Shown piece after piece: positions 1 to 64,000 of a DNA stretch of 64,000 nucleotides; position 1 is the stretch's first letter, and each line of letters starts with the position of its first letter. This DNA is from Chrysopilus asiliformis (Eukaryota > Arthropoda > Insecta > Diptera > Rhagionidae): the NCBI GenBank assembly GCA_964034945.1, contig OZ035962.1:87212650-87276649 (forward strand), read 5' to 3'. The position numbers and the translations under genes were made by a program. Under the pieces are notes generated by a model that made no database searches, was not told where the DNA came from, and saw only the letters and a program-made list of their open reading frames with translations.

Positions 1-1104
1 ATCAGATTCCGCAAGATGAGATTTTTTCTGGGAAATTTGAGAAAAAAGGATAATTTTGTTATACTCACAGACTTCTTAATGCTAGAATTTGATTCAGCGA
101 CTCCAAAAAGCTCGGGATGAAATTTCTCACAGGACTTTTCGTCATCCATACAGACTTCTTGATCCCAGAACCGAATTCACCGACCCTAAGCCTTGGAGCA
201 CAATGAACGCAACCAAGCCGCAACCATCACGCATCCAAATGTCACTTACGAGTTTATTTCACAGAAATGCTTTTGAGTGAGCACAATGAACGGATTGAAC
301 GCAACCATCGACGCAAAAGTTGCCAAACTTTGAACTTTACCGCAGCAATTCTGCGTTGACAGTTCTGTACAGTCCCAATCAAAATGTCGTTCGAGGAGAA
401 ATTAATTGAAGAAGTGCGGAAAAACACGATTTTATATACGAAATGTAGCCATGGATACAAAAATGTATGTTTAAGAAATTATAAACGTTAGGAGTCATTC
501 TTGTGTGCTTAAAAAAGTCTTCCGGGTCGGGAGTTTTTATTTTATTAAAGCAAACTTCAAAATATCCATCAATGTCCAGTATTAAATTCACTGGCCGCAT
601 CCAATATTGTCTATTTTTCTTTTTATTTATTCGCATCACATGCAGATAGCATTTATACAAACAAATAAAACAAATTATCGCTTCAAAATCTCCCATTTTT
701 TATATATTTTCCTACTTTAGTTCACTTTTACTTTTTCTGTGTTTGTCTCACAACGCAACCGACGACGCTTCTATGGTGCTCAACCGCTCCTGAACTGCGT
801 TGCGTGACAGCTCGAAGCGTCCTTAGTTGCGGCTTGGTTGCGTTCATTGTGCTCCTAGGGTAAAACCCTCAGGACGAGATTTTTTTTTTCGCATAATTGT
901 ATGAAAAGGATAATCACGTACAGGACCTCCTATTACCCTTACAAGCACTAAGTAGTGGAAATATTGTATTGTCGGCGGACTCACGTATGTGTACAGAATT
1001 TCAAGTCAATCGGATGAGTGGAAGTGGCTCAAAATTAGATTGCAAAATATGACCCAGACAGACAAAAAAACAAACACGAACGCAAGCTAAATAAAAGCTT
1101 TTGA
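1..1104 (+). repeat. Dispersed repeat family A, copy 1 (interrupted)
   Basis: The blocks 'cagcgactccaaaaagctcggg', 'ggataatcacgtacagg', 'attgtattgtcggcggac' and 'tttcaagtcaatcggatgag' recur in the same order near 28,570-28,830 and 63,060-63,420, and inverted at 61,455-61,800. The copy ends in a short hairpin, AAGCT...AGCTT, at about 1,085-1,104, preceded by a short CAGA-rich stretch. No coding capacity is seen. The body is split by the MITE at 195-855. A 3' hairpin after a short microsatellite would suit a Helentron/DINE-1-like non-autonomous element, but that class is an inference. Confidence 0.6.
195..855. mobile_element. MITE with 30-bp perfect terminal inverted repeats
   Basis: The first 30 bases (195-224, starting GGAGCACAATGAACGCAACC) are the exact reverse complement of 826-855. 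With one mismatch the match extends outward by four more bases. Related subterminal motifs (gcacaatgaacg, gaacgcaacc) recur inside at about 277-306. The element splits the family A repeat. I could not define a convincing target-site duplication, so the superfamily is open. No transposase is present; the small internal ORFs look non-coding. Confidence 0.75.
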
Positions 1105-1621
1105 AAATACAAAATGTTAGCAGAAAAATTTGAAATTTTAATTGGATATTAAAAGTTTTTTTTTGTTAATCAAAAAAAAAAAAAAAACAAAATTATAAAT
1201 TTTGAAATAATATCGACCAAAAAAAATCTTTAAAAACTACAAAAGCTCGAAATTTAAAAAAAATAGGTACTCAACAAATTCTTTTTTAAATAAATTGAAA
1301 AAACTTGAAATAAAAAAAGGATAATTTACATCAAATTTAAAATTACTGAGGATAGCCTTGCAAAACAAATCCCCGACACACAAATTTATTGCAATGATTA
1401 AATTATTTTGCAGTTTTTAAAGGATATTTTCCGGGAGTTTTCAGTTTTTTTTAGTTTAAAAGGGTGGGGAGGGGGGGGGGATATTTCGGGATTTCACAAT
1501 TTTTTTAATCGGGGGTTTTTCAATTTTTTTGAGGATTTTTTTAATTAGTGATTTTTTGAAAGTTTTAATTTTTTTTATAGTCGGTTTGAACATCCGTAAC
1601 TCAGTCATACTGATACATCGA
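1105..1621. other. AT-rich non-coding stretch
   Basis: Long A and T runs, plus one G-run at about 1,464-1,480. No ORF, RNA gene or repeat boundary was recognised. Confidence 0.5.
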
Positions 1622-1629
1622 GTTGAATA
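1622..1629. repeat. 8-bp target-site duplication, left copy (GTTGAATA)
   Basis: GTTGAATA directly precedes the CAGTGTTG terminus at 1,630. It is repeated exactly at 26,314-26,321, directly after the CAACACTG terminus that ends at 26,313. An 8-bp duplication is the signature of hAT transposition. Confidence 0.85.
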
Positions 1630-2628
1630 CAGTGTTGTGCCGGTTTTTTACGTAAAGTAATTTACCTAGTTTTTTACGCGTAAAAAATTACGCGTAAAAA
1701 ACCTCAATTTTAACGTCAAAACGTAAAAAACGTAAAAATCTGTAAAAAACCTAAAACATTGATGATAAAAACTTTAATAAATAGCCGTTCACTAAATATA
1801 GTAATTATTTGTAAATAAATCACCTTAGAACAATAAAAAGGTTAATAGTCTTCAGCAAACAAAGAATTCAAAAGCATTTCCTCTTGAAAGTGAAAAAGAT
1901 TTTAAACTCGGAGTTCAAAAACTGTTTATATCCTATCATTACATTACGTCAGCCTACTCATTTTAACGTTAATTAATGTGAATAATGTGGAGAGATTTGT
2001 GACATATGGGCTATTTTAACCCTTTGTTGCAGTGTTGTTGTGCAACAACACCTTTTCTAATTCAGTTTTTTTAATATTATAACATATATTTCATGCACTT
2101 ATATTGACTAAATTCATTTCGTAAGTATCCTAGGACATCAATTGTTATGAAAAAAAAGTAATATGCGCTTTTTTTATAATTACTGCATTTTATAAATAAA
2201 TAAAGAGCAAAAAAGTAACTATTTTGCAGATTAAATGTAACTGTGGCAAATTTATTACAGTTAAAAAATCGGTAATTAGCTTTATAAAGGTTTTTGGGGT
2301 CGCTAATTACGAATCTGAAGTCAAAACTTCAAAATGGCGGATCCAATATGGCGGTCGAAAAAGATAAAATTACGTACTAGTTTTAAGCGTAATCTAATGA
2401 ATTTTATCTTTTTTGACCGCCATATTGGATCGGCCATTTTGATTTTTGATGTTTTGACTTCAGATTCGTAATCAGCGACCCCAAAAACCCTCGGATACCA
2501 AAAACCGTGAAAATTAATTCCATAGAAATATGTATGCATGAAAGGGTTAAAGAAACATATTTGAACTAGTTCTTGCAGCAATAAGCGTAATTATAAAGTT
2601 TGCATCAAAAAATCGTTTTTAAACACAA
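1630..2628 (+). repeat. Left arm (copy 1) of the hAT-like element
   Basis: This arm matches 24,445-25,394 in the same orientation with only scattered differences. It starts at the CAGTGTTG terminus and ends at 'gtttttaaacacaa', where copy 1 passes into the 17-bp repeat and copy 2 continues into unique sequence. Copy 1 has about 45 bp more subterminal sequence just inside the terminus (extra 'ttttttacg' motifs). Both copies contain the roughly 200-bp inverted repeat listed separately. No coding function is seen. Confidence 0.85.
2289..2489. repeat. Inverted repeat inside left arm copy 1
   Basis: The start, ggtttttggggtcgct, pairs with agcgaccccaaaaacc at the end. Arms of about 85-95 bp (GAATCTGAAGTCAAAAC / GTTTTGACTTCAGATTC, then CCAATATGGCGGTCG / CGACCGCCATATTGG with small gaps) surround a loop of about 20 nt. 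It is a foldback structure, possibly an older MITE captured by the larger element. Confidence 0.75.
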
Positions 2629-2783
2629 AAAAAGGTGCGGTTTTTAAACCAAAAAAAGGTGCGGCACCAAAAAAGGTGCGGCACCAAAAAAGGTGCGGCA
2701 CCAAAAAAAGGTGCGGCACCAAAAAAGGTGCTGCACCAAAATAGGTGCGGCACCAAAAAAGGTGCGGCACAAAAAAGGTGCGG
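2629..2783 (+). repeat. 17-bp tandem repeat block, left (GGTGCGGCACCAAAAAA)
   Basis: Units of 17-18 bp made of the near-palindrome GGTGC-G-GCACC followed by an A6-7 tract. The block passes directly into the octamer array through the shared heptamer GGTGCGG at 2,777-2,783. The first unit reads ggtgcggtttttaaacc, linking it to the end of the arm. The same repeat forms the much longer block at 23,421-24,440. Confidence 0.9.
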
Positions 2784-5700
2784 TGTGGAGGTGGGGAGGT
2801 GTGGAGGTGTGGTGGTGTGGGGGTGTGGGGGTGTGGAGGTGTGGTGGTGCGGGGGTGCGGAGGTGTGGAGGTGTTTGGGTGCGGGGGTGCGGTGGTGCGG
2901 AGGTGTGGAGGTGTGGAGGTGTGGTGGTGCGGAGGTGCGGAGGTGTGGAGGTGTGGAGGTGTGGAGGTGTGGAGGTGTTAGGGTGCGGGGGTGCGGAGGT
3001 GTGGAGGTGTGGAGGTGTTGGGGTGCGGTGGTGCGGTGGTGTGGAGGTGCGGAGGTGTGGTGGTGCGCAGGTGTAAGGGTGCGGGGGTGCGGAGGTGTTG
3101 GGGTGCGGAGGTGCGGAGGTGTGGAGGTGTGGAGGTGTGGAGGTGTGGAGGTGTGGAAGTGCGGAGGTGCGGGGGTGCGGAGGTGTGGAGGTGTGGAGGT
3201 GTGGGTGCGGAGGTGCGGGGGTGCGGAGGTGTGGTGGTGCGGTGGTGCGGAGGTGTGGTGGTGTGGAGGTGTGGAGGTGTGAGGGTGCGGAGGTGCGGAG
3301 GTGTGGAGGTGTGGAGGTGTGGTGGTGTGGAGGTGTGGTGGTGCGGGGGTGCGGAGGTGTGGAGGTGTTGGGGTGTTGGGGTGCGGAGGTGCGGTGGTGT
3401 GGAGGTGCGGAGGTGTGGTGGTGCGCAGGTGTTATGGTGCGGGGGTGCGGAGGTGTGGGGGTGCGGAGGTGTGGAGGTGTGGAGGTGTGGAGGTGTGGAG
3501 GTGTGGAGGTGTGGAGGTGGAGGTGGAGGTGTGGAGGTGTGGAGGTGTGGAGGTGTGGAGGTGTGGAAGTGCGGGGGTGCGGTGGTGCGGAGGTGTGGAG
3601 GTGTGGAGGTGTGGGTGCGTGGGTGCGGAGGTGTGGTGGTGCGGTGGTGCGGAGGTGTGGAGGTGTGGAGGTGTGGAGGTGTGGGGGTGCGGAGGTGCGG
3701 AGGTGTGGAGGTGTGGAGGTGTGGAGGTGTGGGGTGCGGAGGTGCGGAGGTGTGGAGGTGCGGTGGTGCGGAGGTGCGGAGGTGTGGGGTGCGGAGGTGC
3801 GGAGGTGCGGAGGTGCGGAGGTGTGGAGGTGTGGAGGTGTGGAGGTGTGGAGGTGTGGAGGTGTGGAGGTGGAGGTGGAGGTGTGGAGGTGTGGAGGTGT
3901 GGAGGTGTGGAGGTGTGGAGGTATGGAGGTGTGGTGGTGTGGAGGTGTGGTGGTGTGGAGGTTGGTGGTGCGGAGTGGTGGTGCGCAGGTGTTAGGGTGC
4001 GGGGGTGCGGAGGTGTGTGGGTGCGGAGGTGTGGAGGTGTGGAGGTGCGGAGGTGTGGAGGTGTGGAGGTGTGGAGGTGTGAGGGTGCGGAGGTGTGGAG
4101 GTGTGGAGGTGTGGAGGTGTGGAGGTGTGGTGGTGCGGAGGTGTGGAGGTGTGGTGGTGCGGTGGTGTGGAGGTGTTGGGGTGCGGAGGTGTGGTGGTGT
4201 GGAGGTGCGGAGGTGTGGAGGTGTGGAGGTGCGGAGGTGTGGAGGTGTGGAGGTGGGGGTGTGGAGGTGGAGGTGTGGTGGTGGAGGTGTGGTGGTGTGG
4301 AGGTGGAGGTGTGGAGGTGTGGATGTGTGGAGGTGTTGGGGTGCGGGGTGCGGAGGTGTGGAGGTGTGGTGGTGCGGTGGTGCGGTGGTGCGGAGGTGTG
4401 GAGGTGTGGTGGTGCGGAGGTGCGGAGGTGTGGAGGTGCGGTGGTGCGGGGGTGCGGATGTGTGGAGGTGTGGAGGTGTGGAGGTGTGGAGGTGTGGAGG
4501 TGTGGAGGTGTGGAGGTGTGGAGGTGGGAGGTGCTGTGGTGCGGAGGTGTGGAGGTGTGGAGGTGTGGAGGTGTGGAGGTGTGGAGGTGTGGATGTGTGG
4601 TGGTGTGGAGGTGTGGTGGTGTGGAGGTTGGGGGTGCGGAGTGGTGGTGCGCAGGTGTTAGGGTGCGGGGGTGCGGAGGTGTGTGGGTGCGGGGTGCGGA
4701 GGCGTGGAGGTGTGGTGGTGCGGAGGTGTGGAGGTGTGGAGGTGTGGAGGTGTGGAGGTGTGAAAGTGTGGAGGTGTTACGGTGCGGTGGTGCGGAGGTG
4801 TGGGGGTGCGGTGGTGCGGTGGTGCGGAGGTGTGGGGGTGTGGAGGTGTGGAGGTGTGGAGGTGGAGGTGTGGGGTGGAGGTGTGGAGGTGGGGGTGTGG
4901 AGGTGGAGGTGTGGTGGTGGAGGTGTGGAGGTGCGGAGGTGCGAGGGTGCGGAGGTGTGGAGGTGTGGAGGTGTGGAGGTGTGGAGGTGTGGAGGTGTGG
5001 AGGTGTGGAGGTGGAGGTGGAGGTGTGGAGGTGAGGAGGTGTGGAGGTGTGGAGGTGTGGAGGTGTGGAGGTGTGGTGGTGTGAGGGTGCGGAGGTGCGG
5101 ACGTGTGGAGGTGTGGAGGTGTGGAGGCGGGGAGGTGTGGAGGTGTGGAGGTGTGAGGGTGCGGAGGTGCGGAGGTGTGGAGGTGTGGAGGTGTGGTGGC
5201 GTGGAGGTGTGGTGGTGCGGAGGTGTGGAGGTGTGGAGGTGCGGTGGTGTGGAGGTGTTGGGGTGCGGAGGTGTGGTGGTGTGGAGGTGCGGAGGTGTGG
5301 AGGTGTGGAGGTGCGGAGGTGTGGAGGTGTGGAGGTGGGTGTGTGGAGGTGTGGAGGTGTGAGGGTGCGGAGGTGCGGAGGTGTGGAGGTGTGGAGGTGT
5401 GGTGGCGTGGAGGTGTGGAGGTGTGGAGGTGTGGAGGTGGAGGTGTGGAGGTGGAGGTGTGGAGGTGGGGGTGTGGAGGTGGAGGTGTGGTGGTGGAGGT
5501 GTGGTGGTGCGGTGGTGCGGTGGTGCGGAGGTGTGGGGTGCGGTGGTGCGGAGGTGTGGAGGTGTGGAGGTGTGGGGTGCGGAGGTGCGGATGTGTGGAG
5601 GTGTGGAGGTGTGGAGGTGTGAAAGTTAGGTGGTGTGGGGTGCGGGGGTGCGGAGGTGGTGGTATGAGGGTGCGGAGGTGTGGGGGTGCGGCGGTGCGGT

Positions 5701-8317
5701 GGTGCGGAGGTGTGGAGGTGCGGTGGTGCGGGTGTGGAGGTGTGGAGGTGTGGAGGTGTGGAGGTGTTAGGGTGCGGGGGTGCGGAGGTGTGGAGGTGTG
5801 GAGGTGTTGGGGTGTGGAGGTGGGGGTGTGGAGGTGGAGGTGTGGTGGTGGAGGTGTGGTGGTGTGGAGGTGGATGTGTGGCGGTGTGGATGTGTGGAGG
5901 TGTTGTGGTGCGGGGTGCGGAGGTGTGGAGGTGTGGTGGTGCGGTGGTACGGTGGTGCGGAGGTGTGGTGGTGTGGTGGTGCGGAGGTGCGGAGGTGTGG
6001 TGGTGCCGTGGTGCGGGGGTGCGGATGTGTGGAGGTGTGGAGGTGTGGAGGTGTGGTGGTGTGGAGGTGTGGAGGTGGGGAGGTGCTGTGGTGCGGAGGT
6101 GTGGAGGTGTGGAGGTGTGGAGGTGTGGAGGTGTGGAGGTGTGGAGGTGTGGTGGTGTGGAGGTGTGGTGGTGTGGTGGTTGGGGGTGCGGAGTGGTGGT
6201 GCGCAGGTGTTAGGGTGCGGGGGTGCGGAGGTGTGTGGGTGCGGTGGTGCGGAGGCGTGGAGGTGTGGGGGTGCGGAGGTGTGGAGGTGTGGAGGTGTGG
6301 AGGTGCGGAGGTGTGGAGGTGTGGTGGTGCGGTGGTGTGGTGGTGTTGGGGTGTGGAGGTGTGGAGGTGTGGAGGTGTTGAGGTGCGGGGTGCGGAGGTG
6401 TGGAGGTGTGGAGGTGTGGAGGTGCGGTGGTGCGGCGGTGCGGAGGTGTGGAGGTGTGGAGGTGTGGAGGTGTAGTGGTGCGGAGGTGTGGAGGTGGGGG
6501 TGTGGAGGTGGAGACCTGGGGTGGAGGTGTGGAGGTGGAGGTGGAGGTGTGGTGGTGTGGAGGTGTGGAGGTGTGGTGGTGTGGAGGTGTGGAGGTGTGG
6601 AGGTGGTGGTGTGGTGGTGTGGTGGTGTGGAGGTGTTGGGGTGCGGAAGTGTGGAGGTGTGGAGGTGTGGAGGTGTGGTGGTGTGGGGTGCGGAGGTGTG
6701 GTGGTGTGGTGGTGTGGAGGTGGGGTGGTGTGGAGGTGTGGAGGTGTGGAGGTGCCGTGGTGCGGTGGTGCGGAGGTGTGGAGGTGTGGAGGTCTGTGGT
6801 GCGGTGGTGCGGTGGTGCGGGGGTGCGGACGTGCGGGGGTGCGGTGGTGCGGAAGTCCGGAGGTGTGGAGGTGCGGATGTGTGGAGGTGTGGAGGTGTGG
6901 AGGTGTGGTGGTGTGGAGGTGTGGTGGTGTGGAGGTGTGGAGGTGTGGTGGTGTGGAGGTGTGGAGGTGTGGAGGTGGGGGTGCGGAGGTGTGGAGGTGT
7001 GGAGGTGTTGGGGTGCGGAAGTGTGGAGGTGTGGAGGTGTGGAGGTGTGGAGGTGTGGAGGTGCCGTGGTGCGGGGTGCGGAGGTGTGGAGGTGTGGAGG
7101 TGTGTGGTGCGGTGGTGCGGGGGTGCGGTGGTGCGTGGGTGCGGAGGTGCGGAGGTCCGGAGGTGTGGAGGTGCGGAGGTGCGGATGTGTGGAGGTGTGG
7201 AGGTGTGGTGGTGTGGAGGTGTGGCGGTGTGGAGGTGTGGAGGTGTGGAGGTGTGGAGGTGTGAAAGTGTGGAGGTGTTAGGGTGCGGGGGTGCGGAGGT
7301 GTGGGGGTGCGGCGGTGCGGGGTGCGGAGGTGTGGGGGTGCGGAGGTGTGGAGGTGTGGAGGTGGAGGTGTGGAGGTGGAGGTGTGGAGGTGGGGGTGTG
7401 GAGGTGGAGGTGTGGTGGTGGAGGTGTGGTGGTGCGGTGGTGCGGTGGTGCGGAGGTGTGGGGTGCGGAGGTGCGGAGGTGTGGAGGTGTGGAGGTGTGT
7501 GGTGCGGAGGTGCGGATGTGTGGAGGTGTGGAGGTGTGGAGGTGTGAAAGTGTGGTGGTAGGGGTGCGGGGGTGCGGAGGTGGTGGTGCGAGGGTGCGGA
7601 GGTGTGGGGGTGCGGTGGTGCGGAGGTGTGGAGGTGCGGGGTGCGGGTGTGGAGGTGTGGAGGTGTGGAGGTGTGGAGGTGTGGAGGTGTGGTGGTGGAG
7701 GTGGTGGTGTGGAGGTGTGGAGGTGTGGAGGTGTGGAGGTGCGGAGGTGTGGAGGTGTGGAGGTGTGAGGGTGCGGGGGTGCGGAGGTGTGGAGGTGTGG
7801 AGGTGTGGAGGTGTTAGGGTGCGGGGGTGCGGAGGTGTGGAGGTGTGGAGGTGTTGGGGTGCGGAGGTGCGGTGGTGTGGAGGTGCGGAGGTGTGGTGGT
7901 GCGCAGGTGTTAGGGTGCGGGGGTGCGGAGGTGTGGGGGTGCGGAGGTGTGGAGGTGTGGAGGTGTGGAGATGTGGAGGTGGAGGTGGAGGTGTGGAGGT
8001 GTGGAGGTGTGGAGGTGTGGAGGTGTGGAGGTGTGGAGGTGTGGAGGTGTGGAGGTGTGGAGGTGTGTGGGTGCGGAGGTGCGGAGGTGTGGAGGTGTGG
8101 AGGTGTGGAGGTGTGGTGGTGTGTGGGTGCGGGGGTGCGGAGGTGTGGAGGTGTGGAGGTGTTGGGGTGCGGTGGTGCGGAGGTGTTGGGGTGCGGAGGT
8201 GTGGTGGTGCGCAGGTGTTACGGTGCGGGGGTGCGGTGGTGTGGGGGTGCGGAGGTGCGGTGGTGCGGAGGTGTGGAGGTGTGGAGGTGTGGAGGTGTGG
8301 AGGTGTGGAGGTGTGGA

Positions 8318-10919
8318 GGTGGAGGTGTGGAGGTGTGGAGGTGTTGGGGTGTGGAGGTGTGGAGGTGCGGGGGTGCGGAGGTGTGGAGGTGTGGAGGTGT
8401 TGGGGTGCGGAGGTGCGGAGGTGTTGGGGTGCGGAGGTGTGGTGGTGCGCAGGTGTTACGGTGCGGGGGTGCGGTGGTGTGGGGGTGCGGAGGTGCGGAG
8501 GTGCGGAGGTGTGGAGGTGTGGAGGTGTGGAGGTGTGGAGGTGTGGAGGTGTGGAGGTGGAGGTGTGGAGGTGTGGAGGTGTTGGGGTGTGGAGGTGTGG
8601 AGGTGTGGCGGTGTGGAAGTGCGGAGGTGCGGAGGTGCGGAGGTGTGGGGTGTGGAGGTGTGGAGGCGGGGAGGTGTGGAGGTGTGGAGGTGTGAGGGTG
8701 CGGAGGTGCGGAGGTGTGGAGGTGTGGAGGTGTGGAGGCGTGGAGGTGTGGAGGTGCGGAGGTGTGGAGGTGTGGAGGTGCGGTGGTGTGGAGGTGTTGG
8801 GGTGCGGAGGTGTGGTGGTGTGGAGGTGTGGAGGTGTGGAGGTGTGTGGTGCGGTGGTGCGGAGGTGTGGTGGTGCGGAGGTGCGGGGGTGCGGAGGTGT
8901 GGAGGTGCGGTGGTGCGGTGGTGCGGAGGTGCGGAGGTGTGGAGGTGTGGAGGTGTGGAGGTGTGGAGGTGTGGAGGTGGAGGTGGAGGTGTGGTGGTGT
9001 GGAGGTGTGGAGGTGTGGAGGTGTGGAGGTGTGGAGGTGTGGAGGTGTGGTGGTGTGGTGGTGTGGAGGTGTGAGGGTGCGGAGGTGCGGACGTGTGGAG
9101 GTGTGGAGGCGGGGAGGTGTGGAGGTGTGGAGGTGTGAGGGTGCGGAGGTGCGGAGGTGTGGAGGTGTGGAGGTGTGGAGGCGTGGAGGTGTGGAGGTGC
9201 GGAGGTGTGGAGGTGTGGAAGTGCGGTGGTGTGGAGGTGTTGGGGTGCGGAGGTGTGGTGGTGTGGAGGTGCGGAGGTGTGGAGGTGTGGAGGTGCGGAG
9301 GTGTGGAGGTGTGGAGGTGTGGGTGTGGAGGTGGAGGTGTGGTGGTGGAGGTGTGGTGGTGTGGAGGTGGATGTGTGGAGGTGTGGATGTGTGGAGGTGT
9401 TGGGGTGCGGGGTGCGGAGGTGTGGAGGTGTGGTGGTGCGGTGGTGCGGTGGTGCGGTGGTGCGGAGGTGTGGAGGTGCGGTGGTGCGGTGGTGCGGAGG
9501 TGTGGTGGTGCCGTGGTGCGGGGGTGCGGATGTGTGGAGGTGTGGAGGTGTGGAGGTGTGGAGGTGTGGAGGTGGGGAGGTGCTGTGGTGCGGAGGTGTG
9601 GAGGTGTGGAGGTGTGGAGGTGGAGGTGTGGAGGTGTGGAGGTGTTGGGGTGTGGAGGTGTGGAGGTGCGGGGGTGCGGAGGTGTGGAGGTGTGGAGGTG
9701 TTGGGGTGCGGAGGTGCGGAGGTGTTGGGGTGCGGAGGTGTGGTGGTGCGCAGGTGTTACGGTGCGGGGGTGCGGTGGTGTGGGGGTGCGGAGGTGCGGA
9801 GGTGCGGAGGTGTGGAGGTGTGGAGGTGTGGAGGTGTGGAGGTGTGGAGGTGTGGAGGTGGAGGTGTGGAGGTGTGGAGGTGTTGGGGTGTGGTGGTGTG
9901 GAGGTGTGGCGGTGTGGAAGTGCGGAGGTGCGGAGGTGCGGAGGTGTGGGGTGTGGAGGTGTGGAGGCGGGGAGGTGTGGAGGTGTGGAGGTGTGAGGGT
10001 GCGGAGGTGCGGAGGTGTGGAGGTGTGGAGGTGTGGAGGCGTGGAGGTGTGGAGGTGCGGAGGTGTGGAGGTGTGGAGGTGCGGTGGTGTGGAGGTGTTG
10101 GGGTGCGGAGGTGTGGTGGTGTGGAGGTGTGGAGGTGTGGAGGTGTGTGGTGCGGTGGTGCGGAGGTGTGGTGGTGCGGAGGTGCGGGGGTGCGGAGGTG
10201 TGGAGGTGCGGTGGTGCGGTGGTGCGGAGGTGCGGAGGTGTGGAGGTGTGGAGGTGTGGAGGTGTGGAGGTGTGGAGGTGGAGGTGGAGGTGTGGTGGTG
10301 TGGAGGTGTGGAGGTGTGGAGGTGTGGAGGTGTGGAGGTGTGGAGGTGTGGTGGTGTGGTGGTGTGGAGGTGTGAGGGTGCGGAGGTGCGGACGTGTGGA
10401 GGTGTGGAGGCGGGGAGGTGTGGAGGTGTGGAGGTGTGAGGGTGCGGAGGTGCGGAGGTGTGGAGGTGTGGAGGTGTGGAGGCGTGGAGGTGTGGAGGTG
10501 CGGAGGTGTGGAGGTGTGGAAGTGCGGTGGTGTGGAGGTGTTGGGGTGCGGAGGTGTGGTGGTGTGGAGGTGCGGAGGTGTGGAGGTGTGGAGGTGCGGA
10601 GGTGTGGAGGTGTGGAGGTGTGGGTGTGGAGGTGGAGGTGTGGTGGTGGAGGTGTGGTGGTGTGGAGGTGGATGTGTGGAGGTGTGGATGTGTGGAGGTG
10701 TTGGGGTGCGGGGTGCGGAGGTGTGGAGGTGTGGTGGTGCGGTGGTGCGGTGGTGCGGTGGTGCGGAGGTGTGGAGGTGCGGTGGTGCGGTGGTGCGGAG
10801 GTGTGGTGGTGCCGTGGTGCGGGGGTGCGGATGTGTGGAGGTGTGGAGGTGTGGAGGTGTGGAGGTGTGGAGGTGGGGAGGTGCTGTGGTGCGGAGGTGT
10901 GGAGGTGTGGAGGTGTGGA
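8318..10919 (+). repeat. Tandem pair of ~1.3-kb higher-order repeats in the array
   Basis: Landmarks in the first unit reappear about 1,301 bp later: the ggtggaggtgtggaggtg step at about 8,318 and 9,619, the ggcggtgtggaagtgcgg marker at about 8,606 and 9,907, and the gaggcgggg marker at about 8,666 and 9,967. The copies look nearly identical by eye. The spacing is not a multiple of 8, so the repeat includes indel-bearing octamers. This points to recent segmental duplication inside the array. Confidence 0.75.
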
Positions 10920-13399
10920 GGTGTGGAGGTGTGGTGGTGTGGAGGTGTGGTGGTGTGGAGGTTGGTGGTGCGGAGTGGTGGTGCGCAGGTGTTAGGGTGC
11001 GGGGGTGCGGAGGTGTGTGGGTGCGGAGGTGCGGAGGCGTGGAGGTGTGGAGGTGCGGAGGTGTGGTGGTGTGGAGGTGTGGAGGTGCGGAGGTGTGGAG
11101 GTGTGGTGGTGTGGTGGTGTGGAGGTGTTGGGGTGTGGTGGTGTGGAGGTGTGGAGGTGTTGGGGTGCGGGGTGCGGAGGTGTGGAGGTGTGGAGGTGCG
11201 GGGGTGCGGCGGTGCGGAGGTGCGGAGGTGTGGAGGTGTGGAGGTGTGGTGGTGCGGAGGTGTGGGGGTGGGGGTGTGGAGGTGGAGATCTGGGGTGGAG
11301 GTGTGGAGGTGGAGGTGGAGGTGTGGTGGTGTGGAGGTGTGGAGGTGTGGTGGTGTGGAGGTGTGGAGGTGTGGAGGTGGTGGTGTGGTGGTGTGGAGGT
11401 GTGGAGGTGTTGGGGTGCGGAAGTGTGGAGGTGTGGAGGTGTGGAGGTGTGGTGGTGTGGGGTGCGGAGGTGCGGTGGTGTGGTGGTGTGGAGGTGTGGT
11501 GGTGTGGAGGTGTGGAGGTGTGGAGGTGTGGAGGTGCCGTGGTGCGGTGATGCGGAGGTGTGGAGGTGTGGAGGTCTGAGGTGCGGAGGTGCGGTGGTGC
11601 GGTGGTGGTGCGGTGGTGCGGACGTGCGGGGGAAGTCCGGAGGTGTGGAGGTGCGGATGTGTGGAGGTGTGGAGGTGTGGAGGTGTGGTGGTGTTGGGGT
11701 GTGGTGGTGTGGAGGTGTGGAGGTGTGGTGGTGTGATGGTGTGGAGGTGTGGAGGTGGGGGTGCGGAGGTGTGGAGGTGTGGAGGTGTGGAGGTGTTGGG
11801 GTGCGGAAGTGTGGAGGTGTGGAGGTGTGGAGGTGTGGAGGTGCCGTGGTGCGGTGGTGCGGAGGTGTGGAGGTGTGTGGTGCGGTGGTGCGGTGGTGCG
11901 GGGGTGCGGTGGTGCGAGGGTGCGGAGGTGCGGAGGTCCGGAGGTGTGGAGGTGCGGAGCTGCGGATGTGTGGATGTGTGGAGGTGTGGTGGTGTGGAGG
12001 TGTGGAGGTGTGGAGGTGTGGAGGTGTGGAGGTGTGGAGGTGTGGAGGTGTGAAAGTGTGGGGGTGCGGCGGTGCGGTGGTGCGGAGGTGTGGTGGTGCG
12101 GAGGTGTGGAGGTGTGGAGGTGGAGGTGTGGAGGTGGAGGTGTGGAGGTGGGAGTGTGGAGGTGGAGGTGTGGTGGTGGAGGTGTGGTGGTGCGGTGGTG
12201 CGGTGGTGCGGAGGTGTGGGGTGCGGATGTGCGGAGGTGTGGAGGTGTGGAGGTGTGTGGTGCGGAGGTGCGGATGTGTGGAGGTGTGGAGGTGTGAAAG
12301 TGTGGTGGTGTGGGGTGCGGTGGTGCGGAGGTGGTGGTGCGAGGGTGCGGAGGTGTGGGGGTGCGGCGGTGCGGTGGTGCGGAGGTGTGGAGGTGCGGTG
12401 GTGCGGGTGTGGAGGTGTGGAGGTGTGGAGGTGTTAGGGTGCGGGGGTGCGGAGGTGTGGAGGTGTGGAGGTGTTGTGGTGCGGAGGTGCGGTGGTGTGG
12501 AGGTGCGGAGGTGTGGTGGTGCGCAGGTGTTAGGGTGCGGTGGTGCGGAGGTGTGGGGGTGCGGAGGTGTGGAGGTGTGGAGGTGGAGGTGGTGGTGTGG
12601 AGGTGTGGAGGTGTGGAGGTGTGGAGGTGTGGAGGTGCGGAGGTGTGGAGGTGTGGAGGTGTGAGGGTGCGGGGGTGCGGAGGTGTGGAGGTGTGGAGGT
12701 GTGGAGGTGTGGAGGTGTGGAGGTGTTACGGTGCGGGGGTGCGGAGGTGTGGAGGTATGGAGGTGTTGGTGTGCGGAGGTGCGGTGGTGTGGTGGTGCGG
12801 AGGTGTGGTGGTGCGCAGGTGTTAGGGTGCGGGGGTGCGGAGGTGTGGGGGTGCGGAGGTGTGGAGGTGTTTAGGTGTGGAGGTGTGGAGGTGGAGGTGG
12901 AGGTGTGGAGGTGTGGAGGTGTGGAGGTGTGGAGGTGTGGAGGTGTGGATGTGCGGTGGTGCGGAGGTGCGGAGGTGTGGCGGTGTGGAGGTGTGGGTGC
13001 GGGGGTGCGGGGGTGCGGAGGTGTGGTGGTGCGGAGGTGTGGTGGTGTGGAGGTGTGGAGGTGTGTGGGTGCGGAGGTGCGGAGGTGCGGAGGTGTGGAG
13101 GTGTGGAGGTGTGGAGGTGTTGGGGTGCGGTGGTGCGGTGGTGTGGAGGTGCGGAGGTGTGGTGGTGCGCAGGTGTTACGTTGCGGTGGTGCGGAGGTGT
13201 GGGGGTGCGGAGGTGCGGAGGTGTGGTGGTGCGGAGGTGCGGGGGTGCGGGGGTGCGGAGGTGCGGAGGTCCGGAGGTGTGGAGGTGCGGAGGTGCGGAT
13301 GTGTGGAGGTGTGGAGGTGTGGTGGTGTGGAGGTGTGGAGGTGTGGTGGTGCGGAGGTGTGGAGGTGTGGAGGTGTTGTGGTGCGGAGGTGCGGTGGTG

Positions 13400-15000
13400 T
13401 GGTGGTGCGGAGGTGTGGTGGTGCGCAGGTGTTAGGGTGCGGGGGTGCGGAGGTGTGGGGGTGCGGAGGTGTGGAGGTGTTTAGGTGTGGAGGTGTGGAG
13501 GTGGAGGTGTGGAGGTGTGGAGGTGTGGAGGTGTGGAGGTGTGGAGGTGTGGAGGTGTGGAGGTGTGGAGGTGTGGAGGTGTGGAGGTGTGGAGGTGTGG
13601 AGGTGTGGAGGTGTGGAGGTGTGGTGGTGTGGAGGTTGGTGGTGCGGAGTGGTGGTGCGCAGGTGTTAGGGTGCGGGGGTGCGGAGGTGTGTGGGTGCGG
13701 AGGTGCGGAGGCGTGGACGTGTGGAGGTGCGGAGGTGTGGAGGTGTGGAGGTGTGGAGGTGCGGAGGTGTGGAGGTGTGGTGGTGCGGTGGTGTGGAGGT
13801 GTTGGGGTGTGGAGGTGTGGAGGTGTGGAGGTGTTGGGGTGCGGGGTGCGGAGGTGTGGAGGTGTGGAGGTGCGGTGGTGCGGCGGTGCGGAGGTGTGGA
13901 GGTGTGGAGGTGTGGAGGTGTGGTGGTGCGGAGGTGTGGAGGTGGGGGTGTGGAGGTGGAGATCTGGGGTGGAGGTGTGGAGGTGGTGGTGGAGGTGTGG
14001 TGGTGTGGAGGTGAGGAGGTGTGGTGGTGTGGAGGTGTGGAGGTGTGGAGGTGGTGGTGTGGTGGTGTGGAGGTGTGGAGGTGTTGGGGTGCGGAAGTGT
14101 GGAGGTGTGGAGGTGTGGAGGTGTGGTGGTGTGGGGTGCGGAGGTGCGGTGGTGTGGTGGTGTGGAGGTGTGGTGGTGTGGAGGTGTGGAGGTGTGGAGG
14201 TGTGGAGGTGCCGTGGTGCGGTGGTGCGGAGGTGTGGGGTGTGGAGGTCTGTGGTGCATGGTGCGGGGGTGCGGCGGTGCGGACGTGCGGGGGTGCGGTG
14301 GTGCGGAAGTCCGGAGGTGTGGAGGTGCGGATGTGTGGAGGTGTGGAGGTGTGGAGGTGTGGAGGTGTGGTGGTGTGGAGGTGTGGTGGTGTGGAGGTGT
14401 GGAGGTGTGGAGGTGTGGAGGTGTGGTGGTGTGGTGGTGTGGAGGTGTGGAGGTGGGGGTGCGGAGGTGTGGAGGTGTGGAGGTGTTGGGGTGCGGAAGT
14501 GTGGAGGTGTGGAGGTGTGGAGGTGTGGAGGTGCCGTGGTGCGGTGGTGCGGAGGTGTGGAGGTGTGGAGGTGTGTGGTGCGGAGGTGCGGTAGTGCGGT
14601 GGTGCGGTGGTGCGGGGGTGCGGAGGTGCGGAGGTCCGGAGGTGTGGAGGTGCGGAGGTGCGGATGTGTGGAGGTGTGGAGGTGTGGTGGTGTGGAGGTG
14701 TGGAGGTGTGGAGGTGTGGAGGTGTGAAAGTGTGGAGGTGTTAGGGTGCGGGGGTGCGGAGGTGTGAGGGTGCGGTGGTGCGGAGGTGTGGTGGTGCGGA
14801 GGTGCGGATGTGTGGAGGTATGGAGGTGTGGTGGTGTGGAGGTGTGGTGGTGTGGAGGTGTGGTGGTGTGGAGGTGTGGAGGTGTGGAGGTGTGGAGGTG
14901 TGGAGGTGTGGAGGTGTGGAGGGGTGTGGAGGTGTGTCGGTGCGGAGGTGTGGTGGTGTGGAGGTGTGGAGGTGCGGAGGTGTGGAGGTGGGGGTGTGGA
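13400..15000 (+). repeat. Array segment duplicated at ~21.3-22.9 kb
   Basis: Rare markers recur with an offset of about 7,885 bp. The tgtggtgcatggtgcggg marker is at about 14,250 and again at about 22,133. The ggggtgtggaggtgtgtcgg marker is at about 14,921 and 22,810. Boundaries are approximate. Confidence 0.65.
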
Positions 15001-15489
15001 GGTGGAGATGTGGGGTGGAGGTGTGGAGGTGTGAAAGTGTGGAGGTGTTAGGGTGCGGGGGTGCGGAGGTGTGGGGGTGCGGTGGTGCGGAGGTGTGGTG
15101 GTGCGGAGGTGCGGATGTGTGGAGGTATGGAGGTGTGGAGGTGTGGAGGTGTGGAGGTGTGGAGGTGTGGTGGTGTGGAGGTGTGGAGGTGGGGGTGCGG
15201 AGGTGTGGAGGTGTGGAGGTGTTGGGGTGCGGAAGTGTGGAGGTGTGGAGGTGTGGAGGTGTGGAGGTGCCGTGGTGCGGAGGTGCGGAGGTGTGGAGGT
15301 GTGGAGGTGTGTGGTGCGGAGGTGCGGTGGTGCGGTGGTGCGGTGGTGCGGGGGTGCGGAGGTGCGGAGGTCCGGAGGTGTGGAGGTGCGGAGGTGCGGA
15401 TGTGTGGAGGTGTGGGGTGCGGTGGTGCGGAGGTGTGGAGGTGTGGAGGTGTGGGGTGCGGAGGTGCGGATGTGTGGAGGTGTGGAGGT

Positions 15490-17800
15490 GTGAAAGTGTG
15501 GTGGTGTGGGGTGCGGGGGTGCGGAGGTGGTGGTGTGAGGGTGCGGAGGTGTGGGGGTGCGGCGGTGCGGTGGTGCGGAGGTGTGGAGGTGCGGTGGTGC
15601 GGGTGTGGTGGTGTGGAGGTGTGGAGGTGTGGAGGTGTTAGGGTGCGGGGGTGCGGAGGTGTGGAGGTGTGGAGGTGTTGGGGTGTGGAGGTGGGGGTGT
15701 GGAGGTGGAGGTGTGGTGGTGGAGGTGTGGTGGTGTGGAGGTGGATGTGTGGCGGTGTGGATGTGTGGAGGTGTTGTGGTGCGGGGTGCGGAGGTGTGGA
15801 GGTGTGGTGGTGCGGGGGTACGGTGGTGCGGAGGTGTGGTGGTGTGGTGGTGCGGAGGTGCGGAGGTGTGGTGGTGCCGTGGTGCGGGGGTGCGGATGTG
15901 TGGAGGTGTGGAGGTGTGGAGGTGTGGAGGTGTGGAGGTGTGGAGGTGTGGAGGTGTGGTGGTGTGGAGGTGTGGTGGTGTGGTGGTTGGGGGTGCGGAG
16001 TGGTGGTGCGCAGGTGTTAGGGTGCGGGGGTGCGGAGGTGTGTGGGTGCGGTGGTGCGGAGGCGTGGAGGTGTGGGGGTGCGGAGGTGTGGAGGTGTGGA
16101 GGTGTGGTGGTGCGGAGGTGTGGAGGTGTGGTGGTGCGGTGGTGTGGTGGTGTTGGGGTGTGGAGGTGTGGACGTGTGGAGGTGTTGGGGTGCGGGGTGC
16201 GGAGGTGTGGAGGTGTGGAGGTGCGGTGGTGCGGCGGTGCGGAGGTGTGGAGGTGTGGAGGTGTAGTGGTGCGGAGGTGTGGAGGTGGGGGTGTGGAGGT
16301 GGAGACCTGGGGTGGAGGTGTGGAGGTGGAGGTGGAGGTGTGGTGGTGTGGAGGTGTGGAGGTGTGGTGGTGTGGAGGTGTGGAGGTGTGGAGGTGGTGG
16401 TGTGGTGGTGTGGTGGTGTGGAGGTGTTGGGGTGCGGAAGTGTGGAGGTGTGGAGGTGTGGAGGTGTGGTGGTGTGGGGTGTGGTGGTGTGGTGGTGTGG
16501 TGGTGGGGTGGTGTGGAGGTGTGGAGGTGTGGAGGTGTGGAGGTGCCGTGGTGCGGTGGTGCGGAGGTGTGGAGGTGTGGAGGTCTGTGGTGCGGAGGTG
16601 CGGTGGTGCGGCGGTGCGGACGTGCGGGGGTGCGGTGGTGCGGAAGTCCGGAGGTGTGGAGGTGCGGATGTGTGGAGGTGTGGAGGTGTGGAGGTGTGGA
16701 GGTGTGGTGGTGTGGAGGTGTGGTGGTGTGGAGGTGTGGAGGTGTGGAGGTGTGGTGGTGTGGAGGTGTGGAGGTGTGGAGGTGGGGGTGCGGAGGTGTG
16801 GAGGTGTGGAGGTGTTGGGGTGCGGAAGTGTGGAGGTGTGGAGGTGTGGAGGTGTGGAGGTGTGGAGGTGCCGTGGTGCGGGGTGCGGAGGTGTGGAGGT
16901 GTGGAGGTGTGTGGTGCGGAGGTGCGGTGGTGCGGGGGTGCGGTGGTGCGTGGGTGCGGAGGTGCGGTGGTCCGGAGGTGTGGAGGTGCGGAGGTGCGGA
17001 TGTGTGGAGGTGTGGAGGTGTGGTGGTGTGGAGGTGTGGCGGTGTGGAGGTGTGGAGGTGTGGAGGTGTGGAGGTGTGAAAGTGTGGAGGTGTTAGGGTG
17101 CGGGGGTGCGGAGGTGTGGGGGTGCGGCGGTGCGGGGTGCGGAGGTGTGGGGGTGCGGAGGTGTGGAGGTGTGGAGGTGGAGGTGTGGAGGTGGAGGTGT
17201 GGAGGTGGGGGTGTGGAGGTGGAGGTGTGGTGGTGGAGGTGTGGTGGTGCGGTGGTGCGGTGGTGCGGAGGTGTGGGGTGCGGAGGTGCGGAGGTGTGGA
17301 GGTGTGGAGGTGTGTGATGCGGAGGTGCGGATGTGTGGAGGTGTGGAGGTGTGGAGGTGTGAAAGTGTGGTGGTAGGGGTGCGGGGGTGCGGAGGTGGTG
17401 GTGCGAGGGTGCGGAGGTGTGGGGGTGCGGCGGTGCGGGGGTGCGGAGGTGTGGAGGTGCGGGGTGCGGGTGTGGAGGTGTGGAGGTGTGGAGGTGTGGA
17501 GGTGTGGAGGTGTGGAGGTGGAGGTGGTGGTGTGGAGGTGTGGAGGTGTGGAGGTGTGGAGGTGTGGAGGTGCGGAGGTGTGGAGGTGTGGAGGTGTGAG
17601 GGTGCGGGGGTGCGGAGGTGTGGAGGTGTGGAGGTGTGGAGGTGTGGAGGTGTGGAGGTGTTAGGGTGCGGGGGTGCGGAGGTGTGGAGGTGTGGAGGTG
17701 TTGTGGTGCGGAGGTGCGGTGGTGTGGAGGTGCGGAGGTGTGGTGGTGCGCAGGTGTTAGGGTGCGGAGGTGCGGAGGTGTGGGGGTGCGGAGGTGTGGA
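15490..17800 (+). repeat. Array segment duplicated from ~5.6-7.9 kb
   Basis: The 'ggtgtggggtgcgggggtgcggaggtggtggt' block at about 5,632 recurs at about 15,500. The gtggtaggggtgcgggg marker at about 7,555 recurs at about 17,370, an offset of about 9.8 kb. The many intervening markers (ggagacctgggg, ggaggtccggagg) keep their order. Boundaries are approximate. Confidence 0.6.
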
Positions 17801-20800
17801 GGTGTGGAGGTGTGGAGATGTGGAGGTGGAGGTGGAGGTGTGGAGGTGTGGAGGTGTGGAGGTGTGGAGGTGTGGAGGTGTGGAGGTGTGGAGGTGTGGA
17901 TGTGCGGAGGTGCGGTGGTGCGGAGGTGTGGAGGTGTGGAGGTGTGGGTGCGGCGGTGCGGGGGTGCGGAGGTGTGGTGGTGCGGAGGTGCGGAGGTGTG
18001 GTGGTGTGGAGGTGTGGAGGTGTGTGGGTGCGGAGGTGCGGAGGTGTGGAGGTGTGGAGGTGTGGAGGTGTGGTGGTGTGGGGGTGCGGGGGTGCGGAGG
18101 TGTGGAGGTGTGGAGGTGTTGGGGTGCGGGGGTGCGGAGGTGTTGGGGTGCGGAGGTGTGGTGGTGCGCAGGTGTTACGGTGCGGGGGTGCGGTGGTGTG
18201 GGGGTGCGGAGGTGCGGAGGTGCGGAGGTGTGGAGGTGTGGAGGTGTGGAGGTGTGGAGGTGTGGAGGTGTGGAGGTGGAGGTGGAGGTGTGGAGGTGTG
18301 GAGGTGTGGAGGTGTGGAGGTGTTGGGGTGTGGCGGTGTGGAAGTGCGGAGGTGCGGAGGTGCGGAGGTGTGGGGTGTGGAGGTGTGGGTGCGTGGGTGC
18401 GGAGGTGTGGTGGTGCGGTGGTGCGGAGGTGTGGAGGTGTGGAGGTGTGGAGGTGTGGTGGTGCGGAGGTGCGGAGGTGTGGAGGTGTGGAGGTGTGGAG
18501 GTGTGGGGTGCGGAGGTGCGGAGGTGTGGTGGTGCGGAGGTGCGGTGGTGCGGAGGTGTGGAGGTGCGGTGGTGCGGAGGTGCGGAGGTGCGTGGGTGCG
18601 GAGGTGTGGAGGTGTGGAGGTGTGGAGGTGTGGAGGTGTGGAGGTGTGGAGGTGGAGGTGGAGGTGTGGTGGTGTGGAGGTGTGGAGGTGTGGAGGTGTG
18701 GAGGTGTGGAGGTGTGGAGGTGTGGTGGTGTGGTGGTGTGGAGGTGTGAGGGTGCGGAGGTGCGGACGTGTGGAGGTGTGGAGGCGGGGAGGTGTGGAGG
18801 TGTGGAGGTGTGGTGGTGCGGTGGTGCGGTGGTGCGGTGGTGCGGAGGTGTGGAGGTGTGGTGGTGCGGTGGTGCGGAGGTGTGGTGGTGCCGTGGTGCG
18901 GGGGTGCGGATGTGTGGAGGTGTGGAGGTGTGGAGGTGTGGAGGTGTGGAGGTGTGGAGGTGGGGAGGTGCTGTGGTGCGGAGGTGTGGAGGTGTGGAGG
19001 TGTGGAGGTGTGGAGGTGTGGAGGTGTGGAGGTGTGGAGGTGTGGTGGTGTGGAGGTTGGTGGTGCGGAGTGGTGGTGCGCAGGTGTTAGGGTGCGGGGG
19101 TGCGGAGGTGTGTGGGTGCGGAGGTGCGGAGGCGTGGAGGTGTGGAGGTGCGGAGGTGTGGAGGTGTGGAGGTGTGGAGGTGCGGAGGTGTGGAGGTGTG
19201 GTGGTGTGGTGGTGTGGAGGTGTTGGGGTGTGGAGGTGTGGAGGTGTGGAGGTGTTGGGGTGCGGGGTGCGGAGGTGTGGAGGTGTGGAGGTGTGGAGGT
19301 GCGGTGGTGCGGCGGTGCGGAGGTGCGGAGGTGTGGAGGTGTGGAGGTGTGGTGGTGCGGAGGTGTGGAGGTGGGGGTGTGGAGGTGGAGATCTGGGGTG
19401 GAGGTGTGGAGGTGGAGGTGGAGGTGTGGTGGTGTGGAGGTGTGGAGGTGTGGTGGTGTGGAGGTGTGGAGGTGTGGAGGTGGTGGTGTGGTGGTGTGGA
19501 GGTGTGGAGGTGTTGGGGTGCGGAAGTGTGGAGGTGTGGAGGTGTGGAGGTGTGGTGGTGTGGGGTGCGGAGGTGCGGTGGTGTGGTGGTGTGGAGGTGT
19601 GGTGGGGTGGAGGTGTGGAGGTGTGGAGGTGTGGAGGTGCCGTGGTGCGGTGATGCGGAGGTGTGGAGGTGTGGAGGTCTGAGGTGCGGAGGTGCGGTGG
19701 TGCGGTGGTGCGGACGTGCGGGGGTGCGGTGGTGCGGAAGTCCGGAGGTGTGGAGGTGCGGATGTGTGGAGGTGTGGAGGTGTGGAGGTGTGGTGGTGTT
19801 GGGGTGTGGTGGTGTGGAGGTGTGGAGGTGTGGTGGTGTGATGGTGTGGAGGTGTGGAGGTGGTGGTGCGGAGGTGTGGAGGTGTGGAGGTGTTGGGGTG
19901 CGGAAGTGTGGAGGTGTGGAGGTGTGGAGGTGTGGAGGTGTGGAGGTGCCGTGGTGCGGGGGTGCGGAGGTGTGGAGGTGTGTGGTGCGGTGGTGCGGTG
20001 GTGCGGGGGTGCGGTGGTGCGAGGGTGCGGAGGTGCGGAGGTCCGGAGGTGTGGAGGTGCGGAGCTGCGGATGTGTGGAGGTGTGGAGGTGTGGTGGTGT
20101 GGAGGTGTGGAGGTGTGGAGGTGTGGAGGTGTGGAGGTGTGGAGGTGTGAAAGTGTGGGGGTGCGGCGGTGCGGTGGTGCGGAGGTGTGGGGGTGCGGAG
20201 GTGTGGAGGTGTGGAGGTGGAGGTGTGGCGGTGGAGGTGTGGAGGTGGGAGTGTGGAGGTGGAGGTGTGGTGGTGGAGGTGCGGCGGTGCGGTGGTGCGG
20301 TGGTGCGGAGGTGTGGGGTGCGGATGTGCGGAGGTGTGGAGGTGTGGAGGTGTGTGGTGCGGAGGTGCGGATGTGTGGAGGTGTGGAGGTGTGAAAGTGT
20401 GGTGGTGTGGGGTGCGGGGGTGCGGAGGTGGTGGTGCGAGGGTGCGGAGGTGTGGGGGTGCGGCGGTGCGGTGGTGCGGAGGTGTGGAGGTGTGGAGGTG
20501 TTGTGGTGCGGAGGTGCGGTGGTGTGGAGGTGCGGAGGTGTGGTGGTGCGCAGGTGTTAGGGTGCGGGGGTGCGGAGGTGTGGGGGTGCGGAGGTGTGGA
20601 AGTGTGGAGGTGGAGGTGGTGGTGTGGAGGTGTGGAGGTGTGGAGGTGTGGAGGTGTGGAGGTGCGGAGGTGTTAGGGTGCGGGGGTGCGGAGGTGTGGA
20701 GGTGTGGAGGTGTTGTGGTGCGGAGGTGCGGTGGTGTGGAGGTGCGGAGGTGTGGTGGTGCGCAGGTGTTAGGGTGCGGGGGTGCGGAGGTGTGGGGGTG

Positions 20801-23420
20801 CGGAGGTGTGGAGGTGTGGAGGTGGAGGTGGTGGTGTGGAGGTGTGGAGGTGTGGAGGTGTGGAGGTGTGGAGGTGCGGAGGTGTGGAGGTGTGGAGGTG
20901 TGAGGGTGCGGGGGTGCGGAGGTGTGGAGGTGTGGAGGTGTGGAGGTGTGGAGGTGTGGTGGTGTGGTGGTGCGGGGGTGCGGAGGTGTGGAGGTGTGGA
21001 GGTGTTGGGGTGCGGTGGTGCGGTGGTGTGGAGGTGCGGAGGTGTGGTGGTGCGCAGGTGTTACGGTGCGGTGGTGCGGAGGTGTGGGGGTGCGGAGGTG
21101 CGGAGGTGTGGTGGTGCGGAGGTGCGGGGGTGCGGGGGTGCGGAGGTGCGGAGGTCCGGAGGTGTGGAGGTGCGGAGGTGCGGATGTGTGGAGGTGTGGA
21201 GGTGTGGTGGTGTGGAGGTGTGGAGGTGTGGTGGTGCGGAGGTGTGGAGGTGTGGAGGTGTTGTGGTGCGGAGGTGCGGTGGTGTGGTGGTGCGGAGGTG
21301 TGGTGGTGCGCAGGTGTTAGGGTGCGGGGGTGCGGAGGTGTGGGGGTGCGGAGGTGTGGGGGTGCGGAGGTGTGGAGGTGTTTAGGTGTGGAGGTGTGGT
21401 GGTGGAGGTGGAGGTGTGGAGGTGTGGAGGTGTGGAGGTGTGGAGGTGTGGAGGTGTGGAGGTGTGGAGGTGTGGAGGTGTGGAGGTGTGGAGGTGTGGA
21501 GGTGTGGAGGTGTGGTGGTGTGGAGGTTGGTGGTGCGGAGTGGTGGTGCGCAGGTGTTAGGGTGCGGGGGTGCGGAGGTGTGTGGGTGCGGAGGTGCGGA
21601 GGCGTGGAGGTGTGGAGGTGCGAAGGTGTGGAGGTGTGGAGGTGTGGAGGTGCGGAGGTGTGGAGGTGTGGTGGTGCGGTGGTGTGGAGGTGTTGGGGTG
21701 TGGAGGTGTGGAGGTGTGGAGGTGTTGGGGTGCGGGGTGCGGAGGTGTGGAGGTGTGGGGTGCGGTGGTGCGGCGGTGCGGAGGTGTGGAGGTGTGGAGG
21801 TGTGGAGGTGTGGTGGTGCGGAGGTGTGGAGGTGGGGGTGTGGAGGTGGAGATCTGGGGTGGAGGTGTGGAGGTGGAGGTGGAGGTGTGGTGGTGTGGAG
21901 GTGTGGAGGTGTGGTGGTGTGGAGGTGTGGAGGTGGTGGTGTGGTGGTGTGGAGGTGTTGGGGTGCGGAAGTGTGGAGGTGTGGAGGTGTGGAGGTGTGG
22001 AGGTGTGGTGGTGTGGGGTGCGGAGGTGCGGTGGTGTGGTGGTGTGGAGGTGTGGTGGTGTGGAGGTGTGGAGGTGTGGAGGTGTGGAGGTGCCGTGGTG
22101 CGGTGGTGCGGAGGTGTGGGGTGTGGAGGTCTGTGGTGCATGGTGCGGGGGTGCGGCGGTGCGGACGTGCGGGGGTGCGGTGGTGCGGAAGTCCGGAGGT
22201 GTGGAGGTGCGGATGTGTGGAGGTGTGGAGGTGTGGAGGTGTGGAGGTGTGGTGGTGTGGAGGTGTGGTGGTGTGGAGGTGTGGAGGTGTGGAGGTGTGG
22301 AGGTGTGGTGGTGTGGAGGTGTGGAGGTGTGGAGGTGGGGGTGCGGAGGTGTGGAGGTGTGGAGGTGTTGGGGTGCGGAAGTGTGGAGGTGTGGAGGTGT
22401 GGAGGTGTGGAGGTGCCGTGGTGCGGTGGTGCGGAGGTGTGGAGGTGTGGAGGTGTGTGGTGCGGAGGTGCGGTGGTGCGGTGGTGCGGCGGTGCGGGGG
22501 TGCGGAGGTGCAGGGTCCGGAGGTGTGGAGGTGCGGAGGTGCGGATGTGTGGAGGTGTGGAGGTGTGGTGGTGTGGAGGTGTGGAGGTGTGGAGGTGTGG
22601 AGGTGTGGAGGTGTGAAAGTGTGGAGGTGTTAGGGTGCGGGGGTGCGGAGGTGTGGGGGTGCGGTGGTGCGGAGGTGTGGTGGTGCGGAGGTGCGGATGT
22701 GTGGAGGTATGGAGGTGTGGTGGTGTGGAGGTGTGGTGGTGTGGAGGTGTGGTGGTGTGGAGGTGTGGAGGTGTGGAGGTGTGGAGGTGTGGAGGTGTGG
22801 AGGTGTGGAGGGGTGTGGAGGTGTGTCGGTGCGGAGGTGTGGTGGTGTGGAGGTGTGGAGGTGCGGAGGTGTGGAGGTGGGGGTGTGGAGGTGGAGATGT
22901 GGGGTGGAGGTGTGGAGGTGTGGAGGTGGAGGTGTGGAGGTGTGGAGGTGTGGAGGTGTGGAGGTGTGGAGGTGTGGAGGTGTGGAGGTGCGGAGGTGCG
23001 GTGGTGCGGTGGTGTGGAGGTGTGGTGGTGCGGAGGTGCGGATGTGTGGAGGTGTGGAGGTGTGGTGGTGTGGAGGTGTGGTGGTGTGGAGGTGTGGAGG
23101 TGTGGAGGTGTGGAGGTGTGGAGGTGTGGTGGTGTGGAGGTGTGGAGATGTGGAGGTGTGGAGGTGTGGAGGTGTGGAGGTGCGGAGGTGCGGTGGTGCG
23201 GTGGTGTGGAGGTGTGGAGGTGTGGAGGTGTGGGGTGCGGTGGTGCGGAGGTGTGGTGGTGCGGCGGTGCGGAGGTGCGGTGGTGCGGAGGTGTGGGGTG
23301 CGGAGGTGTGGAGGTGCGGAGGTGTGGAGGTGCGGAGGTGTGGAGGTGTGGAGGTGTGGAGGTGCGGAGGTGTGGAGGTGTGGAGGTGCGGAGGTGTGGA
23401 GGTGGGGAGGTGTTGAGGTG

Positions 23421-24440
23421 GCACCAAAAAAGGTGCGGCACCAAAAAAGGTGCGGCACCAAAATAGGTGCGGCACCAAAAAAGGTGCGGCACCAAAAAAA
23501 GGTGCGGCACCAAAAAAGGTGCGGCACCAAAAAAAGTGCGGCACCAAAAAAGCTGCGGCACCAAAAAAAGGTGCGGCACCAAAAAAGGTGCGGCACCAAA
23601 ATAGATGCGGCACCAAAAAAGGTACGGCACCAAAAAAAGGTGCGGCACCAAAAAAGGTGCGGTACCAAAAAAAGGTGCGGCACCAAAAAAGGTGCGGCAC
23701 CAAAATAGGTGCGGCACCGAAAAAGGTGCGGCACCAAAAAAAGGTGCGGCACCAAAAAAAGTGCGGCACCAAAAAAAGTGCGGCACCAAAAAAGGTGCGG
23801 CACCAAAAAAAGTGCGGCACCAAAAAAAAGTGCGGCACCAAAAAAAGATGCGGCACCAAAAAAGGTGCGGCACCAAAAAAGGTGCGGCACCAAAAAAAGT
23901 ACGGCACCAAAAAAAGGTGCGGCACCAAAAAAAGGTGCGGCACCAAAATAGGTGCGGCACCAAAAAAGGTGCGGCACCAAAAAAGGTGCGGCACCAAAAT
24001 AGGTGCGGCACAAAAAAAGGTGCGGCACCAAAAAAGGTGCGGCACCAAAAAAGGTGCGGCACCAAAAAAATTGCGGCACCAAAAAAGGTGCGGCACCAAA
24101 AAAAGGTGCGGCACCAAAAAAGGTGCGGCACCAAAATAGGTGCGGCACCGAAAAAGGTGCGGCACCAAAAAAAGGTGCGGCACCAAAAAAGGTGCGGCAC
24201 CAAAAAAAGTGCGGCACCAAAAAAGTGCGGCACCAAAAAAAGATGCGGCACCAAAAAAGGTGCGGCACCAAAAAAAGTACGGCACCAAAAAAAGGTGCGG
24301 CACCAAAAAAGGTGCGGCACCAAAAAAAGTGCGGCACCAAAAAAAGTGCGGCACCAAAAAAATTATGGCACCAAAGAAAGTGCGGCACCAAAGTAGGGCA
24401 CCAAAGTACGGCACCAAAGTACGGCACCAAAGTACGGCAT
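23421..24440 (+). repeat. 17-bp tandem repeat block, right (GGTGCGGCACCAAAAAA)
   Basis: About 1.0 kb of 17-18-bp units identical in type to the left block, with point variants (aaaataggtgcgg, gaaaaaggtgcgg, aagatgcgg). The last units shorten and decay to 'agtacggcaccaa' before the internal CAGTGTTG at 24,445. The reading frames through it (RCGTKKGAAPK on plus, FGAAPFLVPHLF on minus) are repeat artefacts. Confidence 0.92.
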
Positions 24441-24444
24441 CAAA

Positions 24445-25394
24445 CAGTGTTGTTTTTACGCGTAAAAACCTCAATTTTAACGTAAAAAACGTAAAAAACT
24501 GTAAAAAACCTAAAACATTGATGATAAAAACTTTAATAAGTAGCCGTTCACTAAATATAGTAATTATTTGTAAATAAATCACCTTAGAACAATAAAAAGG
24601 TTAATAGTCTTCAGCAAACAAAGAATTCAAAAGCATTTCCTCTTGAAAGTGAAAAAGATTTTAAACTCGGAGTTCAAAAACTGTTTATATCCTATCATTA
24701 CATTACGTCCGCCTACTCATTTTAACGTTAATTAATGTGAACAATGTGGAGAGATTTGTGACATATGGGCTATTTTAACCCTTTGTTGCAGTGTTGTTGT
24801 GCAACAACACCTTTTCTAATTCAGTTTTTTTAATATTATAACATATATTTCATGCACTTATATTGACTAAATTCATTTCGTAAGTATCCTAGGACATCAA
24901 TTGTTATGAAAAAAAAGTAATATGCGCTTTTTTTATAATTACTGCATTTTATAAATAAATAAAGAGCAAAAAAGTAGCTTTTTGCAGATTAAATGAAACT
25001 GTGGCAAATCTATTACAGTTAAAAAAATCGGTAATTAGCTTTATAAAGGTTTTTGGGGTCGCTAATTACGAATCTGAAGTCAAAACTTCAAAATTCAAAC
25101 TGGTGCATCCAATATGGCGGTCGAAAAAGATAAAATTACGTACTAGTTTTAAGCGTAATCTAATGAATTTTATCTTTTTTGACCGCCATATTGGATCCGC
25201 CATTTCGATTTTTGAAGTTTTGACTTCAGATTCGTAATCAGCGACCCCAAAAACCCTCGGATACCAAAAACCGTGAAAATTAATTACATAGAAAAATGTA
25301 TGCATGAAAGGGTTAAAGAAACATATTTGGACTAGTTCTTGCAGCAATAAGCGTAATTTTAAAGTTTGCATCAAAAAATCGTTTTTAAACACAA
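24445..25394 (+). repeat. Left arm (copy 2), with an internal hAT terminus
   Basis: This is a direct repeat of 1,630-2,628, beginning CAGTGTTG-TTTTTACGCG. It is preceded by decayed 17-bp units, not by GTTGAATA, so this terminus did not make the flanking duplication. It continues without interruption into the unique right part at 25,395, which suggests that copy 2 preserves the ancestral arrangement of the element. Confidence 0.82.
25048..25255. repeat. Inverted repeat inside left arm copy 2
   Basis: Same foldback as at 2,289-2,489. The left half here carries a substitution/insertion near 'aaattcaaactggtgcatcc' relative to copy 1, so the pairing is slightly worse. Confidence 0.7.
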
Positions 25395-26313
25395 GGAGAC
25401 TCATTCCGAAGGCGTAAATTGAAACAAAACTGGAAAAAGGGAAAAGAAATTCTAAAAACTGGAAAAATTCCATTCAAACAACTGTTCTAATTTGAGTTAA
25501 TAGACTGTCCTACTTAGTAGTACAGTCTATTAAGTGCTGATGTCCACTCTCTATATTATAGGATCTCTAATAAAATGCTGAGAAAAACTTTTGTAATATA
25601 AGATGTTCAAAACTAAACAAGTTCAATAATGTTGCCTATAGCTCCGTTAATTTATTTTAACCTGCTGGTGGAGGAACCAGCAATTTAATAGGCGTCCAAA
25701 AGGACTGCCAGAATATTGAGAAAAAAAGCAACTGCTCGACTTAAGCGTTAGTTTATTTCTGAATTCTTCCTAGAGCTAATACGGCTTTTATAGGCGCCGC
25801 TTTCTTATTTACAATATTGCACATAATTCTACAAGTGCCCTAATTCTTAAATACATAATTACTTTCTTAAATGTTAAATAAACTTTTTCTCACGGTGCAC
25901 TTTGTTGTCTTAGGTTCGAAATCATAAATTATCAAATCGTCAATTATGTCATCCGAATCAAATTTCATCTTCGATTTGAATGCACCTTACTACCGTATGC
26001 TTGTGCATTGAGTGGACTTTATGTTGAGTCATGAAGTTCACAGCACGAGTAACCCATTGCATGCATACTTATGGTCATGTCGTAATTTGTCATCGATTGT
26101 TTATTTTGTTTTTAATTTATGATTTCGATACCATTACACTTTAAAACAGACTGTCATACTTTGTAGGAACTGCGAGGTCCCATTTTTTAGGTTTTTTACT
26201 ATTTTTTACGTTTTTTACGTTTTTACGGTTTTTTTACGTTTTTTACCAGTTTTTTACGTTTTTTACGTGAAAAATGTAAAAAACTGTTTTTTACGCCGTT
26301 TTGCCCAACACTG
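25395..26313. other. Unique right part and right terminus of the hAT-like element
   Basis: About 0.75 kb of AT-rich sequence without coding potential comes first. It includes a small hairpin, aatagactgt...acagtctatt, at about 25,499-25,532. From about 26,190 to 26,313 there are dense subterminal motifs (ttttttacgttttttacg), ending in CAACACTG at 26,313. Confidence 0.7.
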
Positions 26314-26321
26314 GTTGAATA

Positions 26322-27010
26322 CTAAAATAAGTATATTTTGGACAATCCCGTTTTAATAAAACACCCCTATTTTGTATTTTAAATTCACATGTCGAACTTG
26401 CCACAATTATTTTTCCAAACACATAAAACCAATCAATTCAAATCCGGAAATGTTTTCAATTCATTTGAAGTACTTTCCACGCCTATTTTTTCATTCTTCC
26501 TGAATTTTCCACTTATGATACTAATTCCAATGACATGATATGCATTGTACGTTGAGTGCCATCATTATCCACCTTTTTAGCCCTTGACAACCGCATATTT
26601 AGAATGTTTAGGAGGGTGGCTGCAGCTTTTATAATTAAATCAGGAGCGTCTGGTTCAATTCACTTAAAAGCTATGATTTCTCTCATCGATCTTATCGCTT
26701 ACGATGGTAGACAAGCGTATACCGAAGAAAACATAATCTGAGAACTTCTTAAATATTCACCAGAGCTCGTTTGTATCATCATCAAAATCATCTACGGGCG
26801 CGGTTGGAAAAGCGGAATGGAAAACACGCTACATGGCTGCTACTCTGCTATCAGGGAAATTTATTGAATAATTCACTTTGCATGATTGCGAGAAAATCCC
26901 ATAAAAACCTCGGAATTTCATTCCCATTTTCCCATAATTTCGTCTATGTGTAGCTCAGTGTCTTCGTCCTAACACTTGTAGACTATTTCTATCATTTTGT
27001 GTTACTTAAC
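26322..27010. other. Non-coding stretch
   Basis: No gene, RNA or repeat recognised. Short ORFs here have no recognisable domain. Confidence 0.45.
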
Positions 27011-27012
27011 TA

Positions 27013-27917
27013 ACACATGGATCAATAAGTCCCGAGACTAACAATGAAAACAACATTTTTTTTGCAAAATTTTTTTTTATTCATCAATATAATCATCTTT
27101 TAGGGTGATACAATCGTCACGCCATGCGTATCCCAAAAAACTGACGCCATGACTTTGCCAGCTGACTGCTGCGTTTTCGGACGCTTCGGACGGCTTTCGC
27201 CAGCTGTGCGCCACTCAGATGACTGCCGCTTCGACTCTGGAGTGTAGTGATGTATCCATGTTTCGTCCATGGTCACGTAACGACGCAAGAAATCTTTTTT
27301 ATTGCGAGTAAATAGCGATAAACAGCTTTCTGAATCATCGACTCGTTGCTGTTTTTGTTTCATCGAAAGCAATCGCGGCACCCACTTGGAAAAAACCTTT
27401 TTCATGCTCAATTTTTCATGAAGGATAGTAAATGCACTTCCATATGATATCTGTGTTATCTCAGCAATCTCACGGAGCTTCACTTTACGATCTTTCATTA
27501 TAATTTTTGTCACTTCACTCACATTTTCCGGTGTAACGGCTTCCACAGGTCTACCCGAGCGTTCCGCGTCATTTGTGTCGGTACGACCACGTTTAAACTC
27601 GGCAAACCACCGACAAATCGTTGCTTTTGATGGACAAGAGTCCGGGTAACATTTTTCAACCCATTGTTTCGCTTGCACGGTGTTTTTATCCATTAAAAAA
27701 CAATGTTTTATCAGAACACGAAACTCGGTTTTTTCCATTTTTTAAACAAACTACAAAACGACTTTACTCCAACCTCGATAACTCAGCTGTTTCTGGTCCG
27801 ATCGACTTAAAATTTTGACACGTTTCAAGCAAAGGTTAGTACTCTAGAAAGACGTGGTTACTGGTTTACTACGAGCGTCATCTCTGGGTTAGTCTCGGGA
27901 CTTATTGATCCATGTGT
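27013..27917 (-). mobile_element. Internally deleted mariner element (905 bp), copy 1
   Basis: Perfect 30-bp terminal inverted repeats (starting ACACATGGATCAATAAGTCC) are flanked by the TA dinucleotide at 27,011-27,012 and 27,918-27,919. Relative to the full element at 29,466-30,758 it lacks 388 bp from the 3' half of the transposase gene. The length and deletion breakpoint are the same as in the copy at 51,158-52,062, so this deleted form has itself transposed. Confidence 0.93.
27100..27738 (-). pseudogene. Truncated mariner transposase
   Basis: A 212-residue frame whose first ~206 residues match the full-length transposase at 29,645-30,694. It keeps the N-terminal helix-turn-helix DNA-binding region and the first catalytic Asp (in MDETWIHHYTPE). 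After DTHGV it enters the deletion junction, reads TIVSP and stops. The second and third catalytic Asp are lost, so it cannot catalyse transposition. It could still bind the inverted repeats and act as an inhibitor; that is an inference. Confidence 0.9.
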
Positions 27918-27919
27918 TA

Positions 27920-28565
27920 TGCTGTATGCTGGATAGAAGGGCAGAGTACCTATTTTGATTCTATCGCCTGTACGAAAATATCAAGGAAAATTCGGAAAAT
28001 TCAATACAAGCCCGTTAGCATCGATTTTGCAATTACTTTTGCAGGTTTTAAAGTGAAAATGTCTCTGAAAATCTGGAATCTTGAGTCGAAAACACCCCAA
28101 AAAACAACAATATAGTGATAAAGAACGGAAAATGGGAATATTATTATGTTGAAAAAGTTTAAAATCGTATTTTCATGTGAATTGAAGTTTTGAGACTGAG
28201 TGAGGAATTGAAACGCTTTAAATATTTAATCAGTTTATCAACCTTTAGAAATACAAAATGTGCTACAAAAAATATTTTCGGTAAAAATTTAAAGATTTTG
28301 CAGGAGAAAAATTTGTTTTAATTATAGAATGCCATCCGTCATATTTTTCCTCACACACCATCCTTTTTTAAGGGGGTCCGGGGAAGACGTCTTGATAAGG
28401 GGTTTTGAATGTGAAAGTTCGAAATTTTCAATTCTAATGTATATTTGACCTCGAGATGCTAAGATTTTCGCGTGCGGCGTATTTTTTTGTTTAATGCTGT
28501 TTGCAAAACATGTTTTTTTTAAGAAAATGGTTTCATAGTTTTCATAGTTAACCCAAAGAGAGAAA
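27920..28565. other. Non-coding stretch
   Basis: AT-rich sequence with no recognised gene or repeat boundary. Confidence 0.45.
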
Positions 28566-28569
28566 AAAT

Positions 28570-29445
28570 CGGAATAGGATCCATCGACCCCAAAAACCTG
28601 CGGATGCGATTTTCTCTAGAAAATTGCAGAAAAAGATAATCACGTTGTCCATACAGGACCTTGCATTATCCTTACAGACTTCCTAACGTCAGAATCGGAT
28701 ACAGCGAACCCAAAAACCCCGAGATGACACTTTTTCCGGAAAATTTGAGGGAAATGATAAACACGTTATCCTTACAGGATCTTCCCTTATAGTTACAAGG
28801 ACGAAGTAGTGAAAAGATTATATTGTCATCGGTCATCTGTCTGTCTGTATGTCGGTCGATCTGTCTGTCGATCTGTCGGTCCGTCTGTCAGTCTGTCTGT
28901 AGGTCTGCCTGTCGGTCTACCTGTCGGTCTGCCTGTCGGTCTGTCTGTCGATCCGTCTGTCGGTCTGTCTGTAGGTCTGTCTGTCGGTTTGTCTGTCAGT
29001 TTGTCTGTCGGTCTGTCTGCCGATCTGTCGGTCTGTCAGTTGTACGTATCTTAAATGACTCGAGAACGCGTTGACATAGCGCTTTAAATTTTTTTGTAAA
29101 TTAGTTTTACGAAAATCCTAGTTTTCTATAAACTTTCGCAAAAGTATCGTTAGCTATAACGGGTGCCTCCCATAAATTTTTTTTAGAAAAAAAACCGATT
29201 TTTGAAAATTTCTTGGAAACTATGCGCTATTATTAAAAAAATCGATAGAACCAAATTCAAAGGTAATAAAATTTCCTGCATTTTTCCCCCTAACGGTTTT
29301 TACGTTCCTTTAACGGTTCTTGTGATATTTGAAAAAAATATTATTTTTTACATTTTTTTCCGAATCTAAATATTGCGGGGAAAGTTTTGTGTTAACCACC
29401 CCGAATATTCTAGTATGAATTCCCCTTTTTTTGGGAGTCATTATG
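28570..29445 (+). repeat. Dispersed repeat family A, copy 2, with GTCY array
   Basis: Two partial tandem units of about 130 bp (catcgaccccaaaaacctgcgg..., cagcgaacccaaaaaccccgag...) precede a (GTCT/GTCG/GTCC)n array at about 28,826-29,045. A tail follows ('actcgagaacgcgttgacatagcg', 'ggaaactatgcgctatt', 'ccgaatctaaatattgcggggaaagttttgtg') that recurs at 42,700-43,380. The tail serves as the empty-site reference for the MITE at 43,089. The CRSVCRSV-like reading frames are artefacts of the array. Confidence 0.65.
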
Positions 29446-29465
29446 AAAAATCTCATTGTCACGTA

Positions 29466-30758
29466 ACACATGGATCAATAAGTCCCGAGACTAACCCAGA
29501 GATGACGCTCGTAGTAAACCAGTAACCACGTCTTTCTAGAGTACTAACCTTTGCTTGAAACGTGTCAAAATTTTAAGTCGATCGGACCAGAAACAGCTGA
29601 GTTATCGAGGTTGGAGTAAAGTCGTTTTGTAGTTTGTTTAAAAAATGGAAAAAACCGAGTTTCGTGTTCTGATAAAACATTGTTTTTTAATGGGTAAAAA
29701 CACCGTGCAAGCGAAACAATGGATTGAAAAATGTTACCCGGACTCTTGTCCATCAAAAGCAACGATTTGTCGGTGGTTTGCCGAGTTTAAACGTGGTCGT
29801 ACCGACACAAATGACGCGGAACGCTCGGGTAGACCTGTGGAAGCCGTTACACCGGAAAATGTGAGTGAAGTGACAAAAATTATAATGAAAGATCGTAAAG
29901 TGAAGCTCCGTGAGATTGCTGAGATAACACAGATATCATATGGAAGTGCATTTACTATCCTTCATGAAAAATTGAGCATGAAAAAGGTTTTTTCCAAGTG
30001 GGTGCCGCGATTGCTTTCGATGGAACAAAAACAGCAACGAGTCGATGATTCAGAAAGCTGTTTATCGCTATTTACTCGCAATAAAAAAGATTTCTTGCGT
30101 CGTTACGTGTCCATGGACGAAACATGGATACATCACTACACTCCAGAGTCGAAGCGGCAGTCATCTGAGTGGCGCACAGCTGGCGAAAGCCGTCCGAAGC
30201 GTCCGAAAACGCAGCAGTCAGCTGGCAAAGTCATGGCGTCAGTTTTTTGGGATACGCATGGCGTGATTTTCATTGACTACCTCGAAAAAGGTAAATCGAT
30301 CAACAGTGATTATTATATTGACTTGCTGGTGCGTTTGAAGGAGGAAATCGCAAAAAAACGACCGCACATGCAGAGAAAAAAAATCCTTTTTCACCAAGAC
30401 AATGCACCCTGCCACAAGTCGATGAAAACAATGGCAAAATTGAACGAATTGGGCTTTCATCTGCTTCCCCACCCCCCATACTCGCCAGATGTAGCCCCCA
30501 GTGACTACTGGCTCTTTGCTGATCTTAAAAAAATGCTCCAGGGAAAAAGATTTGGCTCAAATGAGGAGGTCATCGCTGAAATTGAAGCTTATTTTGAAGC
30601 GAAAGATAATTTTTTTTATAAACATGGTATTGAAAAATTGGAAAAGCGTTGGAACGATTGTATCACCCTAAAAGGTGATTATATTGATGAATAAAAAAAA
30701 ATTTGGCAAAAAAAATGTTGTTTTCATTGTTAGTCTCGGGACTTATTGATCCATGTGT
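29466..30758 (+). mobile_element. Full-length mariner element (1,293 bp)
   Basis: Bounded by perfect 30-bp inverted repeats (ACACATGGATCAATAAGTCC...), with TA at 29,464-29,465 and 30,759-30,760. It contains one intact transposase ORF in the expected position. It is the only complete copy in the window and a possible source of transposase for the two 905-bp deletion derivatives. Confidence 0.96.
29645..30694 (+). CDS. Mariner transposase, intact, 349 aa
   Basis: Cut-and-paste transposase of the Tc1/mariner superfamily; it acts in the nucleus on the 30-bp inverted repeats that flank it. Residues ~1-110 form the paired helix-turn-helix DNA-binding region. A WVPRLLS linker lies at ~119-125, where mariners usually have WVPHxL. 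The catalytic D,D34D triad is complete: Asp158 (MDETWIHHYTPE), Asp252 (HQDNAPCHKS) and Asp287 (YSPDVAPSDYWLF), with 34 residues between the last two. The length is typical of the family and there is no internal stop. The ATG at 29,645 is the first after the inverted repeat and starts the conserved N-terminus MEKTEFRVLI. The truncated copies differ from it at only a few shared residues (for example Gly17 here, Asp there), so activity is recent and the protein may still work. Confidence 0.95.
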   Translation: MEKTEFRVLIKHCFLMGKNTVQAKQWIEKCYPDSCPSKATICRWFAEFKRGRTDTNDAERSGRPVEAVTPENVSEVTKIIMKDRKVKLREIAEITQISYGSAFTILHEKLSMKKVFSKWVPRLLSMEQKQQRVDDSESCLSLFTRNKKDFLRRYVSMDETWIHHYTPESKRQSSEWRTAGESRPKRPKTQQSAGKVMASVFWDTHGVIFIDYLEKGKSINSDYYIDLLVRLKEEIAKKRPHMQRKKILFHQDNAPCHKSMKTMAKLNELGFHLLPHPPYSPDVAPSDYWLFADLKKMLQGKRFGSNEEVIAEIEAYFEAKDNFFYKHGIEKLEKRWNDCITLKGDYIDE

Positions 30759-30760
30759 TA

Positions 30761-32584
30761 CATTACAGTTTTTTGTGGGAATCTATCCAAGTATTTCCCA
30801 CAGAGCTTCTATATTTCCCATTGTGTGCCTGCGACAAAATAGAAATTAGACCATTATAAAGTCATCCTTTTCCATTATAAAGTTCCCAAGACTTTGAAAT
30901 TAGTCCACCAAAGTTTCGTAATGATTTTAATTCGAAAAGCATGAGAAAAACGTGAAATTAGCGCAAAGTTTATAACAAGCCATTTGTTTGCGCTCGATGC
31001 AGCTATTTAAACTATGCTGCCATCGTAATGATACAATTGCCCCAACATGGCAATTAACCGACATTAAGGACCCACATCTGTACACCTCACCATTAAAAAT
31101 GCAATCTTACCGGTGATCGGCGATTATTAACGCACACGAAAAACAACCTAAATGCGCTTATCGGGCCATGTGTGTAAATCCGTGCTCGTCACGTTATACC
31201 TCGATAAACGTACGTAGAGCGTACGAAGAGGTGCCTACCATGTAAGCACTTCTTAAGTTTATTTTATCCATTTCTTGTCATGTGAAAAAAAAAACGAGGC
31301 GCACACAAAGTGTTACACGTCCCTACCCTACATTTTTTACAATAATGTTTGTGTGTGCCATATGAGATTTTAAGAGGCCCCTATCTTCTGAAAAGCAACA
31401 AAAAGGATATTAAGATTGAAATCCCGTAAAGTATGAAGAAGAAAAAAATCACCAGTATTTCAAAATGGAGTTTAAGGAGGTGCCCGTGTAAAGTATTTCG
31501 TGTCGTCCTTGCCAGGAGCATGGCTAAAGGTAATTTTATGAACCTTCGTGCCGACAAGCACCGTTGAAGTTTTATAGATGCATAAATTTCACTTTGATAG
31601 AAATTGTAATAATTTTTCTTAACGACACCGAGCACCCTTGAAGGAAACACTTTACGCTATGCTGTGCAACGTTCTGCTATGCTAAGGTGTGTACTTTCCA
31701 AGGTCTTATACACTTGGATAACTGCCACTTCAATTACTTTAAAATCATAAGAAGATACCATCAACGAATCTTTAAGATTGTTGAAACGTTTTACAGTTGC
31801 CCGACTCGATATGACTCTAGATTAAAATTAAATTCAACAAATACGAGTGCAAACTGAAAAAAAGCCATTATTAATCTTACTCTAATAATTTTAACATTGA
31901 TTACTAACAAAGAAGTCAAGGCAAAGGAGTTTCTTCTTAGTATAGGTGCGAGTTTTGTCGGAAGGTACCTCAAATTATTAGATGAAGCTTTTTGGAATGG
32001 TAACAAGGGATTTTAACAAAAATATTCTCAATATTTTTTGACTATTGAGGAAATTAATTTCAATTGTTCCAACACTTTGCTTTCGTCGCTACATAAAGAG
32101 AAAAAATAGTAAACCTGACTATAAATCTAACAATTATTAAATGGGGAATCGTGACTGTTACTAAAATAGATTTCTCAAAATTGTAGTTTTTTAAATAAAT
32201 TAACCTACTTAGTAGTAAAATTCACAATTTTTTGTATACAGTGACAATTTTTCTAGTTGAAATTACTTACTTTAGCTATTGTCACATTAAATTAGATTTA
32301 CCAGATTTACTATTTCGATCGTCCAAAGAAGATTTAGGAAAATTTTTAACCATTGGCCCACGAAAATTCAGGAAACCCGAAATTTGAAAATAGGGTACCA
32401 GAGCCCTGCTCTCTCTCTCTCTCTGACAAAGCGGCTCCCAAAGCGGCTCCCCATGCGAAACCTGCATTTGGCGCCCCCTGCACTTTTGTGTGTGCTTGAA
32501 CATTTTTAAGAGCCGATCAGAGAGATAAGGTTTGTCTCAATTTTTGTTTGTGGTTATCTAGTAAAAACTTGACGCTTTCAAATA
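30761..32584. other. Non-coding stretch
   Basis: No gene recognised. It holds a short CT microsatellite at about 32,407-32,424. A segment near 32,440-32,580 (gcgccccctgcac, tttgtctcaatttttgtttgtgg) resembles 47,395-47,560 and marks a low-copy dispersed repeat. Confidence 0.45.
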
Positions 32585-33217
32585 CAGTAATCCCCCCAAC
32601 TGCGCGGTTTTTAACTGCGCGGTTTCGCAACTGCGCGGTTAAATATTTAATACCAAAATTTCGAACCGCGCGGTAAAAATTTCGGAGCTGCGCGGTTTTT
32701 TTTTATAATTTTCGTTTTAAAAACCTGTTCTGAATATATATTTTGGTCAATCCCCGACAAAAAGGAATCAGCTGGTCATTTGGTATCTTCATACATATTT
32801 GGTAATTTCGTGCTTATATTTAGTGCGAAAAACTAGCAAATTTTTGAGTGCTTGGTAGTCAACTTGAATAAGAAGCTCTTAATATGGACCCTGATATGGA
32901 GCGTGTCGTAAAATTTCGGAGAAATTTGACAGCCGCTTTAGCCCCATACGCGGAAATTCATAATGAAAAGCAAAAATCGGGTAATCAATCACTAATAACA
33001 AGGTTTTTTCAAAAAGATTAGTAGTACATATCATATGTTTGTATTAATTTAAATAGGTCGTTAAATAAAAACTTTTTTCTATTTTTTTTTTTGGAATTTT
33101 TCTAATATCTGGGACCTAACCCCAAAATTTCATACAAAGTAGAGTTCACAGTGCGCGGTTTCGGTTTTCGCGCTCTTTTTGTGGAACGTATCTACCGCGC
33201 AGTTCGAGGGATTACTG
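32585..33217 (+). mobile_element. pogo/Tigger-like element, internally deleted (633 bp)
   Basis: The ends read CAGTAATCCCCCCAACTGCGCGGT-like and, reverse complemented, CAGTAATCCCTCGAACTGCGCGGT-like, flanked by TA on both sides (32,583-32,584 and 33,218-33,219). These are characteristic termini of pogo/Tigger members of the Tc1/mariner superfamily. Extra GCGCGGT motifs lie just inside the left end. Only the 3' end of the transposase remains inside. Confidence 0.85.
32884..33021 (+). pseudogene. C-terminal remnant of a pogo/Tigger transposase
   Basis: The frame from ATG at 32,884 to TAG at 33,021 gives 45 residues: MDPDMERVVKFRRNL at the start and QSLITRFFQKD at the end. A short tail ending in an ITxFF-type motif is usual at the C-terminus of Tigger transposases. 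Position next to the 3' inverted repeat fits. The DNA-binding and catalytic domains are missing, so it is not a functional gene. Confidence 0.6.
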
Positions 33218-33219
33218 TA

Positions 33220-35075
33220 CTTGTTATGAGGGCAGACAAAATTTTTATAAAAAAAATCCATTTGTATGGGAGAGGGGAGAAGGAAAGGAAAAATTTATAA
33301 AGATGAAATGCGTCTAAAATATATGATCGTTCCATATTTTTCAAATATCTCAAGAATTGTTAAAGATACGTAAAAACAGTTAAAAAAATGTAGAAAATTT
33401 TACTCCTTATCAATTTGGTAACAGTTGCTATCTCTATACATCTCTATACTTTGTTCTTTGTAAGGGCGGAATTTGACGTAGCGAACTTCCGAATGTCTAA
33501 AAACCTGCCGCCTCAAAAAATTACTTGACGAACCTGAATGTCTAGTCATTAGCTTGTTAAGGTAAATTTACAAAATCATAGAAGAAATTGTTGGTGATGT
33601 TGCGAATTACCGGATTGAATTTGTTGTACTCATCTAAAATTTATACCCGGCAAGCACCGACCCCCCCTCCCCGTCAACTCTCTTTTTGTAAGGAGTTTAT
33701 TACTGCCGCTTTATTTACAACTTTATTTTGGCTTAATTGTCCTGTCTAGTTCAGCAACGGTTGAAATCTACATTTTCTTGCAACAAAAAGAAATTTTTAA
33801 ATATATAAAATTATCTTATTATATCATCCCCGTTCCTCATCCTTCGTAAAAATAAAAGTAAATTTGTTTTTTAATCTTTTGTCTTTCAATTATGTTAACA
33901 TAAACTACAACTTAATACAAATCAATAAATTGTAATCTCTTCGAACTATTAAAAAAAACAATACGTTTTTAATCACTGTACAAAAATATAGCCATTAATA
34001 CATCATTTCTACATCAAATAAAGCTTTATACTTACAGCTCATAACTTATGTATGAAGTCTCTGCCAGCTTCTGGGAAAAACATTCGGAAAATTCTGTTAA
34101 CAGAGTTTTTCCGGTCTATTCGAAACTCATAAAAGCTCACAAATACCCAAGAGGCTTAAATAATTCAACTTTTCGCCATACATTTGCCACAGATACTGAC
34201 ATATCATCCCTTTTGCCATTCAAACTTCATATTTCCAAACCGTACAAACATGAATATAGACGTCGGAAAAAAATTATGTATGTACGAGTATTTACGGATC
34301 TTCAATGTGAATACAAGATAGTTATAAAGAAATACGCATACATTTTGTGAAAATATCACACTTTTCTAGCATACACCACTCAAAAACACATACACACATG
34401 CCTATAATTTTTTGGATTCTGGATGAGGAAGAAAAACTTTTTCTGGTGTGGTTATCAACATTCGATTTGTATTCATATATGGTAATCCAATTCCTGATTC
34501 TGATGGTAAACACGCATTCAAGTTCTTTTCGAAACTTTTGTCAAGTATTTTGGATCAACTCGAAATAGGCGATGTGGATTTTTCTATCATTCTCAATTTA
34601 TTTTTTTTTACATGGAAGAAAAATTTGAGTTCTATGATTTCAATCATAAATTCGGGAAAAATTGTTCCTTAATAAATTCTTAATAATAACCGCCTCAAAT
34701 TCTATAGATACCAATTCCTTAATTTCTTAATTGAAAATCCTGGAAATTGGGATTCGAACGACTCGAACGAGTGATATTAGAAAATAAATTTCCCATTTCA
34801 TTTATGCAAATTAAAATTAATTTTAATCTTACAAATATTTAATTTGGTACGAATTTATTGAAAATTCTTTCCACAACTAAAAATCTGTTGATTTAAATTA
34901 AAAAATATTTTCAATATGTTGGATGGGTTAAAAAATGGGTTTTCTTTTGCTTCGAATCCAAACAATTTCTAAAATCGCTCCCAATTGCTAAGCTTTGAGG
35001 CTGCCCATAAAATACGTTACAATAATTTTAGGCGCCCTTCATACGCGCCTAAAGTGAATGTTATTCTTCGACACT
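33220..35075. other. Non-coding stretch
   Basis: AT-rich. The ORFs here (34,048-34,672) show no domain or codon pattern that I recognise. Confidence 0.45.
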
Positions 35076-35427
35076 AAAGGCCCAACTATGATAGACATAA
35101 GAGCGCATATGTAGCTGCATATGTCATTTCCAGAATAAGAAAGTCAATGTTATTACCCACAATAGACATGTGTCAAAGTGTTGCCACTTTCAAAACTTCG
35201 TTAAACTTTCGTTAAGCATGAATAATTCGATACAAATGGAACTGGCATATGTAAATAGTGAACATAACCTAAAATTTTAGTGTGAATTTAATAATATTGT
35301 GGCCATATTAATTTCCACTTTAGGTAAAATGAAGATTAGCTTTTATGTGGACAGCTATGTATGTCAACATTCGTTGGGAATTTGACATTTACATATGCGT
35401 TCTTATGTCTATCGTAGTTGGGCCTTT
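35076..35427. mobile_element. Foldback element with ~38-bp inverted repeats
   Basis: The left end, aaaggcccaactatgatag, pairs with the right end, ctatcgtagttgggccttt. The pairing continues through 'acataagagcgcatatgta' with few mismatches. A truncated second copy of its right part lies at 60,965-61,175. No clear target-site duplication was found. Confidence 0.75.
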
Positions 35428-35734
35428 AATTCATGTTGCACAACCGTTGACACCACCGCACAAAATTCAGAAACTTATTCCTGAAAGATGGCCAAACTCG
35501 ATTTTTTCATAAAGAACCGTCCGAATATATTCAAATTTTAACAACTTTTGCTAATTGATTTTATTCTCCGATAGATAAAAAAAATTCGCGAGAAATTCAA
35601 GAATAAGTCGCAAGTGTGAACTGAGCCTTAGGCTTTTCATACACCCTCACACTTTGCCGTATATTTTTTGTGTGATGCTTAGCACCTGCATCACATTATT
35701 GCAGCCCCCCTCTCACAAAATATGTGAAGCATTT

Positions 35735-36205
35735 TTACTTTCCTCTGCTATAGAGGGAAGGTATTGTATTCATGACGGAGACCCGCTAGGGGGCACATAG
35801 AAACTTTCTGATCAGTACGAAATCCGTTTCAGGCAAAATTATGAAGATGTCAGTGCATCTGTCTGGCGATCTGTAGTTTGTCGGTTTGTCAGTTCGCCAG
35901 TCTGTCGGTCTGCGGTTTTGTCGGTTTGTCAATTTGACAGTTTACAGTTTATCAGTCTGTCGGCCTGTCAGTCTGTCGGTGTGTCGGTCTGTCGGTCTGT
36001 CGGTCTGTCGGTCTGTCGGTCTGTCGGTCTGTCGGTCTGTCGGTCTGTCGGTCTGTGGGTCTGTCGGTCTGTCGGTCTGTCGGTCTGTCGGTCTATCGGT
36101 CTATCGATCTAACTGCCTATCGGTCTCTCTGTCTGTCGGTCTGTCAGTCTGTCGATCTGTCGGTCTGTAGTTTTGTCTGTTTGCCAGTCTATCGGTCTGT
36201 CGGTT
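35735..36205 (+). repeat. Dispersed repeat with long GTCY array
   Basis: The leader 'ctatagagggaaggtattgtattcatgacggagac' and 'ctgatcagtacgaaatccgtttcagg' precedes a (GTCTGTCG)n-type array at about 35,862-36,205. The same leader occurs at 53,335-53,440, and in reverse at 40,575-40,690. Confidence 0.75.
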
Positions 36206-36209
36206 TTTT

Positions 36210-37560
36210 TTTTTTGACAAAAATGTGTATGTAGTCAATATTCTATTTTTATTATTAGTATTCAAAAATTATATTATTATTAAATTTAATTTAGCAAATT
36301 GTTAATCAGTATTGCAAATCCAAATTTAATTAATTTAAAATCCCTGCACTGAAGTGAATTCTTCAACCACAAAGTGTAAAAATATCTGCATCATTCCGTT
36401 CTTGTCACCAATTTACCATCAGCGGGATGTCAGCCATCGTCAAGGATTGCCTCAAAAAAAAAGTTCAACATTCTGATGCCAATCTTCGCCATTAACAACG
36501 TCGTCTTGGTACGTTTTCTGATGTCTTTCCAGGAAATGAAAATATCTAGTGTCAAGTGTAATTTTGTCTTAGCTCACTTTAGCTATCCTTCTTGCCACCG
36601 GGTATCGTTGTCGCCTTTCTTTGGTACTCAATTCAAAGACGATGTTCTTTGAGTATTCATGAAAGTTTAATCAAAAGGAGTATGTGTCGAAATAGACTTC
36701 ATTCCGTAGGCCTGACTCACTGATGACAAACGATGACACTCTAGCGAATGTTTACATTTCGTCCTGACAAATCCTGAATGAAGTGAAAACAGTATCTTGT
36801 CGCATTTGCTGTTTGCATCCTTAGTCGGATTTTCAAATTAATTAAAGCCCCAAAGTCCTATTCACCACACAATCCCAACGTCGTCTATTCGAATCTCAAC
36901 TCGTTTCGGCAGCAAGTTTGAGATATCTTATAGAAGTAATAATGAGTGATGATGCATTCTTGTAGAATTACAACACTACAACTGACGTTCTCATGTAATT
37001 TTGGGTCCTGTTTTGTAATTCACTCAACTATCCTTCACAAACTGTTGAGGTGGTTCACTCTTCAAGACGGTTGGTACTTTGTCTAATCCTCGTCCTTGTT
37101 CCAGGTCATGCTTGAGTTTAATGAAGGCCCTAGAGCTACACTTTTCCTTTTATATAAACATATTCTGCCAAACATACAAAATTTATTTACTTTCGAAATT
37201 TCTCAATTGTTAACCACTCATCAAATTTGAATAAATTCAAGATGAATTACAGTTATGATTGAAATTAAACAAAATGTCAATCTTATTTTTATTCATTCAC
37301 AATTTTAATGGCTTATGGCGGGTAATTATTGACCAGCATTTTACTGTTAGCGCCATCTATTGGAAAACGTCGATTTTCCGTTTGTACATCAAATAGTTTC
37401 CGTGAAAGTCGAATCGCACACACTTTTTCTTCGTTTTTGGAATTTCTTAAATATATTTTCAATAGGAATTTTTAAAATCAAAATAAACAGTACTCATATG
37501 TATTAAAAATTTAATGTTTAAAAATACTACAGCTAAATTATTTGAGAATTAATTTTATAC
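36210..37560. other. Non-coding stretch downstream of the SPH gene
   Basis: No gene recognised in either strand. It includes the putative 3' end of the SPH gene: an ATTAAA on the minus strand at about 37,509-37,514 and an AATAAA near 37,286. Confidence 0.4.
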
Positions 37561-37574
37561 TATCCTAAAAAGTA

Positions 37575-38462
37575 CTATAGCGGGACTGTATAGTACGACT
37601 TTTCGAAATTCAGGGAATCCATCTGTTCATCGATCCACCGTCTCAGGTGCGCAACATTTGCGTAAACTCCTGGAATATCCTTTTGTCCACATCCAATACC
37701 CCACGAAACAATTCCTGTTTGATAGTATCGCTCCCGATGCCCTTCAATGGGACAGACTAATGGGCCACCGCCATCTCCCCTGCATGCATCCCTGCCCTCC
37801 TCGCCGCCAGCACAAATGAACGACTCGTGCAAATTGAAGAAATTCGAGAGACGCGTCTTCCGGAGATTATCCTGGCACTCATGCCGATTGACGATTGGGA
37901 CATCGACACGCTTCAATATCACCTGATATTTACCTGATTGTCCGAACTGATCTTTTCCCCATCCAGTCACAAAACATCGTGCGTAATCGAAACTCTCCTC
38001 TGAATCAGGAGGTGGCAGGCATACTGGCTGGACAACTTCATTCAACTCCAGAGGATGGTCCAGAACCAGCAAAGCAATGTCGTTAAATAGTGCTCCCTTA
38101 TAATAATTCGGATGTGTAATTATTCGGGAGACATTACGATTTTGGTTCCGGTACTGTTCGAAGTCGTTTTGAGTGTCCCATTCGCCTGCGCGAATCACAA
38201 TTTCCTCTATTTTTCTTGAATGAATACAGTGGGCTGCAGTCACGACGACCTGAGGATGAATTATGGAACCTCCACATTGATATATCGACAAGGATTGTTC
38301 GAGTTCCGTGATTTCTTCCAACATTGCCACCATCCATGGAAATTCACCGTAATTGGTCTCGTTCTCTAAATTGTTGGATATTCTAAATCCAACACCATTG
38401 GGATTACGGTTTCCACAACCCTTTCGTTCGCTATTCTTTGGTAACACCAACGGAGTGGAGAC
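37575..38462 (-). CDS. SPH gene exon 3: protease-like domain
   Basis: Encodes 295 residues and the TAG stop. Two in-phase acceptors exist 15 bases apart: TTTCAG| (exon from 38,462) and TTACAG| (exon from 38,477, adding SSQFQ). The downstream one is taken as the default. The domain is complete from CGNRNPNG to the C-terminal helix (VAHLRRWIDEQ), with Gly in place of the catalytic Ser. Confidence 0.9.
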   Translation of the reverse strand, partial: VSTPLVLPKNSERKGCGNRNPNGVGFRISNNLENETNYGEFPWMVAMLEEITELEQSLSIYQCGGSIIHPQVVVTAAHCIHSRKIEEIVIRAGEWDTQNDFEQYRNQNRNVSRIITHPNYYKGALFNDIALLVLDHPLELNEVVQPVCLPPPDSEESFDYARCFVTGWGKDQFGQSGKYQVILKRVDVPIVNRHECQDNLRKTRLSNFFNLHESFICAGGEEGRDACRGDGGGPLVCPIEGHRERYYQTGIVSWGIGCGQKDIPGVYANVAHLRRWIDEQMDSLNFEKSYYTVPL

Positions 38463-40954
38463 CTGAAATTGTGAAGACTGTAAAAATTTATTCGTTTTTT
38501 TTCTTTCAAACAAAAAAATTAGTATAGTTTTGAACGTGACCTTAGACTAGAGCTGTTTAAAACTGTGATTTTCTGGGAACGGGTACCCGTCTTTTCTTGG
38601 AAACGGGAGAACCGGGTACTCGGTTCCGATTTCAGGAAGTGAGAACCGGTTCCGATTCGGAGACCAAAAAAAGAGAATTCATAGCAAAAATTCTCTCTTT
38701 TTTTTGTTATTTTTTTGTCTTCAACTCGAAATCGGTTCTCGATTTTTCGATTCGGAACCGAGTATCTATTTTTCGCAGAACCGGTTCCTGAAAATTTTGA
38801 AAATCGGGTACCCGGATCTTTTCCATAGTCCTACTTTAGACTACAAAAAACGTTTAAATATTGCTTTCAAAACTAAACACAAAAAAATCATAGTTCAACA
38901 ATGGTGTGAAAAATGCAGGTTTTCTAACAATAAAAACATTTTAAATTTAACTTTATTTTTTTTTACATATAAGATAACTTTTCAATATCCAAAACTGATT
39001 TTAGATCCACAATTTTCAATTTCCCGTTTACAAAAATCGTTAAAATTAAAAAAAACTGGTAATTTTTCGGAATGATTAGCAAAAATCTGCCTTAAGTTCT
39101 TCACCTACGCGCTCTTTTTCTATATGAAAAGCTCGTAGGTGAGCTACATAGGGCATATCTTTGGACAGCATAGCAAACAGGTTTTCTTATTTCCAATTTT
39201 ATGGGTGGTATTATATGAAGTAATATCAGTTTTTTCCAACATTTTTCACGATTTCCATTTTTAGGTAGATTTTGTAAGAAATCTTACCTAATTTAATTGG
39301 AAATTTAAAAAAATGTTTATTTTAGAAGGTAAAATTACTTTTAACGGTTCGACAAATAGCTTCAACACTTCTCAGAAAAATGAAAAAAATACAAAATTTA
39401 CCTGATGTTGAACATTACAGCACAGCATAGCATAGTGACATGCCTTTGGTTGTTCCACGCCATTCTCATCAGTAAAACTGCCCCTAATATCTATTATTTT
39501 ACTGCCATTTGTATTAACCTTCCCGTCTATACATTGATAAAAGTGCACACAATCTTCATTGGGACCACACTTTGTAACTGCAGTTGGATCGACATTGTTT
39601 TCATGGTCTGTCCCTAAAATTATTTAAAAAAATATATCAGTGGTAATCAACACTACACTTTCCTATGCAATATTTAGTTTCGGAAAAAATATGTCAGACG
39701 TAATATCATTTTTTTCAAATAAGTCTGGAACCATTAATGATACACAAAAACCATTAAAGAAAAAATCCAGGAAATTTTATTTTCTTTGAATTTGGTTATA
39801 TGATTTTTTTTTTGAAATGCGCAAAGGCTTTGGAAAATTTTCAAAAAACTGTATTTTATCAAAACAATTGTATGGGAGGAACCCGTTATAACTACCATTA
39901 TTTTTCCAAAACTTTATGGAAAACTACGATTTTTGTAAAACTTATGCCGCGCTTACACGAATGACAAATTTGTCATTTTATTTGTCATAAATTGTCATAA
40001 TCGTGTAAATAGTATTAATTTTGTCATTATTTCTTTCAGAAAAATGACAATCTGTCATAAAAGAATGAACTAACTTGTCCATTCTTTTGTGACAGATTGT
40101 CATCATCTATCATTCGTGTAAACCCAGCATTATTTACAAAAAAGTTCAAGTCGCTAGCTCTATGCGTTCTTAAGTTATTTAAAAAAAGGGAGAACTGACA
40201 AAGAGACAGACAGATCGACAGACAGACCGACAGATAGGCCGGCAAACAGATCAACGGACAAACCGACAGACAGAAAGACAGACCGACAGACAGACCGACA
40301 GACAGACCGACAGACAGACCGACAGACAGACCGACAGACAGACCGACAGACAAACCGACAGACAGACCGACAGACAGACCGACAGACAGACCGACAGACA
40401 AATCCACAGACCGACAGAAAAACCGACAGAAAAGCCAACAGACAGATCGACAGACACACGAACAGACAGACAGACCGACAGTCAGACCGACAAACAGACC
40501 GACAAACAGACCAACAAACAGACCGACAAACAGACCGACAAACAGACCGACAAACAGACCGACAAACAGACAGATTCCCGGACATCTTCATAATTTTGAC
40601 TGAAACGGACTTCGATCCGAAAGTTTTTAGTTAACCCGCGTTCTGTAGTCGGTCTCCGTCGTAAATTTAACACTTTCCTGCTATAATTTAAAATACGGTG
40701 AACCATTTTTTTCTTACACTGCTCATGTGAAAAAAACAAGTTGTGATGAAATTACCATTTTCTGTTCCAAAAAGCTCAGTTAGAATGTTGCCTCCAGTAT
40801 CTGCTCTCGGAGCCTCCACGGACGCATTAATCCCGGGTTCAGTATTAAAAATTTCTAAAGCTGCATCATCAAGCGGACGAAAGGTGGTGGTGCATTGCCC
40901 CAAACTTTGTGTTATTAAAACACAACAAGTTGTGAACAGCAGTATTTGGTTCAT
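37575..40954 (-). CDS. Clip-domain serine protease homolog, three exons (phenoloxidase-activating factor 2-like)
   Basis: Secreted, probably haemolymph, non-catalytic protease homolog. In this family such proteins act as cofactors for prophenoloxidase activation in melanisation; that role is by homology. Exons are 40,954-40,756, 39,613-39,402 and 38,462-37,575, joined in phases 1 and 0 to give 432 aa. Signal peptide ~1-20 (MNQILLFTTCCVLITQSLG). Clip domain with Cys82, 88, 94, 125, 131, 132. A CGNRNPNGVGFRI linker follows from ~153. The chymotrypsin-fold domain has His215 (TAAHC) and Asp265 (NDIALL), but the catalytic serine is Gly368 (GDGGGP), so no protease activity is expected. I chose ATG 40,954 because it starts the signal peptide. 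A polypyrimidine tract plus CAG at 40,964-40,966 suggests a 5'UTR intron. Both introns are filled with transposon relics. Confidence 0.88.
38550..38835. mobile_element. hAT-type MITE in intron 2 of the SPH gene
   Basis: 286 bp flanked by a perfect 8-bp repeat, TTAGACTA (38,542-38,549 and 38,836-38,843). It has imperfect ends (GAGCTGTTTAAA... / AGTAGGACTATGG...) and internal inverted motifs such as GGGTACCCG and GAACCGGTTC. Sequence of the same style occurs at 63,490-63,890. Confidence 0.65.
39402..39613 (-). CDS. SPH gene exon 2: clip domain
   Basis: 212 bases between acceptor TTTTAG| and donor CAG|GTAAAT. Translated in the phase set by exon 1, it gives 71 residues with the six-cysteine clip pattern: C-x5-C-x5-C-x30-C-x5-CC (CGPNEDCVHFYQC ... 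ACHYAMLCC), then NVQHQ. The exon has no frame error. It is too short and lacks an ATG in its own frame, so it is easily missed. Confidence 0.85.
39945..40129. mobile_element. PIF/Harbinger-type MITE in intron 1 of the SPH gene
   Basis: 185 bp with inverted ends TGCCGCGCTTACACGAATGA / TGCTGGGTTTACACGAATGA, flanked by TTA on both sides. The host repeat is present without the insert near 53,755-53,795 (cgtaaaacttatttaaacaa in reverse complement). Removing the MITE and one TTA restores that continuous sequence. Internal tgacaaatttgtca and atgacaatctgtca motifs add to the foldback. Confidence 0.8.
40195..40690 (-). repeat. Dispersed repeat with GTCY array (intron 1 of the SPH gene)
   Basis: On the plus strand a (GACAGACC)n-type array covers about 40,196-40,580, followed by the reversed leader 'cataattttgactgaaacggactt'. 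It is an inverted copy of the repeat at 35,735-36,205. The repetitive SVCRSV-like frames are artefacts. Confidence 0.75.
40756..40954 (-). CDS. SPH gene exon 1: signal peptide and linker
   Basis: Encodes residues 1-66, ending ...NILTELFGTEN plus the first base of Gly67, then donor G|GTAAT (phase 1). The upstream GTG at 40,963 is not used as a start here. The sequence CTACAG just before it looks like a 3' splice site of a 5'UTR intron. Confidence 0.8.
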
Positions 40955-40966
40955 TGTTAACACCTG

Positions 40967-41870
40967 TAGATTAAAAAAGCGAAATCAAAATTCTATTGTT
41001 TTTAAAAATTGTTACAAAAAAGTCCTTTAAAATGTGTCCAATAAAACACGCACACTTTAAGTAGGGGTCTACTGTAGTATGACCAGAGAACAAATAATCT
41101 AGAGAATAAACTCTTAGAACAAATTTTTAGAGAAAATTTTTCCACTGTGAGATGAAGCAAGAGGATCAGATGTAACACGGAAAAAATTATCCATTCGATT
41201 CCTCCATCTCATTGAATAGATACGACGAAAATGATTAGAAAATGTTCTCTCTGCTTTGTGCTCCCTAGTCTAAAAGTAATTAACTTTTAGGCCGTAGCTA
41301 GTGAATGATAGGGACATTTTTCCCCCCTTCGAAGGGGAAATTTGTCAAAAATTTGTTCGGCAGAGTTTTTTCTATATATTCCTAATTCTATGGTATGACG
41401 CTTCGAAAAAATAACATACTCAAAAATATCACTACTTTTGTCAGAGATTCGCGTTCTAAGAACTTTAGATAGTTTTGTGGGGGTTTCCAATTCTGTACCG
41501 GTTTTAAAAAAGCTGAACACTGTCAAACTAATCTTATTTTTACACAAAAACAGAATCGAACCTGCACACTTTTCATGGGAAAAATTTTTCATTTCCATTC
41601 ACGTAGAACGCGAATTTGATCATGAAGACCAAAAAAAATCGTATCTTTCTATATTGGTAATGGGTAAGGCGACCATACGCATTAAAATGATCGGAGCAGT
41701 ACCCGATTTTGTCATAATTACCGGAAATTAAAATTATGCCCCACATTATTGAATTCCGTGTAATAATTTATTAAAAGCTAGAAAAACCTATCTTTGTATA
41801 TGTAAGACATATTCTACTCTGGCTAGAAATTGCTGTAATTTAAATTGTTTCCCCTGCGGCGCATTTTTTC
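40967..41870. other. Upstream region of the SPH gene, no gene seen
   Basis: Should contain the SPH promoter and 5'UTR exon, but I could not place them. Around 41,040-41,080 the sequence (ending ...aggggtctactgta) resembles a solitary pogo/Tc1-type terminus; this is weak. Confidence 0.3.
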
Positions 41871-41879
41871 AAAAAAAAA

Positions 41880-42420
41880 TCTACAAAGGGTGCATGTATC
41901 TCAAAAACATAACAGAAGCTATATTTGCCAATCTGGCAATCATTGGAGACCTGTATGGTGATATTCGTATCAAAATTTGAACAGTTGTACCAAAATTCCA
42001 CTTTGAAGTCAAACTTTCCAATAAGATTTTTTAAAATTTATTCCAATTGGATTTTGATGTATGGGAGTTTTATGTAGAATCATATCCTAAATAACTTTTG
42101 TTCTTGCACTTTTTCCATAAGATTTACCATTTTTGAGATGTTCACAAAAAATATTTTCTTTCGTATGGGGAGTACCCCCCGTAATTTTTGCCCATTATCC
42201 TCGCATTTTACGAAAAACGAATCTGCGTAAAATTTCAAGTCTCTAGCTCAAACCGTGCGCCCGCAATCCGCGCCACAGACGGACGGACATGCAAAAATTA
42301 ATTATTTTTATCATTCTAAACACACTGGTGTAATTCATTTTTGTGTGTGATGACGGGATCTTGGCGTTACAAACGGTAAGGCAAAGTTATTATACCCTTT
42401 GGTTTCACCATACGGGTATA
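41880..42420 (+). repeat. Dispersed repeat family B, copy 1 (3' hairpin TATACCC...GGGTATA)
   Basis: Shared blocks: 'gaagtcaaactttccaataagatttttta', 'ttcaagtctctagctcaa', a GAC-rich stretch, 'cacactggtgtaattcattttt', 'gcgttacaaacggtaaggcaaag', ending in a hairpin at 42,391-42,420 whose 7-bp stem is TATACCC/GGGTATA. Copies in reverse lie at 46,684, 52,732 and 63,896. Diverged relatives with different hairpins lie at 57,600-58,385 and 61,178-61,424. The 3' hairpin and GTCY stretch suggest a Helentron/DINE-1-like element. Confidence 0.7.
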
Positions 42421-42599
42421 AAAATTTGTGCGGCGACGGACTTATTTCTATTGGTATTTTTACAGTTATTGTTGCGATTATCTGTGGACCGTAAAAAGCA
42501 CGAAAAATTAAATTAATTTTTTTACTTTGGACTGTGTGGATTTTGATTTAAGTCATGGCGTCACATTCTATGTAAAATCTCGGCGCACACTTCTTGTTT

Positions 42600-43400
42600 T
42601 CAAAAGCTTTTATTTAGCTTGCCTTAGTGTCTGTCTGTTTGTGTGTCAAATTCAAATCTTGCAATCCATTTTTTCCATTTTTTGCTTTATGGGTTTTTTT
42701 TAACTTAACGGTTCTTAAGATATTTTGACAAAATCAAATTTTTTGAAAATCTCTCGAAAACTATGCACTTATAGGAAAAAAATGTATAAACCAAATTTAT
42801 AGGAAATAATATCTGTTACATTTGTTTGCTTTAACGGTTTATGCGTATCTATAACGGTTCTCAACATATTTCAAAAAAAAAAGTTTCTCGGAAACTATGC
42901 GCTATTTTTCGGAAGCTATGCGCAATTTCACGGAAACTATGCCCTATTATGAAAAAATGTATATAACCAAATTTAAAGGAAATAAAATCCTCTGCATATT
43001 TCCCTTTAACGGGTTTTACGCATCTTTAACGGTTCTCAAGATATTTGAAGGAATAATTATTTTTTACATATTTTCTCCGAGGCTAAATGAGGCGTTAAAA
43101 GCTAGAGTGGACCAACTCACATGTCGAAATCGTGATTTTTTTTGTGTTTGAATCACTATTGCGAGTGAGTTTCTAGATAAAAATGTTTGGATGCACAAAA
43201 GAACATTTCAACATTGAGTAATAAAGTCCACACGATTTTTTTTCCGAAAATTTACAGTCAATAATAGTAGGTGCAGAGTGGAAAAGCTTCAAAAACTCGA
43301 TTATATGGGTTGGTCCACTCTAGCTTTTAACGCCTCAAATATTGTAGAGGAAAGTTTTGTGTTGATCAAAACTGATATTTTTAAGTCGGTTTTTTTTGTA
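42600..43400. repeat. Family A 3' end and tandemly repeated body
   Basis: Starts with the inverted family A hairpin (aaagcttttatttagcttgcc). It then has about three diverged tandem units of ~140 bp (ctcgaaaactatgc..., accaaatttataggaaataat..., taacggttctcaagatattt) related to 29,150-29,390. It is interrupted by the MITE at 43,089-43,336. Confidence 0.6.
43089..43336. mobile_element. MITE with GAGGCGTTAAAAGCTAGAG ends, copy 1
   Basis: 248 bp with inverted repeats of about 30 bp (GAGGCGTTAAAAGCTAGAGT / ACTCTAGCTTTTAACGCCTC), flanked by AAAT on both sides. The related repeat at 29,370-29,380 shows the uninterrupted sequence ctaaatattg. This confirms the insertion and the 4-bp duplication. A second copy in opposite orientation is at 57,008-57,252. 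Confidence 0.85.
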
Positions 43401-45082
43401 ATTTCAAATCAGTTGATCCGCTAGAAAGATTTTTCCGGCACCATTTTTATTTTTTAAATTTCTATCACACATTTTGATATTTTTTTGCATCATTTTCTAC
43501 TACATATAAAATTAATTATCACTAATTGCAGGCCAAAAAAAAATATTATACCATATATTTTTTAATCACAAACAGTAATTTGGTAGCAAAAATAATAATA
43601 CTGTGTCACAGTTTTAATAACACTTCTCATTTATTTATTTGAAACGGTCAAACGGTAATTATTTACTACAGATTATATATGTTTATATGGCAATTTTACC
43701 CATAGTGACTCATAATGTGGGTATTTCGATTTGTGGAAAATCTTGTTTATGCGGAGAATCCAATGTTAAATTGCCAAATCGCCGCCGCACCGTTGCCACA
43801 AACAAATGTAAAAACGACGAGATAGAGAATAAAACGCTTTTACTTATCACAATTACGACAACACCTTAACACATGCTTGTCAGAATAATTGATAAACCGT
43901 CGAACTTGTTTTCTTCTTTTTCTTTTTTTTGAAATGCCAAACCAGTCTTATTATTAGCCACATAACAAACACATATCAACATTACTCAATATTCATAAAA
44001 CGCATCAGTGGAAAACAAGAAAAAATATCATATTTTGCAAAAAAAAATAAGATTAAACATTAAAAGAATTCAAATTGCACTTAAAAAGGTTAAATCTTTC
44101 AATTTTTGAATTTTGATACGGGTTACACAAACACAGTTTTTAGTATTTTCCGAATATGGAAAAAAAAATTAAGAAAGAATTTGTGAAAATTTTTCCGTTT
44201 AAAAGATGTTTAATACTTGCCTAAAGGTCTTTAAGAAACCAAAGTCAGTCTTGAACTAAACCGACACAAGATCAAGCACTTGGCACTGTTGGACACCATG
44301 AGAAAACCACTTTTAATTCAAATAAAACTAGCCTCTCGATCGATGTGTACGTAAATATAGAAAAAAAGCACTATATTAATGTATCGCTGATTTTGAATAA
44401 ATATAAAAACACGATCGTCGTCAGAAGCGGGTTTTTATGCATATTACACTCGGCTACGAAAAATAGTCAAGGAAATCTCGACATTTTTATACACCAGTTT
44501 TATAAAGAATTTTTTATGTTTTTCTTGTATTTCAGCCGAGATCACAGCATCTTGACATTTTCGTGATAATGCAGATAATGCAAATACATACTAACATTAT
44601 AAACATTTTCTCGGTTTTCTCAAGTCAATAAAGCTTTGATTCGAAAGGTAATTTTCCCGATTCTCTGGAAATTCCTATCGATCTGTAAAACGAGTTACGC
44701 ATCTCAAATGTGATACGAGTATCTACGATTTCGATAAAAAAAAACGATCTTAAAACTCGTCTCGATGTCTCTCATAGATGACGTCAAAAATTTTACCCAA
44801 AAATATGGGAAATTTTTGAAATTTCTCAAATTCACACAATATTTATTTATATATAGAAATTAGGTTTACCTAAGAGGTCGGCAAACTGTTTTTTTGTGCA
44901 TGTACGCATTTCTTATTCAATGTCATCAAATTCAATGTTATTTGACGCACGCGAGCGAATAATTTCAATTTTAAATTTTAGTTTTGCATTTTAAACAAAA
45001 TGTAGATAACTGGTTTTTTTACACTTGTATTCCAGCGACATCTAAAAAAATCGAGGAAAAACAACCTGTGTTAAAAGCAGTG
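43400..45082. other. Non-coding stretch
   Basis: No recognised gene. Short ORFs at 43,639-43,869 and 44,345-44,566 have no known domain. Confidence 0.4.
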
Positions 45083-45500
45083 TTGTGCGGAATGACGTAA
45101 AGAACCATGCAGGAAATAGCGTTTTTCGTGCCCCTGGGTTAACTTTTGAACCCGTGTAGTTTTCACTTTGGTTGAATACTTTTTGGAAAGGGCACAGTCT
45201 ATAGTTTCATCCATATATGGCTCCAAGAGCCACCGAATTGCAGGGGGATGGTGAGGGGTTAACGAACTTTCTCGTGATATTTCACAGAAATCATGGCAGA
45301 AATCATATGAAAAATAGCGAGAAAGTTCGTTAACCCCTCACCATCCCCCTGCAATTCGGTGGCTCTTGGAGCCATATATGGATGAAACTAGAGACTGTGC
45401 CCTTTCCAAAAAGTATTCAACCAAAGTGAAAACTACACGGGTTCAAAAGTTAGTTTAGAGGGGCAAAATCGTGTATCGTTCTTTTTACGTTTGTACCTTT
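45083..45500. mobile_element. hAT-like foldback with 135-bp near-perfect arms
   Basis: Arms at 45,140-45,274 and 45,318-45,452 are reverse complements with one mismatch seen (tctatag / tctctag), around a 43-nt loop. Weaker pairing extends outward. The left boundary, CAGTGTTGTGCGG, has the same terminus as the giant hAT-like element. Transcription through this unit would give a long hairpin RNA. Confidence 0.8.
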
Positions 45501-45509
45501 CTTACATAC

Positions 45510-45860
45510 AGTGGCGTAGCTGTAGGTTTTTGAAGGGGGGGGGGCGCTTTGAGTAATAGCCAAATCTGTTAAGTGTTGAACAGATCGACACCTCTGTTTA
45601 ACACTCAACAGATTTGTCTATTATTCAAAAAAAAACCCATGATCAATTGCCACATTGAATTTTCTACACCAACTCGCGGGCCTTATTACAAAAAAAAATA
45701 CGGTAACAGTTCTTTAATATTAGCACTGAAATTTAACTTAGAAGTTTACACACTATCAAATCATAGAAGAAAATTATGCGCCGCAGGCAAAATTTTTTGA
45801 AAAATCAACTCTGGGCGCAAAGTTTTTGGAAAATGAGCTACATGTGAAATGTAGTGCCCG
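45510..45860 (+). mobile_element. Possible decayed hAT terminus
   Basis: CAGTGGCGTAGCTGTAGG, followed by a G-run (gggggggggg) and gcgc-rich sequence, is a typical hAT-type left end. No matching right end or duplication was found, so this is a relic at best. Confidence 0.4.
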
Positions 45861-45868
45861 TAGTCAAG

Positions 45869-46117
45869 CTCATAAAACTCAACGGACTCCGGTAGGCTGG
45901 TCATGTCACTCGAATGAGTAAAAGTGACCCGGCTCGGAAAGTCTTCTGCGGTAAGTTATTAACAACAAGGCGACGAGAAAGACCCAACCTCTGATGGCAA
46001 GACGGCGCTGACCAGGACGCGAAGAGAATTGAGATGCAATACTGGAGGACATCGGCACGTGACCGGGACCTCTGACGAGAGACATTGCGGCAGGCCAAGA
46101 CCGGAAACCGGTTGTAA
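45869..46117 (+). pseudogene. 3' remnant of a LINE (non-LTR retrotransposon) reverse transcriptase ORF
   Basis: One continuous plus frame reads ...LNGLR-stop-AGHVTRMSKSDPARKVFCG..., then DGADQDAKRIEMQYWRTSAR, then RDL-stop-RETLRQAKTGNRL-stop. This matches the usual C-terminal end of many insect LINE ORFs (WAGHVxRM ... RWxDxVxxDxxxLGxxxWRxxAxDRxxWRxLVxxAK). Three internal stops are present. At least two (tag in LR*AGHV and tga in RDL*RETL) sit where a conserved Trp (tgg) is expected, a single base change each. No frameshift is needed. It is followed directly by a GA microsatellite, as often seen at LINE 3' ends. Confidence 0.72.
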
Positions 46118-46119
46118 TG

Positions 46120-46121
<2 letters not shown>

Positions 46122-46150
<29 letters not shown>
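46122..46150. repeat. (GA)n microsatellite
   Basis: Fourteen or so uninterrupted GA dinucleotides directly after the LINE remnant. Confidence 0.95.
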
Positions 46151-46152
<2 letters not shown>

Positions 46153-46180
46153 CAAGTCTAAGTCTTAGTACGAAACGGTG

Positions 46181-46523
46181 CACGGCAAAAAATCTTGAAG
46201 TGAATTCCAATCAAAACTGGATTACGCTGGACCTATATGTAATCCAATGGAAAATTCTAATCCAATAATATGGATTGGAAATTTTTATAAATTTATTTTT
46301 GGTTTAATTCAGTATTAAAGTCTAAAATTTTGATTAAATTGTAGACATTAATGTTAAAAGTACTTAAGTTCGATACATAATAAAAAACTTTTCAAATATG
46401 ACTGCAAAAAAGGCTAAAATATTTTCAAAAATTCGCATGTATTAAATTCCAATCCAAAATATGTATTAAGATTTCGTCAATATAATTTTTGGATTGAAAA
46501 ATACTCCAGGATTTTTTGCCGTG
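46181..46523. mobile_element. MITE with CACGGCAAAAAATC ends
   Basis: The left end, CACGGCAAAAAATC, pairs with the right end, GATTTTTTGCCGTG. Internal 'aatccaat' / 'attggatt' motifs add to the foldback. About 343 bp, no coding capacity, no clear duplication. Confidence 0.65.
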
Positions 46524-46683
46524 TGTAAATGCACGCTAATTCCCGTTCTAATTCCAGTTTTTCTTGGAAAGTTTCCACTTCACAATGCAATCTAGTATGA
46601 AAATGTACTAGAGTTAGCATACAATTAGACTGTTTCGTACACGCCCTAAATATATATCTGTAATTTGAAAGTTGCACGATTTT

Positions 46684-47262
46684 TATACCCGTATGGTGAA
46701 ACCAAAGGGTATATTAACTTTGCCTTACCGTTTGTAACGCCAGGATTCCGTCATCACACAAAAAAAAATGAATTACACCAGTGTGTTTAGAATGATAAAA
46801 AAAGTTGAATTTAGCATGTCCGTCCGTCCGTTCGTCTGTCCGTCCGTCCATTCTTCTGTCCGTCCGTCTGTCCGTCTGTCCGTCCGTCTGTGGCGCGGAT
46901 TTCGGGCGCACGGATTGAGCTAGAGACTTGAAGTTTTGCGCAGATTTGTTTTTCGTAAAATGCAAGGCTAAGTTCGTTAATGGGCTAAAATGGACCATTA
47001 GGGGGGGGTACCACCCATACGAACGAAAACGATTTTTGCGAATATCTCAAAAACGGTGCATCTTATCAAAAAATCCCAAGAACAAAAGTTATTTGGGATA
47101 TGATTCTACATAAAACTTCCATACATCAAAATCCGAATGGAATAAATTTAAAAAAATCTTATTGAAAAGTTTGACTTCAAAGTGGAATTTTGATACAACT
47201 ATTCGCCATACGGGCTTTCAATAATTGTCAGATTGGCAATTATACCTTTGGTAATGTTTTAT
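46684..47262 (-). repeat. Dispersed repeat family B, copy 2
   Basis: Starts with the TATACCC...GGGTATA hairpin (46,684-46,713). It carries a GTCC/GTCT array at about 46,817-46,890 and continues through the family blocks in reverse order relative to 41,880-42,420. Confidence 0.75.
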
Positions 47263-47776
47263 TTTATTGTTGTCATTTCGCTACCGTTCAGAGTATTCGA
47301 CACTGCAATGCTGCCAAACTCAAGGGCTAACACGGCTAGTAATCGTTGATAGATAAATGATGTGTTCCTAATTAATTAAACTTGTGGCCCGCAGCACAAG
47401 ACAATCCGGCGCCCAGGGCAAACCTATATTTGGCATCTCTACCCCCTTTTAAAAAAAATGATAAAACGCATTTTTGTGTATGCTTGGAAATTTGGAAAGA
47501 CCAATCAAAAAAAGATATTTGTCTCAATTTTTATTTGTGGATATCTGGTTATAAAACATTTCTTAGTTCTTCGCAGTGCAATAAAAATTGCGCCGCATGC
47601 AAAATTTAAAATAAATATCCATACAGGTAGAAATTATTGCGCCGTGGATTATAGTTTCCATCTCCTCCTTTTTTCCCGGACGCTATCCTCTATTTAAGGG
47701 CGTTAAAAGTTTTTTTCTTCAATAGAAAAGCAGCCCTAGAAAAGTAGCGCTGGGACACATTTCAAAAATGTTCAGA

Positions 47777-48422
47777 CTAAAACCCAATTCAGACTGGGCT
47801 TAACGCACAATTCAGACTAACGATTGCGATTATGATTCCGATTGAAGCTTTTCGACGAATGACATCAAAGCTTTCAACGATAAGGACATGAAAGCTTTGA
47901 CGCTCAATCGTAATCGCAATCGTTTTGCCCTAAACACATGTGCAGATTTTCCGCATGCATATCTGCAGCTAAGACACATGAGCAGATTTTTTTGACATTT
48001 CATCGCATCGGCTGCTGTCAACAATGGAAGAAGAATTGGTCAATTTTTATATTGGAAATGGATGGATCACCTTTGAAAATGGATGGATCACCTCATGTTC
48101 CTGAAAGACATAGATAACGTCAACACAAAGTATTGAATATTTTCTACTGGACTTTCCTTTTCCTTTTCTTTCCTTTTCCACTGTGTACGAATTTAGTCCA
48201 TAGTCTCTTTGCTAACAGTCGATTTTGCCAAACACCAAGAAAGAATCCTCGGTTGGCATCACTAATTCTGCGCAGAGAAAGTTGAATTTGAGATACCATG
48301 CAGTTCTGCGCTGCATGCAGAATTTACATGTGTTCCACTTCATATAAACGAGTGTATTTAAATTCCGCTGCATGCAGAATTCTGCACATGTGTTTAGGGC
48401 ACTAGTCTGATTTGGTCTTTAG
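47777..48422. mobile_element. Two nested foldback elements
   Basis: The inner element at about 47,926-48,401 has ends TGCCCTAAACACATGTGCAGA-like and the reverse complement. The outer one has ends ctaaaacccaattcagact / agtctgatttggtctttag and an internal hairpin (acgattgcgattatga / cgtaatcgcaatcgt at about 47,819-47,923). Cutting out the inner element brings the outer arms together. No duplications could be fixed. Confidence 0.55.
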
Positions 48423-48900
48423 AGGATTTTGTCCCATCGAATTTCTAAGTTCAACAGACGACGTTTACATGGGAAGCGTGGCCAAAATTTCCAAGAGCTG
48501 GAGTACTAACAGGTTTGAACCCCCCTTATATATCGACTTACGGCAAAAATGTAGACAATTTTATTGATTACTTAGAGTTACCACTCCGAATTTAAGACCA
48601 TAAAAAGTCATTTTTAAAATACGATAGCATATTTCGAGATTGGCAAATTCCTAAAAGAAACGATTTTGGTTTTAATTTAAACTTACACAATGTTATTGTG
48701 ATCGATGGTTATTACAGTGTCTTTATTTGAATTTTTAAAATTCTATTTCAAGAAACTTGCAAAGTTCGTGATATGCTATCGGATTTTGAGAACAATTAAA
48801 AACTTATTTATGAACTAAAATTTCGAAACCAAAAATGCTAAATTAAAACGAAATTTTAGTAATTGAAATGAAATAAAATCACTGTATTAGCGGATGTAAA
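48423..48900. other. Non-coding stretch
   Basis: AT-rich intergenic DNA downstream of the clip-only gene. Nothing recognised. Confidence 0.4.
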
Positions 48901-48903
48901 CAT

Positions 48904-48920
48904 TTTATTAAAAATTTATT
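48904..48920 (-). terminator. Poly(A) signals of the clip-only gene
   Basis: AATAAA occurs twice on the minus strand (48,915-48,920 and 48,904-48,909), about 70-80 bases after the stop codon. It supports this being a terminal exon. Confidence 0.5.
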
Positions 48921-48987
48921 TCTCTGTTTCAGTTTTTTTTTTTGAATTTTTGATGTTATTGAGTTTCATATTTGTTGTACAACTGTT

Positions 48988-49305
48988 TTAAAGTGGTTTT
49001 GGTGTTGCCTGTATATCTTCAGTTTTGCAACAAATATCCAAAAAAGAGGTGCAGTGGGTACTTTCGACGAGACTGCCACTTCCCGTTCCGGAATCTTTAC
49101 ATCGATAATACGGGACACATCGATATCCATCTTGTGTGCAGGAATTATCAGGAGTTGCGGTTGAAGTGACTTCAGTTCCTGTTCCGGAAGATTCAAACGA
49201 ACCGAAAACCTCTGCAATTAACGCGTCCAGATCCTTATCATCATTTTGGCAATTCCCAACTAATATGATTGAGACAAAAATTAATAAAATAAACTTCAAC
49301 TTCAT
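48988..49305 (-). CDS. Secreted single clip-domain protein, 105 aa
   Basis: No protease domain is attached. Residues 1-19 are a signal peptide (MKLKFILLIFVSIILVGNC), followed by QNDDKDLDALIAEVFG, a leader typical of PPAF2-like SPHs, and a low-complexity Ser/Thr/Gly linker. The clip domain has Cys56, 63, 69, 85, 92, 93 (CTQDGYRCVPYYRC ... CTSFLDICC). After the CC pair it reads KTEDIQATPKPL and stops. At the position of the SPH exon 2 donor this gene has CAG|GCAACA, a possible GC-type donor or a decayed GT. A TATA box and poly(A) signals frame the ORF, which favours a complete one-exon gene. It may bind partners of the melanisation cascade; that is an inference. Paralog of the gene at 52,003-52,359. 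Confidence 0.8.
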   Translation of the reverse strand: MKLKFILLIFVSIILVGNCQNDDKDLDALIAEVFGSFESSGTGTEVTSTATPDNSCTQDGYRCVPYYRCKDSGTGSGSLVESTHCTSFLDICCKTEDIQATPKPL

Positions 49306-49442
49306 CTTGGGTATGTAAAGCTTTTTTTTTTAAATATAATTTTCAAAAATATTTTTTCACACAAAATTCTATAATTAAATTTTCAATAGTTTCAACGGCG
49401 ATACTTCTTTCCAGTTTGAATGCTGCTAAGACGAAATGTTTA

Positions 49443-49449
49443 TTTTATA
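49443..49449 (-). promoter_or_regulatory. TATA box of the clip-only gene
   Basis: TATAAAA on the minus strand, about 138 bases upstream of the ATG. A possible initiator (ATTCAAAC) lies 25-30 bases downstream of it. Confidence 0.5.
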
Positions 49450-49456
49450 TAGAAAT

Positions 49457-49465
49457 GGAAAATCC
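49457..49465 (-). promoter_or_regulatory. kappaB-like site next to the TATA box
   Basis: GGATTTTCC on the minus strand, 8 bases upstream of the TATA box. It approximates the Rel/NF-kappaB consensus used by insect immune genes but lacks the third G. Suggestive only. Confidence 0.25.
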
Positions 49466-49847
49466 GCAGTCAATATCAAAGGGGTTTATCAATAATACTC
49501 GAATTTACATACGAATAAGTGATTATTTTTCACTGTATTTGTGTTAATTACGGATAATGGTGCGATGTTACAATTGTGTTCATTAAGAAAAACTGGAAAT
49601 CGAAATACAAGCATTTTTATCTGTAATACATGAAATAACGAAAACGAATACAAAAATATCTGATGTGAACAGCACACGACTTTCTTATACAAAATCGACG
49701 TTCCTGCGCAATTTATAACCCGAAGAATAAAATATTAGTTTACATAAAAATATGATTTATTTTACGAAATCTGAAATATTTCGATAACGGAAAAAGCTAT
49801 AAAGAGAAAATAAAATAGGTAATTTAAATATTTTCAAAAGCCTTTAC

Positions 49848-50305
49848 GCCAACAGCAACGGCAACGTCGACGCAAAGAGCGACGGCAAAAAGAGAAATGC
49901 TGTCGGATGAATTACAATGAAGCAGCAACAGCAACAGTAAAAATTGACGTTTCTGAATTGTTGAAATAACCTTTCTTCCATGATTATCTAATTTAATTTT
50001 TATTAAATAAATAACAATCTTAACAATATTCTGAAACTTACTTTTAAACACAAAATTTGTTTCCAAAATTAAACTTTGTTGTCAATCACTTGTATACATA
50101 ACATAACCAACAAAAACCAGCTAGCAACGTTGCTGCTTAGCGTTGTTGCTTAGCGTTGCTGCTTAGCGTTGCTGCTCAAATTTAGGATTAGAAATGAATC
50201 GGCAGCAAAATATCTCTCTGAAAATCTGACGTCACAGAGTCGATTCTCGACCAATCAAAACACTTTCTCCGTGACGTTGCTGTTGCTGCTGCTACTGCAT
50301 TGTAA
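49848..50305. other. CAG/CTG-rich foldback region
   Basis: Sequence around 49,905-49,945 (gaattacaatgaagcagcaacagcaacag) is roughly the reverse complement of 50,270-50,310 (gttgctgttgctgctgctactgcattgtaaat). In between lie three tandem copies of gcttagcgttgctgc-like units at about 50,128-50,178. Probably a decayed foldback element. Confidence 0.45.
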
Positions 50306-50316
50306 ATCAGCTTTAA

Positions 50317-50919
50317 CCTTCTTCCGTCCCTCGGGTCTAATTTGACCCAAACAGAAATTAGTTTCCTTGTACCTTTAAAAGTATTTATAATACGAGCCTG
50401 AAATTTTTTTACTTTGCCTTATTTATTGTAAACTAGCAGTATGCAAAAATTTGGCAACTTCCGATTACCCGTTACACTGCTACAAAAATAGTCACACTAA
50501 AGACCTTCGGGTCTAAAATGACCCAAGGCAGTTATTCGTATAAGAAATGTTTAATTTAGTCATATTATATTATATTAGTTAGTGTTTGTAAACTATATCT
50601 AGAATACGGATCTAAAATCTTTGACCGAACGGGGTGAATTCTCGGATATAAGAAACCGATTTTGTTGGATGTCAATTGAGAAAAACTCAACTGCCATATT
50701 TCTCAATTTTTGTATGAAGTTTTTTGACCGCTATTTTCGGGGAGAGTTCATTAGAACAATATATAAATCTTTTGGGTTATCATATCTTGTTGTATGTTGT
50801 AAAAATTTCGAAAAATATAAAAAAAACTCGTTTTTTGATTTTTGTATACACTAAATCTCTATGGGTCAAAAAAGACCCGAGGAACTTTAGTGTGATTTTT
50901 TTTGAGGGACGGATGAAGG
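50317..50919. mobile_element. piggyBac-type MITE (603 bp)
   Basis: Flanked by TTAA (50,313-50,316 and 50,920-50,923). The ends are CCTTCTTCCGTCCCTCGGGT / reverse complement CCTTCATCCGTCCCTC. Internal GGGTC...GACCC motifs occur near both ends. TTAA targets and a CCYT start are hallmarks of piggyBac elements. No transposase inside. Confidence 0.8.
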
Positions 50920-51157
50920 TTAAGGCAAAATTAAAGAGTGGAACATTTTTCATGAATACATAACTTCATAATACTGTGTATAAGAAAGTAAAAAGTAGCT
51001 TTGACAGCAATTACTGGAATACAAAATTCCCAAAATTTAAAAAAAATTGTTTTTCAATTTGTTTTATTTTCTAAAATAAATTTTTATAATATTTTTCCAC
51101 TTTCTGCATTGATTTTGAAAATCTAGTATTACTATTCCATTCATTGTTCGGATGCTA

Positions 51158-52062
51158 ACACATGGATCAATAAGTCCCGAGACTAACAATGAAAACAACA
51201 TTTTTTTTGCAAAATTTTTTTTTATTCATCAATATAATCATCTTTTAGGGTGATACAATCGTCACGCCATGCGTATCCCAAAAAACTGACGCCATGACTT
51301 TGCCAGCTGACTGCTGCGTTTTCGGACGCTTCGGACGGCTTTCGCCAGCTGTGCGCCACTCAGATGACTGCCGCTTCGACTCTGGAGTGTAGTGATGTAT
51401 CCATGTTTCGTCCATGGTCACGTAACGACGCAAGAAATCTTTTTTATTGCGAGTAAATAGCGATAAACAGCTTTCTGAATCATCGACTCGTTGCTGTTTT
51501 TGTTTCATCGAAAGCAATCGCGGCACCCACTTGGAAAAAACCTTTTTCATGCTCAATTTTTCATGAAGGATAGTAAATGCACTTCCATATGATATCTGTG
51601 TTATCTCAGCAATCTCACGGAGCTTCACTTTACGATCTTTCATTATAATTTTTGTCACTTCACTCACATTTTCCGGTGTAACGGCTTCCACAGGTCTACC
51701 CGAGCGTTCCGCGTCATTTGTGTCGGTACGACCACGTTTAAACTCGGCAAACCACCGACAAATCGTTGCTTTTGATGGACAAGAGTCCGGGTAACATTTT
51801 TCAACCCATTGTTTCGCTTGCACGGTGTTTTTATCCATTAAAAAACAATGTTTTATCAGAACACGAAACTCGGTTTTTTCCATTTTTTAAACAAACTACA
51901 AAACGACTTTACTCCAACCTCGATAACTCAGCTGTTTCTGGTCCGATCGACTTAAAATTTTGACACGTTTCAAGCAAAGGTTAGTACTCTAGAAAGACGT
52001 GGTTACTGGTTTACTACGAGCGTCATCTCTGGGTTAGTCTCGGGACTTATTGATCCATGTGT
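51158..52062 (-). mobile_element. Internally deleted mariner element (905 bp), copy 2, inside a clip gene
   Basis: Same length, inverted repeats and deletion as the element at 27,013-27,917. It is flanked by TA (51,156-51,157 and 52,063-52,064). It is inserted in the 3' end of the clip-domain gene at 52,003-52,359, between the G and the next codon base of a GAG|GTA sequence. Confidence 0.95.
51245..51883 (-). pseudogene. Truncated mariner transposase
   Basis: A 212-residue frame identical in translation to the one at 27,100-27,738. It is missing the second and third catalytic Asp and terminates TIVSP at the deletion junction. Not catalytic. Confidence 0.9.
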
Positions 52063-52359
52063 TACCTCCATAGCTTCATCTTTGCAACATATATTTGGAG
52101 GATTGCAAAAAACTACTTCCGCAAAATACATATGGCCACTGACTACTGGATGTCTGCATAAATTGAATTGAACACATTTAAATCCATCTTGTATGCAAGA
52201 TATTTGAGCTTGTGACGCAGTTGTGGCTTCCATTTCCGTTTTATTTGAATCCGCACCGAACACTTTTGACTTTAAACCTTCTAATCCTATGTCATCATTT
52301 TGGCTACTGCACACTAAAATTGTTGACACCAGAGTTAATAAAACCAACACAAATTTCAT
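52003..52359 (-). CDS. Clip-domain protein gene with mariner-derived tail, 118 aa
   Basis: Secreted clip-domain protein and paralog of 48,988-49,305. Signal peptide ~1-19 (MKFVLVLLTLVSTILVCSS), the leader QNDDIGLEGLKSKVFG, a linker, then a clip domain with Cys55, 62, 68, 85, 91, 92 (CIQDGFKCVQFNLC ... CNPPNICC). I start at 52,359 because the in-frame upstream ATG (52,461) would put 34 non-hydrophobic residues before the signal peptide. After KDEAMEV the reading frame enters the mariner inverted repeat and adds THGSISPETNPEMTLVVNQ. Beyond the element (51,155 down to 51,141) the old frame would have continued for four codons to a TGA, with AATAAA at 51,062-51,067. Alternatively GAG|GTA at this point was, and as GAG|GTAACA still could be, a 5' splice site. 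Confidence 0.75.
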   Translation of the reverse strand: MKFVLVLLTLVSTILVCSSQNDDIGLEGLKSKVFGADSNKTEMEATTASQAQISCIQDGFKCVQFNLCRHPVVSGHMYFAEVVFCNPPNICCKDEAMEVTHGSISPETNPEMTLVVNQ

Positions 52360-52410
52360 TTTTGATTTCTTTTTAAATGTTAAATATTTTAGAACTAAAA
52401 TCTGCACAAA

Positions 52411-52416
52411 TTTATA
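52411..52416 (-). promoter_or_regulatory. Possible TATA box of the mariner-interrupted clip gene
   Basis: TATAAA on the minus strand, 52 bases upstream of the chosen ATG. Gives a very short 5' leader; weak evidence. Confidence 0.3.
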
Positions 52417-52731
52417 TTTTAATCTCTCCACAACGACCTTTTCTGCAACATTGAACGGCACTAAAGTCGCTTGTGAAGATCAAAGAACTCTACGAAAAAC
52501 TTGAATATACACACAAAATAATTTTAATTTTTATTGTGTTTGTGCTAATCGAAGAAATTCAATTTTTGCAGTTCTAAAAATACATTTGGCCAGAAAAACT
52601 GGAAGACGGAATTCCCGCTTTTCTGTCGGTAATCGACAAAATAAGGCCAATTATCGGTCAGGAGAGATCTGCATGTTCTGCAAACACGTTTTTTTACGAT
52701 TTGGAAAATTTTTTGACATTGGAACACTGTT

Positions 52732-52866
52732 TATACCCGTATGGTGAAACCAAAGGGTATATTAGATTTGCCTTACCGTTTGTAACACCAAGATCCCGTC
52801 ATCACACAAAAAAATGAATTACACCAGTGTGTTTAGAATGATAAAAATAATTAATTTCTGCATGTC

Positions 52867-52897
<31 letters not shown>

Positions 52898-53262
52898 GGC
52901 GCGGATTGCGGGCGCACGGATTGAGCTAGAGACTTGAAATTTTGCGCAGATTCGGTTTTAGTAAAATACGAGGCTAAGTTTGTTAATGGGCAAAAATGGA
53001 CCATTAGGGGGGGGGGGTACCCCCCATACGAACGAAAACGATTTTTGCGAATATCTCAAAAACGGTGCATCTTATGAAAAAAGTGCAAGAACAAAAGTTA
53101 TTTAGGATATGCTTCTACATCAAAATCCGATTGGAATAAATTTTAAAAAATCTTATTGGAAAGTTTGACTTCAAAGTGGAATTTTTATGCAACTGTTCGC
53201 TGTTCACATAAATCACCATACGGGTTTTCAATAATAGCCAGATTGGCAATTATAGCTTTTGT
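52732..53262 (-). repeat. Dispersed repeat family B, copy 3
   Basis: Begins with the TATACCC...GGGTATA hairpin (52,732-52,761). A short GTCY stretch lies at 52,864-52,900, then the same ordered blocks as copy 2, including the G-run 'ttagggggggggg' and 'gaagtggaattttt'-type sequence near its end. Confidence 0.75.
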
Positions 53263-53324
53263 TAGGTTTTTTTGTTTGTATTAACATATATCTATCAATA
53301 CTTGGAATAAATTTACAATTTTTA

Positions 53325-53860
53325 CTTTCCTGTTCTATAGAGGGAAATATTGTATTCATGATGGAGACCTACTCGAGAACGAAGGCAGATAGAAAATTTC
53401 TGATCAGTACGAAATCCGTTTCAGGAAAAATTATGAGGTCTGTACATTTCACGTATCTTAAATAACTCGATTTACGATCAAATGTGTTTCCCTCGGACTC
53501 CCCCGGCAAAAGTTCAAGGAGAACATAAACCGACATCTCCTTTCATGAGCTGTGCTTTGCCATTAAGGCCCGTTTGCTGAAACAAGTCATAGCATCTTAT
53601 GTTCAACTTAAACTATTTAAGACCCAGAATTTCTACGGCTTAAGTAGGCTAAGCACAACTTAAATTGTTATGACTTGTTTCAGCAAACGGGCCTAAAGGG
53701 TCTTCTCCTAAGCTCTGGCTGGAACTATAAAAAACGCATTGACCTAGCGACTTGAATTTTTGTTTAAATAAGTTTTACGAAAATCGTGGGTTTCTACAAA
53801 CTGTTGGAAAAGTAAATACAGTTTTTTGAAAATTTGTCAAAAACTTGTCGCTTTTGGGGA
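53325..53860 (+). repeat. Dispersed repeat with 'ctatagagggaa' leader
   Basis: Leader as at 35,740, then 'cttaaataactcg', 'cgcattgacctagcgacttgaatttttg' and 'aataagttttacgaaaatcgtggg'. Lacks a long GTCY array. Interrupted by the MITE at 53,567-53,693. Provides the empty-site reference for the MITE at 39,945. Confidence 0.65.
53567..53693. mobile_element. PIF/Harbinger-type MITE (127 bp)
   Basis: Perfect inverted ends of at least 24 bp (GGCCCGTTTGCTGAAACAAG / CTTGTTTCAGCAAACGGGCC), flanked by TAA on both sides (53,564-53,566 and 53,694-53,696). The 3-bp T-A-A duplication and GG start are typical of PIF/Harbinger MITEs. Confidence 0.82.
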
Positions 53861-53869
53861 AAATGAATA

Positions 53870-56800
53870 TAAAAACTATCAAACAAAAGCATTCACCATG
53901 CAAATTTACAAATCTTTCATATATTAAAATCCAATCGGACTGCTACCCCTTCCCCCTCCCCCCTCCCAACCCGGCTCTAACCTGTTCCGAATACAAAGAA
54001 AAAAGTTCTATACCAACAAAATCGTTTATAATGCAACTTCACATAAGTATTTCGAATACATTAAAACTGAGGTGGACCGGTTTTAAAAAAGTGCAATTAC
54101 AATACTATTTGAATCACGCCATATATAATATTTCACGATTGCCTGGAAATTGTAGTTTCCCTACAAAGTGGCGTTTCATAAAAAAATGAAGAAAAACATT
54201 TTTTTTTTTGTGAATTTCCATCACCAGACACAGTCTCGCAATTAATTAATAACGTAACAATTTAATAGATTTAACAAAATGTAACATAATTGCTGAATAC
54301 AACATTAAATTCTTAAAGATATTACTTCTTGTCAGAATTTATTGGAATCATTTTGACATAGTAAAAGTATCAAAGCGTAAATGTTTTTATACTCACCATC
54401 ATGAGCTGCAGGATATAGTTTTTTGCCCATTTCCCACCCTCACACTTTGCTAGCATACATGAACGGACAGTAGCAAATTAGTGTCGTTTATTAGACGCCA
54501 TTTATGTCGCTTGGTCATAAAGGGGATGATTTGTCAGCGTTTTTATTCCATGCTACACAGCATATAAGAGAAAAGCATCGAACAAAAGCATCATTCTATG
54601 CTATATACTACATATGCTCGTATACTCGTAAAAGGATATTCGAATATATCCAAAACGATGGTGAAAAAAACATCAAGGATATCTAGTTGCTGGTATACAA
54701 CCATAAGACTCCCTATTCGGAATATTTCAAAGATATAAAACTTGTTCATAAAAGAGTTTTATGCTTCGGATATTACGTCTTCAAGGACCATACGAAAGAA
54801 TAGCATGGCTAAGGACATACAAGCACTTTCGGTGATCGTTCGAAGTTATACTCATAACATTTTCGTCCTGTGAATGTGACACAAAATTTATTTTTCACGA
54901 ACATGAATGCAATTTTTTGCAATTTTTTTTCACCATGTGTCGAAAGTTGAAATAAAGAAGGCTTTCTGTTTTTACTTTCTTCTACGGAGTATAATAAAGT
55001 ATTGTATTCATGAAAAATTTCGACCTCTTAATTTTGCCAAAAAAAATTTCCCGATCACTCTTGAGTCGATTGGAGTCATATTTAAAATATCAGTTGTGGT
55101 CAACACAAAACTTTCTTCTACAAAATCTACGACCTTGTGCAATTTAGGCTAGAGCCCTGTCGCGTTGTCAACCTAAGACGACCTCCCAATAAATTGTTGG
55201 TTCATCCAAAAATATCAAAAACGTACAAAATTTGAGATAACTTGAGAACGGTGAAAGATATCAATTTACGGTAAATGGCAAAAATGTAGGAAATGTTAAC
55301 ATCTTTAATTATTCTTTTAAATGATTTGTCGAAAAACCGTTAGTTTGCAAGTAAAAAGTAAACAATTTTTATATTTTTATCCTATTTTAACTTTAACTAA
55401 GGCAGGACACAGCCGGGTGTCGAACTTCCTCACTGCGAAAAATAATTCTTAATATCTATGAAAAACTTAATAAAATCTATGAAAATTTAGGCGTGATTTG
55501 GAACTATTGAAGTGTGGTCTTAAAACTTGTGACAGGAAATTCGTTATGAAACGACTTTCATAGCGTTTATGAAGTATTTCATAGATATCATGAAGTTTTT
55601 AATAGAATTGAGGACGTATTTTCATAAAATCTATGAGTCTACTCATAGAATTCATGAAAAAATTTCATTGATCAATCGTTAAAAATCATAAAAATTTCAC
55701 GCTGGTTTAGTTCTCGTAATAATTTCGATTTCGGTGGTATTAATATATTTTTACTATTATCAAATTTACTTACTTTTGCTTTACATTCACACTCTTCAGA
55801 TTCACTTACACAGGATACCCTTCCAATTTATTATGCTTTCAGCGGCATGTTCTCAGCGTTAAAATTTCCGTTATTGCAAGTATGCCCAATCTAAAATATA
55901 TATTCTAACCATGAAATATTTTTAGTTGTGCGAATTATATCACAAAGGCATTTTTTTACCAATTTTGTGAAATTTTCCACAAAAACGATGTTTTTTTCTT
56001 GCATAAAGTCAATAAAAAGTTTTCCTTCGTCGAAATATTCGTTTCTTGGTTCGAGGATTTAAAATATCAGTATTTTTTTACTTCGTTACAAGGTTTTTTT
56101 TGTGTTTCGTATTAAATTTTTTTTATAAAGGACAATTCAAATAAATGACCGCCACATCGCATATGTCACGACAAAAAATATTTGTTGAAATTTTGGGTGA
56201 CATCGCGGCACGTGGGCGGATCTATGCTGTCGTTAAAATGTTTACGTTTTATTTATATTCATTTTAGATTCCAAATAGATTTTTCACTTTTTATATTTTC
56301 GCTTTTTAATAACCATGGCTTCCAAGAAGGTAACTTCTCCACTGAAATTTTTACATAGACCTTCCTTCCAGCAAAAAAAACTGCTAACTCTCGGCCTATC
56401 CTGTTTACCACCCACTCATGAAATTCAAAAACTTCTTACAGATTTTCTCAAATTTACTGAAAGAATGTTTTTCTTTTTTTTCATTGTAAACCATTAAAAG
56501 TTGTTCATGCAATTTAAGAAGTTTATTCAAATTTACTTCCGCTGATGTTGAAGAAATCTTGAAGATATTTTTAATTTGTCAAGAATCAATGGAATTGTAA
56601 TGATTTAACTTGAAAAAGTTCTATTTATTGAATTACAAGAAACTCTAATACTTTTACTAACCATTGCTTTCTACAAAAAGTTAAAAGTTGTTAATACTTT
56701 TCTAAACTTTTAACAATTTCAAAAGACTTACAAAAAAAGTCTTGAAAATATGAAAACTTACGAAACTCATGAAAATAACTGTTGATTTTTCGCATTATGG

Positions 56801-57000
56801 CAGAAAGTTTTTTTTTTTTTAATTTTGAAGTTATATTTTCCTAGATTTTCCTTGTATTTGGATTTTATAATTTTACAATATCCTTATGGGAATAATATTT
56901 AATTTACTTTCCCCTGAGTACGGTGACCATATTTGTTTTGGGGGAATCCGAGACAACATTAGAGAGGGAGAAGAAAGATGGCTGATACGAAATAATAACG
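53870..57000. other. Non-coding stretch
   Basis: No gene recognised. Near 54,965-55,020 there is a fragment of the 'tattgtattcatga' dispersed repeat. Around 55,440-55,690 a motif like 'catgaa/catagattttatga' recurs loosely. Short ORFs lack domains. Confidence 0.4.
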
Positions 57001-57007
57001 ATAAATT

Positions 57008-57252
57008 GAGGCGTTAAAAGCTAGAGTGGACCAACCCACATAATCGAGTTTTTGAAGCTTTTCCATTCTGTACTATTATTGACTGAAAATTTTTGGAAAA
57101 AAAAAATCTGTGGACTTTATTCCTCAATGTTGAAACGTTTTTTGGTGCATCCAAACATTTTTGTCTAAAAACTCACTCGCAATAGTGATACAAACACAAA
57201 AAAATTCACGATTTCGACATGTGGGTTGGGCCACTCTAGCTTTTAACGCCTC
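57008..57252. mobile_element. MITE with GAGGCGTTAAAAGCTAGAG ends, copy 2
   Basis: 245 bp, inverted relative to the copy at 43,089-43,336. Flanks are AATT and AGTT, consistent with a 4-bp duplication that has since mutated. Confidence 0.82.
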
Positions 57253-57599
57253 AGTTGTCGTTACACAACATAATTTGAATGTAAGCTGAGAAGTGAAATC
57301 CAGGGAAAAAGAATTATTTCATATGCGCCGCAGGAGAAATTATTTAAACAGAATGCGGCGCAATGATTTAAATCCATAGCTACATAATCCGAAGTACAAA
57401 TTAACTAAATTTTTTGTGCTTTTCCAAGTTTATAAATAGAATCAAATTTTAAACATATTAACGAACCGAAATGCGGTGCGAGCGAAAACTAAACTGTTTA
57501 TATACATGGGACCTAGATACAAATTCGTTGAAGAATTACGCCGCAGGAAAAAAATAATAATTTAAGGCAAAATCACATTTTGTCCTGTTTGAGCGCATT

Positions 57600-58385
57600 T
57601 TTTTAAATGGATTCTCCACAAATTGTGTATGTATCTCAAAACATCTTTCCTACGACGTGTTTTTGTTACACGATGTTATTCCTTTTGTTTGATTTGGTCA
57701 AAATGACGTTTGCCGGCTGCCATTTTGTTTTTTCTCGTACACGCAACCATAAATATTGCATCGTAATCGAAGATTTTACCTTAATAAATTTTTCAATATG
57801 GTTCACCGTTTTCGAGAAAATTGCAAAAAACTGTTTCGTTTGTATGGGGGAGGGAGGAAGTAGTGGTTAAACAGTGTATAGATAAATTATGTAAAATCAT
57901 ATTCTAAATACATTTCATCAACATAAATTTTTCGTTACGATGCAGTGTTTTCGAGAAAATGGCAGCCGGCAAACGTCATTTTGGAAAAACGGAATACTAT
58001 TGTATGGGAGAGGGGGGAAGAAGTAGTCTGAATGAATTTTGATGTATGGATGTGTTATGTAGAATCTTGTGCTTAATAAATTTTTCAATATGATCCACCG
58101 TTTTCGAGAAAATCGCAAAAAACTGTTTCGTTTGTATGGGGGAGGGGGGATAAATAGTCCAATTTTGCCCGATCAAGAACATAGTCTAGACATTTACGAG
58201 AAATGGAATTGTACAAAATTTCAAGTCTCTAGCTCAATCCGTTCAAAAGTTATTGTGTTCACGGTCAGACAGACAGACAGGCGGAAAAAACACCCTGGTG
58301 TATTTCATTTTTGTGTCCGATGATTGGTTCAACGCGTTACAAACGGAATACTAAATCCAATATACTCCTATATATATGGAGTATA
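57600..58385 (+). repeat. Diverged family B repeat with internal duplications
   Basis: The segment 'cgttttcgagaaaatngcaaaaaactgtttcgtttgtatggggg' occurs at about 57,808-57,850 and 58,098-58,145, with a further variant near 57,945-58,015. The 3' part has 'caagtctctagctcaatccg', a CAGA stretch, 'gtgtatttcatttttgtgtccgatga' and 'gcgttacaaacgg'. It ends in the hairpin TATACTCC...GGAGTATA at 58,361-58,385. Confidence 0.65.
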
Positions 58386-58389
58386 AAAA

Positions 58390-60960
58390 GCAATGTAAAA
58401 AAGCGTTTAAAGAGAAAGATTCTTCTTAAGGTCTACTAAATTGATTTCACGAATACTGATTTAAACCTAAGACAAAAAAATTTAAAATGTGAAAGAATTT
58501 CATTAAAAACTAATGAAATAATTCTATTTTTAGAAGTCATTTGCGAAATCTTGAAAAGGTCAAGGATAAATTAACCTCGATCCGACTCGAATGACTAGGA
58601 AATTTCACTAATTGCTTTATTTCGGAACATATTTGATATTTCGCGATAAGCTTTTTATCATTGTCGGCACGAAAGATTTTTCCAACATTTAAAAAAGGCA
58701 AATTAATTTGATTATCACCTTAAAATATACTTTTTGGTGTCTATAAATGGCGCTCACCATTTCCAACCTTGAAAGCTGTAAGTATGCGGAAAAATTCTCG
58801 TATACAATTTAACAGCATCCTGAGCTTCCATAATTCCCTGTCCTGTGTGGCTATGGTAAATCCAGGATTCAACACCGCCGACGACACCCACAATTTTGTG
58901 TACATAATCCATGCGTCTCTCGAATTTTTAATTACAAAAAGTGCCGTTCGTAATCGCAATTAATGTTTTCCTCCCTCAGAGGACTAGCGGACCGTTTTTT
59001 TTTTATCGTGGCAATGTCAAATGGCGGATCGGTCCTTTTATGAAAAGGAAAATTTGAATATTAATATCTCACATATAATAGGAGACATACACGGATTTAC
59101 ATAAATATCTATTTGCTGTTTATATCGTTATTGTTTTTATGAATAATTTATTATTATAAAATTTGCATTTGTATTGGTTTTCATCGTCTGGCCGCATCGC
59201 ATCATACCAAAAATAATGCCATTGAATTTAATATTATGATCCATTTTAGTGTGGAACAAGTCTACATTTTGAACATTTTTCTTGTTTTTACTTCATTAAA
59301 TTATATGTGGATTATATTTTAATGAAAGCTATAATTTAGATTTACTTTTTAATCCAACCCGAACGAATTTGAAAGGCCTGAAAGTCAACAAAACAGTGTC
59401 TCTGAGTGCTAATAAATAAATTATGTACTAGACTACAATTTATTTATAATTAAGTGCAATCAGTTATTCACAAAAGCAGTTTTCCTTTCCGTGAGCAATT
59501 TTTAATATTAAACACATGTACTAAAAAGGGTAATACTCGTACAACTCTAAGCACGCACACAGGACAACAAAATGTAAAAGTCTGATGGTAATTCTGTATT
59601 TGACTATTAGATTAACGAAATGAAAAGCAAAAACGACTAATACAAATCTGTGGAACTGTAAGAACACAAAAAAAAAAATGCGCCGCAGGCAACAATGCTT
59701 AACAATTTACTGTATGATTTTTTATATTTGGCTAAAAAGAGAAAAAAATCAAGAAAGATATTTAAAAAAAACTCTAGAGTCTAAAACATAGAACAGTGTT
59801 TCACAACCTTTTGCACTGATATACCCCTTAGCGAGACAGTTTTTACTCGCGTACCTTCTTATTGGATACAAAATGTTGACATAAAAAGTATCACAAAAAT
59901 AGAATTTTATTAAGAGTTATAAGATTATGTTCGAAAACCACACTGATCAATTCATAAGAGATCAAAAGTGGACGATTTTACGCAATCGGGGCTAAAAATT
60001 TACACCTATAATTCACATCCGCGTAAAAGAAGCGAAAGAAGTGACGAGCGCGTCGCACCGATTAATAATGCGTCTGCAAAGCCACAATTGCTTTAGTGGG
60101 GAAATGGGTGACCCATGGTTCATCTTTGGGGCAACATTCGCTTCATGAAAACTCCTGCAGCGATAGAGCAGCATTTGATGGTTTTCGGGTCGAAATAGTC
60201 TGCCACTAAAGTTTCATTAAAGCTCCCCGTCTGAGAAACACCAAAAAAAAATTGATGCCTTCAGCCGCCATATTTCTCACTGACATTTGATGGAAACGAT
60301 TTCGTTTCGAGAATTAAATTTCTTATTTCAGGCGAATGACTGAAGGATATTGCATAAAAAGTGGATAGCATACATTTTTGAAACAGCATAATTTTATTGG
60401 CATCAAAATTTCATTGCAAAAGAAAAAAAAATTTTACCGATAAAATAAAATTAAAGAAATTTTTGATTAAAAACAAAATAATTCGATGGCCCATTAAAAT
60501 CTGTTTAAATTTCAAATCCAATATTGTCGAAAAATTTTAATGGCAATTAAAATCACGACATGCAACCGGAAGAAAAGTCCATTATAAAATAACACTCCAC
60601 AAAAGTTTCCATTAATTTGTCGCCATTAGATTTTTCTCGTTCGTCTTCTGCTTACGTTTTTATTTGTTCATCTCTGTTTACTAGCAAGCATTCGAGGGAG
60701 AAAGAAAACCCGCTCGATGATTTGTGTAATTGTGTGATATAATGCCGTCAGATGACGCTCGCGCATGAGGCAACTAATTACGTCCCTGTCGTTATAATTG
60801 CGGCGCCGCAAACCGCTGAAAAGTGTTCCCCACTATGGGTCTCGTTGCGCGTCTCGTTGGCACAACTAACTACGTATTTGCGACATAAATTGCTTATCGC
60901 CGCGATTTGCATGGTGACGAAATATGGGGATAAACACCATAATTGCTGCTTAAAATGCTA
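58390..60960. other. Non-coding stretch
   Basis: No gene recognised. At about 59,792 the sequence CAGTGTTTCACAACCTTTTGCA, followed by tatacccctta, resembles a hAT/Charlie-type terminus, without a partner end in view. Confidence 0.4.
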
Positions 60961-60964
60961 TTTG

Positions 60965-61175
60965 GGGAATGATTCGATACAAATGGAACTGGCATTGGAA
61001 AATAGTGAACATAACCTAAAATTTCAGTGTTAATTTAATAATATTGGTGCCATATTAATTTCCACTTGTGGTAAAATGAAAATTAGCGTTTATGTTGACA
61101 GCTATGTATGTCAACATTCGTTGGGAATTTGACATTTACATATGCGCTCCTATGTCTATCGTAGTTGGGCCTTTA
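60965..61175 (+). repeat. Truncated copy of the 35,076 foldback element
   Basis: Closely matches the right part of 35,076-35,427 (attcgatacaaatggaactggcat ... ctatcgtagttgggccttta). The left inverted repeat is missing. Confidence 0.75.
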
Positions 61176-61177
61176 GC

Positions 61178-61430
61178 CTTCCCATTTACGAGAAACGTAA
61201 CTATACAAAACTTCAAGTCTGTATCTCAATCCTTAAAAAAGCTATCATGTTCACGGGCAGACAAACGGATGAACGGACATACGGAAAACGAAATATTTTG
61301 TCATACCAAATACTAGTTCATCTTTCATCGTGTAGTTCGACTTTGTGTCCGATGATCGGTTCGATGCGTCACGAAAGAATACTAAATCTAATATACTCTT
61401 ATATAATTCTCATATAGAGTGTAAAAAAAT
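61178..61430 (+). repeat. Diverged family B repeat
   Basis: Blocks 'cttcaagtctgtatctcaatcc', 'cacgggcagacaaacgga' and 'gtgtccgatgatcggttcgatgcg' are followed by a degenerate hairpin (atatactcttatata...tagagtgta) at about 61,391-61,424. Confidence 0.55.
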
Positions 61431-61454
61431 CGAATAAGAACGATATAAATATTT

Positions 61455-61860
61455 TTTTAAAGCTTTTATTTAGTTTGCTTTCGTGTGTGTCTGCCTGGTT
61501 GTCTGTCTGTTAGGGTCAAATCTTGTAATATAATTTCAACCCAGTTCCACACATTCAATTGACTTGAAATTTTGCAAATACACGTAACTCCGATGACAGT
61601 ACAGTATTTTCACTACTTCGTCGTTGTAAGAATAACGGAAGGTTCTGTAAGGATAGCGTGATTATCCTTTTCCTCAAAGTTTGCGGGAAAAATCTCAACC
61701 GGCGGTTTTTGTGGTCCATGAATCCGACTCAGTCATTAAGAAGTCTGTAAGCATAACGGAAGGTCGTGTAAGATCCTGTAAGGGTATTTTCCCTAAAATT
61801 TTCCTAAAAAAAAACTCTAATAAAAAGAATTTGGTCATTTTGTCGCCTGGCGACCCCCAC
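61455..61860 (-). repeat. Dispersed repeat family A, copy 3 (inverted)
   Basis: Begins aaagcttttatttagtttgctttcg with a GTCT stretch, then 'ctacttcgtcgttgtaagaataacggaagg' and 'gcgtgattatccttttcctcaaa', the reverse complement of the blocks in copies 1 and 4. Confidence 0.65.
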
Positions 61861-61861
61861 T

Positions 61862-62770
61862 AACTTTTTATGACGGATATTTTTCCAAAAGCACTATGAT
61901 ACTTTTCTTGACGCTTCAGCAGATCTGGCCATTTTTTTTCAAAAATAATTTTAAAAAAAACCGTCAATTCGTAAAGAGAAGTGGTGGGGGATTGCCGCCT
62001 AAAACATTTGTTCGGTAAAGAAAAACAACTTTTCCTTACAAATCAAAGGTGTCAGACTACAAGTGAAAAACTTTTAAAAGTTTTAGTGAAAATTCGTCGA
62101 GAAACAAAGTCATAGGGCAGAAAATATGATTTGCAGTAACTCCCAGTCGGAAGTAGAGCATATTTTCCATATTTAGTGATGCATGACCACCCTAATTATA
62201 AAACGAGAGAAATCAAATTACCCATCTTCCATGCCATTTCCGTGGTGCGTGGTGCGTGTAACGGAAAGATCGATAAAATAATATAAGAGCATACAAATAA
62301 TGAACAACTGCAGAAAAACCAAATTGTTCAAGTTTATTTCTATACAGTATCATTTTCAGATAGAATTCATGTTAAGCGACAGGTAATCCGCTTAAATATA
62401 TGACTATCTCCTAACCCTATACGTACGAGTATATAAAATTTCCCATTGAATCATATGTAAGACTTCAGTTCAAGTGCCTGAGATATTAGTATAGCTTCAC
62501 AGAATTTTAAGGTTATGGTCGAAGACAAGATAATCTTGTTATGAATGGGAGGAACAAAAGCCTGGTTCTATTTGGTGCGGAACGATAATTGCATAGCAAT
62601 AAAAAAAAAAACAAGTCAATAAAAAATTCTCATCCATAATTGCGCATTGCGTTGTAGGTTAAAAATAATTTTTTAGATTAGACCCATGAAAAAATTTGAA
62701 AAAAAAAATTTGAAAAAATTCAGAAGAAGCTGTTATTTGAAAAAAATTACTAAAAAAGAAAAACATATTT
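61862..62770. other. Non-coding stretch
   Basis: No gene, RNA or repeat recognised. Confidence 0.4.
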
Positions 62771-62774
62771 TTTA

Positions 62775-62857
62775 GGCGCTGTGTATCAGAAATAAAGGCG
62801 AGATAAATATTTATTTTTGTTTAATTTTTAAGCTTTTATTTCTGATATACAGCGCCC
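62775..62857. mobile_element. Small foldback (about 83 bp)
   Basis: The left end, GGCGCTGTGTATCAGAAATA, pairs with the right end, TATTTCTGATATACAGCGCC. It is almost a pure palindrome; no confident duplication. Confidence 0.6.
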
Positions 62858-63059
62858 TAATAATTATTTTTTTTCTTTTTGGACATTTTTTTAAAAAAAA
62901 GTTTTTCTAAAAAAAATTTTTTTTTTCTTGTTTTCAATAATTTTTTCTTGTTTCTGGTAATTTTGTGTTTGATTAGTATAACTAAAAATCTAGAAAGACA
63001 TCTGTTTTCCGCCAGGCTTGTTTATACGTTTGAGTCTTCAAATACAGATCCTTGCCTTT

Positions 63060-63420
63060 GAGGTATCCTTATGGACTTTTTAACTCCAGAATCGCATTCA
63101 GCGATCCCAAAAACCACAAGATGAGATTTTCTCCGGAAAATTAGAGGAAAAGAAAAATTAGGGTGTCCCTACAGGACTTTCCGTTGTCCCTACTAGGACC
63201 AAGAAGTAAAAATATTGTATTGTCATCGGACTTACGTATGTGTGCAAAATTTCAAGTTATTCGGATGAGTGGAACTGCGTCAAAATTAGATTACAACATT
63301 TGACCCTGACAGACAGTCAGGCAAACAGAAAGGCACACAAGAAAGCAAGCTAAATAAAAGCTTTTAAAAAGAAAGCTAAATAAAAGCTTTTGATAAAACG
63401 AAAGCAACAACATCTAATTC
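63060..63420 (+). repeat. Dispersed repeat family A, copy 4
   Basis: Blocks 'cagcgatcccaaaaaccacaagatgag', 'attgtattgtcatcggacttacgtatgtg' and 'ttcaagttattcggatgagtgg', with a short CAGACAG stretch and the terminal hairpin aagctaaataaaagctttt (duplicated once). Confidence 0.7.
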
Positions 63421-63489
63421 AGCAGATTTTTAATACTTGAGTTGCTATTGATACACTCAGCGAATGTTCCCGAGGATAGGGTTGATAGT

Positions 63490-63890
63490 AGGGATGCCAA
63501 AAAAGAACCGGTTAACCCTCATACTGTCCTTAAGAAAAATAACGTATGATGTCTTCGTGGGTCAAGAATGACCCATTATGACCCATTTATGACCCATGAA
63601 GACTACAGTGCTCTTCAATGGATTAAAATATGAACAAATAGATTATTGTTTTCTGTATTCAAAAGAAATTTGTTCACAGAGCCTACACCATACAAACATT
63701 GTTCATGTAGTTGAGAAGATACTTTTAATTAAAATCGAATTTGGGTCAGAAATGACCCGAGGACAGTATGAGGGTTAAACCGGTTACCCGGTGTTTTTGC
63801 TTCGGTTAACCGGTTTTTTTCGGTGTTTTTTTTTGCACGGTTATACCCGGTGTTTTTTAAAGCCAAAAACCGTTCAAAAAAACCGATCAT
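63490..63890. mobile_element. Decayed ACCGGTTACCCGG-rich relic hosting a MITE
   Basis: Starts agtagggatgcc and contains repeated aaccggtt and ggttacccggtg motifs like the hAT-type MITE at 38,550-38,835. It is split by the piggyBac-type MITE. Probably a hAT-type relic; right end not seen. Confidence 0.4.
63516..63774. mobile_element. piggyBac-type MITE (259 bp)
   Basis: TTAA flanks (63,512-63,515 and 63,775-63,778). Inverted ends CCCTCATACTGTCC / GGACAGTATGAGGG. Internal GGGTCA...TGACCC motifs match the style of the element at 50,317-50,919. Confidence 0.85.
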
Positions 63891-63895
63891 TTTTT

Positions 63896-64000
63896 TATAC
63901 CCGTATGGTGAAACCAAAGGGTATATTAACTTTGCCTTACCGTTTGTAACGCCAAGATCCCGTCATCGCACAAAAATTGAATTACACCAGTGTGTTTAGA
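63896..64000 (-). repeat. Dispersed repeat family B, copy 4 (cut by window end)
   Basis: Starts with the TATACCC...GGGTATA hairpin and continues 'aactttgccttaccgtttgtaacgcc' and 'gaattacaccagtgtgttta' to the window edge. Confidence 0.75.

Follow-up and report, generated by a model that had tools for sequence, protein, structure and literature searches.

How satellite DNA comes to occupy dispersed sites has long been asked, and the answers draw in large part on the association of satellites with transposons. The window, a 64,000-bp stretch of the Chrysopilus asiliformis genome (C3:87212650-87276649 in a 429-Mb assembly of 42 contigs), poses this question in concrete form: a long tandem array lies between two hAT-like termini, and a sequence-only reading had claimed that both ends were inserted together, with the array inside them. 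Is the array part of one transposable unit, and has it moved as such?

The outer ends look like those of a single insertion. GTTGAATA occurs exactly at 1622-1629 and at 26314-26321, bracketing 1630-26313 as an 8-bp target site duplication, and the probability that two random 8-mers from the window flanks match is ~1e-4. The outer tips, CAGTGTTGTGC (from 1630) and GCCCAACACTG (to 26313), are both of the CAGTGTTG type and agree at 10 of 11 bases when read as the short terminal inverted repeats of a hAT element (CAGTGTTGTGC / CAGTGTTGGGC), while ACGTAAAAAAC-type subterminal motifs stand in inverted orientation at one end relative to the other. The claims of a perfect duplication, of similar subterminal motifs and of a mostly satellite interior are hereby borne out: the array (2629-24444, 21,816 bp) makes up 88% of the 24,684-bp unit. 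Three blocks lie inside the duplication, namely a 999-bp arm, 21.8 kb of tandem repeats and a 1869-bp element, giving the order L1-array-L2-R:

1622..1629, unstranded: left target site duplication GTTGAATA, exact match to 26314-26321
1630..2628, + strand: L1, the left arm, from an outer element truncated on its right, with the outer left terminus CAGTGTTGTGC; groups with other composites' L1
2614..2661, + strand: two 24-bp units in which element (CGTTTTTAAACACAA) and array sequence are mixed; a secondary junction, different from that of most other copies
2652..2783, + strand: left 17-mer array GGCACCAAAAAAGGTGC, ~8 copies (TRF)
2782..23420, + strand: octamer array GGTGTGGA / GGTGCGGA, strand-asymmetric (TRF)
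23420..24392, + strand: right 17-mer array, ~56 copies (TRF)
24377..24444, + strand: 13-mer array with GCATCAAA at its end; the right junction, matched exactly 20 times in the genome (TRF)
24445..26313, + strand: L2..R, complete non-autonomous hAT-like element, whose right end is the composite's outer right terminus
25592..26137, + strand: 546-bp insert in the element
26314..26321, unstranded: right target site duplication GTTGAATA, exact match to 1622-1629

What the sequence-only reading missed is the composite architecture, two element copies in direct orientation. The arm at 1630-2628 repeats the left half of the element at 24445-26313: positions 1688-2628 match 24456-25394 at 96.4% identity over 949 aligned columns, with 16 substitutions at 942 aligned sites between the L1 and L2 copies and a shorter inner tip. 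The inner CAGTGTTG tip at 24445 is preceded by GCATCAAA and not by GTTGAATA. The element itself had been put at ~1.9 kb, and such a copy is indeed complete in the window; plain copies elsewhere, however, measure ~1.36 kb, and the window copy holds the 546-bp insert, a stretch that, among the matches listed, is shared only by the window and locus L002 (the only two to cover query positions 1148-1693). The element contains no long transposase frame, the sole frame of at least 100 aa lying wholly inside 24445-26313 being one of 135 aa (25066-25473, - strand). Its terminus resembles that of BuT2, for which a passage in PMC3942097 gives the primer-derived tip CAGTGCTG together with hAT features. 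A foldback of ~200 bp lies within each arm copy (2289-2489 and 25048-25255), with strong predicted folding of 2285-2430 (z -10.3); it is perhaps an older element within the element.

A genome search with the element, in which 40 of 1859 candidates were scored, gave at least 30 loci drawn from 264 matches, part of which are listed. Among the 30 loci fetched, 12 are L2..R copies with the array and GCATCAAA or GCACCAAA on their left (L001, L002, L004, L005, L006, L008, L012, L013, L016, L018, L019, L025); four more have L2..R and the array with the inner tip lost (L003, L007, L009, L028); four are L1 arms followed by the array (L010, L014, L020, L021); and eight are plain ~1.36-kb elements, each with its own 8-bp duplication (L011, L015, L017, L023, L024, L026, L027, L029). 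The remaining two fit no class, with mismatching ends at L022 and no left tip found at L030. Target site duplications of 8 bp, as expected of hAT elements, are present in the window, in eight other composites and in eight plain copies.

The junctions between element and array are shared across these loci. On contigs C1-C4, the array-L2 junction GGCATCAAACAGTGTTG is matched exactly 20 times (control 0); these matches represent 19 places, as two of them belong to one locus at C1:23.63 Mb. The junction has the form GGCATCAAA joined to CAGTGTTG, and since the L2 tip follows GCATCAAA exactly in all 20 matches, the inner part of the composites points to one origin. On the left, the junction of GGTTTTTT with GCGGCACCAAAATAGG is identical in seven of 12 left arms read (L010, L020, L021, L033, L061, L064, L125), and GGTTTTTTGCGGCACCAAAATAGG marks left array junctions. 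In this shared form, the left copy stops ~116 bp short of the element's right terminus, and the array starts there. The arm of L014 is ~30 bp shorter with a similar array start, that of L085 reaches the same element position, those of L062 and L063 are broken by other DNA before it, and that of the window is cut further in. The different left junction common to the other copies implies that the window junction is derived, and on the same ground the element's CGTTTTTAAACACAA, by way of the 24-bp units, was dropped as the source of the 17-mer. Nested insertion followed by right-arm recombination at the window site was likewise set aside, as the 20 junction matches leave it at most the origin of the first composite. 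The array edges carry relationships of their own: among ten octamer-bearing flanks, six share the change GGTGTGGAGGTGGCACC (L002, L004, L006, L012, L013, L019); the window shows a single-base difference from it, and L005, L018 and L031 are more divergent. Aligned to the right array edge of L002, that of the window reaches 97.4% and needs 11 gaps, whereas four unrelated pieces of 17-mer array reach ~94% with 17-25 gaps.

A single unit ending in L1 and R predicts that the 8 bases to the right of R recur to the left of the far L1. The far end was sought for 12 array-bearing copies, namely the window, L002, L004, L005, L006, L008, L012, L013, L018, L019, L025 and L031. In 9 of the 12, L1 and R are bounded by a perfect 8-bp duplication, all nine being different, and the units span 3.3 to 27.0 kb; a tenth matches at 7 of 8 positions:

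Window: duplication GTTGAATA, 24,684 bp
L025/L010: duplication ATTAGAAC, 3,310 bp
L008/L014: duplication GAGGTGAG, 6,392 bp
L031/L033: duplication TTCCCCAT (+ strand reading), 27,014 bp
L004: duplication CATGTCCG, 14,617 bp
L005: duplication GTTATCAC, 13,819 bp
L012: duplication ATGATTAC, 9,366 bp
L006: duplication GTCATCAG, 10,521 bp
L013: duplication CCACCGAC, ~5.9 kb
L002: 7/8 match, CTGCTCTA / CTGTTCTA, ~10.25 kb

For four copies, the right flank predicted the far end, which a search then located in the correct orientation and with unit lengths of 9.4 to 14.6 kb, and a real L1 arm is present behind each of the four predicted flank matches; searches with merged flanks returned six matches in total, of which all but two lie at the predicted places. 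For L018 and L019, no element arm occurs in the 1.8 kb read where the array ends. Because each of the nine sites has its own duplication, the two arms behave as ends of one inserted array-bearing unit, and the assignment of the left end at 1630 to the same insertion holds up. Direct orientation with outer ends in one duplication is what defines a macrotransposon, and it is perfect in nine of the 12 copies, with one 7/8 match and two copies without an L1 found. A Helitron would leave no target duplication, whereas 8-bp duplications and inverted termini are present here. Two further observations concern the flanks. At C1:23.63 Mb (L031 and L032), the right end and its outer flank recur at a distance of 7.7 kb within the 27-kb composite, reflecting either a local tandem duplication or an assembly fault, and ATTGTAGT lies outside R in both L003 and L019, which are on different contigs.

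We therefore consider it very probable that the window interval is a natural macrotransposon, one of a family of composite hAT-like transposons carrying satellite arrays, and that it has moved as a unit. The transposase, direct use of L1 and R for movement and the origin of the first composite are our inferences, and we propose the following course. Two ~1.36-kb non-autonomous elements in direct orientation would have come to enclose a tandem array, either through two neighbouring insertions or through a nested one. The left copy, with its last ~116 bp and hence its right terminus missing, would be unable to move alone, so that a transposase acting in trans would pair the left end of L1 with the right end of R; everything between them would then move, an 8-bp target duplication would be made, and the length of the array would later be altered by large tandem duplications. 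The four tip-less copies (L003, L007, L009, L028) could not have used L2 as an end provided that loss of the tip preceded their movement, an order that the clustering of arms suggests. In such a scheme, the composite would give satellite DNA a tangible means of dispersal, and hAT-like ends 3 to 27 kb apart would act as one unit outside maize. The sequence-only reading had offered either a vehicle for arrays or extreme expansion after insertion. The vehicle is favored by nine composites with their own duplications, while expansion is possible in part, given that array lengths differ several-fold and the window array holds large tandem duplications, which may have arisen before or after landing.

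The strongest rival holds that plain elements already sat at these sites and acquired L1-array-L2 from another composite, through ectopic recombination or gap repair. This would also yield matching 8-bp duplications around the array, each site's own, and possible recipients are common, eight of the 30 fetched loci being plain with intact duplications. We nevertheless regard it as improbable, since the composites' outer arms cluster by position more than shuffled labels do. On a tree of 38 rows, the L1 arms require 3 label changes (shuffled mean 9.7) and the L2 arms 4 (shuffled mean 11.0), with none of 500 shuffles as low in either case; on an earlier 33-row tree, the L1 count was matched by one of 500 shuffles. 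Neither set of arms forms one clade on the 38-row tree, for which bootstrap support is not settled, and three plain copies (L011, L017, L024) fall among the L1 arms, a placement in favor of the recombination account. In seven of nine composites (a comparison that leaves out L013), each arm is closer to a same-position arm elsewhere than to its own partner, the exceptions being the 3.3-kb composite, whose arms are nearest each other, and the 6.4-kb composite, whose L1 is tied. L012 and L013 have a common deletion in L1 and are sisters in L2 (98/90). Other tests are less decisive: AU tests reject neither all six L1 arms as one clade (p 0.19) nor five of them (p 0.41), L1 and L2 distances across the nine composites are weakly correlated (Mantel r 0.39, p 0.06), and the uneven spread of L1/L2 differences is not significant (P 0.17 and 0.07). 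The single inner origin, with GCATCAAA before the L2 tip in 20 places, also speaks against copying into plain elements, although that account allows it too.

Less probable still is that one small element inserted at GTTGAATA and then underwent a local duplication of its left half, with a home-grown array that never moved. The 24-bp units at 2614-2661, which link element to array sequence, and the large tandem duplications in the array fit local growth, and an AU test retains the window's two arms as sisters (p 0.17). However, the same junctions occur at other sites, which local growth could survive only if they were assembly errors, and the window L1 is 0.5% from another composite's L1 compared to 1.8% from its own L2. 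That two unrelated insertions flank a resident satellite, the GTTGAATA match being fortuitous, would suit the different flank of the inner left end, GCATCAAA, but is scarcely credible at ~1e-4 for one pair when 9 of 12 composites match perfectly.

Taking the window interval as a macrotransposon copy, the nine duplications let the movement of array units be read from sequence, and copies of one lineage can be compared for array length and unit type. In the window, the octamer array is nested in the 17-mer array, the order being 17-mer, octamer, 17-mer, 13-mer. It contains collinear blocks at ~5472-15346 (9.8 kb) and ~15347-22900 (~7.6 kb) that differ by 55 mismatches at 6,132 aligned core sites (0.9% substitutions) and 33 gaps; the assignment rests on order over several kb, since with free gaps even unrelated pieces of 2 kb reach 94-98%, and a BLAST self-comparison for long blocks returned none. 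A 1301-bp tandem duplication from ~8291 is nearly unchanged, with identical runs of 1029 and 302 bases. Among composites, array length differs several-fold, and the near sibling L002, 0.7% away in L2, is only 10.25 kb long, so array length has shifted by thousands of bases within the life of the lineage, whether the window array grew or the L002 array shrank. Two-tetrad G-quadruplex motifs cover 77% of the octamer strand (57% in shuffles; three-tetrad motifs 0) and the 17-mer stretch forms predicted hairpins (z -7.8), structures that could possibly aid array instability. Within the L002 composite, the octamer array switches strand (L065, C3:77658000), apparently through an inversion in the array.

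The array is a satellite in the usual sense, being long and having its unit elsewhere in the genome, where a 27-bp pattern of the 17-mer has 2,679 exact matches, some overlapping (control 0). A third unit, the 18-mer GGCACGGTGCCAAATTAC, adjoins the same arms at L016, L009, L007, L028 and L086-L104; beyond L028, nine of nine 200-base samples up to 16 kb are 18-mer array, as are nine of ten up to 17 kb beyond L007. As 17-mer, octamer and 18-mer all lie beside or between the same arms, we propose, at even chances, that the hAT macrotransposon lineage is both breeding place and carrier of several satellites, whose units would arise there, grow to tens of kb and be seeded at new sites by transposition. 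A 17-mer array of more than 5 kb at C1:26831440-26836776 (L039-L060), where neither L039 nor L060, the two loci inspected, has an arm tip, may be a free-standing satellite or part of a larger composite. The window also holds minisatellites of the GTCTGTCG / GACAGACAGACC type (28836-29037, 35955-36204, 40205-40571).

Frames in the window include an uninterrupted mariner-type transposase frame of 350 codons (29642-30694, +) and two partial mariner-type frames (27100-27741 and 51245-51886, both -), all matching Pfam Transposase_1. A trypsin-family serine protease (37575-38546, -) lies near the array, and a CLIP (PPAF-2) domain match at 48988-49329 (-) falls below the curated cut-off; these trypsin-type and CLIP matches point to proteases of immune type close to the array and fit an insect-like genome.

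No report of this composite was found in the open-licence literature searched (titles, abstracts and passages). The octamer dimer, on either strand, is absent from the open-licence literature searched by repeat letters, while an 11-base core of the 17-mer, on one or other strand, occurs in five open-licence papers with unrelated-looking titles. Exact 17-mer, arm and octamer patterns gave 0 matches in viral contigs, and Rfam and tRNA scans gave 0. The composite family would be a natural counterpart of the maize Ac macrotransposons.

In maize, the termini of two nearby Ac and fractured-Ac elements act as ends of one unit (PMC9910405, PMC4270019), with reported sizes of 10.3 and 28 kb (PMC9910405). 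The composites described here resemble that system in their hAT chemistry, 8-bp target duplication and one fractured partner. The maize cases described there lie at the p1/p2 locus with genic and enhancer cargo, whereas here the cargo is satellite, the junction is present at 19 places in one genome, and both arms come from a transposase-less element. A second likeness is to Tetris / TIR-220 of Drosophila virilis, in which a tandem array was amplified within a non-autonomous DNA transposon; the repeats there are 220-bp units in long inverted repeats, unlike the long arrays found here in units with intact ends and perfect duplications, and its authors suggest that larger arrays may have disrupted transposition (PMC4079207). 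Drosophila virilis repeats (PMC10462019) are another relative. Helitrons and Helentrons with central repeats, for example in Crassostrea gigas, similarly bring tandem repeats to new sites by way of a mobile element (PMC8268682, PMC9659126), but they make no target duplication (PMC9659126) and their arrays are short, and their transposition seems to decay as internal repeats increase (PMC8268682).
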